IMG/VR virus record: IMGVR_UViG_3300034374_008812
Coordinates: 1 to 45,687 of that record
Origin: a virus
DNA: 45,687 nt
Direction: 5' to 3' (one strand)
The position numbers were made by a program, and so were the translations under genes. Of the stretch, positions 1-45,687 are shown in pieces. Numbering within the stretch: position 1 is the stretch's first letter; every line of letters begins with the position of its first letter. A model generated the notes under the pieces. The model saw only the letters and a list, made by a program, of their open reading frames with translations. It made no database searches and was not told the DNA's origin.

Positions 1-47
1 TTATTATGGTATAATATACTTAATATTTTTTAAAAAATAAGGGGAAT

Positions 48-77
48 AAAATAAAAAGGGCAGCCTAAGCTACCCTC
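48..77 (-). terminator. Rho-independent terminator after the capsid gene
   Basis: Read on the minus strand, GGGTAGC-TTAG-GCTGCCC forms a 7-bp hairpin with one G-U pair and is followed by TTTTTATTTTATT. It lies directly after the stop of the capsid gene and would end the whole leftward virion transcript. Confidence 0.8.
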
Positions 78-103
78 TTTTGTATTTTTTATTTCACTGT
101 TAA

Positions 104-1519
104 TTAAGCGATTCTTGCTTCTTGTACAATGAAAGATTTGTAAGGATTGAATACAACAGCTCCAGAGTATCCTAATAAGTGGTATTCTGAACCGTGAACT
201 CCTGTAGAAACTTCTCCTGAAGTTTTTCCATCAGCTCCACCCATTCCATGTAAGTTACCAGAAATCATTTCTGATCCTTCTAATGTGAACGTAGCAACGT
301 TTGGACGTCCTGAAGATAAATCAGCACCAGTATCTAAGAAAATACCGTATCCACCTTCTGGGTACTCTTGAGAAAGTACTCTATCTGGCATAAAAGAGAT
401 AGTGTTTCCTTGGAAGTGGTAAGTATCAAACTCAGCACCAACTTTAACTTTTCCACCAGCTGCTTTAGAGTAGAAGTATGCTCCATCTGCTGAAGATTGG
501 AAACGTAATTCAGAACTCATCAATTTACCAACTTGGTCGTAGAAACGCTCGTTACAAATAACTGCGTAAATGTTTCCTGTTGGAGCATCAGATTTTTCAC
601 GCATAGTAGCTAATACGTCATCTAATACGTCGATAGTCAAGATAGAGTAAGAGAATTTATCACAGTATCTTTCGATTTGTGGAATAACTCCGTCTCCCAT
701 TGGAATATCGCGTCCATGATCATCTTGATCTAAACATTTACCGTTAACATCGTAGTTAGTTTCAGAGAACAAACAGTTTTGCTCACGAGAAATTAAGAAA
801 GTATCTAAACATTCTTTCTCTTTTTTATTCATCTTGTAATAAGAAGAAGAATCTTTACTATCTTTTCCAGTTTGGATATAAATATCTTCCATCATTGCGA
901 AATCAGCTGACCAAGAAGTAGAAGCTCTTTGACGAGATAAGTAGTTACGGTGAGTTTCAGTGTTAGAAATCCACTTAGTATAACCTCTTTCAGATAATTC
1001 TGGGTGGTAATTTGAACGATAACGAGTATCTTTACCAGCAGCAGCATAAGCAGTGTTGATAGTCTTAGACATATCATTACCAACTAATACCACTTTGTAT
1101 TCCCAACGAGATTGAGATAATTTCTTAGGAGTAGAAACAACGAATAATTGTTGTTTATTATCCAATGTGAAAGTATCGTTTTTATCGTAGTATCTTTCAG
1201 CTAAGATAATAGACTCTACGTTTTTGTTAGCTCCATCTCCAGAAATAGAACCCACGATTCTTACTTTTTTAATAAAGTTTACGTCGATATTCCACTCAAT
1301 AACCATAGAGTTAATTGGTGTGAAAGATCCTGAACCTTTTTTAGGGTTGTAATAAACGTTTTTTAACGCGTCTGTCAACGTAGCTAAAGCTAGTTGTTTG
1401 TACATAGTAACTACAGTACCTAATTTATGAGGCTTAGCTCCTAATAAAGTACCGAAATTTTGTACAGTTTTTGTGTCGCCTAGATGCTGAACGACTGAAT
1501 TTCTGTCTACAATTTTCAT
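104..1519 (-). CDS. Probable major capsid protein (471 aa)
   Basis: Likely the HK97-fold major capsid protein of the phage head. The call rests on position and expression signs rather than a motif: it is the last gene of the virion cluster, directly downstream of a scaffold-like gene, has its own 94-nt leader and a strong terminator, and uses visibly less AT-rich codons (GTA/GTT, CGT, GGA/GGT) than its neighbours, as expected for a very highly expressed protein. Length 471 aa suits a capsid protein. The N-terminus is not tagged like the cargo proteins. The leader AACAAAAGCAAA before the ATG has no Shine-Dalgarno sequence. A different abundant shell protein is the main alternative. Confidence 0.75.
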   Translation of the reverse strand: MKIVDRNSVVQHLGDTKTVQNFGTLLGAKPHKLGTVVTMYKQLALATLTDALKNVYYNPKKGSGSFTPINSMVIEWNIDVNFIKKVRIVGSISGDGANKNVESIILAERYYDKNDTFTLDNKQQLFVVSTPKKLSQSRWEYKVVLVGNDMSKTINTAYAAAGKDTRYRSNYHPELSERGYTKWISNTETHRNYLSRQRASTSWSADFAMMEDIYIQTGKDSKDSSSYYKMNKKEKECLDTFLISREQNCLFSETNYDVNGKCLDQDDHGRDIPMGDGVIPQIERYCDKFSYSILTIDVLDDVLATMREKSDAPTGNIYAVICNERFYDQVGKLMSSELRFQSSADGAYFYSKAAGGKVKVGAEFDTYHFQGNTISFMPDRVLSQEYPEGGYGIFLDTGADLSSGRPNVATFTLEGSEMISGNLHGMGGADGKTSGEVSTGVHGSEYHLLGYSGAVVFNPYKSFIVQEARIA

Positions 1520-1576
1520 TTTGCTTTTGTTTTGTGGATGGTAGTGCCACCCTTTGTTTATAATTAATTAATACTT

Positions 1577-1607
1577 CCTTAAATTAAAAGATTTTTAAAC
1601 TTTAAGG
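1577..1607. repeat. Inverted repeat between scaffold and capsid genes
   Basis: CCTTAAA (1577-1583) and TTTAAGG (1601-1607) form a 7-bp inverted repeat with a 17-nt AT-rich loop, in the 94-nt gap before the capsid gene. It could be a processing site or an attenuator that lets capsid mRNA accumulate separately; there is no clear T-tract terminator. Confidence 0.4.
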
Positions 1608-1613
1608 GAAAAT

Positions 1614-2780
1614 TTAAAAATCACTGTGTAAATCATCTAAATCTACAAAATTTTCTTTTCTAATAGGTTCTTCTTTACTAGACCCTGAAGTGCTATTGTT
1701 ATTTATACTCCCACTTATTGGTCTAGAAGGCATACCATTTAAAGCTTCATTTTTACCGTTTTGATAAGCTTTAGCAATTTCTTTTTTATAATATTGTTCT
1801 AAATTGTCGAAATAAGCTTCTCCATTTTTATACATCCAAGCAGCTTTAAATAAAGTTTTAGGATCAGAAAAAACTTCTTCCATAAATAAAGAGTCTCCAT
1901 ATTCATTAGTCTCTAGTAAATCATGTAAGATATTATTTTTATCTTCATCACTAACTTTAAAACCGGCAATATCGTTAATATCTTGTACTACGGTTACAAT
2001 AGTAGACCTTTGTTCTTCCAACATATTATTGAACTCTTCTTGTTGTTGTAATTCTACGGTTCTATTAATTTCTTCTTGTTGTTTTGTAAATTGCTCTCTT
2101 AGGCGATTTACATTTTTTTCATACAATTTACTCTCTTTCTGCCTAGTAAGTTCTTCCGCTAAATCTTCTTCTGAAGCTTCTGGGTCACTTTCTTTTAGCC
2201 ATCTCATCATAACTGCATCGTCAGCCATACTAGAAAAATCTGTAGAGTTAGATTCGTTAAAAGCTAAAATTTGCTCTACCCTTGCTTGTGCTAACGATTC
2301 AATAGATTGTTGTAGAGGTTGGTCTTGCTGTCTTAACCAGTTAATTAAACCTATTTCCTCTTCATCTAAACCATATTTAGACTCAATATCTGGAGAAGAT
2401 GTAGCAGATAAATCTTGTAAAATATTGAATTTTTCTGATTCTGTTAACTCATTAAAATGTTTAGCCTCACCATCTTCAAAGTTAATCATACCCCCTACAA
2501 TCCCATACTTAGATAAAAATTGTTCAATACCTGGTGTATTATCATCTACTTGAGACTCTCCTTCAGCTCCTATTTGGCTTCTGTCTGAACTTGTTTGGTC
2601 ACTTTGACTATCTTTTTCATTGCTTGCACTAGTTTCAGAGGCACTTTGCCCTTCGGCTGTTTTTTCAGTTCCTTCTGTGCTTTCTGCATTTACTTCAGAT
2701 GTAAATTGCGTTCCTTCTTGTGTTCCTTCTTGAGCGTCATCATCGTTATGTAATGCGTCAAGGTTTAATTCTTCACTCAT
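1614..2780 (-). CDS. Probable head scaffolding protein (388 aa)
   Basis: The protein is strongly acidic and low in complexity over residues 1-90 (rich in E, S, T, Q), then helical with a Q/E-rich coiled-coil around residues 215-265, and has a polar Ser/Asn-rich linker near 350-370. This is the usual profile of a scaffold that is lost or cleaved during head maturation, and it sits immediately before the probable capsid gene. Both ends carry the same short motif: LNLDALHNDDD near the N-terminus and VDLDDLHSDF at the extreme C-terminus. The 60-aa protein at 11655-11837 starts with MNLDDLHDSDEG, so the motif is probably a docking peptide. No protease signature is visible. Confidence 0.7.
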   Translation of the reverse strand: MSEELNLDALHNDDDAQEGTQEGTQFTSEVNAESTEGTEKTAEGQSASETSASNEKDSQSDQTSSDRSQIGAEGESQVDDNTPGIEQFLSKYGIVGGMINFEDGEAKHFNELTESEKFNILQDLSATSSPDIESKYGLDEEEIGLINWLRQQDQPLQQSIESLAQARVEQILAFNESNSTDFSSMADDAVMMRWLKESDPEASEEDLAEELTRQKESKLYEKNVNRLREQFTKQQEEINRTVELQQQEEFNNMLEEQRSTIVTVVQDINDIAGFKVSDEDKNNILHDLLETNEYGDSLFMEEVFSDPKTLFKAAWMYKNGEAYFDNLEQYYKKEIAKAYQNGKNEALNGMPSRPISGSINNNSTSGSSKEEPIRKENFVDLDDLHSDF

Positions 2781-2841
2781 ATTATCTTATTTATTTGTTA
2801 TTAACTTTCTTATTATAAAGAAAAAATTTTAATCTTTCTAG

Positions 2842-3273
2842 TTAGTTTGTACTGTCACTAGCAACCCTTAAATAAAATTTACCATTTATAATAGTTCCAA
2901 ACCAAACTTGTTTCTTACCTGCTGTTACAGTATAAGAGTTTGTGGTATTAGCCGGATCATCTAAAAATACATACTCAGGAGAAAAGTTAAAAACTTTGTC
3001 TAAAGTATTATTAGAATTATCTAAAACAAAACTATGTAAACTTCTATTTTCAGCTTTAGTAGGATAAGTAAAACTTACCGGCAATCCATTACCTATAGGT
3101 GAAATATAATGTATATAAGAATGGTCATGCATTAGATTAGGAGTAATAACTGAACTATTATCTGTGATTAATATCTGTCTGCTATCTGTGTCAGGTTTGT
3201 TAAAAATCTGCATAGCTCTAGGATTCCTAGTTGATTGTCCTAGTATAGTGTTATTTAATTGCGTGTTTGGCAT
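2842..3273 (-). CDS. Unknown virion-cluster protein (143 aa)
   Basis: A small beta-rich protein between scaffold and head/neck genes, with no recognised family. I chose the ATG at 3273 (MPNTQLNN) because it lies 23 nt after the preceding stop and follows an AT-rich leader; the longer reading to 3327 would overlap the upstream gene by 31 nt. Position suggests a head decoration, neck or head-completion role, but this is inference only. Confidence 0.6.
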   Translation of the reverse strand: MPNTQLNNTILGQSTRNPRAMQIFNKPDTDSRQILITDNSSVITPNLMHDHSYIHYISPIGNGLPVSFTYPTKAENRSLHSFVLDNSNNTLDKVFNFSPEYVFLDDPANTTNSYTVTAGKKQVWFGTIINGKFYLRVASDSTN

Positions 3274-3296
3274 AATATATTTATTTAAAATTTTCT

Positions 3297-3731
3297 TTAT
3301 TGGTAAATTCCGCTGCCTGTATTCCAAGGACTACTACCTAAACTAGTCGGAGTTCCTGTTGGAGGTACGTAAGGACTTCTACCAGGAATTCCTGTGGGTG
3401 GTACGTAAGGACTTACTGTGGGTGGAGCAGGATTAACATGATAATTAGTTTTATCTATTGTTTTGTTTCTTACTTTTTTACAAGGGTTTTTATCTATGGC
3501 TTCTCTTAAGCACATTAATAAAGCCTCGTCTTCTCTAGGATTACTATGATCGTTGTTTTCAAAATAATCAATAATCCCAGAAATAATTATAGCTTGAGCA
3601 TATAATTTATCTAGATATTTAGAAGCCCCCATATAAGGTTCTTGCTGGGCTAAATTAAATTGTATATCCCCTAATAACAATCTACCATTTTCTATGGTAT
3701 TAATATAATCATCTGTGTAATTTAATAGCAT
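3297..3731 (-). CDS. Unknown virion-cluster protein with proline-rich repeat tail (144 aa)
   Basis: The N-terminal ~95 residues look helical. The C-terminus is a low-complexity proline/glycine tail with two near copies of SPYVPPTG-[IT]-P (about residues 107-128). Such tails often act as flexible linkers or docking arms on virion surfaces. It lies 8 nt downstream of the 359-aa gene in the same operon. No family recognised. Confidence 0.65.
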   Translation of the reverse strand: MLLNYTDDYINTIENGRLLLGDIQFNLAQQEPYMGASKYLDKLYAQAIIISGIIDYFENNDHSNPREDEALLMCLREAIDKNPCKKVRNKTIDKTNYHVNPAPPTVSPYVPPTGIPGRSPYVPPTGTPTSLGSSPWNTGSGIYQ

Positions 3732-3739
3732 AAATTTTA

Positions 3740-4819
3740 TTATTTACAAGTACAACCATTATCATAAATACACATTTGGCATAAAGCCCTAGAACTTTCT
3801 AGGATACATTGTGCTTCATGATATATTTCAGAATTAAATTGGACATAAGCCCCTAATCTTTTTTGCATTAGTTTTTGATAATGTAAAATAGAAGATGACC
3901 CAAAAGAAGGATGCTCACAACAATTACATTGTTTTTTCAATTCTTCTAATATAGCTTTATTTAATTCAACAGTAACTAAATGTTGCGTTTCTATATAATA
4001 TATAGGGTCCCCTGGTAATGTTGAGTCTGTATATCCTCTCATAAAATCTAACCATTCTTCAAAGTTAGGATTAGGAGACCAATTTGTTGTATCTGGCATC
4101 ATTAAACCAGGATTGTTGGGGTCTGGAACTAAAGAACCACCAGAGCCTGTGCGGTTAATGTAGAATTTACTTTGTGGTTCATAATAAACAATAGATCCTG
4201 TTGCAGCTCCATTTAAAACTGGGTCAACTACAGACCACTTTTTACAAGCAATAACATAACTAGTGTACCAACCGTCCAAGTAGATTCTATTATTTTCAAC
4301 ATTAGCTGGTAAAAATGAAGTTAAATGTGGCGCTCTATAAAAAGCTGTGTAAGCAGGTGTTCCTGGTGCAATATTAGCTTGAGCAGTTAAAAATTGTTTA
4401 ACTACTGTAAAACCTTGGCTATAATCAAAAGGAAAATTAGCGTAATCAGCTGGATCTGTTAAATTTGCTAATTCTGGATTATAAGTAAATTCACTAGGTT
4501 TATAAGACCATTCATTTGAGTTATTATAACCAGGGATTTGATTTAAATCGGCCTCTGCCCCTGATTCAATCAATACAGTTTCAACCATCTGACCTGTCGA
4601 ACAGTTTTTACCATTATAAGTCAAAAAAGTTTTTTTCACCATATCAGTACCTATTTGATAAGGTAAAATGTTATAATCTAAGTTATAATCAACTAAGTTT
4701 AAAGTTTGGCTAGGCTCATCCCAAGTCAAACTTATGTTTTCCAATGTTGGATTGACCCTAAACACAGGATCCATTAAACCACCACTAGTTGCCAAAGATT
4801 CTACTACTCTAATATCCAT
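3740..4819 (-). CDS. Unknown structural protein with cysteine-rich C-terminus (359 aa)
   Basis: Residues 1-285 look like a beta-rich structural domain (many W/Y/P, no TM segments). The C-terminal 65 residues are different: cysteines at about 298, 300, 301, 338, 347, 350, 356 and 358 (CNCC … CQMC … CTCK), a pattern fitting metal binding or clustered disulfides. Its place between portal and capsid genes suggests a neck, connector or head-fibre protein. No homologous family is recognised. Confidence 0.65.
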   Translation of the reverse strand: MDIRVVESLATSGGLMDPVFRVNPTLENISLTWDEPSQTLNLVDYNLDYNILPYQIGTDMVKKTFLTYNGKNCSTGQMVETVLIESGAEADLNQIPGYNNSNEWSYKPSEFTYNPELANLTDPADYANFPFDYSQGFTVVKQFLTAQANIAPGTPAYTAFYRAPHLTSFLPANVENNRIYLDGWYTSYVIACKKWSVVDPVLNGAATGSIVYYEPQSKFYINRTGSGGSLVPDPNNPGLMMPDTTNWSPNPNFEEWLDFMRGYTDSTLPGDPIYYIETQHLVTVELNKAILEELKKQCNCCEHPSFGSSSILHYQKLMQKRLGAYVQFNSEIYHEAQCILESSRALCQMCIYDNGCTCK

Positions 4820-4821
4820 AA

Positions 4822-5472
4822 TTATTCTATTGTTCTATATATAACATCTTGTGCTTCATCATTTAAAATCCAGTTACCCACACCTTCTAATTTATAAGCG
4901 TAAGGCACTGTGCTTTTTTCTCTAGTTACAGTTTTATTACCATCTTTATCTGTAGTAATTACAGTAACATATTTATAAATAGCATCTTTAAACTCTTTTG
5001 TTGGAGAGTTTTCTTCAAGTTCTATTTTTGGTTTTAATTCTTTAGAAGGAGAAATCTCAACAATAGATAAAGCCGCCCTCATTGGCATCTTATCTACTTT
5101 AGGCTTTTCTTTTTTAACTTCTTCAATTTTTGGAACAGAAGCTGCAACAGTTTTTAAAACTACTTTTTTAGGTTGCTTTATATCTTCAAAACTGCTTATA
5201 TTAAACGGTTGATTATTTTTAGCTTCTAACCTTTTAATAGCTGGTACTATAACAGTAGCCTCATAAGATCTATTTTTTTCAGTATAATCTTGGTATGCTT
5301 TAACTTTTTCCTCTTGAGTATTTAAAGTTTTTAATTTAGATTCTAATTCTTTAAAATAATTAAAAACTTTTGCGCTATCCGCTTCACTTTCTTTTAAGCC
5401 AGTTAAAGCTATGGGGTCTGTTGTGTAATAAACCCCGCTTGTACCACTCTGATATTTTTTTAGTAGTGACAT
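4822..5472 (-). CDS. Tagged virion-cargo protein (216 aa)
   Basis: It starts MSLLKKYQSGTSGVYYTTD, a full copy of the N-terminal element shared by the large proteins at 11.8-24.5 kb, although this gene is isolated from them beside the portal. The middle is lysine/glutamate-rich and helical, with a basic, proline-containing linker (residues about 115-160). The start sits 1 nt from the stop of the portal gene, indicating translational coupling. Probably a small protein carried in the head; no enzymatic motif seen. Confidence 0.65.
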   Translation of the reverse strand: MSLLKKYQSGTSGVYYTTDPIALTGLKESEADSAKVFNYFKELESKLKTLNTQEEKVKAYQDYTEKNRSYEATVIVPAIKRLEAKNNQPFNISSFEDIKQPKKVVLKTVAASVPKIEEVKKEKPKVDKMPMRAALSIVEISPSKELKPKIELEENSPTKEFKDAIYKYVTVITTDKDGNKTVTREKSTVPYAYKLEGVGNWILNDEAQDVIYRTIE

Positions 5473-7842
5473 TTATAAATTATTTTTTATTTCCCTTGCA
5501 TTACCCGCTACATTTTCTGCATATAACTGCTCTCTTTCTAAACGAACTACTTCTTTATCTTTCTCTACTTCAGCTGTAGCTGTTTTTTCATCTAAATCTA
5601 ATCTTCTTTCGCTGATTTTAATTCGTTCTTCAGATTCTTTTTTACGAATCTCCAGATCTTGCATTTTATATTCTCTATCTGATTTTTCAAGTTTTTCTTT
5701 TTCTTTTTGGGTTTTTTCTAGCTCTGTTTGCAATTGTTTAGCTTGCTCAGAAAGTTGCTCCAATTGTTGAGCCATTTGTTGCAGTTGATTATTCTCTTCT
5801 TTTTTCTTTTTAATACTTTCTGACAATAATAGATTAGCTTCTGTGATAGAGTCAGTCATCATCAATTTCATCAATACCTCGTCTTCTATAGAGCCTTTAC
5901 CTGCTAATTGAGGCGCAAGAGCGTTCAATTTTTCTAATTTTAAGTTTTCTTTACTAGAATTTACTAATTGAATATTGAAATCAGTAAACCTAAAGTTTTC
6001 TGGAGAAGCATTAAATAAAATGTTTCTATGGCCAACTATATAAGCTCCTTTCTTACCTTCTTTATAAGTAATTTTAGCTTGGTTTAATAAATCAATCAAA
6101 ACAAATTTTCTACTATCAAAAACTAATTCAAATAAATCTTTTGTAATTAAAGATGTTTGTTTAATACCAGTTTTAACATTTGTGACTGCATCTCTTTGTT
6201 CAGCAGCTGCATACATATATCTGTTTATACCTGTAACAATATCAGCTTGTGCTTGTATAGATTCTAAAACAACATTTAATTGTTGTATAATATTTCCATT
6301 TAAAGAACCTCTGAAATCCCCATAATGTTGGAATAAACCAGCTCCTTCTTCTGTTGGGTCGTATAATTCTAATCCTTGTTTACGGAAAGCTACAAATTTA
6401 AGTAATCTTTCCATAAAATCTTGCCCTAATACTTTTGGTATAGCAGCTAAATTAACACGAGAGCCATCTACACCTGCGTTAGCAATTAAATTATCTCTAA
6501 AGAAAGTAATTACATCATAAGAATTTTGTAAGTCTTCTAGAGACAACGCTACTGAATATGGCCTAGTATTTCTATCGTTATAACCAACTCCATTTATAGA
6601 TAAAGTAGTTTTCCAAGGCGCACTTATACTTCTAGGTGGATTTTTACTCTTACCTAAATTTAAATAAATGTCCCAACCAATTCTAACTCCTTCATACCTA
6701 TCTAACCTATAGCCTTTCTTATTAGGTTCGCCGTAACCAGCATCTTTTCCACCTCTGAGGTCTTTATCTAAAACTTCGCTGTAATATTTGCTCTTTTTTA
6801 TGGTTTCTACTACTTGATAGCTTTCTTTATCTTCTCCCGCAATTTCTACTTCATTGTTCGCTAACCATTCTACATGGTATACAGGTAAAGTATCCCACAT
6901 AGAATTCAAATGTTGGTTGTAGGTAGTATTCGCAGCTAATTCATAAATCCTATCCAACTGCCTTGGGTCCCTAATAACTTGAGCGCCTGATGAATCTGAT
7001 TTACCGTATAAAATAGTTTTTTGTTCGTCAGTCATTACATGACCCCATTTATTTAAAATAGCTGTTCTAGTCATATAAGTCCTGTGAACTACTGCAGTTA
7101 CATTAGGTTCGTTTCCGTTAGATAAAAACTGAAAGTTTGTATTTTTACTAAAAAATACATTTTCAGGTTTACATATTTCTAATTTTGGGTCTTCCCCTTC
7201 TCGGTCTATATAAGTTCTATAATAAGCTTCCCCCGTTATTAATAAATCTAAAAGATATTGTTTTAGTTTTTGTTTTAAATCTATAGTAGGGTCTTGCTCA
7301 AAAAATTTAATTAAAGATTGAGCTGCAATTTCGTATTGAGAAACAAAATCACTATTTAATGTTTTATTCAAATTTTCAATGAAGCTTTCTTCATAAGCTG
7401 TTTTAGGGCTTTCTTTACCGGCTTTTATTGCTTCTGTTGTATCTTTTTTAAATTGCTCTAACTTTTTTAATATTTCTTCGCTTTTCTTTTTCATCTTTTG
7501 CGCTTCTATATTATTTATAGTTTGAGCGTCATTCATAGAAATGCGATAGGTATACTCTTCATCTAAGAATATACCTATTAATACATCTATTTTAGTTTTT
7601 ACTAGAGGAGTCATTTTTACAGACATAGGAGTTTCTATGCCAAAAACTTGCTCTAAATATGCAAATTCTTCTTTATCCCGCACACCATCATATAAATTTC
7701 TAGCTTTTCTGATGTGTTCTTTTTCTCTAACTAAAGCAGAAATATAAAAATCAACGCTTTGACTTAAATAGTCAAATTTTGATTTATCCTCTTCAGATAT
7801 AGAAACATCTTCAATGTGGTAGTAACGTTGTATAAGACTCAT
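5473..7842 (-). CDS. Portal protein (789 aa)
   Basis: Probable portal, the dodecameric ring at the head vertex through which DNA is packaged and ejected. Support: its size matches the large portals of crAss-like phages, it is one small gene away from TerL, and it has the expected helical core followed by a long C-terminal coiled-coil (about residues 675-775, dense in E, K and Q) resembling a portal barrel/tail extension. The N-terminal ~200 residues carry charged helices. The motif evidence is indirect, so the call leans on size and neighbourhood. Confidence 0.75.
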   Translation of the reverse strand: MSLIQRYYHIEDVSISEEDKSKFDYLSQSVDFYISALVREKEHIRKARNLYDGVRDKEEFAYLEQVFGIETPMSVKMTPLVKTKIDVLIGIFLDEEYTYRISMNDAQTINNIEAQKMKKKSEEILKKLEQFKKDTTEAIKAGKESPKTAYEESFIENLNKTLNSDFVSQYEIAAQSLIKFFEQDPTIDLKQKLKQYLLDLLITGEAYYRTYIDREGEDPKLEICKPENVFFSKNTNFQFLSNGNEPNVTAVVHRTYMTRTAILNKWGHVMTDEQKTILYGKSDSSGAQVIRDPRQLDRIYELAANTTYNQHLNSMWDTLPVYHVEWLANNEVEIAGEDKESYQVVETIKKSKYYSEVLDKDLRGGKDAGYGEPNKKGYRLDRYEGVRIGWDIYLNLGKSKNPPRSISAPWKTTLSINGVGYNDRNTRPYSVALSLEDLQNSYDVITFFRDNLIANAGVDGSRVNLAAIPKVLGQDFMERLLKFVAFRKQGLELYDPTEEGAGLFQHYGDFRGSLNGNIIQQLNVVLESIQAQADIVTGINRYMYAAAEQRDAVTNVKTGIKQTSLITKDLFELVFDSRKFVLIDLLNQAKITYKEGKKGAYIVGHRNILFNASPENFRFTDFNIQLVNSSKENLKLEKLNALAPQLAGKGSIEDEVLMKLMMTDSITEANLLLSESIKKKKEENNQLQQMAQQLEQLSEQAKQLQTELEKTQKEKEKLEKSDREYKMQDLEIRKKESEERIKISERRLDLDEKTATAEVEKDKEVVRLEREQLYAENVAGNAREIKNNL

Positions 7843-7848
7843 CTTTTA

Positions 7849-8436
7849 TTATAATGTATATAAAATATCAAACTGATTAACTGTTTTCAATTTACAATCA
7901 CTTTCATTTAGTATAAGATTTCCACAAAATGGATCAAAAGCTACAACAGTGCCTTTTTTATATTTTTTAGCTTCTGGACCACAAGAAATAACTTCACCTT
8001 TTTGAGTTAAAGCTGATCTTGGATCTTCTTTACTATCATCATAAATACCGTCTTTTACAAGACCTTCACCTATAATCTTAACTAAAATTCTATCACCTGT
8101 TGGTTTTACTGTTTCTTCTGTCATATTTTCAAAATTACTTGTTACTTTGGCCACTATATCATGACCTCTAATTATCTTACAGTATCCATCTGTAGTTGGA
8201 ACTCCATAACCTGCAAACTGAGAAAAAATAATATTTTCTCCCTCTTTCAGTTCAGGACACTGGCTTTCTTCAGTTGCTTTATCTCCTAACTTTAAAGCAC
8301 TACCGTAATAGTACTCAATATTACTTTTAGTAGCAACTGGACCAGAACCAATATAGATTTCTCCATTTAAATTAGGTAATTCTGTTACTTCAGCTAAAAC
8401 GTTAAACCCTTCTGGTTTAATTGTTAATTTCTCCAT
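7849..8436 (-). CDS. Tandem GroES-like cochaperonin (195 aa, two Cpn10 domains)
   Basis: Two Cpn10-type domains are visible. Domain 1 (residues ~1-99) contains KPEGFNVLAEV, YYYGSALKLGD, LKEGENIIFSQFAGYGV and KIIRGHDIVAKV. Domain 2 (~108-195) has the classic start KPTGDRILVKI, a mobile-loop-like insert, KGEVISCGPEAKKYKKGTVV and CGNLI. Known family logic: GroES caps the GroEL chamber; T4 gp31 is a phage GroES substitute needed to fold its capsid protein. Here a double-domain version of about 21 kDa lies between TerL and portal, so it most likely helps host GroEL fold the phage capsid or portal. The double layout resembles plant chloroplast Cpn20. Confidence 0.85.
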   Translation of the reverse strand: MEKLTIKPEGFNVLAEVTELPNLNGEIYIGSGPVATKSNIEYYYGSALKLGDKATEESQCPELKEGENIIFSQFAGYGVPTTDGYCKIIRGHDIVAKVTSNFENMTEETVKPTGDRILVKIIGEGLVKDGIYDDSKEDPRSALTQKGEVISCGPEAKKYKKGTVVAFDPFCGNLILNESDCKLKTVNQFDILYTL

Positions 8437-8497
8437 ATTGACTTATTTACATATTATAGAAGTATATTAACAATTAAAACATACAGTTTAAGGTAAA

Positions 8498-10771
8498 TTA
8501 ATCATACATATATTTAGGGTTTTTAGGGTCTGTCATATCTATCCACCTAACCCCACCATGTCTATTGAAAGATTGCGCATCATTTCTAATTTGGTTTTTA
8601 AAAGCTTTTTCTTCGCTGTTTTGGTTAGGAATAACACCGTATCTTTTTATTTTTTTACCATTAACATATTCAGAATAGTACCCAAATAATTGCAAACCTT
8701 CTGTTGCTTTTTCTGGTGGTTTAGCTTCTCTACCCATAAGATCTTCATCAGACAGCTCACATAATCCCATAGCAATAACAAAATCGTATTTTGTTCTGTC
8801 TTCTCTATTGTAATCTTGTAATTGCTCTAATAATTCAGGAAACCAAATAATATCGTAAAAATCATCTATATAAGCCTTTATTTTTTGGTCCATATGGTCA
8901 ATTATGGGACCAGCAGCTGTAGTACCTATAAGATTAGTATGTTTGTTTGGATCGGCATTTTGTAAATTAATAGATGGCCTTTTCTTTAGTAAGTGATAGA
9001 AGCCTTGATCTCTAAACCAACTTACAATACCTATTTTAGTGTATTCTATATTTACTTCAGCATTAAAATAATAAGCTAATTTTAAAGCATTGTCCCAATC
9101 ATCTCTTACATTGTCGGATCTTTTGTTATATTTAGCCACATATATATTAGAAGTAGTTCTAAAATAACCTTTAGACAAAATCCTTTTCTTTACTAATATT
9201 GCTAATTCTGATCCTTTTCTATTATCTTTTGCATAAGATGAATCTGCTAAACCTTGGTCAATACTATCACAACCAGCAACATATAAATTAGACATAGGTT
9301 CTTTTTCGTCGTCCGCCGCGTCTTCTGATAACCAGTGAGGGTGCTCTAAAATTTCTACATCCCCAACAGGGCTAGGGTTCCAGGTAACACCTATAATTTT
9401 ACCGTTTTCAGCCCTTTGCCATTTTAAAAATCCTTTACCTGGTTTTGGGCAATCTGGGTTATGAGAAATATTTATACGTTGAGTGGCTATTTTATCTTGG
9501 TTGAATATATTAGTACCTCTTCTAGTAAATACTTCTTTAATATTCATAGGGTATTCTTGCAGTAAACCAGAATAAGTTTCAGGTTCATTTTTAGCTGCTT
9601 CTCTTTCTTTATTTACTTGCTCTGTAGCAAGTTCTACATCAGGGCAACCAGTTACTTCCCAAGTACCAGCTCTTTTAATATGAGTTGGGCAAAAGAAACC
9701 TGATTCTATTTCAAAGTCGTTAGTTTCTAAAATTTCATGGGCCCTAGGATTACAAAATATACCTTCAGCTTCGTCATTCTCTATAGTACCACCAGTACCA
9801 GAATAAAGCACTTGACATTTTTTAATACTACCCATTACATACCATGAACCACGACTTTCTCTTTTACAAGCCCCTAAAGACCCTTTTTGGTGGGAAGGCG
9901 GGAAAGCTGCAAACTCTTCTATTAATTGCTTAGTTGGACGCTTACCCCTTGTTTTACCGGCGTTTTTACCGTAGATGATTTTTTCATATTTACTTAAATG
10001 ACCTCTATCTTCTGTAGTACCGTCGGGTAATTCTACCCTTTCTCCTGCATATTTCATATCAGAAGAGTCTGTAATAAGTTTTAATTTTAAAGGTCTATGT
10101 AAAGCTTCTATAGCATTTAACCCGGATTCTATTTTATTCCAAGCCTCGTTTGTTGTTTCTTCATTGGTAGAAGATACCAAGATATGGCTTTCAACCATAA
10201 GTCTAAACTCACGGTCTAATATACAGTTGTACATGAAAGATTTACCTACACCACGACCACCCATAATGGCCGCATCTTTATTGTTTAAATAAGCTTTCCA
10301 ACAATAATCAAAGAAGTATCTATCTATATTACTGTATTGAGGGTGAGAGGTTGTAAAGTCTTCTGTTGGTTTTCCATCTATATAAATAGGAACAGGAAAA
10401 ACAAAAATATTTAACCAGTAAACAAAAAATGGATTATAATATTCACCATCAATAAATACTCCATCGTAGCAGTAATCTATTAAAGGCTTATACCATTCTT
10501 CCATATCTAAGCTGTCTGGGTGAAAACTAGGTATATTTCTCCAAGCTGTTAATTCTTTAGGCAAAGGCCTGTACACTAAATAATCAGTTAATTTTATTTC
10601 TTCATGGCCGGTAGGAACACCAGTTAATCTTTTAGGGGCATTAGTAACTTCAAATTCGCCATTCCATATTCTACCGTGCTCATCCTTTCTAAGAAAATCT
10701 AAGTCAAAAGGGTCATACTCATTTTTTACTCCAAAAAGTTCTGGTATTTTATCTACATTAACTGTTTTCAT
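8498..10771 (-). CDS. terL: Terminase large subunit (757 aa)
   Basis: ATP-driven DNA-packaging motor with nuclease. A Walker A motif GGRGVGKS is at residues 171-178, and a Walker B-like segment KQLIEEFA at ~281-288 ends in the paired acidic residues typical of terminases. The C-terminal half contains acidic positions fitting the RNase H-like nuclease (GCDSID near 500 and further Asp residues near 650-690). The length is on the long side, as in crAss-like phages. The start overlaps the previous gene by 14 nt, implying coupled translation. The high-confidence anchor of this window. Confidence 0.93.
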   Translation of the reverse strand: MKTVNVDKIPELFGVKNEYDPFDLDFLRKDEHGRIWNGEFEVTNAPKRLTGVPTGHEEIKLTDYLVYRPLPKELTAWRNIPSFHPDSLDMEEWYKPLIDYCYDGVFIDGEYYNPFFVYWLNIFVFPVPIYIDGKPTEDFTTSHPQYSNIDRYFFDYCWKAYLNNKDAAIMGGRGVGKSFMYNCILDREFRLMVESHILVSSTNEETTNEAWNKIESGLNAIEALHRPLKLKLITDSSDMKYAGERVELPDGTTEDRGHLSKYEKIIYGKNAGKTRGKRPTKQLIEEFAAFPPSHQKGSLGACKRESRGSWYVMGSIKKCQVLYSGTGGTIENDEAEGIFCNPRAHEILETNDFEIESGFFCPTHIKRAGTWEVTGCPDVELATEQVNKEREAAKNEPETYSGLLQEYPMNIKEVFTRRGTNIFNQDKIATQRINISHNPDCPKPGKGFLKWQRAENGKIIGVTWNPSPVGDVEILEHPHWLSEDAADDEKEPMSNLYVAGCDSIDQGLADSSYAKDNRKGSELAILVKKRILSKGYFRTTSNIYVAKYNKRSDNVRDDWDNALKLAYYFNAEVNIEYTKIGIVSWFRDQGFYHLLKKRPSINLQNADPNKHTNLIGTTAAGPIIDHMDQKIKAYIDDFYDIIWFPELLEQLQDYNREDRTKYDFVIAMGLCELSDEDLMGREAKPPEKATEGLQLFGYYSEYVNGKKIKRYGVIPNQNSEEKAFKNQIRNDAQSFNRHGGVRWIDMTDPKNPKYMYD

Positions 10772-11369
10772 TGTCTCGTCTTCTTACTAAACTACCTCTT
10801 TCTATGAGTGACGAACCTTTATTACCCCTAACTCTACCGGAATTTTCCATCTTTTTAGCAGCGTTCATAACACTGATTTTCAATGTCATTAGTTTACCTA
10901 TATTTTCCGCTAATTTAGATAATATGGTTTCATTAGAAGCGAAACTAACTACACCAGTAGATTCGTTAACATTCCTAATTATTTCTATTTCTTCTTCTTC
11001 TAGTTTAGTACGGGCTTCATCTATCTTTTTATCGATAGCCAATACAGCTCTTTCAGCAGAAGTTTCGTTGAAAAAGTTGTAAGCATCAATAGCCGCGTCT
11101 ATTAATTTTTGTTCTTCAGCTGTAAATTTATCTTTTTTACCGGCAAAAGCCCTAACCATAGCTTGTTCAGGCTTCATACGATAATCTAGATCCCTCATAA
11201 TATTGTCTTCTGACAAATCACAACAATAATAGACATAAATTAACATACGGTTTCCTAAATCTTCTGATTTTTTCTTTTTCCCGTATGCTAATATATTGTT
11301 GAATTCTTCTATTAATACTATATTGGGATCTATACAAACTTTGCTGTTATGTACAGTAAACTTTAGCAT
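10758..11369 (-). CDS. Terminase-adjacent helical protein, possible small terminase (203 aa)
   Basis: A mostly helical protein ending in a very basic tail (RVRGNKGSS … LVRRRD). It overlaps the start of TerL by 14 nt, and its own start overlaps the 75-aa gene by 7 nt. Position directly upstream of TerL and a helical core with a charged tail fit a terminase small subunit or a TerL accessory protein, but no helix-turn-helix is obvious, so this is a positional guess. Confidence 0.5.
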   Translation of the reverse strand: MLKFTVHNSKVCIDPNIVLIEEFNNILAYGKKKKSEDLGNRMLIYVYYCCDLSEDNIMRDLDYRMKPEQAMVRAFAGKKDKFTAEEQKLIDAAIDAYNFFNETSAERAVLAIDKKIDEARTKLEEEEIEIIRNVNESTGVVSFASNETILSKLAENIGKLMTLKISVMNAAKKMENSGRVRGNKGSSLIERGSLVRRRDNENS

Positions 11370-11590
11370 AATTTTTCTAAATCTTTTGAGCTAAAAGTTC
11401 TCTCTTGATACAACCCATCTTTTGTAAACCAAAAACAAGTTATACCTAATAAAATAGGTTTTTTAATAGCAGTGTCCTCTTTTGTAGGGCGGATTTTGCT
11501 AATTTTTTGCACAACCATTGTAGGTTTATGCGGGAGATCTTGTTTTAATTGCACTAAGTCTCCTGTGTGGAAGTAAACGTGTAAACTCAT
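11363..11590 (-). CDS. YodC/DUF2158-like small SH3-fold protein (75 aa)
   Basis: The pattern GDLVQLKQDLP … MVVQKIS … GITCFWFTKDG … FSSKDLEKL matches the small YodC/DUF2158-type family (GD-V-LKSG-P-MTV … C-WF … F--L--). Function of that family is unknown. It heads the terminase sub-operon and follows a short AT-rich leader. Confidence 0.6.
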   Translation of the reverse strand: MSLHVYFHTGDLVQLKQDLPHKPTMVVQKISKIRPTKEDTAIKKPILLGITCFWFTKDGLYQERTFSSKDLEKLC

Positions 11591-11654
11591 ATTATCTTAT
11601 TTTCTTTATTTATAAAGATATTATAAGACAAATATTTTAAATTTTCAAGTTAAT

Positions 11655-11837
11655 CTAAATTTTATATTTATCCCATTTACTATCTTCTTCCATCTGCGGT
11701 CTGTGTAATCTTGCAATAGTAGTCTCTTTATAAGTTTTGTGTAAAGGATCTTTTTTAATTTTAGGTTCTACAATTTTTTTATTGTCATCGTAAACTTCAA
11801 ATCCTTCGTCGCTGTCGTGTAGATCGTCTAAGTTCAT
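11655..11837 (-). CDS. Small protein with scaffold-like docking motif (60 aa)
   Basis: It starts MNLDDLHDSDEGFEVYDD, and the LDDLH-(D/S)D element also occurs at both ends of the probable scaffold. The rest is basic and hydrophilic. It lies 1 nt after the stop of the zincin-containing cargo gene. I infer a head-assembly accessory that binds the same partner as the scaffold (capsid, portal or terminase). Confidence 0.55.
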   Translation of the reverse strand: MNLDDLHDSDEGFEVYDDNKKIVEPKIKKDPLHKTYKETTIARLHRPQMEEDSKWDKYKI

Positions 11838-11838
11838 T

Positions 11839-13575
11839 TTAATTTTGTTTTTGATAGATAATTTTACCGTTTTTTATTTGTTTTATTATATTACCTTTCG
11901 AGTCAAAAAAATCTATTACTCTAGAATCTGCCCCTAAAGTATTATCTAAAACTTCTTGCTCTCTAGATACAGGGTTTGTTCTTCTTGAAATATAGGGCTC
12001 AAATCCTTCTTCTATAGTAGTCTTTATAAATCTATCTTTATAATTAGAGTTAGTTTCTATGCTTTTTTTCATTAAGTCTCTTGCTGATTTTTCCCTTAAT
12101 CTAGTTGCTTCTTTTAATTGATTAAACTCATCTAAATTTCTAGGCATACCAAGGCGAACAGAGTTAAAACTTTGAGGTTTTTCAACAGAAAGAAGAGTTG
12201 GTTGTTTTGCTTTTTTAATTGGGTATTTTAAAGCCATTACAGCAACCGGGTCTATCATTACATCAGCGATGGTATTAGTAACAGGATTATTTATTCCTTT
12301 GCTTTGTAAATAAGAACTTGGAGTTAAATGTTTGTTATTTGTAAACGCAGACATCATCATGTTTTGAGGAATGCTAAACATATCTAATAAAGTAGTATTA
12401 TTAGATAATTCTATTTTTTCTGTACCAGGTTTATTATTTCTTAAATTATCTTCGTAAATTTTATTTTTAACATCTTCTTCTTGTGCAGGTATAGCATTTT
12501 TATTTAACTCTGCTGCACGTTTACCATCTGGATCTTTAATTGGAACATATCCGTTTGTTTTTCCAGGAATATTAATCATCCAACCAAATGCACCTTTCTG
12601 GTACCTTACACCTGGTCTACTTGGGTAGGTGTAGGTAACTGGACTTGTGCCATTTTGGTATTTTTTAATGTATAAAATTCCGCCTTTGCGAGCCATCATT
12701 ATTTTATTTTTATTATTTGTATTAGCAATAGTATTAAAAATTTCTAATAAATCATTGTCATTAAATCTCTGCTCTAATTGTTCAAGTTGATTTCTCCCAT
12801 TTATACCTTTCATTTTAGCTTTTATTTTTTCTAAAATTTCCGGGGTCATTGTTTCTGTATAAGGATCGAAAATGTTATTATCTTTTGCAAATTGCAATAT
12901 TGCATCTTTTCTAGCACTTATTTCTTCTAATCTACCTAAATAATTTAATTCCTTCAAGTTATTAATAATATGTTGCTTGCCTTGGTCGGTTTTTAAAAAA
13001 TCTTCATAAGGCATCGACATAAAGAAATTATTTTCTTGTTCATATTTTAATTTAGCGTTTTGTGCTAATTTTGTGTCTTTAAAAAGCTCATATGCTTTAT
13101 AAGGATTATTGTAATCAAATATAATTGCTTTTGCTTCAGGCATTTTTTCTGGCGTTGCAATTTGCCACTTTTGGTAATCATATTTTGGGAATGTATGGCC
13201 AGTTTCATTACTATTAGACATATGTCTATATTCATGAGTTTTAACATAAGGATTATAATCTGGCATATTTGTAAACAAAGTAACATTTCTTTTACCTTCA
13301 TAATAATTAGGGCTAGGATTAGCTTCCCCTAATACATTTGATAAAATAGGAGGTTCATTTGTTTCAAAATCATTTAAATTTTTTAACCTTTCAGTTATTA
13401 TTTCATCTGCTTTCAGTTGTAATTCTTCTTTATTTAAATTTGGAAAATCTTTACTTAAAGAATTCAGTAATAATTCTTTGTGTTTAGGTGAATTAAACCA
13501 ACCTTCTAAATATTCTTTTGAGTCGCTTGGGCTAACTAAAGTATTACCTTTTTGATATTTTTTTAATAATGCCAT
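11839..13575 (-). CDS. Tagged cargo protein with HEXXH zincin domain (578 aa)
   Basis: It starts with the shared tag MALLKKYQKG. H-E-Y-R-H at residues 114-118 (VKTHEYRHMS) is a HEXXH zinc-protease motif, and RLEEISARKDA (~215-225) offers a downstream glutamate as third ligand, a layout seen in phage zincin-like proteins. An internal copy of the tag, ARKGGILYIKKYQNG (~295-309), is followed by a W-module (~314-363; RPG-RYQKG … GYVPIKDPDG … LNKNAIP) also found in three other cargo proteins. The internal tag makes this look like two fused cargo proteins or a processed precursor. Probable role: a protease packaged in the virion. Confidence 0.7.
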   Translation of the reverse strand: MALLKKYQKGNTLVSPSDSKEYLEGWFNSPKHKELLLNSLSKDFPNLNKEELQLKADEIITERLKNLNDFETNEPPILSNVLGEANPSPNYYEGKRNVTLFTNMPDYNPYVKTHEYRHMSNSNETGHTFPKYDYQKWQIATPEKMPEAKAIIFDYNNPYKAYELFKDTKLAQNAKLKYEQENNFFMSMPYEDFLKTDQGKQHIINNLKELNYLGRLEEISARKDAILQFAKDNNIFDPYTETMTPEILEKIKAKMKGINGRNQLEQLEQRFNDNDLLEIFNTIANTNNKNKIMMARKGGILYIKKYQNGTSPVTYTYPSRPGVRYQKGAFGWMINIPGKTNGYVPIKDPDGKRAAELNKNAIPAQEEDVKNKIYEDNLRNNKPGTEKIELSNNTTLLDMFSIPQNMMMSAFTNNKHLTPSSYLQSKGINNPVTNTIADVMIDPVAVMALKYPIKKAKQPTLLSVEKPQSFNSVRLGMPRNLDEFNQLKEATRLREKSARDLMKKSIETNSNYKDRFIKTTIEEGFEPYISRRTNPVSREQEVLDNTLGADSRVIDFFDSKGNIIKQIKNGKIIYQKQN

Positions 13576-13599
13576 ATTATTATATATATTATAAATATT

Positions 13600-13755
13600 T
13601 TATTTTTTCAAGTTATGTATAGAATCTATTATATAATTTAAACAAGTATCATTATATTTAACGTAATATTTAGCAAATTTTGTTAAGTTATTTATATTTT
13701 CCGGGCTAGCATCTGCCATATCCCCTTTTAAAACTTCAGGTAAATCAAAATTCAT
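13600..13755 (-). CDS. Unknown small protein (51 aa)
   Basis: I chose the ATG at 13755 (MNFDLPEVLKG), 1 nt after the stop of the 738-aa gene and so consistent with reinitiation; the longer reading to 13785 would run 29 nt back into that gene. Helical and acidic-to-neutral, no recognised family. Confidence 0.55.
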   Translation of the reverse strand: MNFDLPEVLKGDMADASPENINNLTKFAKYYVKYNDTCLNYIIDSIHNLKK

Positions 13756-13756
13756 A

Positions 13757-15973
13757 TTACTTATTTCCTTTGTTATAATTTTCAAGGTCTTTTTTTACTC
13801 TGTCCATATGTCTTTTTGCCATATAGCCTAGAGGAATACTTGTTGCGCCAAGCAAACCAGCAGCCCCCTTTATAAACTTATTATTTGAAGCTTTATCCCA
13901 GTCTCTAAGCACATCCATTTGCTTTGTATTAGCTGCATTTTTAGTACCCAACATAGTTAATTTAGCTGTTGTTTTTTGATTATCTCCTAAAGTACCTGGA
14001 GAAAATTCTTCAATAGTTTCAATAAGCTTATTGCCTTTATGATCAAAAAATTCACCTGAATCGTTGTAATATATTCTATTTTTCAAATCAAAAGGTTTAC
14101 CACCTGTTAAAGAAGAAACTTCAAAATCTCTGACTTTATTAGGTAAGAATTTCATCTTTTTTAATGGTTGTAAATCCCATGTATCTGTAAAATCAATAAA
14201 TTTTCTACCTTGCTCATCTACACCTTTTGTAATCCAACCATTACCATGCACACCACCAAAATTTAATTCTTTTTCAATTTCCATAGTACCAAATGATTTT
14301 TTAGGATTATCTATTATTTTTTGCAGTTTATTCTTCTCTAATTTAAAATCATTCAGCGCTAATGTATTATCTGCGTTTTTAGAGAAAGTATTAAACTCAG
14401 GTTCTAATCCGTTGTATAATCTCCAAGAATCAAATCTATTTTTAGTAGCGTAAGTTTTTGGCTTAAACTTCAAAGCTTTAGGTGTTATTACTTCTAATGG
14501 GGCTCCAGCTACTGTAAATAAATCATAACCTATAGGAGTTATAGATCTATTAACAATTTTACCTAACAAATTATTTTTAGCTTGCTTTGTATAGGTTTTC
14601 ATTATTTCTTTTTGTCTCTCAGGACTAAATCTAAAACCAAAACCTTCATATTGATTTGTAAATTGATTCCATTTAGCATCATTATATTTTCTTTTTAAAC
14701 CTTTTAAAAAATCACCTTTGGGGGCAACAATATCTTCTCCAAGATTAATTAAATCTTGTGGAGCTACATGAGAAGCTACTCCATGAATAAAATCTACCTT
14801 ATTTACATTTATATTTTTAAGTTCTGGATTTAATTTTACTAAAGATTCATATACAACATTTAATTCAACTGGCTCTACAAGTCCTGCTTGAGATCTTCTA
14901 GCAAATTCATTTAATCTATTAACATCAACTCCTTCTGGTAAAACATAGTCATGCCCAAATTGAGGATTTACAAGTTTTGATTTTTTAATAGAAGGTTCAA
15001 ATTTTTTAGTAACAAAATTATAATAGGAATCAGAATTCTTTTTAATAGCATCCACTGCTCTATAATGTACAGGATCTATACCTACTTGAGTCTTAGCAGA
15101 TTGTAAATTATATTTTGGAAATTTATATTCAAAATTAGGTGAGCCTGGTAGTTGTTTAGTAAAATTATTAGCTAATAAACCCCTAGCATCATCTGCATAT
15201 TTACCTAATACTTTACCGCCTAATCTTACCACATCAGGAGCCTTGTATAATAATCCTGCAGGAGCTGTAACTATACCCGGCAAAGAAGCTGCATTTAAAG
15301 TATTTGGTGTGTATCTACCTGATAAAGCATCTCCTAATGTAGTAGGTTGATCGGCATTAGTAGCATATTTCATAACAAATGAACCTGGTATATCTGCAAA
15401 AGAAAGAGCATCAGCAGCATTTCCTAATTTTTGCATTACACCTTTAGGGTAGTAATATTTCGCTTCTTCAGCTGGAGTTAATCCTTTTATATCAGGTGTA
15501 AAAGTCGGTCCTTGCTTTCCTGTTAAATTTAAGAAGCTGTTAGCTGCGGATACTGCTCCACCTTTGGTTCTTGCCCACAATGAAGGCTCTATATATTTAG
15601 CATATTTAGAGTTAGGCATTGCTTTAGAAAGAATCTTAGCGTTAACTAAGTTATTCATTATAGACTCTCTATCTGTAAGATCTATATTATTTTCTTTAGC
15701 ATACTGCTCTATAACATAATTATTTCTATCATAATCATATCGATTGTGTATCCTTTGTTCAGCTTGCTCAGGAAAATTTCTTTCGTTTACATTAAATAAA
15801 TTTTGTAGTCCTTTATTACCTTTGTTTAAGTAATTATCTTTTTCATTTATAAGGTAATCACGATAAGGATTTTTAGAATTATAATCATTATAATACCTAG
15901 TTAAAGGAGTTATAGATGTTTCCTTTAACGTCTTTCCTTTTTGGTATTTTCCTATTTTATTATATAACATCAT
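13757..15973 (-). CDS. Large tagged cargo protein of unknown function (738 aa)
   Basis: N-terminus MMLYNKIGKYQKGKTLKE is a variant of the shared tag. The body has no motif I recognise. A Gly/Ala-rich hydrophobic segment near the C-terminus (~707-725, GAAGLLGATSIPLGY) could insert in a membrane and is followed by a basic tail. A further weakly hydrophobic Pro/Gly stretch lies around residues 230-250. Two ATGs are adjacent (15973 and 15970). It forms an ordered block with the 837-aa and 578-aa genes, all tagged. Likely a virion-internal protein delivered with DNA. Confidence 0.6.
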   Translation of the reverse strand: MMLYNKIGKYQKGKTLKETSITPLTRYYNDYNSKNPYRDYLINEKDNYLNKGNKGLQNLFNVNERNFPEQAEQRIHNRYDYDRNNYVIEQYAKENNIDLTDRESIMNNLVNAKILSKAMPNSKYAKYIEPSLWARTKGGAVSAANSFLNLTGKQGPTFTPDIKGLTPAEEAKYYYPKGVMQKLGNAADALSFADIPGSFVMKYATNADQPTTLGDALSGRYTPNTLNAASLPGIVTAPAGLLYKAPDVVRLGGKVLGKYADDARGLLANNFTKQLPGSPNFEYKFPKYNLQSAKTQVGIDPVHYRAVDAIKKNSDSYYNFVTKKFEPSIKKSKLVNPQFGHDYVLPEGVDVNRLNEFARRSQAGLVEPVELNVVYESLVKLNPELKNINVNKVDFIHGVASHVAPQDLINLGEDIVAPKGDFLKGLKRKYNDAKWNQFTNQYEGFGFRFSPERQKEIMKTYTKQAKNNLLGKIVNRSITPIGYDLFTVAGAPLEVITPKALKFKPKTYATKNRFDSWRLYNGLEPEFNTFSKNADNTLALNDFKLEKNKLQKIIDNPKKSFGTMEIEKELNFGGVHGNGWITKGVDEQGRKFIDFTDTWDLQPLKKMKFLPNKVRDFEVSSLTGGKPFDLKNRIYYNDSGEFFDHKGNKLIETIEEFSPGTLGDNQKTTAKLTMLGTKNAANTKQMDVLRDWDKASNNKFIKGAAGLLGATSIPLGYMAKRHMDRVKKDLENYNKGNK

Positions 15974-15975
15974 TT

Positions 15976-18489
15976 TTAATTTTGTTTTTTATTCCAAGGG
16001 TTATAAAGTAAAGATCCTAAACCTATTGGAGCTAATGCCTTATATATATTAGGGTTAGTCATGTCAAACATTCCATTATTACCTATTAAAGATTTAAGTC
16101 TATTGTTACCTTTAAAGAATATTACATCATCCCCTATATCTTCTCCTGGTTTTAACTTTAAAGAATTATCATAATTATCTACAACATTTTTAGCTGTAAA
16201 AGAATCGAACCCTTGTTTTTTATATCTTTCTGCTAATTTATTAGTAGTAAGAGGCGAAGTTTCACGAGCATTAGGATCTAAAAAATCATTTTTTTGGATT
16301 GTCATATCTTTTTTATAAGGGGCAGATTCAGGTAAAGATTTTAAATATTTTTCTGCTGCTTGTTTTGATCTAAATGTATTTCCTTCTGGAGACAGCATAT
16401 TACCAAAAGCATCATATTGCATACCTTCTTTATTATTAGAACCTACGACATAACCACTTTTCTTACCTATCCAACTATTTCCTTTATAATCTACAGATTT
16501 ATTTTTACCTAAATTTGCTCCTAATTCTAGCACCTTACCTTTATCCCCAGCATAAGTTTTAGCTATGTTTTTGTTAGTAGTCGTAAAAATTAGGTCAGGG
16601 TATAAATTTCCACTAGTTAATCTTTCTGCTTTACTTAAATCAAATTCTGTTAAATCTCTAGCTGGAGTTCCGTGGTATAGTACATTTTTATACATATTTT
16701 CAGCTTGTTTTTCCCCCCCTGCAAATCTTGTTAAATTTTTAGATTTCATTTGGACAAACTGTTCTGGACTACCGTTGAATTTAGTACCGTCACTATATTT
16801 CATCCATGTTCCATCAGCTTTAGCTTGTTGCTCAATAGCATTATACTCTTGCATTAAAGCTTTATTTTCTGGTATTTCTTTATTCCATTTACCCCAATCT
16901 ATTTCAGATTTAAAATCTTGAGTAGGTAATAAATCAGATAAGTATTTATTTGTATTGATTACTTTAGATTTATCTGCTTTTGCTACTACTTCATCTATAC
17001 TGTTTTTCCATTCTGTTATATCGTATTTAGCACCGCGTTTTTCTATTCTTTTTACAAACTCATCTTTTGGTATATTTATAATTTTATCAAAAGAGTCTAA
17101 ATTATTCCTTAATAAGTTTGTATTTGATGTAAACAATACTTGCCCTTTACTTTTAGCTTCTTTTTTAACTTCATCAAATAAAGACTGCATCATTTGATTA
17201 TATTCTTTATTCCATACTTCATTACCTCCGTTCTTTACTTGATATGTAGAAATATTATACTTTTTTGCAATATCATTTACTGAATTATTTATAACATCTG
17301 CATAGTCATCATCTAAAGATAAAAACCTATTGTCACCGGCTTGCTTTAAATAACTTTTACCTATAGTTGGATGACCAAATATAATTTCATCTGTGTTATT
17401 TATTACCGGTTCAAAAACACTTCCTGTAGCTTGCCCTACATCTTGAGCTTTTGCTCCTACAACTGCTTTATTATAAGCTTTTCTAACAATTGGATTATAT
17501 TTTGCACTAGCTGGGTTTAATTGAGGCACTAACACAGATCTGAAATCGTTAGCTACACTAGTTGGAGTGGAACTAATCCTAGGAATTATTTTATTACCTA
17601 TAATATTGTTTAATTTAGAAGAGTTGCTTAACCTCATAGTTTCCAAAGCAGCGCTTTCTCCCATGTTCATTAACCTACCAGAACGACCAATTAATTTAGT
17701 ACCTGGTATAAGATCTAAAGCCGTAAATGCCGTTGAAGTTAAAGCATTTTGCCAATCCTCCATTTTACCGCTTTTTATTGCTTTTCTTATGTCCTCTTCA
17801 GTGTAAAGAGCATCATTACCAGCATTAATTAAAGCAGTAGTTGGGTGTAAATATGAAGCTGCGTTTAAACCTTTTAAAACAGTGTTATTATCAAAAACGG
17901 GATCTGAAAATCCAGGCGATCTTTCCATAGCACTATAATTCATAGGCATATTGAAAGGCCCAGGTTTTAAAAAATAAGCTGTTGCTACTAGAGGGTTTCT
18001 AATTATGTTTCCAGCTTTATCTGCCCAAGTATATTCAGGAGCCGATTGTATTGTCCCAGGATCTTTCGGATATACCATTGCTGGTATATAACTATCTATT
18101 TTGTTTGTATCTAATAGGATTTTAGCTTTATCTTCTTCAGACAACCAATTAGCATTTTTAATTTTATCTACTACTATAGATCTTTCAGCAGCTCTTCTTT
18201 TTGAACCCTCTTCAACTATATTAGCAGCTGTATTAGCTATAAGTAAATTTTTTGGTTGAGTTGATTCAGCAACTTCTACTCTAGGTAAAGAATTAAAATT
18301 AGCTGTATTAAAATTAGAATAAGGTATAGCGTTCTTATTTAATTCTGCTGTTCTTTGTTCTACATTTCCAGCAGTTAATGGTAAATATTTACCATTAATT
18401 TCTTTAAACCATTTATCTCCTTCTTTCTTATAATTGTGGTTATTATATCTATAATACCCGCCGTCTTGATATTTTTTTAATAATGCCAT
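15976..18489 (-). CDS. Tagged cargo protein with ADP-ribosyltransferase-like domain (837 aa)
   Basis: It starts MALLKKYQDGG (tag) and continues with a W-module (~12-56, DKWFKEINGKY … LNKNAIP). Residues ~601-770 look like an ADP-ribosyltransferase: NVLYHGTPARD (605-608 YHGT) with LIFTTTNKNIAKTYAG (~633-648), the usual YHGT…FTT…A--YA spacing of ART domains in phage polyvalent proteins. A catalytic glutamate was not located with certainty. A hydrophobic segment near the C-terminus (ALAPIGLGSLLY) may contact membrane. Probable role: an enzyme packaged in the head and injected to modify a host target. Confidence 0.65.
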   Translation of the reverse strand: MALLKKYQDGGYYRYNNHNYKKEGDKWFKEINGKYLPLTAGNVEQRTAELNKNAIPYSNFNTANFNSLPRVEVAESTQPKNLLIANTAANIVEEGSKRRAAERSIVVDKIKNANWLSEEDKAKILLDTNKIDSYIPAMVYPKDPGTIQSAPEYTWADKAGNIIRNPLVATAYFLKPGPFNMPMNYSAMERSPGFSDPVFDNNTVLKGLNAASYLHPTTALINAGNDALYTEEDIRKAIKSGKMEDWQNALTSTAFTALDLIPGTKLIGRSGRLMNMGESAALETMRLSNSSKLNNIIGNKIIPRISSTPTSVANDFRSVLVPQLNPASAKYNPIVRKAYNKAVVGAKAQDVGQATGSVFEPVINNTDEIIFGHPTIGKSYLKQAGDNRFLSLDDDYADVINNSVNDIAKKYNISTYQVKNGGNEVWNKEYNQMMQSLFDEVKKEAKSKGQVLFTSNTNLLRNNLDSFDKIINIPKDEFVKRIEKRGAKYDITEWKNSIDEVVAKADKSKVINTNKYLSDLLPTQDFKSEIDWGKWNKEIPENKALMQEYNAIEQQAKADGTWMKYSDGTKFNGSPEQFVQMKSKNLTRFAGGEKQAENMYKNVLYHGTPARDLTEFDLSKAERLTSGNLYPDLIFTTTNKNIAKTYAGDKGKVLELGANLGKNKSVDYKGNSWIGKKSGYVVGSNNKEGMQYDAFGNMLSPEGNTFRSKQAAEKYLKSLPESAPYKKDMTIQKNDFLDPNARETSPLTTNKLAERYKKQGFDSFTAKNVVDNYDNSLKLKPGEDIGDDVIFFKGNNRLKSLIGNNGMFDMTNPNIYKALAPIGLGSLLYNPWNKKQN

Positions 18490-18494
18490 AATAC

Positions 18495-20300
18495 TTATTT
18501 TGCAAAGTTTTTAGCAAAATTAGCCTTCTTGACCATCTTACTACTATATTTATTCTTATTAGCTAAAATATGGCTAGCTGCTTCTTGAACATCCATGCCC
18601 ATTTTTGTAGCTTGCGCTTTAAATGTACCTTTCTTTTCAGGATCTATTTTTATAGTATTTCCTTTTTTATATAAAAGACCACCTTTTTTAAAAATTGCAG
18701 TTTGAGGTATACTCTTACCTGCTGTTGATCTTATATAATTATCTAAATTATACATGGTTTTATTTACATACTTATTTTTTGTGGCATCACCACGCAATAG
18801 TACACCTGGACTACGCCAAGCAGTTGCCCATCTTTCTTCAGGGCTTAATTCTACATTACCCTCTGCTTGCCTATAAACTTCACCGTTTTTTACACTGTAT
18901 AAATTGCCTTGATTGGGGTAGTATTTTTCTACTTCTTTTCTTAATAAAGCAGTTTTATATTGATCATCAACGTCATAATTTAAGAATACTCTTTTACCAT
19001 TAGGTAGCATATAATAACCATCAAATGTTTCATCTGGTTTTTGAAATGAACTACCTCTTAAATCCCTGGAAAAGAATTGCTTAGGTGAAGACCACATACC
19101 AGGAGCTTCTTTACTTTTAATAACCCTAGGATTTTCATTACCCCTATTATATAAGCTCTTAGAAGATTTATCCAATTGGCTCAAATATATCATAGAAGCT
19201 AAACCAGCTTTATAAGGATCTTTTAAATCAGATCTAGATCTAATACCATATTTATCCGCTATACTCGCTAACCTAGGGTCGTTAAAAATATTATCTGGGT
19301 TTATTTGAGTCATACCTATACTACTACCTACTAATTCTGAAGCATACCCTTTGATTCCCTTCAAAGATTTACCGCCTTTGGTTTCGGTCATAGCAGTTGC
19401 GGTTAAAAAGTTAACCATTTGTTTGTATTTATCTGGGTCTAAATTTAAATCTTTAGCTAAATTATTTGCGTGTTGAACTAAAGCTAAAGTAAAATTACCT
19501 AAATCATGAGTTAAATATTTTTCCCCCTCACTACTATTATTTACTGCTTTTTCAAAACCAACTGATTTTTTAATTTTATCATAAGGATTTTGCACTTCAA
19601 AATCGTAGGATTTATTTTGCTCATCAAAAAACTTTTGAAAAAATTCTCTATTTAAATTTAAATTTTCTTCTGGTGCTATAACTGTTTGCAAATTATATTT
19701 TTTCCACACTTCTCTAGCTTCTGATAAAGTATATAATTTTTTATCATAAGCATCCATTAATATAGATTCCCCAGTATCTTTATCCCATCCTACTTTGATC
19801 ATAGTATGGTTAGAATTTTTATAGCCTTTGGCTTTAGAATAACCATATGGGTGCATATCTTGATCAGGTCCCCATAAATAAAAAGTACCTACAGGGGTAT
19901 CTAAATCAAAATTTTCATTTCTATTTTCATCTAAAATATTGTAAAAAGTCTTACCACTATCTGCGTATACCCCTGCTAAATCCCAACTGTCTACAGATCC
20001 CTTGTAATCACCTTTTAAATAAGGGTATTTTTCTATTTGTTCTGGTGTTGGTTGAGTAGATGTTGTCAATAAACCTCTAGCGTTTTCTATATCACCTATA
20101 GTTTTTACTCCAGGAATATAACCTAAACCTTTAGTATATAACAAACAAGCGTCCCCTTTACAATTACCCAGAGTACCTTCTAACATATTATCTCTAAAAA
20201 AGTCAGAATTAGCTCTGTCTTCTGCAGTATAAATTACTTTATCTATGCGAGTATTAAATCCTTTACCTGGTTGAAATTTTTTTACTTTGTTATATAGCAT
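18495..20300 (-). CDS. Tagged two-domain peptidoglycan hydrolase (601 aa)
   Basis: N-terminus MLYNKVKKFQPGKGF is a tag variant. Domain 1 (~40-200) resembles an NlpC/P60- or C39-like cysteine peptidase, with C52 in DACLLY, H165 in NHTMIKVGW and D183 in LMDAYD. Domain 2 (~250-400) resembles a lysozyme-like fold, with E296 in AMTETKGG and SIGMTQINP (~317-325). A KKGGLLYKKG element (~540) precedes a basic ~45-residue C-terminal module (KGTFKAQATKMG … AASHILANKNKYS … KKANFAKNF) that I associate with Bacteroidota-phage virion proteins. Likely cuts the host wall during DNA entry rather than at lysis. Confidence 0.7.
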   Translation of the reverse strand: MLYNKVKKFQPGKGFNTRIDKVIYTAEDRANSDFFRDNMLEGTLGNCKGDACLLYTKGLGYIPGVKTIGDIENARGLLTTSTQPTPEQIEKYPYLKGDYKGSVDSWDLAGVYADSGKTFYNILDENRNENFDLDTPVGTFYLWGPDQDMHPYGYSKAKGYKNSNHTMIKVGWDKDTGESILMDAYDKKLYTLSEAREVWKKYNLQTVIAPEENLNLNREFFQKFFDEQNKSYDFEVQNPYDKIKKSVGFEKAVNNSSEGEKYLTHDLGNFTLALVQHANNLAKDLNLDPDKYKQMVNFLTATAMTETKGGKSLKGIKGYASELVGSSIGMTQINPDNIFNDPRLASIADKYGIRSRSDLKDPYKAGLASMIYLSQLDKSSKSLYNRGNENPRVIKSKEAPGMWSSPKQFFSRDLRGSSFQKPDETFDGYYMLPNGKRVFLNYDVDDQYKTALLRKEVEKYYPNQGNLYSVKNGEVYRQAEGNVELSPEERWATAWRSPGVLLRGDATKNKYVNKTMYNLDNYIRSTAGKSIPQTAIFKKGGLLYKKGNTIKIDPEKKGTFKAQATKMGMDVQEAASHILANKNKYSSKMVKKANFAKNFAK

Positions 20301-20315
20301 ATCTTTTTTTTTGTT

Positions 20316-21209
20316 TTATTTTTTATACAATAAACCGCCTTTTTTGAATTTGTAAGTTTTAACAGCTTTAGCATATTGTCTTTCAAACTCAGGGTTAGAT
20401 TTATATAAAATTTTATTTACATAATCTCTAGTTTCTCTAGGTAGCTCGTTCATCCACTCTTTCCCTTTATAAATATCTACGCCTTTTTTCTTTTGTTCAT
20501 TCAAATATTCTAAAAAATTACCTCTTCCATGGTTGTAAGCTGCTAAAGTTTTAGCTAACCTTATCTCATTAGATTGATTAGGTTTATTAATGAAAGATGC
20601 ATTATACAAATCAGTCATGTACCATTTCTGAATCTTAGCACTAACTTCAGGATCATATAAACTATCTGTAGATTTTATTATTCCTGCTTTTACAGCATCC
20701 CCCTTTACATCAGGCATTATTTGCGCTAAGCCAGCAGCACCAGCGGGAGATACTGATTTAGGGTTAAAGCTAGATTCTTTAAATTGTTGTCTTAATAAAA
20801 AATCATTAGTGAATATTTCAGAATTTACTTTAGGCTCTGCTTTAGGCTCAGGTTTAGCATCTGATACAAGTTTAGGCTCAGAAGAATCTTTAATATATCT
20901 TTCTGGTTTTTCTGGTTCACCAAAGAAAGACTTACCATAAGCAGGTACATCTGTTCTTAGTTGTGTAGATGGTAATCTAAGCTCATCATTTAACTTTGAT
21001 TTGCGAGATCCATCGGGGTCTTTTATAGCTACATAGTAACCATTAGTACTTTCATTCTTTATAAACCAATCATCAAAAGCATCTTTCATATAAGTAGATC
21101 CTGGTCTTTCAGGGTGTACATATATTTTTTTATCGAAAATATCTGCTTCATTTATAGTTCTACCTGGAGCTTTAGGTTTTGGTTTTTTATCGTTGTACAA
21201 TAAAGACAT
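20316..21209 (-). CDS. Tagged SLT-type lytic transglycosylase (297 aa)
   Basis: Soluble lytic transglycosylase fold in the C-terminal half: the catalytic glutamate is in RQQFKESSFNPKS, followed by GAAGLAQIMPD and KTLAAYNHGRGN (the Y-N-x-G motif). The N-terminus MSLLYNDKKPKP is a shortened tag, a W-module follows (VHPERPGSTYMK … YYVAIKDPDGSR), then a low-complexity K/E/P linker; the extreme C-terminus is KFKKGGLLYKK. I chose the ATG at 21209 over a TTG at 21221, which would overlap the upstream gene. Virion-carried wall-degrading enzyme used at entry. Confidence 0.8.
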   Translation of the reverse strand: MSLLYNDKKPKPKAPGRTINEADIFDKKIYVHPERPGSTYMKDAFDDWFIKNESTNGYYVAIKDPDGSRKSKLNDELRLPSTQLRTDVPAYGKSFFGEPEKPERYIKDSSEPKLVSDAKPEPKAEPKVNSEIFTNDFLLRQQFKESSFNPKSVSPAGAAGLAQIMPDVKGDAVKAGIIKSTDSLYDPEVSAKIQKWYMTDLYNASFINKPNQSNEIRLAKTLAAYNHGRGNFLEYLNEQKKKGVDIYKGKEWMNELPRETRDYVNKILYKSNPEFERQYAKAVKTYKFKKGGLLYKK

Positions 21210-21217
21210 AATTAAAA

Positions 21218-21472
21218 TCAATTCATTAAACTAAATTTTTGTCTGTAAGCTAATTTCTTACTAACTACCTCATTATCAGCAATTTCTCTTACAGAACAAA
21301 ATATAATATTTTCTTCTCCATACTTATCATACATATTTTGTATAGCTTCTACAGGATGTTTTCCTTCTCTTAAAAGCTTAAGATGTACAGAAACACTAGC
21401 ATTAAAATCTTGAGTAGTATTAATGTAGATGTACTCATCTTGTATACTAGTTATGTAGTAAAGAGTTGCCAT
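21218..21472 (-). CDS. Degenerate GIY-YIG-like protein (84 aa)
   Basis: The segment HLKLLREGKHPVEAIQNMYDKYGEENIIFCSV matches the conserved core of phage GIY-YIG endonucleases (H--L--GKH … Q--Y-KYGE--F-F-V-E). However, the catalytic GIY/YIG strands read YYI and YIYIN and the usual arginine is not evident, so it is probably catalytically dead. It is a short stand-alone gene lying between wall hydrolase and beta-barrel genes. It may be a domesticated remnant of a homing endonuclease. Confidence 0.6.
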   Translation of the reverse strand: MATLYYITSIQDEYIYINTTQDFNASVSVHLKLLREGKHPVEAIQNMYDKYGEENIIFCSVREIADNEVVSKKLAYRQKFSLMN

Positions 21473-21552
21473 AGAAATTTATAGTAAATAAAAAAGAAAA
21501 AACCAGAATAAATTAATATCCTGGCTGAAATTTTTATATGTAAAATAATAAA

Positions 21553-22299
21553 TTAAAATCTATATTTTAAACCTGCTCTGATATTATAATTAGAGTCGTA
21601 TTTACCTTTATCATATCTACCTTCTAAATTACCTGATAATTTAGGCGTGAAATATTTTTCGGCATTAATATTAGCGCCTACTCTGTAGTTTTCATTCTTA
21701 CCTAGACCTTTTTCAGCGGAAGCAGAAACCCCTAAATAACCATTCTTCAAAGGCACTCCTTTATTAACATTATAGCCTAAAGAAAAGCTAGGGCGGCTTA
21801 TACCTTTATATGTCACAAATTCAGGAAATCCGGGTGCACTAGGTATTTTATCCATAGCGTAGTTAGCCTCAGCCTTGACCCCTAGGGACCCTAAATTTTT
21901 AGGTAAGTCTTTGTATAAACTAGACTCGAACCTATTAAACTCTTCTATCTGCGGATATTGTTCTATTATTTTTTCACCATTTTTATCTACATCTTCATAA
22001 ATTCTCATTCTCTTTGCCTTCTCAAGGCTAGCCATACCATCAACTCTAAAACCTTTAGGCAAAGCAGCACCAGCACCACCCATTTTCATATAGTCATTGG
22101 GAGCTTCTAATCTTTCTTCATGGCTCCACCCATAAGCAGTAGGATTCCATCTACCAACAGGAGCTGATAAATTTATCCTAGGTTCTTCTTTTTCTACTAA
22201 AGGGCTGGTATTCATAAACTTATGTTTAAGGTCTAAATCCTTTATATAGGAATTTATAGTACCTTCTGTTTGATATTTTTTAGTATATAGTAAAGACAT
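21553..22299 (-). CDS. Tagged beta-barrel-like protein (248 aa)
   Basis: It starts MSLLYTKKYQTEG (tag), not a signal peptide. The last ~100 residues show alternating polar/apolar beta-strands (PSFSLGYNV, GYLGVSASAEKG, YRVGANINAEKYF, LSGNLEGRYDK, NYNIRAGLKYRF) and the protein ends in an aromatic F, the classical end of outer-membrane beta-barrels. The absence of a signal peptide and presence of the tag suggest that it reaches the host outer membrane from the virion rather than through secretion. Confidence 0.55.
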   Translation of the reverse strand: MSLLYTKKYQTEGTINSYIKDLDLKHKFMNTSPLVEKEEPRINLSAPVGRWNPTAYGWSHEERLEAPNDYMKMGGAGAALPKGFRVDGMASLEKAKRMRIYEDVDKNGEKIIEQYPQIEEFNRFESSLYKDLPKNLGSLGVKAEANYAMDKIPSAPGFPEFVTYKGISRPSFSLGYNVNKGVPLKNGYLGVSASAEKGLGKNENYRVGANINAEKYFTPKLSGNLEGRYDKGKYDSNYNIRAGLKYRF

Positions 22300-22301
22300 A
22301 A

Positions 22302-23726
22302 TTATTTTTTATTATATAATATTCCTCCTTTGTTAAACTTATAACTACCGTAATAATTAGGTTTAGTACTCTCTTCTCCTGTTTCTGGGTTATAGTATAA
22401 TATAGGTTCACTTACATCTTGCCAACCATCGCTATCTTTAAAAAAAGCATCTTTTTGAGTTCTAACTTCTTTTACTTGATGTCTGCCTGTTTTAGGGTTA
22501 AATACTAAAACTGTTTGCATTCTAGGGCTCGTCATAAGCGGAGTATAATAATCTTTAAGAGAGCCTGTTTTTTCTATAATAGGTCTAAAATCTGGTTTTT
22601 TAACCATAGGTCTCATTTCCATTTTATCTGGAATGATTGGTTTAGGCTTACTTATTAATCCAAGATTAAATTTTATAGATTTTTTACCATTAGTAATTAA
22701 AGGATGATCATACCGACTAGTTGATGGTGGTAAAGTTCCAGTTAAATTCTTATAATCTTTAAACAAATCCTCCAATTTTTTCTCTTCTAATTTCCACTTA
22801 AGAGCCCCATTATAATCATCAGGCTTTATTTGTTTTAACTTTGCTAATCTTTCTTGTTGCATCTTATAGATAGCCAATTCCAAATCGTATTTTTTCTTTT
22901 CATATTCAAAACTTGTCTTTTTAGGTGGCTCAATAGAAACAAGAGTCTTTTTTAACGAAACACCAGTATTGTTACTTTTTAAATCTACACTATCTATAGG
23001 TTTAGCATTTTTGTCCAAAAAAGCAGATCTTTTTGCTACGTCTGTTTTTAATTCTACAAACTTACCATTAATTTCTTTTTGCCATTTACCATTTACTTTC
23101 CTATAAGTATTACCTCCATAAGTATAAGAACCTGCCCAATTTTTAGGATTAGAAGGTGGTAATATAGGTTGTATAGGGTTAGCAGGAATTTCGTCTTGCA
23201 AATAAAAATATTCTTTTTTTTGTTGATTATAAATTTTATCAGAAATTAACTCTCGTTCTTTGTCCGACGATGCTTGCTCATAGTCCTCCCAAAGGCTACT
23301 AAAATAAGGAGAATGAATATGAGTACCTATAAGACGACCCCCGTGTAATTGATTTAACCTACTAGGAATTTTATTCCATAAATCATCACCTGACCCTATT
23401 AAAATTCCTTGTTCATCTTTAAGAATTATTTTATCACCTCTATTTTCAGGCTCATAACCGGCAGCAGCAATTTGAGCAAAAATAGGACTTTTCCAACGAT
23501 CATAATCCCATATACTATAATTATTTATATTATTTTGTATTTGATTTCGCGTAGTTTTAAAATCCTCCACTGCTTGTACATGCCTAGTATTACTATCGTT
23601 GTAAGCTTGTAATCTATTATTATATTCATCCCAAGTTTGAGCTTGGTAAGGATTAGTTTGAGGACGATAATTTAAAGGATCTATTCTTCTACCTTTTTGA
23701 AATTTTTCTACATATAATAAACTCAT
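22302..23726 (-). CDS. Tagged cargo protein of unknown function (474 aa)
   Basis: I chose the ATG at 23726, which puts the tag MSLLYVEKFQKGRR at the N-terminus and starts 1 nt after the preceding stop; a longer start at 23750 adds eight residues. It has a W-module in the middle (YGGNTYRKVNGKW … FVELK … LDKNAKP) and ends in KFNKGGILYNKK. The segment GGRLIGTHIHSPY (around residues 130-142) has closely spaced histidines, but no known active site is completed. Proline-rich linkers occur towards the C-terminus. Likely packaged in the particle. Confidence 0.6.
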   Translation of the reverse strand: MSLLYVEKFQKGRRIDPLNYRPQTNPYQAQTWDEYNNRLQAYNDSNTRHVQAVEDFKTTRNQIQNNINNYSIWDYDRWKSPIFAQIAAAGYEPENRGDKIILKDEQGILIGSGDDLWNKIPSRLNQLHGGRLIGTHIHSPYFSSLWEDYEQASSDKERELISDKIYNQQKKEYFYLQDEIPANPIQPILPPSNPKNWAGSYTYGGNTYRKVNGKWQKEINGKFVELKTDVAKRSAFLDKNAKPIDSVDLKSNNTGVSLKKTLVSIEPPKKTSFEYEKKKYDLELAIYKMQQERLAKLKQIKPDDYNGALKWKLEEKKLEDLFKDYKNLTGTLPPSTSRYDHPLITNGKKSIKFNLGLISKPKPIIPDKMEMRPMVKKPDFRPIIEKTGSLKDYYTPLMTSPRMQTVLVFNPKTGRHQVKEVRTQKDAFFKDSDGWQDVSEPILYYNPETGEESTKPNYYGSYKFNKGGILYNKK

Positions 23727-23727
23727 A

Positions 23728-24468
23728 TCATTGGAAATTATATCTTTCATTAACCCAGTTCCCTCCTTGTGGTTGAGGTTTAGCTTTATGTTGAGGCTTG
23801 ACTTTCTTTCTTATAGCATTTAAATTAGCTGTTGCACTTAGCCCTGCGTTCCAAGTAAAATAAGGTTTATCTTTATAACTTGAATTTGCTATACCTGCAT
23901 TACCGTATAAATTAAAAGAAAAAGGGGATTTTTTAGGTTGATAAGACAAACGCCCATAAGTACCCATAGTAGCTTCACCTTTTGCTTCTTGTTCTTTTTT
24001 AAGTAAACCTGCAAGGGATAAATAGTACCCATAAGTCCCTTTTAAATTAGAACCGTATTTACCTATATCGAATTTAGAGCCTAGATGTCCTTGATGAGTT
24101 AATTTTAACCCATCATTATTAAATGAAGCTCCTATTCCTAACCCCATATCATATTTTTTACGAGGATTTTCTGTTACTTCTAAACCTAGCCTACCATATA
24201 ATTTATTATTAGAATCTAAGGCTAAACCTACATCTCCATAAGTACGATTACCATCTAAACTAGTAACATTAGGATTTTTTATTCTATGTGTGTACATAAA
24301 ATTAGTGTTGTAATTATTATCCCCTAGATTTGAATAATAATCGTTGCCGCCTTGTGTATATACAGCAAAATTACTATTTAAAGGCATGCCGGTTTTTTTA
24401 TTCCTCCCTTGTATATCATGCAGGCCAGTACCGCCTATTTGAAATTTTTGTACGTATAGTAAAGACAT
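23728..24468 (-). CDS. Tagged beta-barrel-like protein, first gene of the virion arm (246 aa)
   Basis: N-terminus MSLLYVQKFQIGGTGLHD is the clearest copy of the tag. The body is a series of alternating strands rich in Gly, Tyr and Asn (GDVGLALDSNN, YGRLGLEV, DMGLGIGASFNN, YGSNLKGTYGYYLSLAG, TMGTYGRLSYQ, FSFNLYGNAG), resembling an outer-membrane beta-barrel. The C-terminus is basic, then ends VNERYNF-Q. No signal peptide. It may pair with the 248-aa barrel-like protein to form a channel at DNA entry. Confidence 0.55.
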   Translation of the reverse strand: MSLLYVQKFQIGGTGLHDIQGRNKKTGMPLNSNFAVYTQGGNDYYSNLGDNNYNTNFMYTHRIKNPNVTSLDGNRTYGDVGLALDSNNKLYGRLGLEVTENPRKKYDMGLGIGASFNNDGLKLTHQGHLGSKFDIGKYGSNLKGTYGYYLSLAGLLKKEQEAKGEATMGTYGRLSYQPKKSPFSFNLYGNAGIANSSYKDKPYFTWNAGLSATANLNAIRKKVKPQHKAKPQPQGGNWVNERYNFQ

Positions 24469-24485
24469 AGTGTGTAAATATAAAA

Positions 24486-24515
24486 ATTATATAACAAATA
24501 TTTCCGTAAAAGCAA
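24486..24515 (-). promoter_or_regulatory. Possible promoter of the leftward virion arm
   Basis: On the minus strand TTGCTT and TATAAT are separated by 18 nt, ending 17 nt before the first ATG (24468). This is a sigma70-like arrangement. The Bacteroidota-type TTG … TAnnTTTG consensus is only approximated (AATATTTG nearby), so the assignment is tentative. Confidence 0.35.
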
Positions 24516-24519
24516 AGAA

Positions 24520-25045
24520 AAATCCGCAGTGTAATATAGGTACTTGTAGAAAAGGGCCCCCCCGGTAGTAGAGTAAAAAGAAGAAGAGTAGAAAATAGAA
24601 GTTGTAGAAAAAGAGGGGGGGGGTAAGTTGAAAAATAGTGAAAGTTGGAAATAAAACAGAGAGGGAAGGGCTAGTCGTCTTGTCCCCCCGGCGGGCGCTT
24701 TGCGGGGGTTTGGTTCGTTGCTGTCGCGGCTCGTTATTGAGCGGGGGGTTACTTTTACGGTCCTGGTGATGGGGGTACTGCTTTCATCTTCGGCCTTGTT
24801 ATCGTATTTAAGTTAACTTTGCTCGCTAGCGTGTCCGCTGCTGCGCTTGACTCTCTTCTGCGTTTGGGTTCTACTCGTCCGACCTCTCTATGGGGTAGCC
24901 TGGTGTTGTCTTATTACACACGAGGGGGGGGGATGCCCTAGAGTTTTATTATGCCTAGATAACGGGCTTGGTACGTTATTATAACAACAACAACCAGAGC
25001 TGTATGGTTTTACAAGACACAATAGCTTAGTGAAAATCTTGTTTA
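24520..25045. other. GC-rich gene-free divergent control region
   Basis: About 525 nt with no plausible gene, separating the leftward and rightward arms. It is visibly GC-rich against the AT-rich surroundings, with 9-G runs at 24615-24623 and 24924-24932, a 7-C run at 24557-24563, a 6-C run at 24684-24689 that can pair with GGGGG at 24704-24708, and GGGGGG at 24743-24748. The right end (24951-25045) returns to AT-rich sequence with a CAACAACAACC run. Candidate roles are bidirectional promoter region, replication origin, packaging site or structured RNA; none is proven. Confidence 0.5.
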
Positions 25046-25062
25046 TTTAAAATTTAAAAATT

Positions 25063-25506
25063 ATGAAAACTTTAACATTATCTAGAAACGGTGAAAATTC
25101 TGCGAAATATTTAAATAATATTTTAGACTTTTGTAAGTCAGGCGATTTCAATATGAGATCGTATAGAATAAAAGAAACCAAAGACGGGGAGAACATAATA
25201 TACTCTATCAGAACAGTTAGTCCAACCAAAGGTTGGTTACAAATAGATTTTACTATAAAAGATCTATTTCATGGTAAGGAATTTGATTTCCGTCAGGAAA
25301 AACATATAGCCGAGAACCCAACACAAACTGTAACGGTCTCGAAAGGAGAGACCATTCAAGTGGACAGAAAAAAGGTCAGAGTGAACTGGGCCCGAATATT
25401 TGGAACCCCAGAGAGGGTTCAGAAATGTTCTGAATTGTTAGGTTATGTAGAACCTATTGCTATAGCAGATATAGCAGGTGTAGAAGAAGTTAATTTTGAC
25501 CTCTAA
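25063..25506 (+). CDS. Unknown first gene of the rightward arm (147 aa)
   Basis: Starts after a leader ATTTAAAATTTAAAAATT typical of this phage. Beta-rich middle (QTVTVSKGETIQVDRKKVRVNW) and a C-terminal stretch ending in VEEVNFDL. No family recognised. As the first gene downstream of the central control region it is expected to be expressed early. Confidence 0.65.
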   Translation: MKTLTLSRNGENSAKYLNNILDFCKSGDFNMRSYRIKETKDGENIIYSIRTVSPTKGWLQIDFTIKDLFHGKEFDFRQEKHIAENPTQTVTVSKGETIQVDRKKVRVNWARIFGTPERVQKCSELLGYVEPIAIADIAGVEEVNFDL

Positions 25507-25603
25507 TCTACTCCCAGACCTGAGCAAGTCTAAAAACTGCTCCTGTAGTGCAGTGAGTGCTGTGCCTGATGATTCGGAAACGATGAAACAGTTTATTATT
25601 AAC

Positions 25604-25634
25604 AACCTTAGATGGGTGTAAAGGTTAAACCATC
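25604..25634 (+). promoter_or_regulatory. H-type pseudoknot leader, copy 1
   Basis: Stem 1 AACCTT (25604-25609) pairs with AAGGTT (25621-25626); stem 2 GATGG (25611-25615) pairs with CCATC (25630-25634), interleaved as in an H-type pseudoknot. The loops are 1, 5 and 3 nt. The ATG at 25645 follows a 10-nt spacer ACAAAATATT. Confidence 0.7.
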
Positions 25635-25644
25635 ACAAAATATT

Positions 25645-25803
25645 ATGGAAAGAATATTTCGGTTGCAAATTACAAGAACAGCAATCTCAAACCCTGAATG
25701 GGTTGAAATAGTAGCTGCTTCTGAAACAGAAGCACAAACTAAATACTATTCAATGAACCCAACCCACTTCATTATTTGGACTATTGATTCTTTAAATGAG
25801 TAA
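25645..25803 (+). CDS. Unknown small protein behind pseudoknot 1 (52 aa)
   Basis: The start at 25645 (MERIFRLQITRTA) is chosen because an upstream in-frame ATG at 25612 lies inside the pseudoknot, and because copies 2 and 3 place the ATG 10-11 nt after the pseudoknot. The protein is small with an N-terminal beta-strand pattern and WVEIVAASETEAQ, similar in layout to tiny phage proteins of unknown function. Confidence 0.6.
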   Translation: MERIFRLQITRTAISNPEWVEIVAASETEAQTKYYSMNPTHFIIWTIDSLNE

Positions 25804-25824
25804 CTTTGTAAATTAAATATTAAC

Positions 25825-25855
25825 AACCTTAGATGAGGGTATAGGTTAAATCATC
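25825..25855 (+). promoter_or_regulatory. H-type pseudoknot leader, copy 2
   Basis: Stem 1 AACCT (25825-25829) with AGGTT (25843-25847); stem 2 GATGA (25832-25836) with TCATC (25851-25855). Compared with copy 1 the last stem 2 pair changes from G-C to A-U, a compensatory change. The 10-nt spacer to ATG 25866 is identical to that of copy 1. Confidence 0.72.
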
Positions 25856-25865
25856 ACAAAATATT

Positions 25866-26198
25866 ATGGAAGTAATTAATTTAACACCGCATGCTATTAA
25901 AGTAGTAGGTAAAGATGGCGAAAGAGTTTATCAACCATCAGGATTGGTAGCTCGAGTAGAGCAATCTGTTGTAGAAACAGGTGATTATATAGATGGGTTC
26001 TCAGTGAGCCAATCTGTATTTGGAGATATAGTAAATCTCCCAGCACCTCAACCTGGGGTGTACTATCTAGTGTCAGCTATGGTTTTAGGGGCTTTGGCTG
26101 GCTCTAGAAGTGATGTAGTAGCACCTAAGACGGATGCTACGGCCATAAGAAATGAGAAAGGCCATATAGTGGCTGTTAGAGGTTTCTTAAAATATTAA
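25866..26198 (+). CDS. NLTPHAI-family protein (110 aa)
   Basis: The pattern NLTPHAIKVVGKDG … PSGLVARV … FGDIVNLPAPQPGVYYLVSAMV … RSDVVAPKTD … RNEKGHIVAVRGFL matches a widespread small family in phages and bacteria with unknown function. Full-length for that family. Translation is probably controlled by pseudoknot 2 upstream. Confidence 0.65.
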   Translation: MEVINLTPHAIKVVGKDGERVYQPSGLVARVEQSVVETGDYIDGFSVSQSVFGDIVNLPAPQPGVYYLVSAMVLGALAGSRSDVVAPKTDATAIRNEKGHIVAVRGFLKY

Positions 26199-26245
26199 AA
26201 AATTACTAATTTAAAGCTGACCTATCGGCATGACGGGGAAATTAT

Positions 26246-26518
26246 ATGGAATGCATGGAAGATATAAATGACGCATTTGCGTCAGGTTTATTGTTTTTCC
26301 CTAAAACTTCTGACGAAGAATGGGAAAGAAGAAGGATTGAGTCAGAAGAAAGACTCAAAGAGTATAAAAAGACGGAAGGGCAGGTCCGTCATATAAAGAA
26401 AGGTAATTATTGGTTACCGATTATAATCATGGAAGTAAAAGCTTACCATGAAGTAATAATAAAAATAATTGCAACGAAAGAAGTAAAAACAGTTGCATTT
26501 TACGAAATAAAATACTAG
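26246..26518 (+). CDS. Unknown protein (90 aa)
   Basis: Starts MECMEDINDAF after AAATTAT; a second in-frame ATG at 26255 is an alternative. Charged helical middle (EEWERRRIESEERLKEYKK), C-terminal beta pattern ending FYEIKY. Stops with TAG, used as an ordinary stop. No family recognised. Confidence 0.55.
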   Translation: MECMEDINDAFASGLLFFPKTSDEEWERRRIESEERLKEYKKTEGQVRHIKKGNYWLPIIIMEVKAYHEVIIKIIATKEVKTVAFYEIKY

Positions 26519-26525
26519 TAAAAGT

Positions 26526-26735
26526 ATGGATAAATTGTATTACGTGTATTTTAACACTGGATCTCTTGCCCCCATGTGGGTTAAGAAAAACGAAAGTTTT
26601 GCTGCTAAACTGAACAGTATAGTTGGAAAAGATAAACAGAATGAAATTACTTCGGTAGAATTAATAAAAACTTCACCGAGTATAAGTAAAGAAGTTTTAG
26701 ACTCATTATTTAATAAACCATTAAACAATAATTAA
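26526..26735 (+). CDS. Unknown protein (69 aa)
   Basis: Begins 7 nt after the previous stop and ends 1 nt before the next start, so it belongs to a tightly packed operon. N-terminal strand YYVYFNTG, then a mixed charged region. No family recognised. Confidence 0.5.
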   Translation: MDKLYYVYFNTGSLAPMWVKKNESFAAKLNSIVGKDKQNEITSVELIKTSPSISKEVLDSLFNKPLNNN

Positions 26736-26736
26736 G

Positions 26737-27030
26737 ATGAACAATATATCAAAACAAGAAACTGAACTAAAAGCAATAGGCTTAGATTTAAACCTAAATT
26801 ACGTAAACAATAGCGTAATAATAGTGAAAGGTCATAAAATAGTAGCGCCTGAAGAATGTATAGTGCGAGCTATACAATTAAAAATAAGAGAAGGGGAATT
26901 AAAACCACAAGACGTCGAGCTATACGACAATAAGAAAAGGATAGAAATCAGACCAGATGGTATGATAAAAGAAAAATTAGAATCAAATTTTTATCAACTT
27001 AGTGCTAATTTAGCATTTAAGTTATTCTAA
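26737..27030 (+). CDS. Unknown protein (97 aa)
   Basis: A mixed alpha/beta small protein (NSVIIVKGHKIVAPEECIVRAIQLKIREGEL) with no known motif. It starts 1 nt after the preceding stop. Confidence 0.5.
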   Translation: MNNISKQETELKAIGLDLNLNYVNNSVIIVKGHKIVAPEECIVRAIQLKIREGELKPQDVELYDNKKRIEIRPDGMIKEKLESNFYQLSANLAFKLF

Positions 27031-27051
27031 AACAAATAATTAAATATTAAC

Positions 27052-27082
27052 AACCCTAGATGATAGTATAGGTTAGATCATC
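27052..27082 (+). promoter_or_regulatory. H-type pseudoknot leader, copy 3
   Basis: Stem 1 AACC (27052-27055) with GGTT (27071-27074), extendable by TA/TA around a bulged C; stem 2 GATGAT (27059-27064) with ATCATC (27077-27082). It lies 11 nt before ATG 27094, with spacer ACAACAACAAC. Stem 2 is one pair longer than in the other copies. Confidence 0.7.
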
Positions 27083-27093
27083 ACAACAACAAC

Positions 27094-27621
27094 ATGAGAG
27101 TACCAAATTATGAATTGTATTTAGGCTTGCGAAGCGAGCTAGACGGTAGAATTGCTATAGGTGGTTCTACTGCACTTGTAGTTAGAGGTGAATTACCTGC
27201 TGACTACAAACCAGGAGATCTGGACTTGTGCATTGAGCACGAGATCCAACTAAGCATTATAGATACTTACCTGACCCAAAGAGGTTGGGAAATGTCTATA
27301 GACATACCAAATGGTAATGCCTTTACTGTTAGAAGGCAATACAAGCTGGATGGAGAGAAAGTAGATTTCTTCATCATACCTGACTTAGACCGTTGGGTAG
27401 ATTACATGGACGGAAACGTTTATGTTAAGCCCCAAGTTATATGGGCCGCGCGTGGTTATTATGCTGGCGTAGGCTCAGACAAAGCCCAAAACCAACTAGT
27501 AAAGAATGGTATGATTAGGCCATTTGTACCCAACTCAACCCCTAACTCAAAATTGACTAAGAGACAAGTAATACGCCGTATTATCGGCGATGTTAAACAC
27601 TTAATTAAGAGTATATTATGA
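27094..27621 (+). CDS. MNT-type nucleotidyltransferase-like protein (175 aa)
   Basis: Contains the nucleotidyltransferase-fold signature: IAIGGSTALVVRGELP (GGS at 23-25), then GDLDLCIE with D42 and D44, and a later VDFFIIPD strand offering a third acidic residue. This fits the DNA polymerase beta/MNT family, which transfers nucleotides to proteins, RNA or small molecules; the substrate here is unknown. The C-terminus is basic. Translation is probably controlled by pseudoknot 3, and its stop overlaps the deaminase start (ATGA), so the two are co-translated. Confidence 0.7.
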   Translation: MRVPNYELYLGLRSELDGRIAIGGSTALVVRGELPADYKPGDLDLCIEHEIQLSIIDTYLTQRGWEMSIDIPNGNAFTVRRQYKLDGEKVDFFIIPDLDRWVDYMDGNVYVKPQVIWAARGYYAGVGSDKAQNQLVKNGMIRPFVPNSTPNSKLTKRQVIRRIIGDVKHLIKSIL

Positions 27622-27917
27622 AAAAATTAATGATGACGGTGCTACTAAAGTCAGTAGCTAATCTTTCACCTGATAAATATAAGGTGGGAGCTATCTATGT
27701 TCAAGGCTGGAGAATCAGCTTTGGATATAATACTAGTAGAGATTACGGTAGTCATGCAGAGGACATGGCTATTCGTATGTTCGAGAAGCTCTACAAGCCC
27801 AGAGCACAAAAAGGAACTATGTATTGTACATGGTCTCCATGTTCTGTATGTGCAAAGAATCTCTTTAACCTAGGTATAAGGCCTTGGTATTTAGATCGAT
27901 ACACTGGCAAACTCTAA
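27618..27917 (+). CDS. Cytidine/dCMP deaminase-like protein (99 aa)
   Basis: Short zinc deaminase. S-H46-A-E48-D provides the zinc ligand and the proton-shuttling glutamate, and SP74-C75-SV-C78 the two cysteine ligands. The spacing matches the cytidine/deoxycytidylate deaminase superfamily, but 99 aa is at the short end. Substrate could be dCMP, cytidine or an RNA/DNA base; dCMP deamination for dTTP supply is common in phages. Overlaps the upstream nucleotidyltransferase by 4 nt. Confidence 0.78.
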   Translation: MKKLMMTVLLKSVANLSPDKYKVGAIYVQGWRISFGYNTSRDYGSHAEDMAIRMFEKLYKPRAQKGTMYCTWSPCSVCAKNLFNLGIRPWYLDRYTGKL

Positions 27918-27975
27918 ACTCGTCTGAGCGAGTATAAATAGGCTTTAGGCTCAGAGCGTCCCACTTCGGTGGGGG
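27918..27975 (+). other. Hairpin cluster after the deaminase gene
   Basis: ACTCG-TCTGAG-CGAGT (27918-27933) begins right after the stop, and CCCAC-TTCG-GTGGG (27960-27973) is a UUCG-capped hairpin. No T-tract follows, so this looks like an RNA stabiliser or processing element rather than a classical terminator. Confidence 0.45.
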
Positions 27976-28001
27976 TAGTATTAATTTAAAATTTAAAAGT
28001 T

Positions 28002-28289
28002 ATGTTAGTAAGAGAAAAATGTGATCAAGAAATGATCAGGATTGCGGATCAAGAAATGGGATTCGCTATTAATCCCAAAAATGGTGTCTTTGCGGACACT
28101 GAACAAGAGGGACAAGACCTAGAAGCATTATATGCTGAGGTGCAAAGAGTTAAGGAGACTTGCAGATGCTGGACTCCGAGTAATAAGGAAGGTGTTAGTT
28201 GCTACACTGAACTAGGAAAAGGCAATATCATAATAGTAGAAGATCAAGGGTATGTAGGTATCTTCTACAACAACTATTTATTCATTTAA
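28002..28289 (+). CDS. Unknown protein (95 aa)
   Basis: Starts after ATTTAAAATTTAAAAGTT. Acidic and helical in the middle (EQEGQDLEALYAEVQRVKE), then CRCW and a beta-rich end (IIIVEDQGYVGIFYNNYLFI). No family recognised. Confidence 0.55.
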   Translation: MLVREKCDQEMIRIADQEMGFAINPKNGVFADTEQEGQDLEALYAEVQRVKETCRCWTPSNKEGVSCYTELGKGNIIIVEDQGYVGIFYNNYLFI

Positions 28290-28305
28290 TTAAAATTTAA
28301 AAGTT

Positions 28306-28512
28306 ATGAAAACAAGAAGACCAAGAATTAATCAAGAAACAAAAGTAGAAAGAAAGATAGAATTTTCTACTAGATTTGCAAAAGACAAAAACCCTAACTG
28401 GGATAAAAATATACGCTCTAAAGAAGGAGAGCGTAAAGTAAAAGCTAAACCAACGCCGCAAGATAAATGGGCTGAGTTTAAAGCTTTTGCAGCAACAGAA
28501 TTAAATTATTAA
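28306..28512 (+). CDS. Unknown basic protein (68 aa)
   Basis: Very basic N-terminal half (MKTRRPRINQETKVERKIE) and KWAEFKAFAATELNY at the end; it might bind nucleic acid. The leader AATTAAAATTTAAAAGTT is almost identical to that of the previous gene. Confidence 0.5.
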   Translation: MKTRRPRINQETKVERKIEFSTRFAKDKNPNWDKNIRSKEGERKVKAKPTPQDKWAEFKAFAATELNY

Positions 28513-28529
28513 TTAAATTAACAAATAAG

Positions 28530-28667
28530 ATGAAGAAAATATTATTAGAAAATGGTACTGTAAAATACGGTATACAATACTATCGTGTGTTAGAGTTAAA
28601 AGAAAATCAAGTATTATTAATGATTAGTAAAAAACCAACTTGGGTTGATATTAAAGAATTAAACTAA
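28530..28667 (+). CDS. Unknown small protein (45 aa)
   Basis: ATG at 28530 after AACAAATAAG, 17 nt downstream of the previous stop; ends TAA. Contains TVKYGIQYYRVLELKENQVLLM, a compact beta pattern. Codon use and spacing agree with its neighbours. No family recognised. Confidence 0.5.
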   Translation: MKKILLENGTVKYGIQYYRVLELKENQVLLMISKKPTWVDIKELN

Positions 28668-28683
28668 TCAACTAACCTATCAC

Positions 28684-28773
28684 CTTAGTCTTCCTTTCTT
28701 CCTCGCCTTAGTCTTCCCTTCGTCGGAGTCTTCCCTTCGGCCTCGCGGTTTTTTGGCGTGAGACAGTCTCACG
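28684..28773 (+). repeat. Pyrimidine-rich direct repeats and hairpin before the 160-aa gene
   Basis: Three near copies of (T)AGTCTTCC(C)TT, each followed by a CG-containing tail, occupy 28684-28743; then CGTGAGA-CAG-TCTCACG (28757-28773) forms a 7-bp hairpin. The whole lies in a 146-nt gap before a gene with high-expression codon use. Confidence 0.5.
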
Positions 28774-28813
28774 TGTAGTATATTATTTTTTTAAACTTTT
28801 AAATTTTTAGATT

Positions 28814-29296
28814 ATGTTAAAGATTAACAGACAAGCAGCATTAAAGCAGTTCAGAACTCAATCAGCGAAAGGCTTAAAATTAGAGCCAGGAACTGAGATC
28901 AGTGTTATGGAAGTTCGTGAGAACAACAACGAGGATGGTTCAGTGACTCACTCTTTAATCTGCTCAACAGATAAATCACTTGTGATTAACATCTCTTTAT
29001 CTGATTACTTCAAAATGGGAGTGGTAAACAATGGATCTCATTACACTTCAGAAGAAGGTGATGAAGATATCGAGATTTTCCAATCTTTCACTATCGAAAC
29101 GGCAGAAGACCGTAAAGATAGAAACGGTGACCTTGTTTACCCTTTATATGCTTATGAAGGATGGGACGAGATGAGAGATGAAATTAGAGCAGGTAATGCT
29201 AAATTCGATTGGAATGCTCTAATTGAATCAGGATTGAAAGAAGGTATTACAGACCGTATCAGTCCATTACAAGATTATACTATCAAAATCGGATAG
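28814..29296 (+). CDS. Unknown, probably abundant protein (160 aa)
   Basis: No family recognised. It stands alone, with its own leader (TTTTTAGATT before the ATG) and a strong terminator after it. Its codons are less AT-rich than the neighbours' and similar to the capsid gene's, suggesting high expression. Acidic overall (EEGDEDIEIF, EDRKDRNGD). A DNA-binding or anti-host early protein is possible but not shown. Confidence 0.6.
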   Translation: MLKINRQAALKQFRTQSAKGLKLEPGTEISVMEVRENNNEDGSVTHSLICSTDKSLVINISLSDYFKMGVVNNGSHYTSEEGDEDIEIFQSFTIETAEDRKDRNGDLVYPLYAYEGWDEMRDEIRAGNAKFDWNALIESGLKEGITDRISPLQDYTIKIG

Positions 29297-29311
29297 TATT
29301 ACACTCATATG

Positions 29312-29346
29312 GGGTAGCATAGAAATATGTTACCCTATATTTTTTT
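29312..29346 (+). terminator. Rho-independent terminator
   Basis: GGGTAGCATA (29312-29321), loop GAAA, TATGTTACCC (29326-29335), a 10-bp stem with one G-U pair followed by TATATTTTTTT. It terminates the 160-aa gene. Confidence 0.85.
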
Positions 29347-29423
29347 AAAGGGGCTTATGGCTAATAACCCGATCTAGCTCTATAATTATTTTTTTTTAAA
29401 CCATTAATAGTAAATAACCCGAT

Positions 29424-29660
29424 ATGGCAACAATAAAACACAACTTTAAAGGTAATTTTGAATTCCCTTTATACAATCAACACGAAATTAAAAGTATTTT
29501 AAATGATATCAATGCAGATATCAGAGAAGTAGAAGAAGATATTAATCATTATTCTCTTATAGGAGATATGGAAAATGAGATGAATTGTTTAGAAGAATCA
29601 GTTGTATTAAATTGCGTTAAGTACGACTATGAAGAATTACTTCAAGCAGCTTTAAATTAA
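29424..29660 (+). CDS. Unknown helical acidic protein (78 aa)
   Basis: Contains FPLYNQHEIKSILNDINADIREVEEDINHY, suggesting coiled-coil helices. Leader AAATAACCCGAT is repeated at about 29367-29374 (ATAACCCGAT), a short duplicated upstream element. No family recognised. Confidence 0.5.
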   Translation: MATIKHNFKGNFEFPLYNQHEIKSILNDINADIREVEEDINHYSLIGDMENEMNCLEESVVLNCVKYDYEELLQAALN

Positions 29661-29667
29661 TTATGTT

Positions 29668-29832
29668 ATGAAAAATTTTTTTAAAAGTGCTTTTGCATTG
29701 TGCCTATATGTTATTATAGGCTCTTTGCTATTAGCGTATAGGTTTTCAGATAGTAGTTTAGCTGTAGAGATATTTACAGTAATAGCTATAGTATATTTAA
29801 TATTGCTACCTAGTTGTAGCACAAAAAATTAA
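29668..29832 (+). CDS. Small two-helix membrane protein (54 aa)
   Basis: Starts MKNFFKSAFALCLYVIIGSLLL and has a second hydrophobic stretch IFTVIAIVYLILLPSCS. An earlier ATG at 29663 is closed by an immediate stop. Could be a membrane protein of the infected cell; the function is unknown. Confidence 0.5.
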   Translation: MKNFFKSAFALCLYVIIGSLLLAYRFSDSSLAVEIFTVIAIVYLILLPSCSTKN

Positions 29833-29838
29833 AAGATT

Positions 29839-30054
29839 ATGTTAGAATTAATTATATCAATAGGTTACTTCTTAGGTATAGGTTATACTATAGAAGATTA
29901 CAGTAGTGTTAACGGTAATTATGTAAATGATTTTAAATCTAGACTAGGTTTAGTTATATACATTTCATTTGTATTTTTATATTCACCTGTGTTTTTATTA
30001 ATAGATTTAGGTAGATTATTATATAAATTAAACAGTAAAGAAGATGACAAATAG
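29839..30054 (+). CDS. Small membrane protein (71 aa)
   Basis: Two hydrophobic segments (IISIGYFLGIGYTI and LVIYISFVFLYSPVFLLIDLG) and a charged tail ending KEDDK. Its end overlaps the next gene by 11 nt. Membrane-located; a holin is possible but there is no supporting partner nearby. Confidence 0.5.
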   Translation: MLELIISIGYFLGIGYTIEDYSSVNGNYVNDFKSRLGLVIYISFVFLYSPVFLLIDLGRLLYKLNSKEDDK

Positions 30055-30427
30055 AGAAGAATATGCAAAATTTGCAGAGAAGCACCCTAACAGTGTAACA
30101 ATTAGAGCAGCAGTTATAAATCATTCTGTAGAAGATTATATTGCTGGACACACTATGAATTTAGTTGTAGTGTATGAAGATAATCACGGTAGTGTGGTTT
30201 TCTTAGACCCTTACTGCGGTGTAGCAGACATTTTAAATTGGGATGGTAATGAACCCCTAGCTTTTAAAGACAATGAAGATATTAAACCTTTTTTGTCTAA
30301 ATGTATGTTAGATTTTAACATTCAAGACCCGGCTTTTACTAAAATTTACAAGAGCTTAAATTTCTTTGATGAGCATTTTGAAGCTCCTATAAACTTCGAA
30401 AGGTATGGGGTTGTAGAAGTAGAGTAA
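30044..30427 (+). CDS. Unknown protein (127 aa)
   Basis: Alpha/beta protein starting MTNREEYAKFAEKHPNSVTIRAA, with VVVYEDNHGSVVFLDPYCGVADILNW. No recognised motif. Overlaps the upstream membrane gene by 11 nt. Confidence 0.55.
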   Translation: MTNREEYAKFAEKHPNSVTIRAAVINHSVEDYIAGHTMNLVVVYEDNHGSVVFLDPYCGVADILNWDGNEPLAFKDNEDIKPFLSKCMLDFNIQDPAFTKIYKSLNFFDEHFEAPINFERYGVVEVE

Positions 30428-30468
30428 TAACTTGAGGGAGATACGTCTCCCTTTTAAATTTAAAAATT

Positions 30469-30663
30469 ATGAGAGAGACTTTATTTTTCTTAGCGTATTT
30501 AGCTTTTCTATTAGCTATATTATATTTTACTTTCGTATCCTTTAGTTGGATGATGTTAGCTATAGCAGCTTGTTTAGCTATATTATGTTTAGCAGCAATA
30601 ATTAATCTTTTACTACCCAAAACAACTAACGTTTTTAAATACTTTTTACGTAATAAAAAATAA
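30469..30663 (+). CDS. Small two-helix membrane protein (64 aa)
   Basis: MRETLFFLAYLAFLLAILYF and SWMMLAIAACLAILCLAAI are strong membrane helices, with a basic C-terminus (FLRNKK). Leader TTTTAAATTTAAAAATT. Function unknown. Confidence 0.55.
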   Translation: MRETLFFLAYLAFLLAILYFTFVSFSWMMLAIAACLAILCLAAIINLLLPKTTNVFKYFLRNKK

Positions 30664-30667
30664 AAGT

Positions 30668-30787
30668 ATGAATGAAGAAGAAAGAAACAAAGAACTAGAT
30701 GACAAAGAAGGTTGTATAATGATTTTTATAACGTTATTTACCCTTTTTATTTTGTGGTTAGCTAGTAACTTGTATAAATTTGTATAA
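30668..30787 (+). CDS. Small single-helix membrane protein (39 aa)
   Basis: An acidic/charged N-terminus (MNEEERNKELDDKEG) is followed by one membrane helix (CIMIFITLFTLFILWLA). It starts 4 nt after the previous stop, so it is probably the last gene of this small membrane-protein operon. Confidence 0.45.
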   Translation: MNEEERNKELDDKEGCIMIFITLFTLFILWLASNLYKFV

Positions 30788-30827
30788 ATTGTTGGTTTAT
30801 AGATTGTTGTTGTTGTTTTAAAATTTA

Positions 30828-30863
30828 GAGTGGGGGTCGCACGGTGTGTAAATCCCCCTCTTT
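30828..30863 (+). terminator. Probable terminator hairpin
   Basis: GAG-T-GGGGG (30828-30836) pairs with CCCCC-TC (30854-30860) around a loop that itself contains GCAC…GTGT; TTT follows. It closes the membrane-protein operon. The T tract is short, so efficiency is uncertain. Confidence 0.55.
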
Positions 30864-30998
30864 AAATAAAATAAACTCTTCAACTCTATATAAAATATAT
30901 AATATTAATATATATAAACAGCGTCTACATAACGTGACACACTACTGCACTAACGGAACAGTAGCACACACAAATAATTTTATTATTTTGTATACTAT

Positions 30999-31017
30999 AA
31001 GGCCATACGCCTTTTTT
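30999..31017 (+). terminator. Rho-independent terminator
   Basis: AAGGC (30999-31003), loop CATAC, GCCTT (31009-31013), then TTTT. The gap 30788-31049 otherwise holds AT-rich sequence and an inverted repeat CTACTG…CAGTAG around 30947-30965; no gene is seen. Confidence 0.65.
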
Positions 31018-31049
31018 ATATAATATATTTTTTTAAAAAAGTATAAAAT

Positions 31050-31211
31050 ATGGTTAAATTTAGAGTAATATTGATACCGATAGTAAGGTTAAATGAAGAT
31101 GACTCTGCTGATTATAAAGAGTGGAGAGAAGTAGAATATCGTAGCGCGAAGGAAGCGTTAGATGATTTAGAAAAAGATTATTTAGTAGTAAAGATAGAAA
31201 GAATAAAATAA
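31050..31211 (+). CDS. Unknown small protein (53 aa)
   Basis: Starts MVKFRVILIPIVRLNEDD and ends YLVVKIERIK, with a helix REVEYRSAKEALDDLEKDY between two strands, a simple beta-alpha-beta pattern. It follows terminator 30999-31017 and is spaced 17 nt from the next gene. Confidence 0.5.
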   Translation: MVKFRVILIPIVRLNEDDSADYKEWREVEYRSAKEALDDLEKDYLVVKIERIK

Positions 31212-31228
31212 TTATTAAAAGTAAAAAT

Positions 31229-31894
31229 ATGAAAGTAGGAGATAAAATATTAGGTTTTAAATTTTTTTATAGCGACTTATCTTATGTAAAAGAAATGGAT
31301 AATTTTATAGGTAAAGTAGGTACTATAATAACTATAATTGATGATACCATAGAAATAGATTTTAATGGTGAAGGTATATGGTGGTATCCTAAAGAAGAGG
31401 CTAAATTATATTTAGTAGATGAAACTATTAAAGTTAGAGTTATAAAACCTAATATAATAGACCTTGATTTAGGTAAAGTTTATCCTGTATTGGAACAAAA
31501 TGAAAGTTATTATCGGGTATTAGATAATGTAGGTCATGCTAGGTGGATAATGAAAGAATATTTTAGTTTAGTAAAGGAAAATGATGATGTTATGTATAGA
31601 CTTAAAGAAGAAGTTAAAAAATATTTAAAAGAAGATAATCCTTTGAAAGATAAAACTATGTCTATGGAGGATTGGAGTATGACTAGTTTTTCTAGCGTAG
31701 CCTTAGAGGAGGCGGATTATAGTGTGGATTTGAGTTCTATAGATAAAGATGAAATGGAGGAAGTAAGTGAGGGTTTTATAGAAGTTGCTAAATTTTTTAA
31801 CTATAGAGATAAAGCTTTTTGGTTAAATCCTAACTATAATTGGGAATTGAAATATTATGATAAAGAAGTATTTTTAGAACCAACTAAAAAATAA
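31229..31894 (+). CDS. Protein with two SH3-like repeats (221 aa)
   Basis: Residues ~1-75 read KVGDKILGF … GKVGTIITIIDDTIEIDFNGEGIWWYPKEEAKLYLV, a small barrel pattern frequent in phage proteins (…GTV…I-F--G--WWYP). Residues ~77-115 form a second, similar unit (IKVRVIKPNIIDLDLGKVYPVLEQN). The C-terminal half is acidic and helical. Function unknown. Confidence 0.55.
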   Translation: MKVGDKILGFKFFYSDLSYVKEMDNFIGKVGTIITIIDDTIEIDFNGEGIWWYPKEEAKLYLVDETIKVRVIKPNIIDLDLGKVYPVLEQNESYYRVLDNVGHARWIMKEYFSLVKENDDVMYRLKEEVKKYLKEDNPLKDKTMSMEDWSMTSFSSVALEEADYSVDLSSIDKDEMEEVSEGFIEVAKFFNYRDKAFWLNPNYNWELKYYDKEVFLEPTKK

Positions 31895-31923
31895 AATTAT
31901 GTTAAATCTTATTACACTTTGAT

Positions 31924-32331
31924 ATGGTTACAATATTTAGAATGGGGTATATACTCTTATTGAGTTATAACCCGTGTGATGTATTTTATTATTTTAATGT
32001 AGATGAAATGCATGGATTGTCTTTAAAAGAATGTCAAGAACATGTAAATACAAAAGATTCGGCATATATTGCTGGATGGAGCAATTTTATTCCTAAAGAA
32101 TCAGGTGAGTATAATGATGATGATGCTAGATTTGTATTCATTAATTTATCAAGATGCACAGATCCTGTAAAAACAACAGGTCTTATTATGCATGAGATGA
32201 TGCATCATTCTTTATGGATGAATAGTTATAATGCAGAAACTAGAGAAGAAGAGATTATTACCTGGGCTGAAGAAGAAACTTATGAGGTTTATGAAATAAT
32301 TAAACCTATGTTAAGTTTTAAATCAGAGTAA
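31924..32331 (+). CDS. Small metallopeptidase-like protein with HEMMHH (135 aa)
   Basis: TTGLIMHEMMHHSLW holds an H-E-M-M-H motif (HEXXH-type zinc site), with a downstream acidic helix EEEIITWAEEETYEVYEII that could supply the third ligand. This gives a minimal zincin-like protein; proteolytic activity is not certain. A short upstream frame at 31898 ends just before the start, so ATG 31924 is used. Confidence 0.5.
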   Translation: MVTIFRMGYILLLSYNPCDVFYYFNVDEMHGLSLKECQEHVNTKDSAYIAGWSNFIPKESGEYNDDDARFVFINLSRCTDPVKTTGLIMHEMMHHSLWMNSYNAETREEEIITWAEEETYEVYEIIKPMLSFKSE

Positions 32332-32385
32332 AATATTTAATTGCAGTGAAAAACGATTAATTTAATCATTTAATAGTGTAAAATT

Positions 32386-32619
32386 ATGGAAAGAATAGAA
32401 GTAATGCATAGATTATTTAGAATATTAGTTTCTAATAAATTCATAAAAGTAGGCGATTTTTATAATATATCTATAGAAAGAGGTTCTATAAAATTACAAG
32501 GTGTATTTTGTAGTAAAATAACAAGAAAATATATGGAACTAGGAGCTAAATTTCACATAGAAGCCAATGGATTTGTATATTTAAAAAAGGGTAGTGTAGA
32601 AATTGTTTTAACAGATTAA
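32386..32619 (+). CDS. Unknown protein (77 aa)
   Basis: Mixed helix/strand small protein (MERIEVMHRLFRILVSNKFIK … FVYLKKGSVEIVL). It is 1 nt from the next gene. No family recognised. Confidence 0.5.
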   Translation: MERIEVMHRLFRILVSNKFIKVGDFYNISIERGSIKLQGVFCSKITRKYMELGAKFHIEANGFVYLKKGSVEIVLTD

Positions 32620-32620
32620 T

Positions 32621-32887
32621 ATGAATAATAAATATGAAATAGAATATTGGGATAGAGTAGATTATTATAGCGTAAATTCTAAAGTTAAAAGTACTGAAAT
32701 TTGGGAAGGTTCTAAAGAAGAAATATTTAAAAAATTTTATGATAAAAATAATTCTCTTCGATATTGTAATGGTAGTTATTATAAGTTTAAAAATAAATTA
32801 ATTGAAAAAGAATATAAAGAATGGTATGATTCTTTAAGTGAAAATACAAAATTTAATATGTACTACGGTAATGGTATTGTTGATTAA
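32621..32887 (+). CDS. Unknown protein (88 aa)
   Basis: Tyr/Lys/Asn-rich small protein (MNNKYEIEYWDRVDYYSVN … YKEWYDSLSENTKFNMYYG). No family recognised. It starts 1 nt after the preceding stop. Confidence 0.5.
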   Translation: MNNKYEIEYWDRVDYYSVNSKVKSTEIWEGSKEEIFKKFYDKNNSLRYCNGSYYKFKNKLIEKEYKEWYDSLSENTKFNMYYGNGIVD

Positions 32888-32898
32888 AAAAAATAAGA

Positions 32899-33090
32899 AT
32901 GAATAACAATAAACACATATGGGAAGGTTGGACTGTTCAAGATTTTATAAACGAGTTAGAGATAACTTTTCCTTATCAGACATTTAAAACAAAAGAAGAA
33001 GTTAAAGAATGGTGTAAATCAGAACAACCTTATTATAAAAAACATATACCTGAAGTGTATGCACATTTTTTAAGTAAAACTAATTTTTAA
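32899..33090 (+). CDS. Unknown protein (63 aa)
   Basis: Contains HIWEGWTVQDFINELEITFPYQTF and KEEVKEWCKSEQPYYKK. This resembles small phage proteins of unknown role; no motif is decisive. Confidence 0.5.
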   Translation: MNNNKHIWEGWTVQDFINELEITFPYQTFKTKEEVKEWCKSEQPYYKKHIPEVYAHFLSKTNF

Positions 33091-33111
33091 TAAATTAAAA
33101 ATTAAAATAAA

Positions 33112-33522
33112 ATGAAAAAAATATTATTTATCATAATGTTACTCTTAGTAGGAGTAAGTTATGGACAAGAAAATGAACAAGAAGAAGCTATATTTGTAAC
33201 AACAGGTAGCTTTAGTAAATTTGAAAACCAAAATAACCCAGAAGAATCTTTCATAAGTGAAGGTAAAATAAATCAGATTTATGTATTTAAATTTTATGAA
33301 GGTTGGACTAAAGGATCTTTAGTATCTAGAGGTAGCGATATAAGTTTAAAAATTATTAATGTAAAACAAAAAACCGACAATACTATATTAATAGAAGCTA
33401 AAGATATAGAAAATACTATAATGTATATTAAAGTAGATTTTGTAAATGAAGTAGTAGAAACTTTAATAGGCCTTAATGGAGGTTATTTAACTACGACCCA
33501 CAATTTATTAACTTATAATTAA
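33112..33522 (+). CDS. Exported protein with flavobacterial signal peptide (136 aa)
   Basis: MKKILFIIMLLLVGVSYG|QENEQ is a clear Sec signal peptide with the SYG-Q cleavage context common in flavobacteria. The mature part is small, beta-rich and soluble. Probably exported to the host periplasm or surface, where it could change receptor or envelope properties; no family recognised. Confidence 0.6.
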   Translation: MKKILFIIMLLLVGVSYGQENEQEEAIFVTTGSFSKFENQNNPEESFISEGKINQIYVFKFYEGWTKGSLVSRGSDISLKIINVKQKTDNTILIEAKDIENTIMYIKVDFVNEVVETLIGLNGGYLTTTHNLLTYN

Positions 33523-33698
33523 TGAAATTAGAAAAAATGGAAGGTAAAAAATATGGCTCAGAATATTGTTATTTTTTTAATGAAGATGGTCAATGGATAG
33601 GTTATTTTAAAGCTGTATTTTCTAGAAGTTATTATGTTAAAGATACTAGATGTGGTTATTATTTTCATAATTCTTTATACAAATCTTATTATATATAA
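33522..33698 (+). CDS. MKL…YYI family member A (58 aa)
   Basis: Too short for usual gene callers but in register: it overlaps the previous stop by 1 nt (TAATG), starts MKLEKMEGKKYG, and ends YKSYYI like its paralogues. It has the family's aromatic, N/K-rich pattern (CYFFNEDGQWIGYF). The nine-member family is discussed in the findings. Function unknown. Confidence 0.6.
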   Translation: MKLEKMEGKKYGSEYCYFFNEDGQWIGYFKAVFSRSYYVKDTRCGYYFHNSLYKSYYI

Positions 33699-33807
33699 AA
33701 TTGTGTCCCGCCTAGCCTCTCTCACGAAACATTGGTGGCGTAGCGGTTCTCCTTTATAATACCGGTTAAATTAGAGAGTCAGTTATCTTAATAAGATGCT
33801 GACAAAA

Positions 33808-33881
33808 GCTCCTGTAGCTCAGTTGGTTAGAGCACCTGACTCATAATCAGGTGGTCCTAGGTTCGAGCCCTAGCAGGAGCA
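33808..33881 (+). tRNA. tRNA-Met (CAT)
   Basis: Complete 74-nt cloverleaf: acceptor GCTCCTG/CAGGAGC, D-arm GCTC…GAGC, anticodon stem CCTGA/TCAGG with loop CTCATAA, and T-arm CTAGG-TTCGAGC-CCTAG. The loop equals that of elongator tRNA-Met; tRNA-Ile2 (CAU modified to lysidine) cannot be excluded. CCA is not encoded. The 33699-33807 gap upstream holds only short inverted sequences. Confidence 0.9.
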
Positions 33882-33897
33882 CTTAAATATTTAAATT

Positions 33898-34098
33898 ATG
33901 AAATTAGTAAAAGCAGGAAATAAAAACAATTTCCATTTTGAATACCATGAAACATTATTAAATGAATATCTAGTATTAAACTTTGAAGGTTACCACATAT
34001 GTAAATATAATAATAAAATAATATCTAAAAAATATTGGTTAAGTGATGAAATAAAAGGTTTTTGTATCACCAGAAACGAAAAAAGTTATAACATATGA
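33898..34098 (+). CDS. MKL…YNI family member B (66 aa)
   Basis: Starts MKLVKAGNKNNFHFEYHE and ends KKYWLSDEIKGFCITRNEKSYNI-stop, the best-matching tail of the family. The stop reads ATATGA and is followed by AATTAAATTAA, so the family junction ATATGAAATTA is present but the next gene starts further on. Confidence 0.6.
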   Translation: MKLVKAGNKNNFHFEYHETLLNEYLVLNFEGYHICKYNNKIISKKYWLSDEIKGFCITRNEKSYNI

Positions 34099-34119
34099 AA
34101 TTAAATTAAAATAAATATT

Positions 34120-34431
34120 ATGGAAAAATTTGTAGAAGACGGTCAAGTAGCCGTATTATATAGCCCAAGTTTTGGAGCTGGATGGTCAACATGGAATAGT
34201 AATAAGGATATTATTTTTGATAAAAGAATAGTAAAAAAAGTATTAGCTAAAAAACATTCTGAAATAACTGAAGAATGGATGAAAAAGATAGGTTATAAAA
34301 ATATTTATTGCGGTGGTGCAGAAGATTTAACAATAATATGGTTACCTATATCATCTAAATTTATTATAAATGAGTATGATGGCTTTGAATCTATAGAACT
34401 ATATGATGATATTAACTTTATAACTGCTTAA
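34120..34431 (+). CDS. Phage hypothetical with VAVLYSPSFGAGW signature (103 aa)
   Basis: The segments VAVLYSPSFGAGWSTWN, FDKRIVKKVL, YCGGAEDLTIIWLPISSKFIINEYDGFESIE match a recurring phage/bacterial hypothetical family (…SPGFGAGWSTWN … GGA-DL-I-W-P-G--F-I-EYDG-ES). Function unknown. Confidence 0.6.
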   Translation: MEKFVEDGQVAVLYSPSFGAGWSTWNSNKDIIFDKRIVKKVLAKKHSEITEEWMKKIGYKNIYCGGAEDLTIIWLPISSKFIINEYDGFESIELYDDINFITA

Positions 34432-34433
34432 TT

Positions 34434-35000
34434 ATGCCTAATTATTGTTGGAATTCTATTACTATATACAAAGAAGATATTAAATTATTGGAAGAATTAA
34501 AATCAAAATTTGAAAATAATAGCTTTAATTATAGTATAGATTATTATAAAAATTTATTTCCTGCTGATTATATTTTACCAGATATAGAAATTCATGACAT
34601 TTATAGTGTTAGTAGTACTTTTGGCTCTAAGTGGTTTGATTTATCTAGCTGCTATATAGAAGAAGATAATACTTTGATATTAAATGGAGATAGTGCTTGG
34701 GGCCCTATTGTACCTTTAGTAAAAATGCTATCAGAAGCTTATCAATGTAATACTTCTATATATTATGAAGAACCAGGTTGTGATTTTGGTGGTAAAGCTG
34801 AATATAATTGTGGAGAAATTGTAGAAGAATTACACACTACTTACTTGCATATAAGATATATAGATGATGGATTAGAAGCTATTTATAATGAATTTCAAGA
34901 AGGTTTTATAAGTTGTGAAAGATTGGCTGAAATATCTGAATTTGTAAGTGATGAGGATTTTGAAGAAATATTAAATAATTATAAAGATGTACAAAATTAA
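34434..35000 (+). CDS. YubB/DUF1281-like protein (188 aa)
   Basis: Starts MPNYCWNSITIYKE, contains WFDLSSCYIEEDNTLILNGDSAWGPIVPLVKMLSEAYQ and YYEEPGCDFGGKAEYNCGE. This follows the YubB-type pattern (MPN-C-N-I … AWSPP … LS … Y-EPG--F-G). Such ferredoxin-like proteins occur on plasmids and phages; function unknown. Full-length. Confidence 0.6.
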   Translation: MPNYCWNSITIYKEDIKLLEELKSKFENNSFNYSIDYYKNLFPADYILPDIEIHDIYSVSSTFGSKWFDLSSCYIEEDNTLILNGDSAWGPIVPLVKMLSEAYQCNTSIYYEEPGCDFGGKAEYNCGEIVEELHTTYLHIRYIDDGLEAIYNEFQEGFISCERLAEISEFVSDEDFEEILNNYKDVQN

Positions 35001-35139
35001 AAAAGATAATAAGCATAGAAATTCTATGAACAACAGAAAAAGTTTAACAATTAAATTTAAAGTTTTAGATAAACATTGTTTTAAAAAAATGTCAGTTAAA
35101 CTAAAAATGAAAAACCCTGAGTTGCAAGAAATGAATTAA
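34987..35139 (+). CDS. Unknown basic small protein (50 aa)
   Basis: Starts inside the end of the previous gene (ATG 34987); an in-frame ATG at 35026 (MNNRKSLTIKF) is the alternative start giving 37 aa. Strongly basic (KKMSVKLKMKNPELQEMN). Basic charge may mean nucleic-acid binding; no family recognised. Confidence 0.4.
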   Translation: MYKIKKDNKHRNSMNNRKSLTIKFKVLDKHCFKKMSVKLKMKNPELQEMN

Positions 35140-35259
35140 AAATTTAACATTACCTCATTGACCATTTCAAAAGCTATATGCTGATGTGATGTAGAGAATT
35201 TAATGTACGCATTGAATTATAAATAATGTTATTAAGTATAAACAGTAAAATTTAAAATT

Positions 35260-35493
35260 ATGGAAAAAAGAACAATAGTATTAGAACCATCAACTAACAC
35301 TCACTCATTAAATGCTAATGATGTTAAGGTTGAAAAAATCGACAATTCAATTTTAAAATTGACAATCGATGGTGAAGGAATTGTAACGCATGGTGAACAT
35401 GGAACATTGACTACAGAATCAAAGAATGTTATTAAATATGTACAACAAGAGTACAATCCGGTTACAAGAAAGTTAAGAAACGCTTTCGATTAA
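35260..35493 (+). CDS. Unknown small protein, single-gene unit (77 aa)
   Basis: Contains LKLTIDGEGIVTHGEHGTLTTESKNVIKYVQQEYNPVTRKLRNAFD. This resembles a small phage/Bacteroidota family with a GE-HGEHG-L … E-NP-T segment, without known function. It sits in its own unit with a 120-nt leader before it and a strong terminator after it. Confidence 0.5.
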   Translation: MEKRTIVLEPSTNTHSLNANDVKVEKIDNSILKLTIDGEGIVTHGEHGTLTTESKNVIKYVQQEYNPVTRKLRNAFD

Positions 35494-35510
35494 TTAAACC
35501 TTAAATTACT

Positions 35511-35536
35511 AGCCAGGTGTTAATGCCTGGCTTTTT
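35511..35536 (+). terminator. Rho-independent terminator
   Basis: AGCCAGG (35511-35517), loop TGTTAATG, CCTGGCT (35526-35532), then TTTT. It ends the 77-aa gene; the next gene begins 4 nt after. Confidence 0.85.
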
Positions 35537-35539
35537 ATT

Positions 35540-35746
35540 ATGAAGTTAGAGAGGGAAAAATTATTTTATTCAGAAGAAATTGCTTTGTATCTTAGGTTTG
35601 CACAAGGTAAAGGTTTTTTAAAAAGGTTTGAAGGGTTATATGCCTATGATTTTCCTAGGATTGAGGAATATCATAAATGTTATTTTAAAAACAATGAAGC
35701 AATAGGGTTAGCCTTAAATACAGAGGGAATAGAATATTTCATTTAA
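35540..35746 (+). CDS. MKL…YFI family member C (68 aa)
   Basis: Starts MKLEREKLFYSEEIALYLRF and ends KCYFKNNEAIGLALNTEGIEYFI. The tail aligns with the other members (K-Y-x-NN--IG----…-YxI). It starts inside or right after the terminator, so it may be made from a weak read-through or its own promoter. Confidence 0.55.
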   Translation: MKLEREKLFYSEEIALYLRFAQGKGFLKRFEGLYAYDFPRIEEYHKCYFKNNEAIGLALNTEGIEYFI

Positions 35747-35765
35747 AAATTAAATTATAAAAATT

Positions 35766-36686
35766 ATGGAAGAAATAATTATTAACATTACATCTATAGA
35801 GCAATTAAAAGGATTATCTTTAAACTTAACAACAGGTAAATTCTATGACAATGTAAAAAATAAAGATGTAGTAAAATTATTGAAACAAGTATTCACAAAT
35901 AAAGCTCGTTTTAAATCACGTTTTGTAGATTTGCTAAACTCTATTAAAACTAGATTAGATGCTTTCCCAAACTTTCCAGAAGGATTTTTTGACAATTTAG
36001 GGGAAGATGATTACTATGAATTTGTAAGGTATATTGATTATAACAAAATGCCATATGAAGAAGTAAAAGCATATTGGGCTAAAATGGAAAAGGAACATGG
36101 TATCACATATGACATACAAGATACTTCTGTATTTGAATGTGAAGGCCTAATGAATGAATTGTTGGATATGTATGATGATGCTACACCATTCACATATGAG
36201 GAAGCATTCAAAATTGAAAATGAAGAATTTCAAGCAATGGTATTCGGTACTATTGATATTGTTGATATGATTAAAGAATTAGGTTCTAAAAGAATCAAAA
36301 CAGATGGTAAACGTGTCAAACATAAAGATTTTTCAACATCAGGAGAATTTCTAGGTATGAAAGAATACGATGTTATTTATGAAACTCATGAAGTAAATTG
36401 TAGTAAATTAGGTTTAAATAGTAATGCTTATGCTTTGAGATGTTGGTGTACTACTACGGATAAAGAACATTGGTTATGGATAGAAGATCAATACAAAGAT
36501 GATCCATTAGAAGCAGTAGCATCAACAATGAGAGTACATGAAAATATCATACCACATATTAAAGAAATTAAACGTCAAGGAGATATATTATTAGTTGAAA
36601 CTGGTGATATAGATATCAAACCAGAAGGTGAAATGATTCCTTTAACAGCAGGGCAATATTTTGGGTTTTTAACAGCTCAATCATAA
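35766..36686 (+). CDS. Unknown protein with LRCWCTTT segment (306 aa)
   Basis: One of the larger right-arm genes. The C-terminal third contains NSNAYALRCWCTTTDKEHWLWIE … DPLEAVASTMRVHENIIPHIKEIKRQGDILLVE, a segment that looks conserved in other phage proteins, but I cannot assign a family with confidence (DUF6745-like is one guess). Acidic helical N-terminus. The gap 36687-36751 after it holds only AT-rich sequence. Confidence 0.5.
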   Translation: MEEIIINITSIEQLKGLSLNLTTGKFYDNVKNKDVVKLLKQVFTNKARFKSRFVDLLNSIKTRLDAFPNFPEGFFDNLGEDDYYEFVRYIDYNKMPYEEVKAYWAKMEKEHGITYDIQDTSVFECEGLMNELLDMYDDATPFTYEEAFKIENEEFQAMVFGTIDIVDMIKELGSKRIKTDGKRVKHKDFSTSGEFLGMKEYDVIYETHEVNCSKLGLNSNAYALRCWCTTTDKEHWLWIEDQYKDDPLEAVASTMRVHENIIPHIKEIKRQGDILLVETGDIDIKPEGEMIPLTAGQYFGFLTAQS

Positions 36687-36751
36687 AATACTTACATCAA
36701 GCGTATTTCCTTAGATTTCACCTGCAAATGGACTACTAAAAATAATGATAA

Positions 36752-36940
36752 ATGAAATTAAAACACCACAAATACATTAATGAAATAGGATTAACTAGCT
36801 TTTTTAGAGCTATTCATTCAAATTATGGTATGTTGAGAATTGGTTATCTTATAGAAAGAGACAATAAATTATATTATAACAATAAACACGAACTTGTAGG
36901 TTATGGTATTTATGGAAGATTTAAAAATTATTGGATATGA
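36752..36940 (+). CDS. MKL…YWI family member D (62 aa)
   Basis: Starts MKLKHHKYINEIGLTSFFR and ends YYNNKHELVGYGIYGRFKNYWI. The stop overlaps the start of member E as ATATGAAATTA, giving a direct tandem of two family members. Confidence 0.55.
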   Translation: MKLKHHKYINEIGLTSFFRAIHSNYGMLRIGYLIERDNKLYYNNKHELVGYGIYGRFKNYWI

Positions 36941-37113
36941 AATTAATAAAAAATGAATATAACTCTACAAAATGGTTTCACACTTATTATAAAAGAAGTA
37001 AAAAATCAATTAATGAAGGATTATGTGTTACTAAATTAAGTAAAAAATATTATTTATTTGATGAAATAGTGGGTTTTGAACTATCTAAAAATGAAAAAAG
37101 TTATTATATATAA
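36937..37113 (+). CDS. MKL…YYI family member E (58 aa)
   Basis: I chose ATG 36937 (MKLIKNEYNS), which overlaps the previous stop by 4 nt as ATGA; a start two codons earlier is possible. Ends KKYYLFDEIVGFELSKNEKSYYI. It is nearly colinear with member B (66 aa) over the last 23 residues, and its stop overlaps the next gene by 1 nt (TAATG). Confidence 0.6.
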   Translation: MKLIKNEYNSTKWFHTYYKRSKKSINEGLCVTKLSKKYYLFDEIVGFELSKNEKSYYI

Positions 37114-37598
37114 TGGGAACAAATTTTTATTCAATACCTAAAGTTAAAGACTTAGAAAAGAAAAGACAAAAATTAATTGAAGAAATTCAATCAATGGACA
37201 TATCAAATGCCGAGCTTTGTGAAAATCGCTTTAGAATTCATGAAGATGGTTGGGATAGATTATCACCTTGGGATAAATTTATTAACGGTAATTCAATACA
37301 TTTAGGTAAACGCTCAATGGGATGGAAGTTTTGTTGGAACTTTAACGATAACAAATACTACTCAAATAAAGAAGAATTATTAGACTTTATTCGTAGTAGA
37401 AGAGTTGTCGATGAATATGGTGATGAACTACAACCAGATCAATTTATTCAAATGGCATTAGATTGGGGTGAACCCGATGGTATGGTTGCAGATGAAGAGT
37501 ATATGAAAGAACATCATTTTTGGATGTCAGACCCGTCATTATACGCAGATAGAGAAATAGACGGTTTAAGAGTATCATCAAGTACGGAATTTAGTTAA
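37113..37598 (+). CDS. Phage hypothetical with HLGKRSMGWKF motif (161 aa)
   Basis: The MGTNFYSIPKV start and the HLGKRSMGWKFCWNF segment match a recurrent phage family (MGTNFY … HIGK-S-GW-F-F). Function unknown. It starts on the stop of family member E. The partial gene at the right edge (45521) begins MGYGTSFTADIYLN, a similar style. Confidence 0.6.
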   Translation: MGTNFYSIPKVKDLEKKRQKLIEEIQSMDISNAELCENRFRIHEDGWDRLSPWDKFINGNSIHLGKRSMGWKFCWNFNDNKYYSNKEELLDFIRSRRVVDEYGDELQPDQFIQMALDWGEPDGMVADEEYMKEHHFWMSDPSLYADREIDGLRVSSSTEFS

Positions 37599-37616
37599 AA
37601 ATTAAAAATTAAAAAT

Positions 37617-37856
37617 ATGTATACAGATATTTCAACAACAAAAGGATACCCAAAAACTTTAATAATCAGAAACCACGAAGGTGGGATGATATGGCAAGTT
37701 TATCACGTTGAAAAATTGAGTGAAGCTGATAAATTATCAAGCAACGCAACAATGAACGGTTTTGAAGCCATAACTTTAGAGGACTACCAAGAATATATGC
37801 AAGAAACTTGGCCTGAATGGAGAGAAACAGAAGGTAGTAAAGAAATAATTAAATGA
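37617..37856 (+). CDS. Unknown protein (79 aa)
   Basis: Contains GGMIWQVYHVEKLSEADKLSSNATMNGFEAITLEDYQEYMQETWPEW, a small alpha/beta protein. Its stop overlaps the next start (ATGA). No family recognised. Confidence 0.5.
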   Translation: MYTDISTTKGYPKTLIIRNHEGGMIWQVYHVEKLSEADKLSSNATMNGFEAITLEDYQEYMQETWPEWRETEGSKEIIK

Positions 37857-38026
37857 AATTAATACTTTTTAAAAGCAATGAATTTTATTGTTATAAGTCC
37901 CAAGACATCGTAACAAGACGTATAGGTTATAGAAATTATTATAATCAAGAGAAATGTTATTATAATAATTCAGGTATTATTATAGGTTATGAATATTATA
38001 ATAAATTACATTATTATAATATATAA
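37853..38026 (+). CDS. MKL…YYNI family member F (57 aa)
   Basis: Starts MKLILFKSNEFYCYKSQD, overlapping the previous gene by 4 nt, and ends CYYNNSGIIIGYEYYNKLHYYNI. Same aromatic tail as its paralogues. An overlapping 71-aa frame at 37989-38204 is not supported. Confidence 0.55.
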   Translation: MKLILFKSNEFYCYKSQDIVTRRIGYRNYYNQEKCYYNNSGIIIGYEYYNKLHYYNI

Positions 38027-38146
38027 AATAATTAGCCCTCTGCCTAGCGCTGGGTATGGATCGAAGATGGGGACGGCGGTCTTAAATGACAATAGGTTTT
38101 TGAACCTAGCACACTTCCCTCCGAATCGTGGGTCGGCACAGTTTTT

Positions 38147-38178
38147 ACCGTTTCTGGGGTTATTTTGTAAAAAACGGT
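38147..38178 (+). other. Hairpin just before the tRNA-like gene
   Basis: ACCGTTT (38147-38153) pairs with AAACGGT (38172-38178). The preceding 38027-38146 is GC-richer than neighbours (GGGGACGGCGG) and holds no gene; it may be a leader or processing element for the tRNA-like RNA. Confidence 0.45.
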
Positions 38179-38182
38179 TTAT

Positions 38183-38308
38183 AGTCAGGTGGCGGAATTG
38201 GTAGACGCATGAATAAAGGTTAATAGTAAAGATAACGAAGAGTAACCTTGAGATACCCGTAAAGTCAGCTCATAAGTTATCATATAGGTTCGAATCCTGT
38301 CCTGACTA
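38183..38308 (+). tRNA. Aberrant tRNA-Leu-like RNA without a canonical anticodon arm (126 nt)
   Basis: The acceptor stem AGTCAGG/CCTGACT plus discriminator A, the D-arm GCG-GAATTGGTAGA-CGC (tRNA-Leu type) and the T-arm ATAGG-TTCGAAT-CCTGT are intact. The 75 nt between D- and T-arms do not form an anticodon arm. Instead ATGA(A)TAA (38209-38216) can pair with TTATCAT (38277-38283), and AAGGTTA (38216-38222) with TAACCTT (38243-38249). It is too short for a group I intron. Either a non-decoding tRNA mimic or a tRNA with a small unknown insertion. Confidence 0.6.
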
Positions 38309-38330
38309 CAAATTACAAATTACAAAAGTT

Positions 38331-38543
38331 ATGAAAAATAAAGATTTAAAAATAGAACAAAGAAAATCAGTGTCTATGAACTTCAATGATGCTTGGCACA
38401 AAGAAGGAGATTTTATAGAGGTAACTGAATGGTCTAATGAAGAAGGTTGGGATATACAAATAAATGATACTAATCATTTTTCTTTTCACTTTACAGAATT
38501 TAAGGCTTTAAAGAAGTTAATAAATTTTTTAGAAAAAAGTTAA
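38331..38543 (+). CDS. Small phage hypothetical (70 aa)
   Basis: The segment GDFIEVTEWSNEEGWDIQIND … FHFTEFKALKKLINFLEKS resembles a recurrent Bacteroidota-phage small protein (EVTEW-N-EG-DI … T--E---L--L). Function unknown. Leader AATTACAAAAGTT. Confidence 0.55.
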   Translation: MKNKDLKIEQRKSVSMNFNDAWHKEGDFIEVTEWSNEEGWDIQINDTNHFSFHFTEFKALKKLINFLEKS

Positions 38544-38549
38544 TTATAT

Positions 38550-38747
38550 ATGAAGTTGATATTAAGTAAAAGTTATTATGATAATAATCAATTATATTTT
38601 CTTAATTTTTCTACATATGGTATAATTATGCAGGGTTATGAAATAATTAATTGGTACGATGAAACTGTGTCTAAAGTATATTATATTAATAATGAGAAGA
38701 TTGGTTTTGAAATTAAAGAAAGTACAATAAAACACTATAATATATGA
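38550..38747 (+). CDS. MKL…HYNI family member G (65 aa)
   Basis: Starts MKLILSKSYYDNNQLYFLN and ends KVYYINNEKIGFEIKESTIKHYNI. The stop overlaps the phosphoesterase start as ATATATGA, coupling the two genes. Confidence 0.6.
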   Translation: MKLILSKSYYDNNQLYFLNFSTYGIIMQGYEIINWYDETVSKVYYINNEKIGFEIKESTIKHYNI

Positions 38748-39535
38748 AAAATATTTACATAGGAGATATACACGGTCGTGATATATGGAAACAGATAGTA
38801 GCAGAGAATGAAGATGCTGACAATATTGTATTCATTGGTGATTATTTTGATTCATTTGATATACCAGGTGTTGTACAATTAAGAAATGCTAGAGATATAG
38901 TAGAATTTAAAAAATCCACAGAATTAGATCCTAGCAAACGAGTTTACTTGTTAATAGGAAACCATGATATTCATTATATGCGAGGCATTAACGGTAAAGG
39001 TACAACGAGTGGTTTTAATGCTAATATGATGTATGAGTTTGAAACATTCTTTGAAGAAAATAAAGAACAGTTTCAAATGTGTGTTGATATAGGAGAAGTT
39101 TTATGTACCCATGCCGGTGTGAGTGAAGATTTTCTTAAGGATGCTGGATATTGGACTTATAGTGATAAATTACATTATGACGGAGTACCTGAGTGGATTA
39201 ATGACTTATTTTACTATAAACCTAATGAATTTACATTTGAAGGATATTATAATAGACATTATGGATTAGCTTCACCCAATGGTTATGGAGATGACCCGGG
39301 ACAATCTCCTATATGGATCCGACCTAAATCTTTACAATTATCTAATAAAGAATCAGATATTAAAAAGACATGGATTCAGGTAGTAGGCCATACACAACAA
39401 AATACAATTGATATTAAAGGTAAATCAACAGGTGGTAGATATTATTATATTGATACTTTACCTAGTGGTGAATATCTTATTGAGGAAGATGGTGAGTTTA
39501 GAATAGGTTATTGTGCTATAGTTAAATATATTTAG
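38744..39535 (+). CDS. Calcineurin-like metallophosphoesterase (263 aa)
   Basis: The metal-ligand motifs are all present: GDIHG (7-11), GDYFD (32-36), GNHD (72-75), CTHAG (121-125) and VVGHTQ towards the C-terminus. This is the PPP-type serine/threonine phosphatase or nucleotide phosphatase fold, as in lambda protein phosphatase. Substrate unknown: a phosphoprotein, or a nucleotide signal of host defence. Full length; its start overlaps family member G by 4 nt. Confidence 0.85.
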   Translation: MKNIYIGDIHGRDIWKQIVAENEDADNIVFIGDYFDSFDIPGVVQLRNARDIVEFKKSTELDPSKRVYLLIGNHDIHYMRGINGKGTTSGFNANMMYEFETFFEENKEQFQMCVDIGEVLCTHAGVSEDFLKDAGYWTYSDKLHYDGVPEWINDLFYYKPNEFTFEGYYNRHYGLASPNGYGDDPGQSPIWIRPKSLQLSNKESDIKKTWIQVVGHTQQNTIDIKGKSTGGRYYYIDTLPSGEYLIEEDGEFRIGYCAIVKYI

Positions 39536-39537
39536 TT

Positions 39538-39747
39538 ATGAAATTAAAGAAAAAAGAAGCTGAAACTACCACCTTAAAATCCAAATGGAGATACTTCGAA
39601 GATAGCCCATGCAACGAACATAACTTCACACAAGGATATGCAGAAGTAAAAAATATAGATAATAGCATGACATCGAGAATGTATTGGGTAAATCAAGAAA
39701 ATGTAGGTTTTGTACTTAGATTAACTAAAGAATATTATTACATATGA
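39538..39747 (+). CDS. MKL…YYYI family member H (69 aa)
   Basis: Starts MKLKKKEAETTTLKSKW and ends RMYWVNQENVGFVLRLTKEYYYI. The stop is in ATATGAAATTATGG, where the vestigial junction opens only a short MKLWKLE frame; the following gene starts at 39752. Confidence 0.6.
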   Translation: MKLKKKEAETTTLKSKWRYFEDSPCNEHNFTQGYAEVKNIDNSMTSRMYWVNQENVGFVLRLTKEYYYI

Positions 39748-39751
39748 AATT

Positions 39752-40075
39752 ATGGAAACTAGAATCGCAATTGCATTAAAAAATGCATGGGTAGGTAAAG
39801 AATTTATCTATGTTTCTAAATATGGTAGTGAAACTAAAGGTGTGGTTAAAGATGTTGTAGTGGTAAATGAAATAATAGCAAATAAAACTTTAGCTGAATA
39901 TCTTAAAAAGAAAGTAGAAGAGCAATCTAAAAATAAACCTAACACTACCATAATGAATTATATAAGTTTAAACGATGAAATTGAATCTACTTATATAGGA
40001 ACAAGACCGACATTTAAAATTATATCTGAAAATAATAATACATATCCATTAGACGAAATTTACTTTATATCATGA
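39752..40075 (+). CDS. Unknown protein (107 aa)
   Basis: Starts METRIAIALKNAWVGKEFIYVSKYGSETKGVVKD, a barrel-like start, and ends NTYPLDEIYFIS. Overlaps the next gene by 4 nt (ATGA). No family recognised. Confidence 0.5.
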   Translation: METRIAIALKNAWVGKEFIYVSKYGSETKGVVKDVVVVNEIIANKTLAEYLKKKVEEQSKNKPNTTIMNYISLNDEIESTYIGTRPTFKIISENNNTYPLDEIYFIS

Positions 40076-40431
40076 GAAATATAACAGAAAAACCAGAACA
40101 TTGGGTTATACTTAAAATTAAAGGTAATGAAACCTATTACCGAGTATTTGGTGGATGGAGAGGTGGTTACCTTGATGGTGATAGATGGCAACTAAACTCA
40201 GGTATTGTAGGAATCGAAGAAGATGAAGATTATTACTATTTTGAAGGTCATAGTGGTAGTTGTTATCAATGTCATAAAAATAGTTATGGATTAAAAGATG
40301 GTATGTATTATTTTAGTTTATATGTACAAGGAGTGTTGGAGAATCTTATAGAAAAGAGTCCTGTACTTATCGAGATATTAAATGAAGATACGGATTTTAT
40401 AAATTTATTAAACCAAAACAAAGATAACTGA
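40072..40431 (+). CDS. Phage hypothetical with DGDRWQLNSGI motif (119 aa)
   Basis: The segments YYRVFGGWRGGYLDGDRWQLNSGI and FEGHSGSCYQCHKNSYGL match a recurrent phage family (…DGD-W-LNSGI … G-SGS-Y-C---YG). Function unknown. Confidence 0.55.
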   Translation: MRNITEKPEHWVILKIKGNETYYRVFGGWRGGYLDGDRWQLNSGIVGIEEDEDYYYFEGHSGSCYQCHKNSYGLKDGMYYFSLYVQGVLENLIEKSPVLIEILNEDTDFINLLNQNKDN

Positions 40432-40447
40432 AAAATTAAAAAGAAAA

Positions 40448-40543
40448 ATGGAAGAAATATTTGAAGAGTTTGGAAACTACGGTACACCTAATAGCGTGTA
40501 CTTAATTACAGAAATATTAACCCAAAACAAAGATGAAAAATAA
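40448..40543 (+). CDS. Unknown tiny protein (31 aa)
   Basis: MEEIFEEFGNYG … ILTQNKDEK; acidic. It overlaps the next start by 11 nt, consistent with translational coupling. The short size makes it uncertain. Confidence 0.35.
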   Translation: MEEIFEEFGNYGTPNSVYLITEILTQNKDEK

Positions 40544-41063
40544 ATTAAACAATATTTGGAGAGGCATAACATACCAGCCTCGTAGAAAATTTAGACAGAT
40601 TAAAAATGTTATCGATTGGATTCCTGTGGTATGGAATCAATTTGATTTTGATTATTCTTATTCATTGCAAGTATTCAAACATCAGTTATTGAAACAAGCC
40701 AAACATTTCGAAAGACCTGATTCATGGGGTGAAAGAGATTATATTAAAGCCCAAAAAATTCGTATGATTTGTAGATTAATGGATAAGGTTTATACAGATG
40801 AATATGCTTGTGAATATCAAGACCGATTAAAAGAAAAATATGGTGATGATGTTATTGATTGGGTATTTTCTGATATAAAGGATAAATATGGTTTTAAAAA
40901 AATGAATTGGAAATATGAGGTAGATGAAAAATTTGAATCACAAAGAGATCAAATTAAAGAAGATTCTGATAAATGGTTTCATGAATCTCATGATAAACAA
41001 AAAAGAGCACATAAATTGTTATGGAAATTAATTGAACATAATATTCAAAGATGGTGGAATTAA
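40533..41063 (+). CDS. Phage hypothetical helical protein (176 aa)
   Basis: Contains IDWIPVVWNQFDFDYSYSLQVFKHQLLKQAKHFE … KAQKIRMICRLMDKVYTDEYACE, a pattern seen widely in phage proteins (…PLIW---WDY-Y-L--FK--L). Helical, charged C-terminus. Function unknown. Confidence 0.6.
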   Translation: MKNKLNNIWRGITYQPRRKFRQIKNVIDWIPVVWNQFDFDYSYSLQVFKHQLLKQAKHFERPDSWGERDYIKAQKIRMICRLMDKVYTDEYACEYQDRLKEKYGDDVIDWVFSDIKDKYGFKKMNWKYEVDEKFESQRDQIKEDSDKWFHESHDKQKRAHKLLWKLIEHNIQRWWN

Positions 41064-41124
41064 TTTTGGTTATGGGTTTGGTTTATTGAAATTTATTTCA
41101 TATATTTAAGAAAAAATAAAAGTT

Positions 41125-41805
41125 ATGAAAAATATACACGTATTACCAACAGACCAACCAAGTAGGTTATACCTTGAATATGGTGATGGTGACTTATGTT
41201 TATCAAGAAATTTGTTACCTCAAACAAGTAAAAGTAATAACCAACACATCTATATTACATCTGATGAAGAGATTAAAGAAGGTGATGCTGTTATACACTA
41301 TTTTGGTATGGGCTATGAAGTAGAATATCCATGTGAACATGATAATTTACATTCAAATACAAGAAAGAAAATCATCTTAACAACAGACACAACTCTAATT
41401 GCTGATGGTGTTCAGAGTATTTCTTATCATTTCCTTGAATGGTTTGTTAAGAATCCAACTTGTGAGTTTGTTGATATTGGTTTTATATCACATAGTGGTG
41501 CCAGACAATATAAAATCATCATACCACGAGAAGAACCTAAAACATTAGAAGAAGCTGCTGAAAACTATGGATGGAGAATCAAAACAAATACATTCTCTGA
41601 TCCAGTAAAAGCAAATGACTTAGCAAATTCTGCTAAACAAGACTTTATAGAAGGTGCTAAATGGCAATCTGAAAGAATGTATAGTGAAGAAGAAGTTAAA
41701 AATATAGTAGATAAAACTATTGAAAAATTCTATAAACATAGATATGGTGATAAGACTAAAGCAGAAATGAAAGAGTTATGGTTTGAAAACTTTAAAAAGA
41801 AATAA
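41125..41805 (+). CDS. Recurrent Bacteroidota-phage hypothetical (226 aa)
   Basis: Starts MKNIHVLPTDQPSRLYLEYGDGDLCL and continues IYITSDEEIKEGDAVIHY … IILTTDTTLIADGVQSI … EWFVKNPTCEFVDI … YKIIIPREEPK. I recognise this layout as a common hypothetical in phages of Bacteroidota, supporting the host assignment. The C-terminal ~70 residues are an AAENYGW … KQDFIEGAKWQSERMYSEEEV helical tail. Function unknown. Confidence 0.65.
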   Translation: MKNIHVLPTDQPSRLYLEYGDGDLCLSRNLLPQTSKSNNQHIYITSDEEIKEGDAVIHYFGMGYEVEYPCEHDNLHSNTRKKIILTTDTTLIADGVQSISYHFLEWFVKNPTCEFVDIGFISHSGARQYKIIIPREEPKTLEEAAENYGWRIKTNTFSDPVKANDLANSAKQDFIEGAKWQSERMYSEEEVKNIVDKTIEKFYKHRYGDKTKAEMKELWFENFKKK

Positions 41806-41815
41806 TTTATAAAAT

Positions 41816-41947
41816 ATGAAAAAATTATTATTTATTTTCGTATTAATATTAGCAACAAGTTGTTATAAACCTTATAAACCTCATGTTATGCCTACAGGTA
41901 AAGGTGAATTAAAAAAAAGACAAATAAAAAGAGATTTTACTAATTAG
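41816..41947 (+). CDS. Small lipoprotein (43 aa)
   Basis: Signal peptide MKKLLFIFVLILATS with lipobox L-A-T-S-C; the short mature part is YKPYKPHVMPTGKGELKKRQ. The stop codon TAG overlaps the first nucleotide of the following tRNA-like gene. It is likely anchored in the host envelope; a superinfection-exclusion role is possible but unproven. Confidence 0.6.
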   Translation: MKKLLFIFVLILATSCYKPYKPHVMPTGKGELKKRQIKRDFTN

Positions 41948-42018
41948 GCCTTGTAGCTCAGGTGGAAGAGCACTTAACGATTAATTGAGGAGCATAAGTT
42001 CGAATCTTATCAAGGCCT
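41947..42018 (+). tRNA. tRNA-like gene with unusual anticodon loop (72 nt)
   Basis: Acceptor GGCCTTG/CAAGGCC, D-arm GCTC…GAGC, anticodon stem CTTAA/TTGAG and T-arm ATAAG-TTCGAAT-CTTAT are all intact. The loop is CGATTAA, so the nearly universal U33 is G and the positional anticodon is ATT. It resembles a tRNA-Asn loop (CTGTTAA) with two changes, so decoding is doubtful. Confidence 0.7.
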
Positions 42019-42033
42019 TTTAAAAATAAAATT

Positions 42034-42288
42034 ATGTTACTAAAAATAATAAATTCAAGCTATCAATTAAAAGAGTATAAAGAATTCTTTTATAAAATAG
42101 AATCTCATACTGATATAGTGATGGCTTTAGCACATGTAGAAGATAAATTAAATTCTAAATTACAAGTAAATTTAAGGGGTTTAAGATGGAGTGTAGAACA
42201 TTTAAACAAATATAAAGTTACTTTAAAAAATGAATTTAATGATATCTTAAGAGGGAAAGAAATAGTTGTAGAATTAAGTAGTATGTAA
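42034..42288 (+). CDS. Unknown protein (84 aa)
   Basis: Starts MLLKIINSSYQLKEYKEFFYK and continues ALAHVEDKLNSKLQVNLRGLRWSVEHLNKYKVTLK. No family recognised. The stop overlaps the next start by 1 nt (TAATG). Confidence 0.5.
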   Translation: MLLKIINSSYQLKEYKEFFYKIESHTDIVMALAHVEDKLNSKLQVNLRGLRWSVEHLNKYKVTLKNEFNDILRGKEIVVELSSM

Positions 42289-42524
42289 TGGAAGTTTTAG
42301 CGAGTGAATTTTTAAAATGGTATTTTTCTGACAGAGAAGAATTATTTATTTTAGGTTGGAATATTGCACAACAATTAGGAAGTACCGGTAAGGCAGAAGT
42401 AACAGTAGAGGAATTATATGATTCTTGTGGTTATATACCAGGACATTTAGTTAAAGGTGTTGAAGATTGTAATGGGGATTTTGATCCGCAAGATTTAAAA
42501 TTGATTAATGATTTAAATTTATGA
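42288..42524 (+). CDS. Unknown protein (78 aa)
   Basis: MEVLASEFLKWYFSDREELFILGWNIAQQLG and EELYDSCGYIPGHLVKGVEDCNGDFDPQDL, a small mixed alpha/beta protein. Overlaps the next start by 4 nt (ATGA). Confidence 0.5.
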   Translation: MEVLASEFLKWYFSDREELFILGWNIAQQLGSTGKAEVTVEELYDSCGYIPGHLVKGVEDCNGDFDPQDLKLINDLNL

Positions 42525-42673
42525 AAAAAGAAGAATTTTTAAACAATTGTATTGAACTATTAAATGACATAGATGTAGCTTGGTGTGAGAACTGGGATTT
42601 AGTTACCGAATTTTTCGGGCAAGAAATAGCAGACAAATTAGATAAATTAATTTTAAGTAGTCAGTCTATCTAA
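42521..42673 (+). CDS. Unknown protein (50 aa)
   Basis: Too short for most gene callers but coupled to the previous gene (ATGA) and with its frame open from MKKEEFLNNCIELLN to LSSQSI. Helical and acidic. Confidence 0.5.
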   Translation: MKKEEFLNNCIELLNDIDVAWCENWDLVTEFFGQEIADKLDKLILSSQSI

Positions 42674-42732
42674 TAAATTTATACTAAATTTTGAGCAATT
42701 ATTTATTATTATAATTATAAAAAGAAGAAATT

Positions 42733-44223
42733 ATGAAAAAGATTTTAATTATTTTAATTTTGCTGAAATTTAGTTTAGTTTATTCAGCAACGTTTACTAC
42801 TGCAACATCAGGTGTTTGGACAACAGGAAGTACATGGGTTGGTGGTACTGCTCCAACATTAACGGGTGGTTCCAAACAGTTATCAGATGATGTTATTATC
42901 GAAACAGGACATACTGTTACATTGTCTAGTGATTTAACAGTTAAAAATGGAGCATCACTTACTGTTAGAGGCACGCTTATTATATCAATGGCAGGTAATG
43001 TCGACTTTCAATTAGGTAGTATGATATTTGTTGAATCTGGTGGTACGTTAGAACTTAACGGTTTAACTAATTCTAATAATTCAACTAATGTTACTATACA
43101 CGGTTCGTTAATAGTTAATGGTGATTATACTGCAGGTAATGGAGCTGAATTAACAGGTAATGGATCTATGGAAGTATCTGGAACATCATCAGGCAGCGGA
43201 ACTAGTTTCGGCGTAGTATTAGGATGTGATAATTGTATGGTTATGAGTGGTGGTGTAATTGAAGATGCTATTATTGATGGTAATCAAACAGCAGAACATG
43301 CACCGATAGAACCTTATTGGAATTGGACTTATTCTCAACAAATCTATTATCAATCTGAAATAAATTCTGAAGGTAATATAACTGAATTATCATTTGAATT
43401 TAACGGAAATAGCAGTTTTACAGACCAAGTAGAAATTTATTTAGGCCACACAACAAAATCATCATTTAGTTCTACAAGCAATTGGGTTTCATATTCAGAT
43501 TTAATGAAGGTATATGACGGGCCTTATTCAGTTAGTAACACAAAAGGTTGGTATTCAATAACATTTGACACACCATTTTATTATAATAATTCAGATAATT
43601 TAGTAATAGCGGTTTATGAAAAAACTAATGGTTATCATACAGCATCTGACGAATTTTATACAGGGGATGGTGGTACTTATAGGGTTTTAACTTATTACGA
43701 TGATTATACAAACCCTAACCCAGCATCACCACCAACAGCAGATTACAGAAGTAGATGGATTCCTAGTTTAAAATTAAAAATTGAACCAGCTGGTTCACCA
43801 CTACCTGTTAACCTTGTTTCATTTACTGGTACTGTATTAGAAGAACAAATAGCTGTGTTATTAAAATGGATAACAGCAACAGAGAAAGACAATGATTATT
43901 TTACTATATGGAGATCATTAGATGGTTATCATTGGGATGTTATAGGAATGGAAAAAGGAGCTGGAAATAGTCAAAGTATTTTAGAATACATATACTTAGA
44001 TAGACAACCAGGGCCCGGTATTAATTACTATAATCTTTCACAAACAGACTTTAATGGTGATACAGAATTTTATGGTATTATTTCAGTTGATGTCGATAAA
44101 TTAGTTGACAGACATTATGTTAAACTAAGAATTAATTTGCAAGGGCAACAAATCAAAGAAAACACACCTGGACCACAAATTTTAGTTTGGGATAACGGGG
44201 ATGTTCAAAAAATATTTAAATAA
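42733..44223 (+). CDS. Secreted surface protein with G8-like domain and T9SS-style C-terminus (496 aa)
   Basis: Signal peptide MKKILIILILLKFSLVYS. Residues ~20-125 resemble a G8-type domain: SGVWTTGSTWVGGTAP, then repeating beta-units ending in TVTLSSDLTVKNGASLTV. A middle beta domain follows. The C-terminal third is the Bacteroidota module SPLPVNLVSFTGTV … LLKWITATEKDNDYFTIW … YYNLSQTDFNGD, and the end (LQGQQIKE … ILVWDNGDVQKIF) resembles a T9SS sorting tail. This is a host-like cell-surface architecture in a phage, suggesting acquisition from a Bacteroidota host and export by it. Confidence 0.65.
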   Translation: MKKILIILILLKFSLVYSATFTTATSGVWTTGSTWVGGTAPTLTGGSKQLSDDVIIETGHTVTLSSDLTVKNGASLTVRGTLIISMAGNVDFQLGSMIFVESGGTLELNGLTNSNNSTNVTIHGSLIVNGDYTAGNGAELTGNGSMEVSGTSSGSGTSFGVVLGCDNCMVMSGGVIEDAIIDGNQTAEHAPIEPYWNWTYSQQIYYQSEINSEGNITELSFEFNGNSSFTDQVEIYLGHTTKSSFSSTSNWVSYSDLMKVYDGPYSVSNTKGWYSITFDTPFYYNNSDNLVIAVYEKTNGYHTASDEFYTGDGGTYRVLTYYDDYTNPNPASPPTADYRSRWIPSLKLKIEPAGSPLPVNLVSFTGTVLEEQIAVLLKWITATEKDNDYFTIWRSLDGYHWDVIGMEKGAGNSQSILEYIYLDRQPGPGINYYNLSQTDFNGDTEFYGIISVDVDKLVDRHYVKLRINLQGQQIKENTPGPQILVWDNGDVQKIFK

Positions 44224-44238
44224 ATAAAATAAAATAAA

Positions 44239-44445
44239 ATGGATATATTAGGATATATAGCTTCCTTAGTCATATTAATAGGCTTTATTTTCAACAAAGC
44301 AGTACATATAAGAATTTTTAGTATAATAGGTTCTATATTATTTACAATTTATGCAATCATGCTAAATAATAACCCCATTATGATTTTGAATTGTGCAATT
44401 ATAATTATTAATTTGTACCAAATAAAAAAGATTATAAAATCATGA
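44239..44445 (+). CDS. Imp-YgjV-like small membrane protein (68 aa)
   Basis: Three hydrophobic stretches with the pattern MDILGYIASLVILIGFIFNK … RIFSIIGSILFTIYAIMLN … PIMILNCAIIIINLY, matching the YgjV/Imp family of bacterial inner-membrane proteins (function unknown). The stop overlaps the next gene (ATGA). Confidence 0.6.
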   Translation: MDILGYIASLVILIGFIFNKAVHIRIFSIIGSILFTIYAIMLNNNPIMILNCAIIIINLYQIKKIIKS

Positions 44446-44804
44446 ATTATAAAAACTTTTTAGAAATATTACTAACCTATCAAAAGTTTCAAAGACAAAC
44501 TTCAGAATTATATGATATGGGCTTTGACTTTTTTGAAGGTAAATATGATTTATGCGACACAGTTTATACAATGTTTCAAAGTACAATTAATACTTTATTT
44601 AAAAAAGAAGGGGTTGAATGGATTGAATGGTTTATTCATGAAAATGAATGGGGTATCAAAGATTGGAGTGAATATAAATCTTTTGAAGATAATGGAGCAT
44701 TGGCAAACCCAAAAAATGTATATGGGGCATTTGATGAAAATGGAAACCCAATATGTTATTCTTTTGAATCATTGTGGGAATATGTAAAACAATATTTAAA
44801 ATAG
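44442..44804 (+). CDS. Unknown protein (120 aa)
   Basis: Helical, acidic and aromatic protein (FLEILLTYQKFQRQTSELYDMGFDFFEG … WIEWFIHENEWG … DENGNPICYSFESLWEYV). The motif P-I-C-x-S-x-E-S-L-W-E-Y resembles a small family in Bacteroidota phages and genomes. Ends with TAG. Confidence 0.55.
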   Translation: MNYKNFLEILLTYQKFQRQTSELYDMGFDFFEGKYDLCDTVYTMFQSTINTLFKKEGVEWIEWFIHENEWGIKDWSEYKSFEDNGALANPKNVYGAFDENGNPICYSFESLWEYVKQYLK

Positions 44805-44805
44805 T

Positions 44806-44979
44806 ATGGAATTAATAATGTGGTCTGATCAATGTTATTTATATTTCCTTGATAAACAAACAAATTTACAAGGCTATGGAGAATTTGACTGGGAAAAATC
44901 TAAATTTAAATGTTATTGGCAAGATAATAAAATTATTGCTTTAGATTTATCAAAAAATAAAAAACAGTATTATATATGA
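44806..44979 (+). CDS. MEL…QYYI family member I (57 aa)
   Basis: Starts MELIMWSDQCYLYFLDK and ends KCYWQDNKIIALDLSKNKKQYYI. The stop is within TATATATGAAATTA and overlaps the next start by 4 nt, like members D, G and H. Confidence 0.6.
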   Translation: MELIMWSDQCYLYFLDKQTNLQGYGEFDWEKSKFKCYWQDNKIIALDLSKNKKQYYI

Positions 44980-45515
44980 AATTATTTAAAGGAAAACGAA
45001 AAGGTTTTATACATACAAAAGATATAACATTGAATGATATTAGAGCGATATTCTTCCCAAAAAACTTTCATGAAAAATACAGATACTTAGGGGCAATTCC
45101 GTGGAATGAAGAAGGTAATTTATTTAAAGCAATAGAACCATTAATTATATTCATGGATTATAAAGCAAAACCAAAATGGTGCCCTAGATTTGTTTTGAGA
45201 TTTTTACATTTATTCGGTTCAGATAATTCGATTGTTATAGTTAGAAATCATAAATTAAATCGTTTAAAAACACATTTAACAAAAGGTATTATGATGTTTG
45301 ATTATAAAACTAAATGGTCAGATTATGATTTACGAATTAGTATTGCAGGTGATGTAGATATGTGGAGATTAACAACAGCCATAGAAGAAAAGTTTTATAA
45401 AGATGGTTATAGAAAAGAATTAATAGAACAAATTAGAGAATATGAACCTGAATTTAATGAGGTTTATTTATCAACGAATCGGTTAGAAGAAAAAATAGAA
45501 AAATTAGAAAAGTAA
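44976..45515 (+). CDS. Recurrent Bacteroidota-phage hypothetical (179 aa)
   Basis: KPKWCPRFVLRFLHLFGSDNSIVIVRNHKLNRLKTHLTKGIMMFDYKTKWSDYDLRISI is a pattern I associate with common Bacteroidota-phage hypotheticals (KWCPRW-LR-LHL-G-DNSIV-VR---L--L---LTKG-M--DYKTKW--YDLRISI). Function unknown. Coupled to family member I. Confidence 0.65.
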   Translation: MKLFKGKRKGFIHTKDITLNDIRAIFFPKNFHEKYRYLGAIPWNEEGNLFKAIEPLIIFMDYKAKPKWCPRFVLRFLHLFGSDNSIVIVRNHKLNRLKTHLTKGIMMFDYKTKWSDYDLRISIAGDVDMWRLTTAIEEKFYKDGYRKELIEQIREYEPEFNEVYLSTNRLEEKIEKLEK

Positions 45516-45520
45516 AAATT

Positions 45521-45687
45521 ATGGGATATGGAACATCATTTACAGCAGACATCTATTTAAATCGACAGATATTTTCAAATAGATATGAGTTAGACGAAAA
45601 AGTTAAAGAATTAGAAAAATTCATTGAACAAGGTAAACAAGAATTATTAGCACTTGCAGTTTCTACGCCAAAAGATGTTATTGTTGA
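45521..45687 (+). CDS. Partial gene at the right edge
   Basis: Starts MGYGTSFTADIYLNRQIFSNRYELDEKVKELEKFIEQGKQELL and is still open at the window end (55 codons). The helical repeat and MGYGTSF start resemble small phage proteins; function unknown. Truncated by the window, not by a mutation. Confidence 0.5.
   Translation, partial: MGYGTSFTADIYLNRQIFSNRYELDEKVKELEKFIEQGKQELLALAVSTPKDVIV

Follow-up and report, generated by a model that had tools for sequence, protein, structure and literature searches.

A short terminal tag as a probable address label for virion cargo in a distant lineage of Crassvirales

Results

A short peptide element, with a consensus of approximately M-x-[LI]-[LIY]-(x)-[KR]-K-[YF]-Q-x-G-G-x-[LIVFM], recurs at the starts of proteins encoded in the window, which is the whole 45,687-nt stretch of viral DNA that was analyzed. 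Most of the proteins at cargo positions carry this tag, and the conserved structural families are nearly without it. The tag is probably a modular label at protein ends that addresses cargo to the virion.

Sequence and significance of the tag

The starts of all nine genes named as tagged in the initial annotation were read. Eight of them open with the strict motif K-[YF]-Q-x(1-2)-G (Table 1), while the ninth, the start of the SLT protein at 21209, reads MSLLYNDKKPKP and is degenerate, retaining only MSLLYNDKK. The formula LLYxKKYQxGG that had been given for the element is a composite, which none of the nine starts matches literally. The internal copy and the two C-terminal elements are present as described, and the tag is indeed absent from the capsid protein, portal, TerL and GroES, with M-S-L in the portal as the sole overlap. 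The gene of the 474-aa protein could extend to a longer ORF, from 23750.

Table 1. Tags, related modules and possible partner proteins in the window.
Feature	Positions	Strand
N-terminal tag MSLLYVQKFQIGG, 246-aa barrel-like protein (gene 23728-24468)	24430..24468	-
N-terminal tag MSLLYVEKFQKG, 474-aa protein (gene 22302-23726)	23691..23726	-
Mini-domain (~50 aa), 474-aa protein	22986..23132	-
C-terminal element KGGILYNKK, 474-aa protein	22305..22331	-
N-terminal tag MSLLYTKKYQTEG, 248-aa protein (gene 21553-22299)	22261..22299	-
Degenerate N-terminal tag MSLLYNDKK, 297-aa SLT transglycosylase (gene 20316-21209)	21183..21209	-
Mini-domain (~50 aa), SLT protein	20961..21128	-
C-terminal element KGGLLYKK, SLT protein	20319..20342	-
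N-terminal tag MLYNKVKKFQPG, 601-aa protein (gene 18495-20300)	20265..20300	-
C-terminal module, 601-aa protein residues 537-601, first letters FKKGGLLYKK	18498..18692	-
N-terminal tag MALLKKYQDGG, 837-aa protein (gene 15976-18489; ART-like motif by eye)	18457..18489	-
Mini-domain (~50 aa) right behind the tag, 837-aa protein	18307..18459	-
N-terminal tag MMLYNKIGKYQKG, 738-aa protein (gene 13757-15973)	15935..15973	-
N-terminal tag MALLKKYQKG, 578-aa protein (gene 11839-13575; HEYRH zincin-like by eye)	13546..13575	-
Internal full unit KGGILYIKKYQNG, 578-aa protein	12649..12687	-
Mini-domain (~50 aa) after the internal tag, 578-aa protein	12478..12636	-
60-aa ORF immediately downstream of the tagged cluster, start MNLDDLHDSD	11655..11837	-
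N-terminal tag MSLLKKYQSG, 216-aa protein (gene 4822-5472), adjoins portal gene	5443..5472	-
Scaffold-like acidic 388-aa protein, net charge -52, LD(A/D)LHxD at both ends	1614..2780	-

The N-terminal tag occurs on 8 of the 54 proteins in the window, against 0.17 expected from internal positions, and 1000 shufflings of the N-terminal residues gave a maximum of 2 tagged proteins. In 17 further records, whose counts are not independent since the records are related to each other, it opens 36 of 1203 proteins (1.6 expected); together with the 8 of the window these make up the 44 tags considered below. Codons at the tag vary across the records, with all four codons used for Gly and both for Tyr, Phe, Gln and Lys, and thus the tags have no common fixed DNA word. 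A C-terminal LLY-type element is commoner with the N-terminal tag (7 of the 44 tagged proteins) than without it (7 of 1213; p = 1.1e-7). Only this link is clear; by themselves, LLY..K endings are barely enriched among all proteins (27 vs 17.5 expected).

Placement in Crassvirales and cargo proteins

Matches to the Pfam models of the capsid and muzzle proteins place the phage in Crassvirales, as a distant member. The Crass_capsid model identifies a crassvirus major capsid protein at 104-1519 of the window (E 5.8e-17), and crAss_MUZ matches a near-identical longer record, G001 (E 1.5e-33), in which the muzzle gene lies outside the window. Giant ORFs are found where the giant virion RNA polymerase genes of Crassvirales would be expected: a cut one of 2290 aa in G001 and, in G005, one of 3404 aa and a cut one of 3569 aa. 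These giant ORFs have no strict tag, and a Pfam scan of the 2290-aa ORF alone returned weak helicase/AAA matches.

In crAss001 the cargo proteins C1 (gp45) and C2 (gp46) were found in the virion by mass spectrometry, C1 was seen bound to the portal, and the cargo protein was estimated at ~5.5 MDa; cargo sets differ within Crassvirales (PMC10172136, portions available). The Pfam models crAss_CARG1 and CARGO2 had no match among eight cargo-position proteins of four records. For the C1 and C2 proteins of this lineage, hhalign comparisons with those of crAss001, phi14:2, cr108_1 and cr114_1 gave no homology, and PHROGs and Pfam likewise gave none; we therefore do not claim orthology to gp45 and gp46. 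Thus, the cargo role of the cargo-position proteins rests on their position. Scans of IMG/VR for relatives of C1 and C2 returned the source records only. The C-terminal module of the 601-aa protein matches residues 367-424 of gp45 (E 1.6e-6), which immediately precede the portal-bound domain (residues 425-552), and it also matches the C1-position protein of cr108_1 (gp056, E 3.8e-32). This module is also found in short ORFs.

Strand, position and gene families

The strand of the capsid gene holds 43 of the 44 tags (Fisher p 7.6e-11). An equal frequency of the motif on enzymes such as polymerases had been named as evidence against packaging, and with strand as a rough stand-in for such genes it was not seen: the opposite strand has one tag among 568 genes. 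In position, 28 tags, among them one on the opposite strand, are 2-15 kb upstream of TerL, 13 are 33-54 kb downstream of TerL, at cargo genes, and 3 are elsewhere. The tag-rich cluster upstream of TerL is highly variable, and most of the other tags lie around the position of crAss001 C1 and C2. One record, G013, has no tag in the ~4.5 kb upstream of TerL.

Within 20 conserved structural families only 1 of 238 proteins is tagged, and that one is an ORF fragment. The C1, C2 and small cargo-position families have 8 strict and 6 variant tags among 17 proteins, leaving 3 without either pattern; in G001 and G023 the protein at the C1 position has another start. The initial annotation had proposed a packaging or processing signal, and its packaging half fits the strand, position and family results as well as the module held in common with a crAss001 cargo protein.

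Proteins behind the tag

The tagged proteins are otherwise largely unrelated, as had been claimed. When the nine were compared with each other by BLAST (E 1e-3) after trimming of their first 17 residues, the only matches were the mini-domain common to four of the nine window proteins and one 36-residue stretch, and for two of the nine the best match falls within the tag itself. Domains change place behind a constant tag, as residues 2-147 of G010_10734 match residues 137-280 of G017_1959, both of which are tagged. The tag is kept in homologous pairs at 25-38% identity (WIN_4822/L015, WIN_18495/G003 and WIN_11839/G017).

Among the functional labels proposed for these proteins, that of SLT transglycosylase is well supported (Pfam 5.4e-17), while the zincin (HEYRH) and ART (YHGT) were identified by eye only. 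The PHROG ranking of the SLT domain places an endolysin best (7e-22), a tail protein second and an internal virion protein third. The barrel label of the 246-aa protein came to rest on a low-confidence model (one sequence, pLDDT 37.2) that is unusable, and its eight predicted strands are compatible with a barrel and proof of nothing. The prediction for the 601-aa protein (two sequences, pLDDT 36.6) is also unusable. The cluster proteins scanned with Pfam have at most one enzyme type per chain, with further domains identified by eye only.

Spread of the tag

Four named Crassvirales, represented by nearly whole records, have the strict tag in 1 of 389 proteins, the crAss001 capsid protein, presumably by chance. 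The tag looks lineage-specific within Crassvirales as far as sampled, and within the same sampling it is not general among Bacteroidota phages.

The exact pattern was also searched in genome contigs, where it occurs in 32 stretches from many phyla. A general cellular signal was rejected, since in no case does the pattern open an ORF of at least 60 aa with at most 8 open codons upstream. One stretch, L167, falls outside this definition of an ORF start by one codon. Five others (L169, L174, L186, L188 and L191) are one similar protein, which we take to be a Bacillota sigma factor, in which a stop precedes the motif by 30-39 codons, which places the motif near the N-terminus. In IMG/VR the exact pattern gave eight stretches, five in two contigs with a TerL equal to that of the window and three not at long-ORF starts. 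A second variant pattern gave six: two in the lineage records G010 and G017, two not at long-ORF starts, and two that encode the same peptide at a gene start. Of this last pair, one is in G033, a 178-kb record with a capsid protein 40% identical to that of the window and with the tag on the opposite strand; opposite-strand tagged genes occur once in this record and once in G025.

Discussion

Proposed mechanism

As an address label, the tag would be bound during head assembly by a prohead component (scaffold, portal or inner capsid) or by a cargo hub. Any late protein that gained the tag would then be taken into the particle and leave it before the DNA or together with it, and ejected murein hydrolases and other enzymes would act on the envelope or the host. 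The tag marks most C1/C2-position proteins and an exchangeable accessory set encoded upstream of TerL. A possible partner of the basic tag is the scaffold-like 388-aa protein. A specific form of capture, in which the acidic LDDLHxD ends of the scaffold would catch the basic tag and so make any tagged late protein an injected cargo, is doubtful, because the acidic-motif pattern was not found on the scaffold of distant tagged relatives, for example G018, G022 and MT835470. If scaffold capture were true, the genes clustered upstream of TerL would form an interchangeable store of enzymes for delivery, and the cargo of uncultured crAss-like phages could be predicted and engineered by means of the tag.

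Alternative explanations

The tag could instead be a maturation cleavage site, where a head protease would cut after the glycines, trim the ends and split fused proteins. Glycine is found at +4 in 40 of the 44 tags and GG after x in 21, and KGG-like elements are also internal and C-terminal; however, 23 tags are without GG, it is present in only two of the eight strict tags in the window, and a cut at the C-terminal copies would take off few residues. The processing half of the original proposal thus gained little support, and we consider cleavage unlikely. Cleavage and targeting are not mutually exclusive, and T4 uses both. It is quite improbable that the tag directs proteins inside the infected or newly entered host, to the membrane, the envelope or a host partner, rather than into the virion. 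Cargo-position proteins have the same tag, as do proteins with no recognised envelope domain, C-terminal copies exist, and by inspection the tag is too short for a signal peptide, even though a short hydrophobic-basic start could contact membranes and three carriers are envelope-directed: the SLT transglycosylase with its degenerate tag, a strictly tagged M23 peptidase, and a glucosaminidase that has a variant tag and is encoded on the opposite strand.

A tandem cluster and a mini-domain in four of the nine window proteins could also be expected of paralogues or recombinants that retain a shared start of no function, but the divergent homologous pairs keep the tag, and its codons vary while its residues stay, which makes a remnant of common descent very unlikely. 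Least credible is that gene starts share a feature of the DNA itself, such as a translation enhancer, promoter or recombination site, with the peptide incidental. AAA is used for Lys at 46 of 50 tag positions, against a background of 68%, and GGC/GGG are over-used for Gly, but synonymous variation extends across the tag, copies are C-terminal and mid-gene, and structural genes on the same strand are almost without it.

Comparison with known systems

In the available portions of the literature searched (open-licence only), no description of such a tag and no explanation of how crAss-like phages select cargo were found. As an address label, a readable tag would let the cargo of uncultured phages be predicted from sequence, and it would single out a rapidly changing repertoire of delivered proteins whose loading could be tested directly with a dozen residues.

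The ejection proteins of T7 include a transglycosylase, and we know of no common tag on those of P22 and T7. These are internal proteins that exit the capsid before the DNA (PMC10172136, portions available), and the tagged proteins, read as cargo, would leave the capsid before the DNA or along with it. A late-gene neighbourhood is shared with the polyvalent proteins of phages and conjugative elements, whose enzyme domains are thought to be injected (PMC5512222, portions available); these have many domains per chain, whereas here mostly separate proteins have a common tag. The crAss001 cargo proteins C1 and C2 and the virion RNA polymerase belong to the same order, tagged genes are at the C1/C2 positions, and one tagged protein has a module in common with gp45. 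In contrast, gp45 and gp46 are without the strict motif, the Pfam cargo models find no match here, and the available portions of the published account of crAss001 cargo describe no shared terminal tag (PMC10172136).

The capsid targeting sequence (CTS) of T4 is one conserved short sequence that brings highly diverse internal proteins to the precursor scaffolding core, and it also works on foreign proteins (PMC3012670, portions available). Read as an address label, the tag is like the CTS in logic, being a short conserved element on otherwise diverse proteins among late or virion genes; it differs in belonging to another phage order and in having C-terminal and internal copies. The T4 CTS is removed by the prohead protease. 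An address label of this kind would add to T4 another phage with one short label for many internal proteins.

Tag sequence and frequency

The initial annotation assigned a shared N-terminal tag to nine virion-arm proteins of the window. When read from the DNA, eight of the nine carry K-[YF]-Q with a G within two residues (the strict tag), whereas the ninth has only MSLLYNDKK. The internal and C-terminal copies it described are also present, the former as one complete unit in the middle of the 578-aa protein, which looks as if two tagged proteins had been fused, and the latter in the form KGG[LI]LYxKK. The 44 strict tags of the window and 17 relatives give the consensus M-x-[LI]-[LIY] followed by [KR]-K-[YF]-Q-x-G-G, with the first G in 40 and the second in 25; because the search pattern required K, Y/F and Q with a G close by, only the other columns are informative. 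A hydrophobic residue stands three positions past the first G in 30 of the 44, and the tag K is residue 5 to 8 of the protein in 31. Tagged starts are basic (mean +2.1 per 14 residues versus +0.27).

Strict motifs were counted in the first 34 residues of each protein, proteins being ORFs of at least 70 aa with overlapping ORFs removed. The motif is found in 8 of 54 window proteins, where 0.17 were expected from the internal rate and at most 2 occurred in 1000 shuffles, and in 36 of 1203 proteins of the 17 relatives (1.6 expected; at most 5 in shuffles), counts that are not independent because the records share ancestry (e.g. G014/G017 and G004/G005). Four named Crassvirales gave one in 389 proteins (0.42 expected), namely the start of the crAss001 capsid protein. 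The counts omit the first 9 kb of crAss001, the last 0.4 kb of phi14:2 and the last 1.4 kb of cr108_1. Also omitted were near-duplicates (G001, G009, G021, L004), short records (L014, L015, L017, L018, G012, G013, G019, G027, G028), G033, and MT835492, in which the standard code breaks the virion arm into small ORFs; strict tags occur in G001, G021, L004, L015 and G033, and the rest have variants only or none.

Phage identity and location of tagged genes

The 45.7 kb of the window, an IMG/VR virus record, divide into two arms: the left half, on the minus strand, is the virion arm of a crAss-like phage, and the right half is an opposite-strand arm in which most genes are small. An 80-kb record (G001), with a TerL 100% identical to that of the window, covers the window and runs beyond it. 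The Pfam models Crass_capsid, which matches the window capsid protein (5.8e-17), and crAss_MUZ, which matches the muzzle of G001 (1.5e-33), place the window phage in the Crassvirales. Late genes appear recoded in G023, G025, G026 and MT835492, with 7, 8 and 19 in-frame TAG codons within TerL of the first three. The ferritin-like protein of G001 has four homologues among the relatives.

Coordinates of individual features in the window and in related records
Record	Positions	Feature	Assignment
Window	1614-2780	Scaffold-like protein; its gene immediately precedes that of the capsid protein	
Window	7849-8436	195-aa protein resembling GroES, with TerL and portal as neighbours on either side	NCBIfam GroES models fit both halves, weakly
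Window	11655-11837	60-aa ORF adjoining the tagged cluster	
Window	15976-18489	Tagged 837-aa protein, P-loop kinase-like stretch (GHPxxGKS/T)	By eye
Window	42733-44223	496-aa protein, G8 domain, opposite-strand arm	Apparent signal peptide, by eye
G001	1-6870	Giant ORF, P-loop kinase-like stretch (GHPxxGKS/T)	By eye
G001	37478-38044	Ferritin-like protein (L021) within the virion arm, adjoining a ring-type gene	Pfam PF00210, 7.1e-18
G002	25715-26626	Patatin-like, untagged	By eye
G004	7255-8169	Patatin-like, untagged	By eye
G010	9644-10561	Patatin-like, untagged	By eye
G011	4025-4954	Patatin-like, untagged	By eye

The 44 strict tags lie almost entirely on the capsid-gene strand (43 of 689 genes versus 1 of 568 on the opposite strand; p = 7.6e-11); two tagged genes opposite the capsid gene are known, in G025 and G033. 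Tags 2-15 kb upstream of TerL number 28 (the one of G025 on the opposite strand), those 33-54 kb downstream number 13, and 3 are elsewhere. Among relatives, the upstream cluster is highly variable. For example, G010 encodes proteins starting MILRKYQLGG, MSILYKYQSGG, MSLLYKYQSGG and MSLLYKYQTGG, and the sets in G003 and G017 are unlike it. Downstream tags, strict or variant, are mainly on proteins at the C1 and C2 positions, which match the gene places of the crAss001 cargo proteins gp45 and gp46, and on an adjoining small Ala/Gly/Pro-rich protein, and they reach phages with a capsid protein 40% identical to that of the window (MT835470, G033). Two of the 17 relatives, G014 and G016, have no strict tag, and both have little sequence upstream of TerL; G013, with about 4.5 kb upstream of TerL and no tag, is a genuine counter-example.

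Structural and cargo-position proteins

The 17 relatives contain 238 homologues from 20 families of conserved structural proteins, among them the capsid, scaffold-like, portal, GroES, TerL, muzzle and ring families, and one of the 238 is tagged; it is an ORF of G024 that represents part of a tail-module protein. The 17 homologues in cargo-position families include 8 with strict tags, 6 that match a looser pattern, one of them (in G024) probably spuriously, and 3 with neither, two of which resemble variants by eye (KFAEGG, ARFMQQGG). The strict form is absent from the C1-position proteins of G001 (MYKSNKKLVLKADGG) and G023 (MPDKTPKYKIG) and from the giant ORFs.

According to the crAss001 paper (PMC10172136), gp45 and gp46 were detected in virions by mass spectrometry, and residues 425-552 of gp45 are portal-bound. 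A model of the last 65 residues of the window 601-aa protein and three relatives, with E-values relative to our own protein set, matches residues 367-424 of gp45 with E 1.6e-6 and, in cr108_1, the protein at the C1 position with E 3.8e-32. This module is not exclusive to cargo because it also occurs in ORFs without an assigned role in G002, G018, G023, cr114_1 and MT835470. Direct orthology of the lineage C1/C2 proteins with gp45/gp46 was not demonstrable by profile-profile (hhalign) and Pfam comparison; their assignment as cargo rests on gene position.

Proteins carrying the tag

Beyond their first 17 residues, BLAST (E 1e-3) finds nothing shared among the nine window proteins except a mini-domain and a single stretch of 36 residues. 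The mini-domain (about 50 aa) was modelled from eight proteins, all of tagged clusters and some with variant tags, and the model found no further convincing carrier in the protein set searched (next E 0.021). Pfam was scanned with 29 tagged-cluster proteins, and three exceeded the curated cut-off. These three are the SLT transglycosylase of the window, an M23 peptidase with a strict tag and a glucosaminidase of MT835470 with a variant tag, on the strand opposite the capsid gene; GNAT and lysozyme matches fell slightly under it. The SLT transglycosylase, which has a degenerate tag, is well supported (Pfam 5.4e-17), whereas the zincin and ART labels of the initial annotation derive from motifs seen only by eye; HExxH in the 578-aa and YHGT in the 837-aa protein were read in this way. 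The SLT domain matches PHROG endolysin (7e-22) ahead of tail protein (1.3e-15) and internal virion protein (3.6e-11). The patatin-like proteins (GGGxRG-type start) lie within or adjoin tagged clusters.

Proposed function and candidate partner

We consider it reasonably probable, judging from sequence comparisons, that the tag is a modular address label for virion cargo packed into the particle; our confidence is slightly lower because of the untagged cases. The tag would be recognised during head assembly, and its carriers would be packed and then ejected. Scaffolds are usually encoded just before the capsid gene. The scaffold-like protein of the window has a charge of -52 and carries LD(A/D)LHxD at both ends, and a like motif opens the 60-aa ORF. 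Two further small ORFs with the motif are one of 63 aa in G002 and one of 92 aa in G021. The acidic scaffold-like protein is a candidate partner of the basic tag; binding by charge would be a guess. A stronger proposal, in which the transferable tag is a loading code caught by the acidic scaffold ends (LDDLHxD), so that any tagged late protein would be injected cargo, seems to us unlikely, and the more so because the pattern used for the acidic motif gave no match to the scaffold proteins of distant relatives that have tags.

Comparison with known systems

Such a tag is not mentioned in the available parts of the crAss001 paper (PMC10172136) or a Crassvirales review (PMC10136315), and no description was found in the accessible portions of the open-licence literature searched. 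The use of one short label for diverse internal proteins is known. In T4, one conserved capsid targeting sequence loads highly diverse internal proteins (PMC3012670); without any claim of membership in the T4 system, the tag described here has that logic in common with it.
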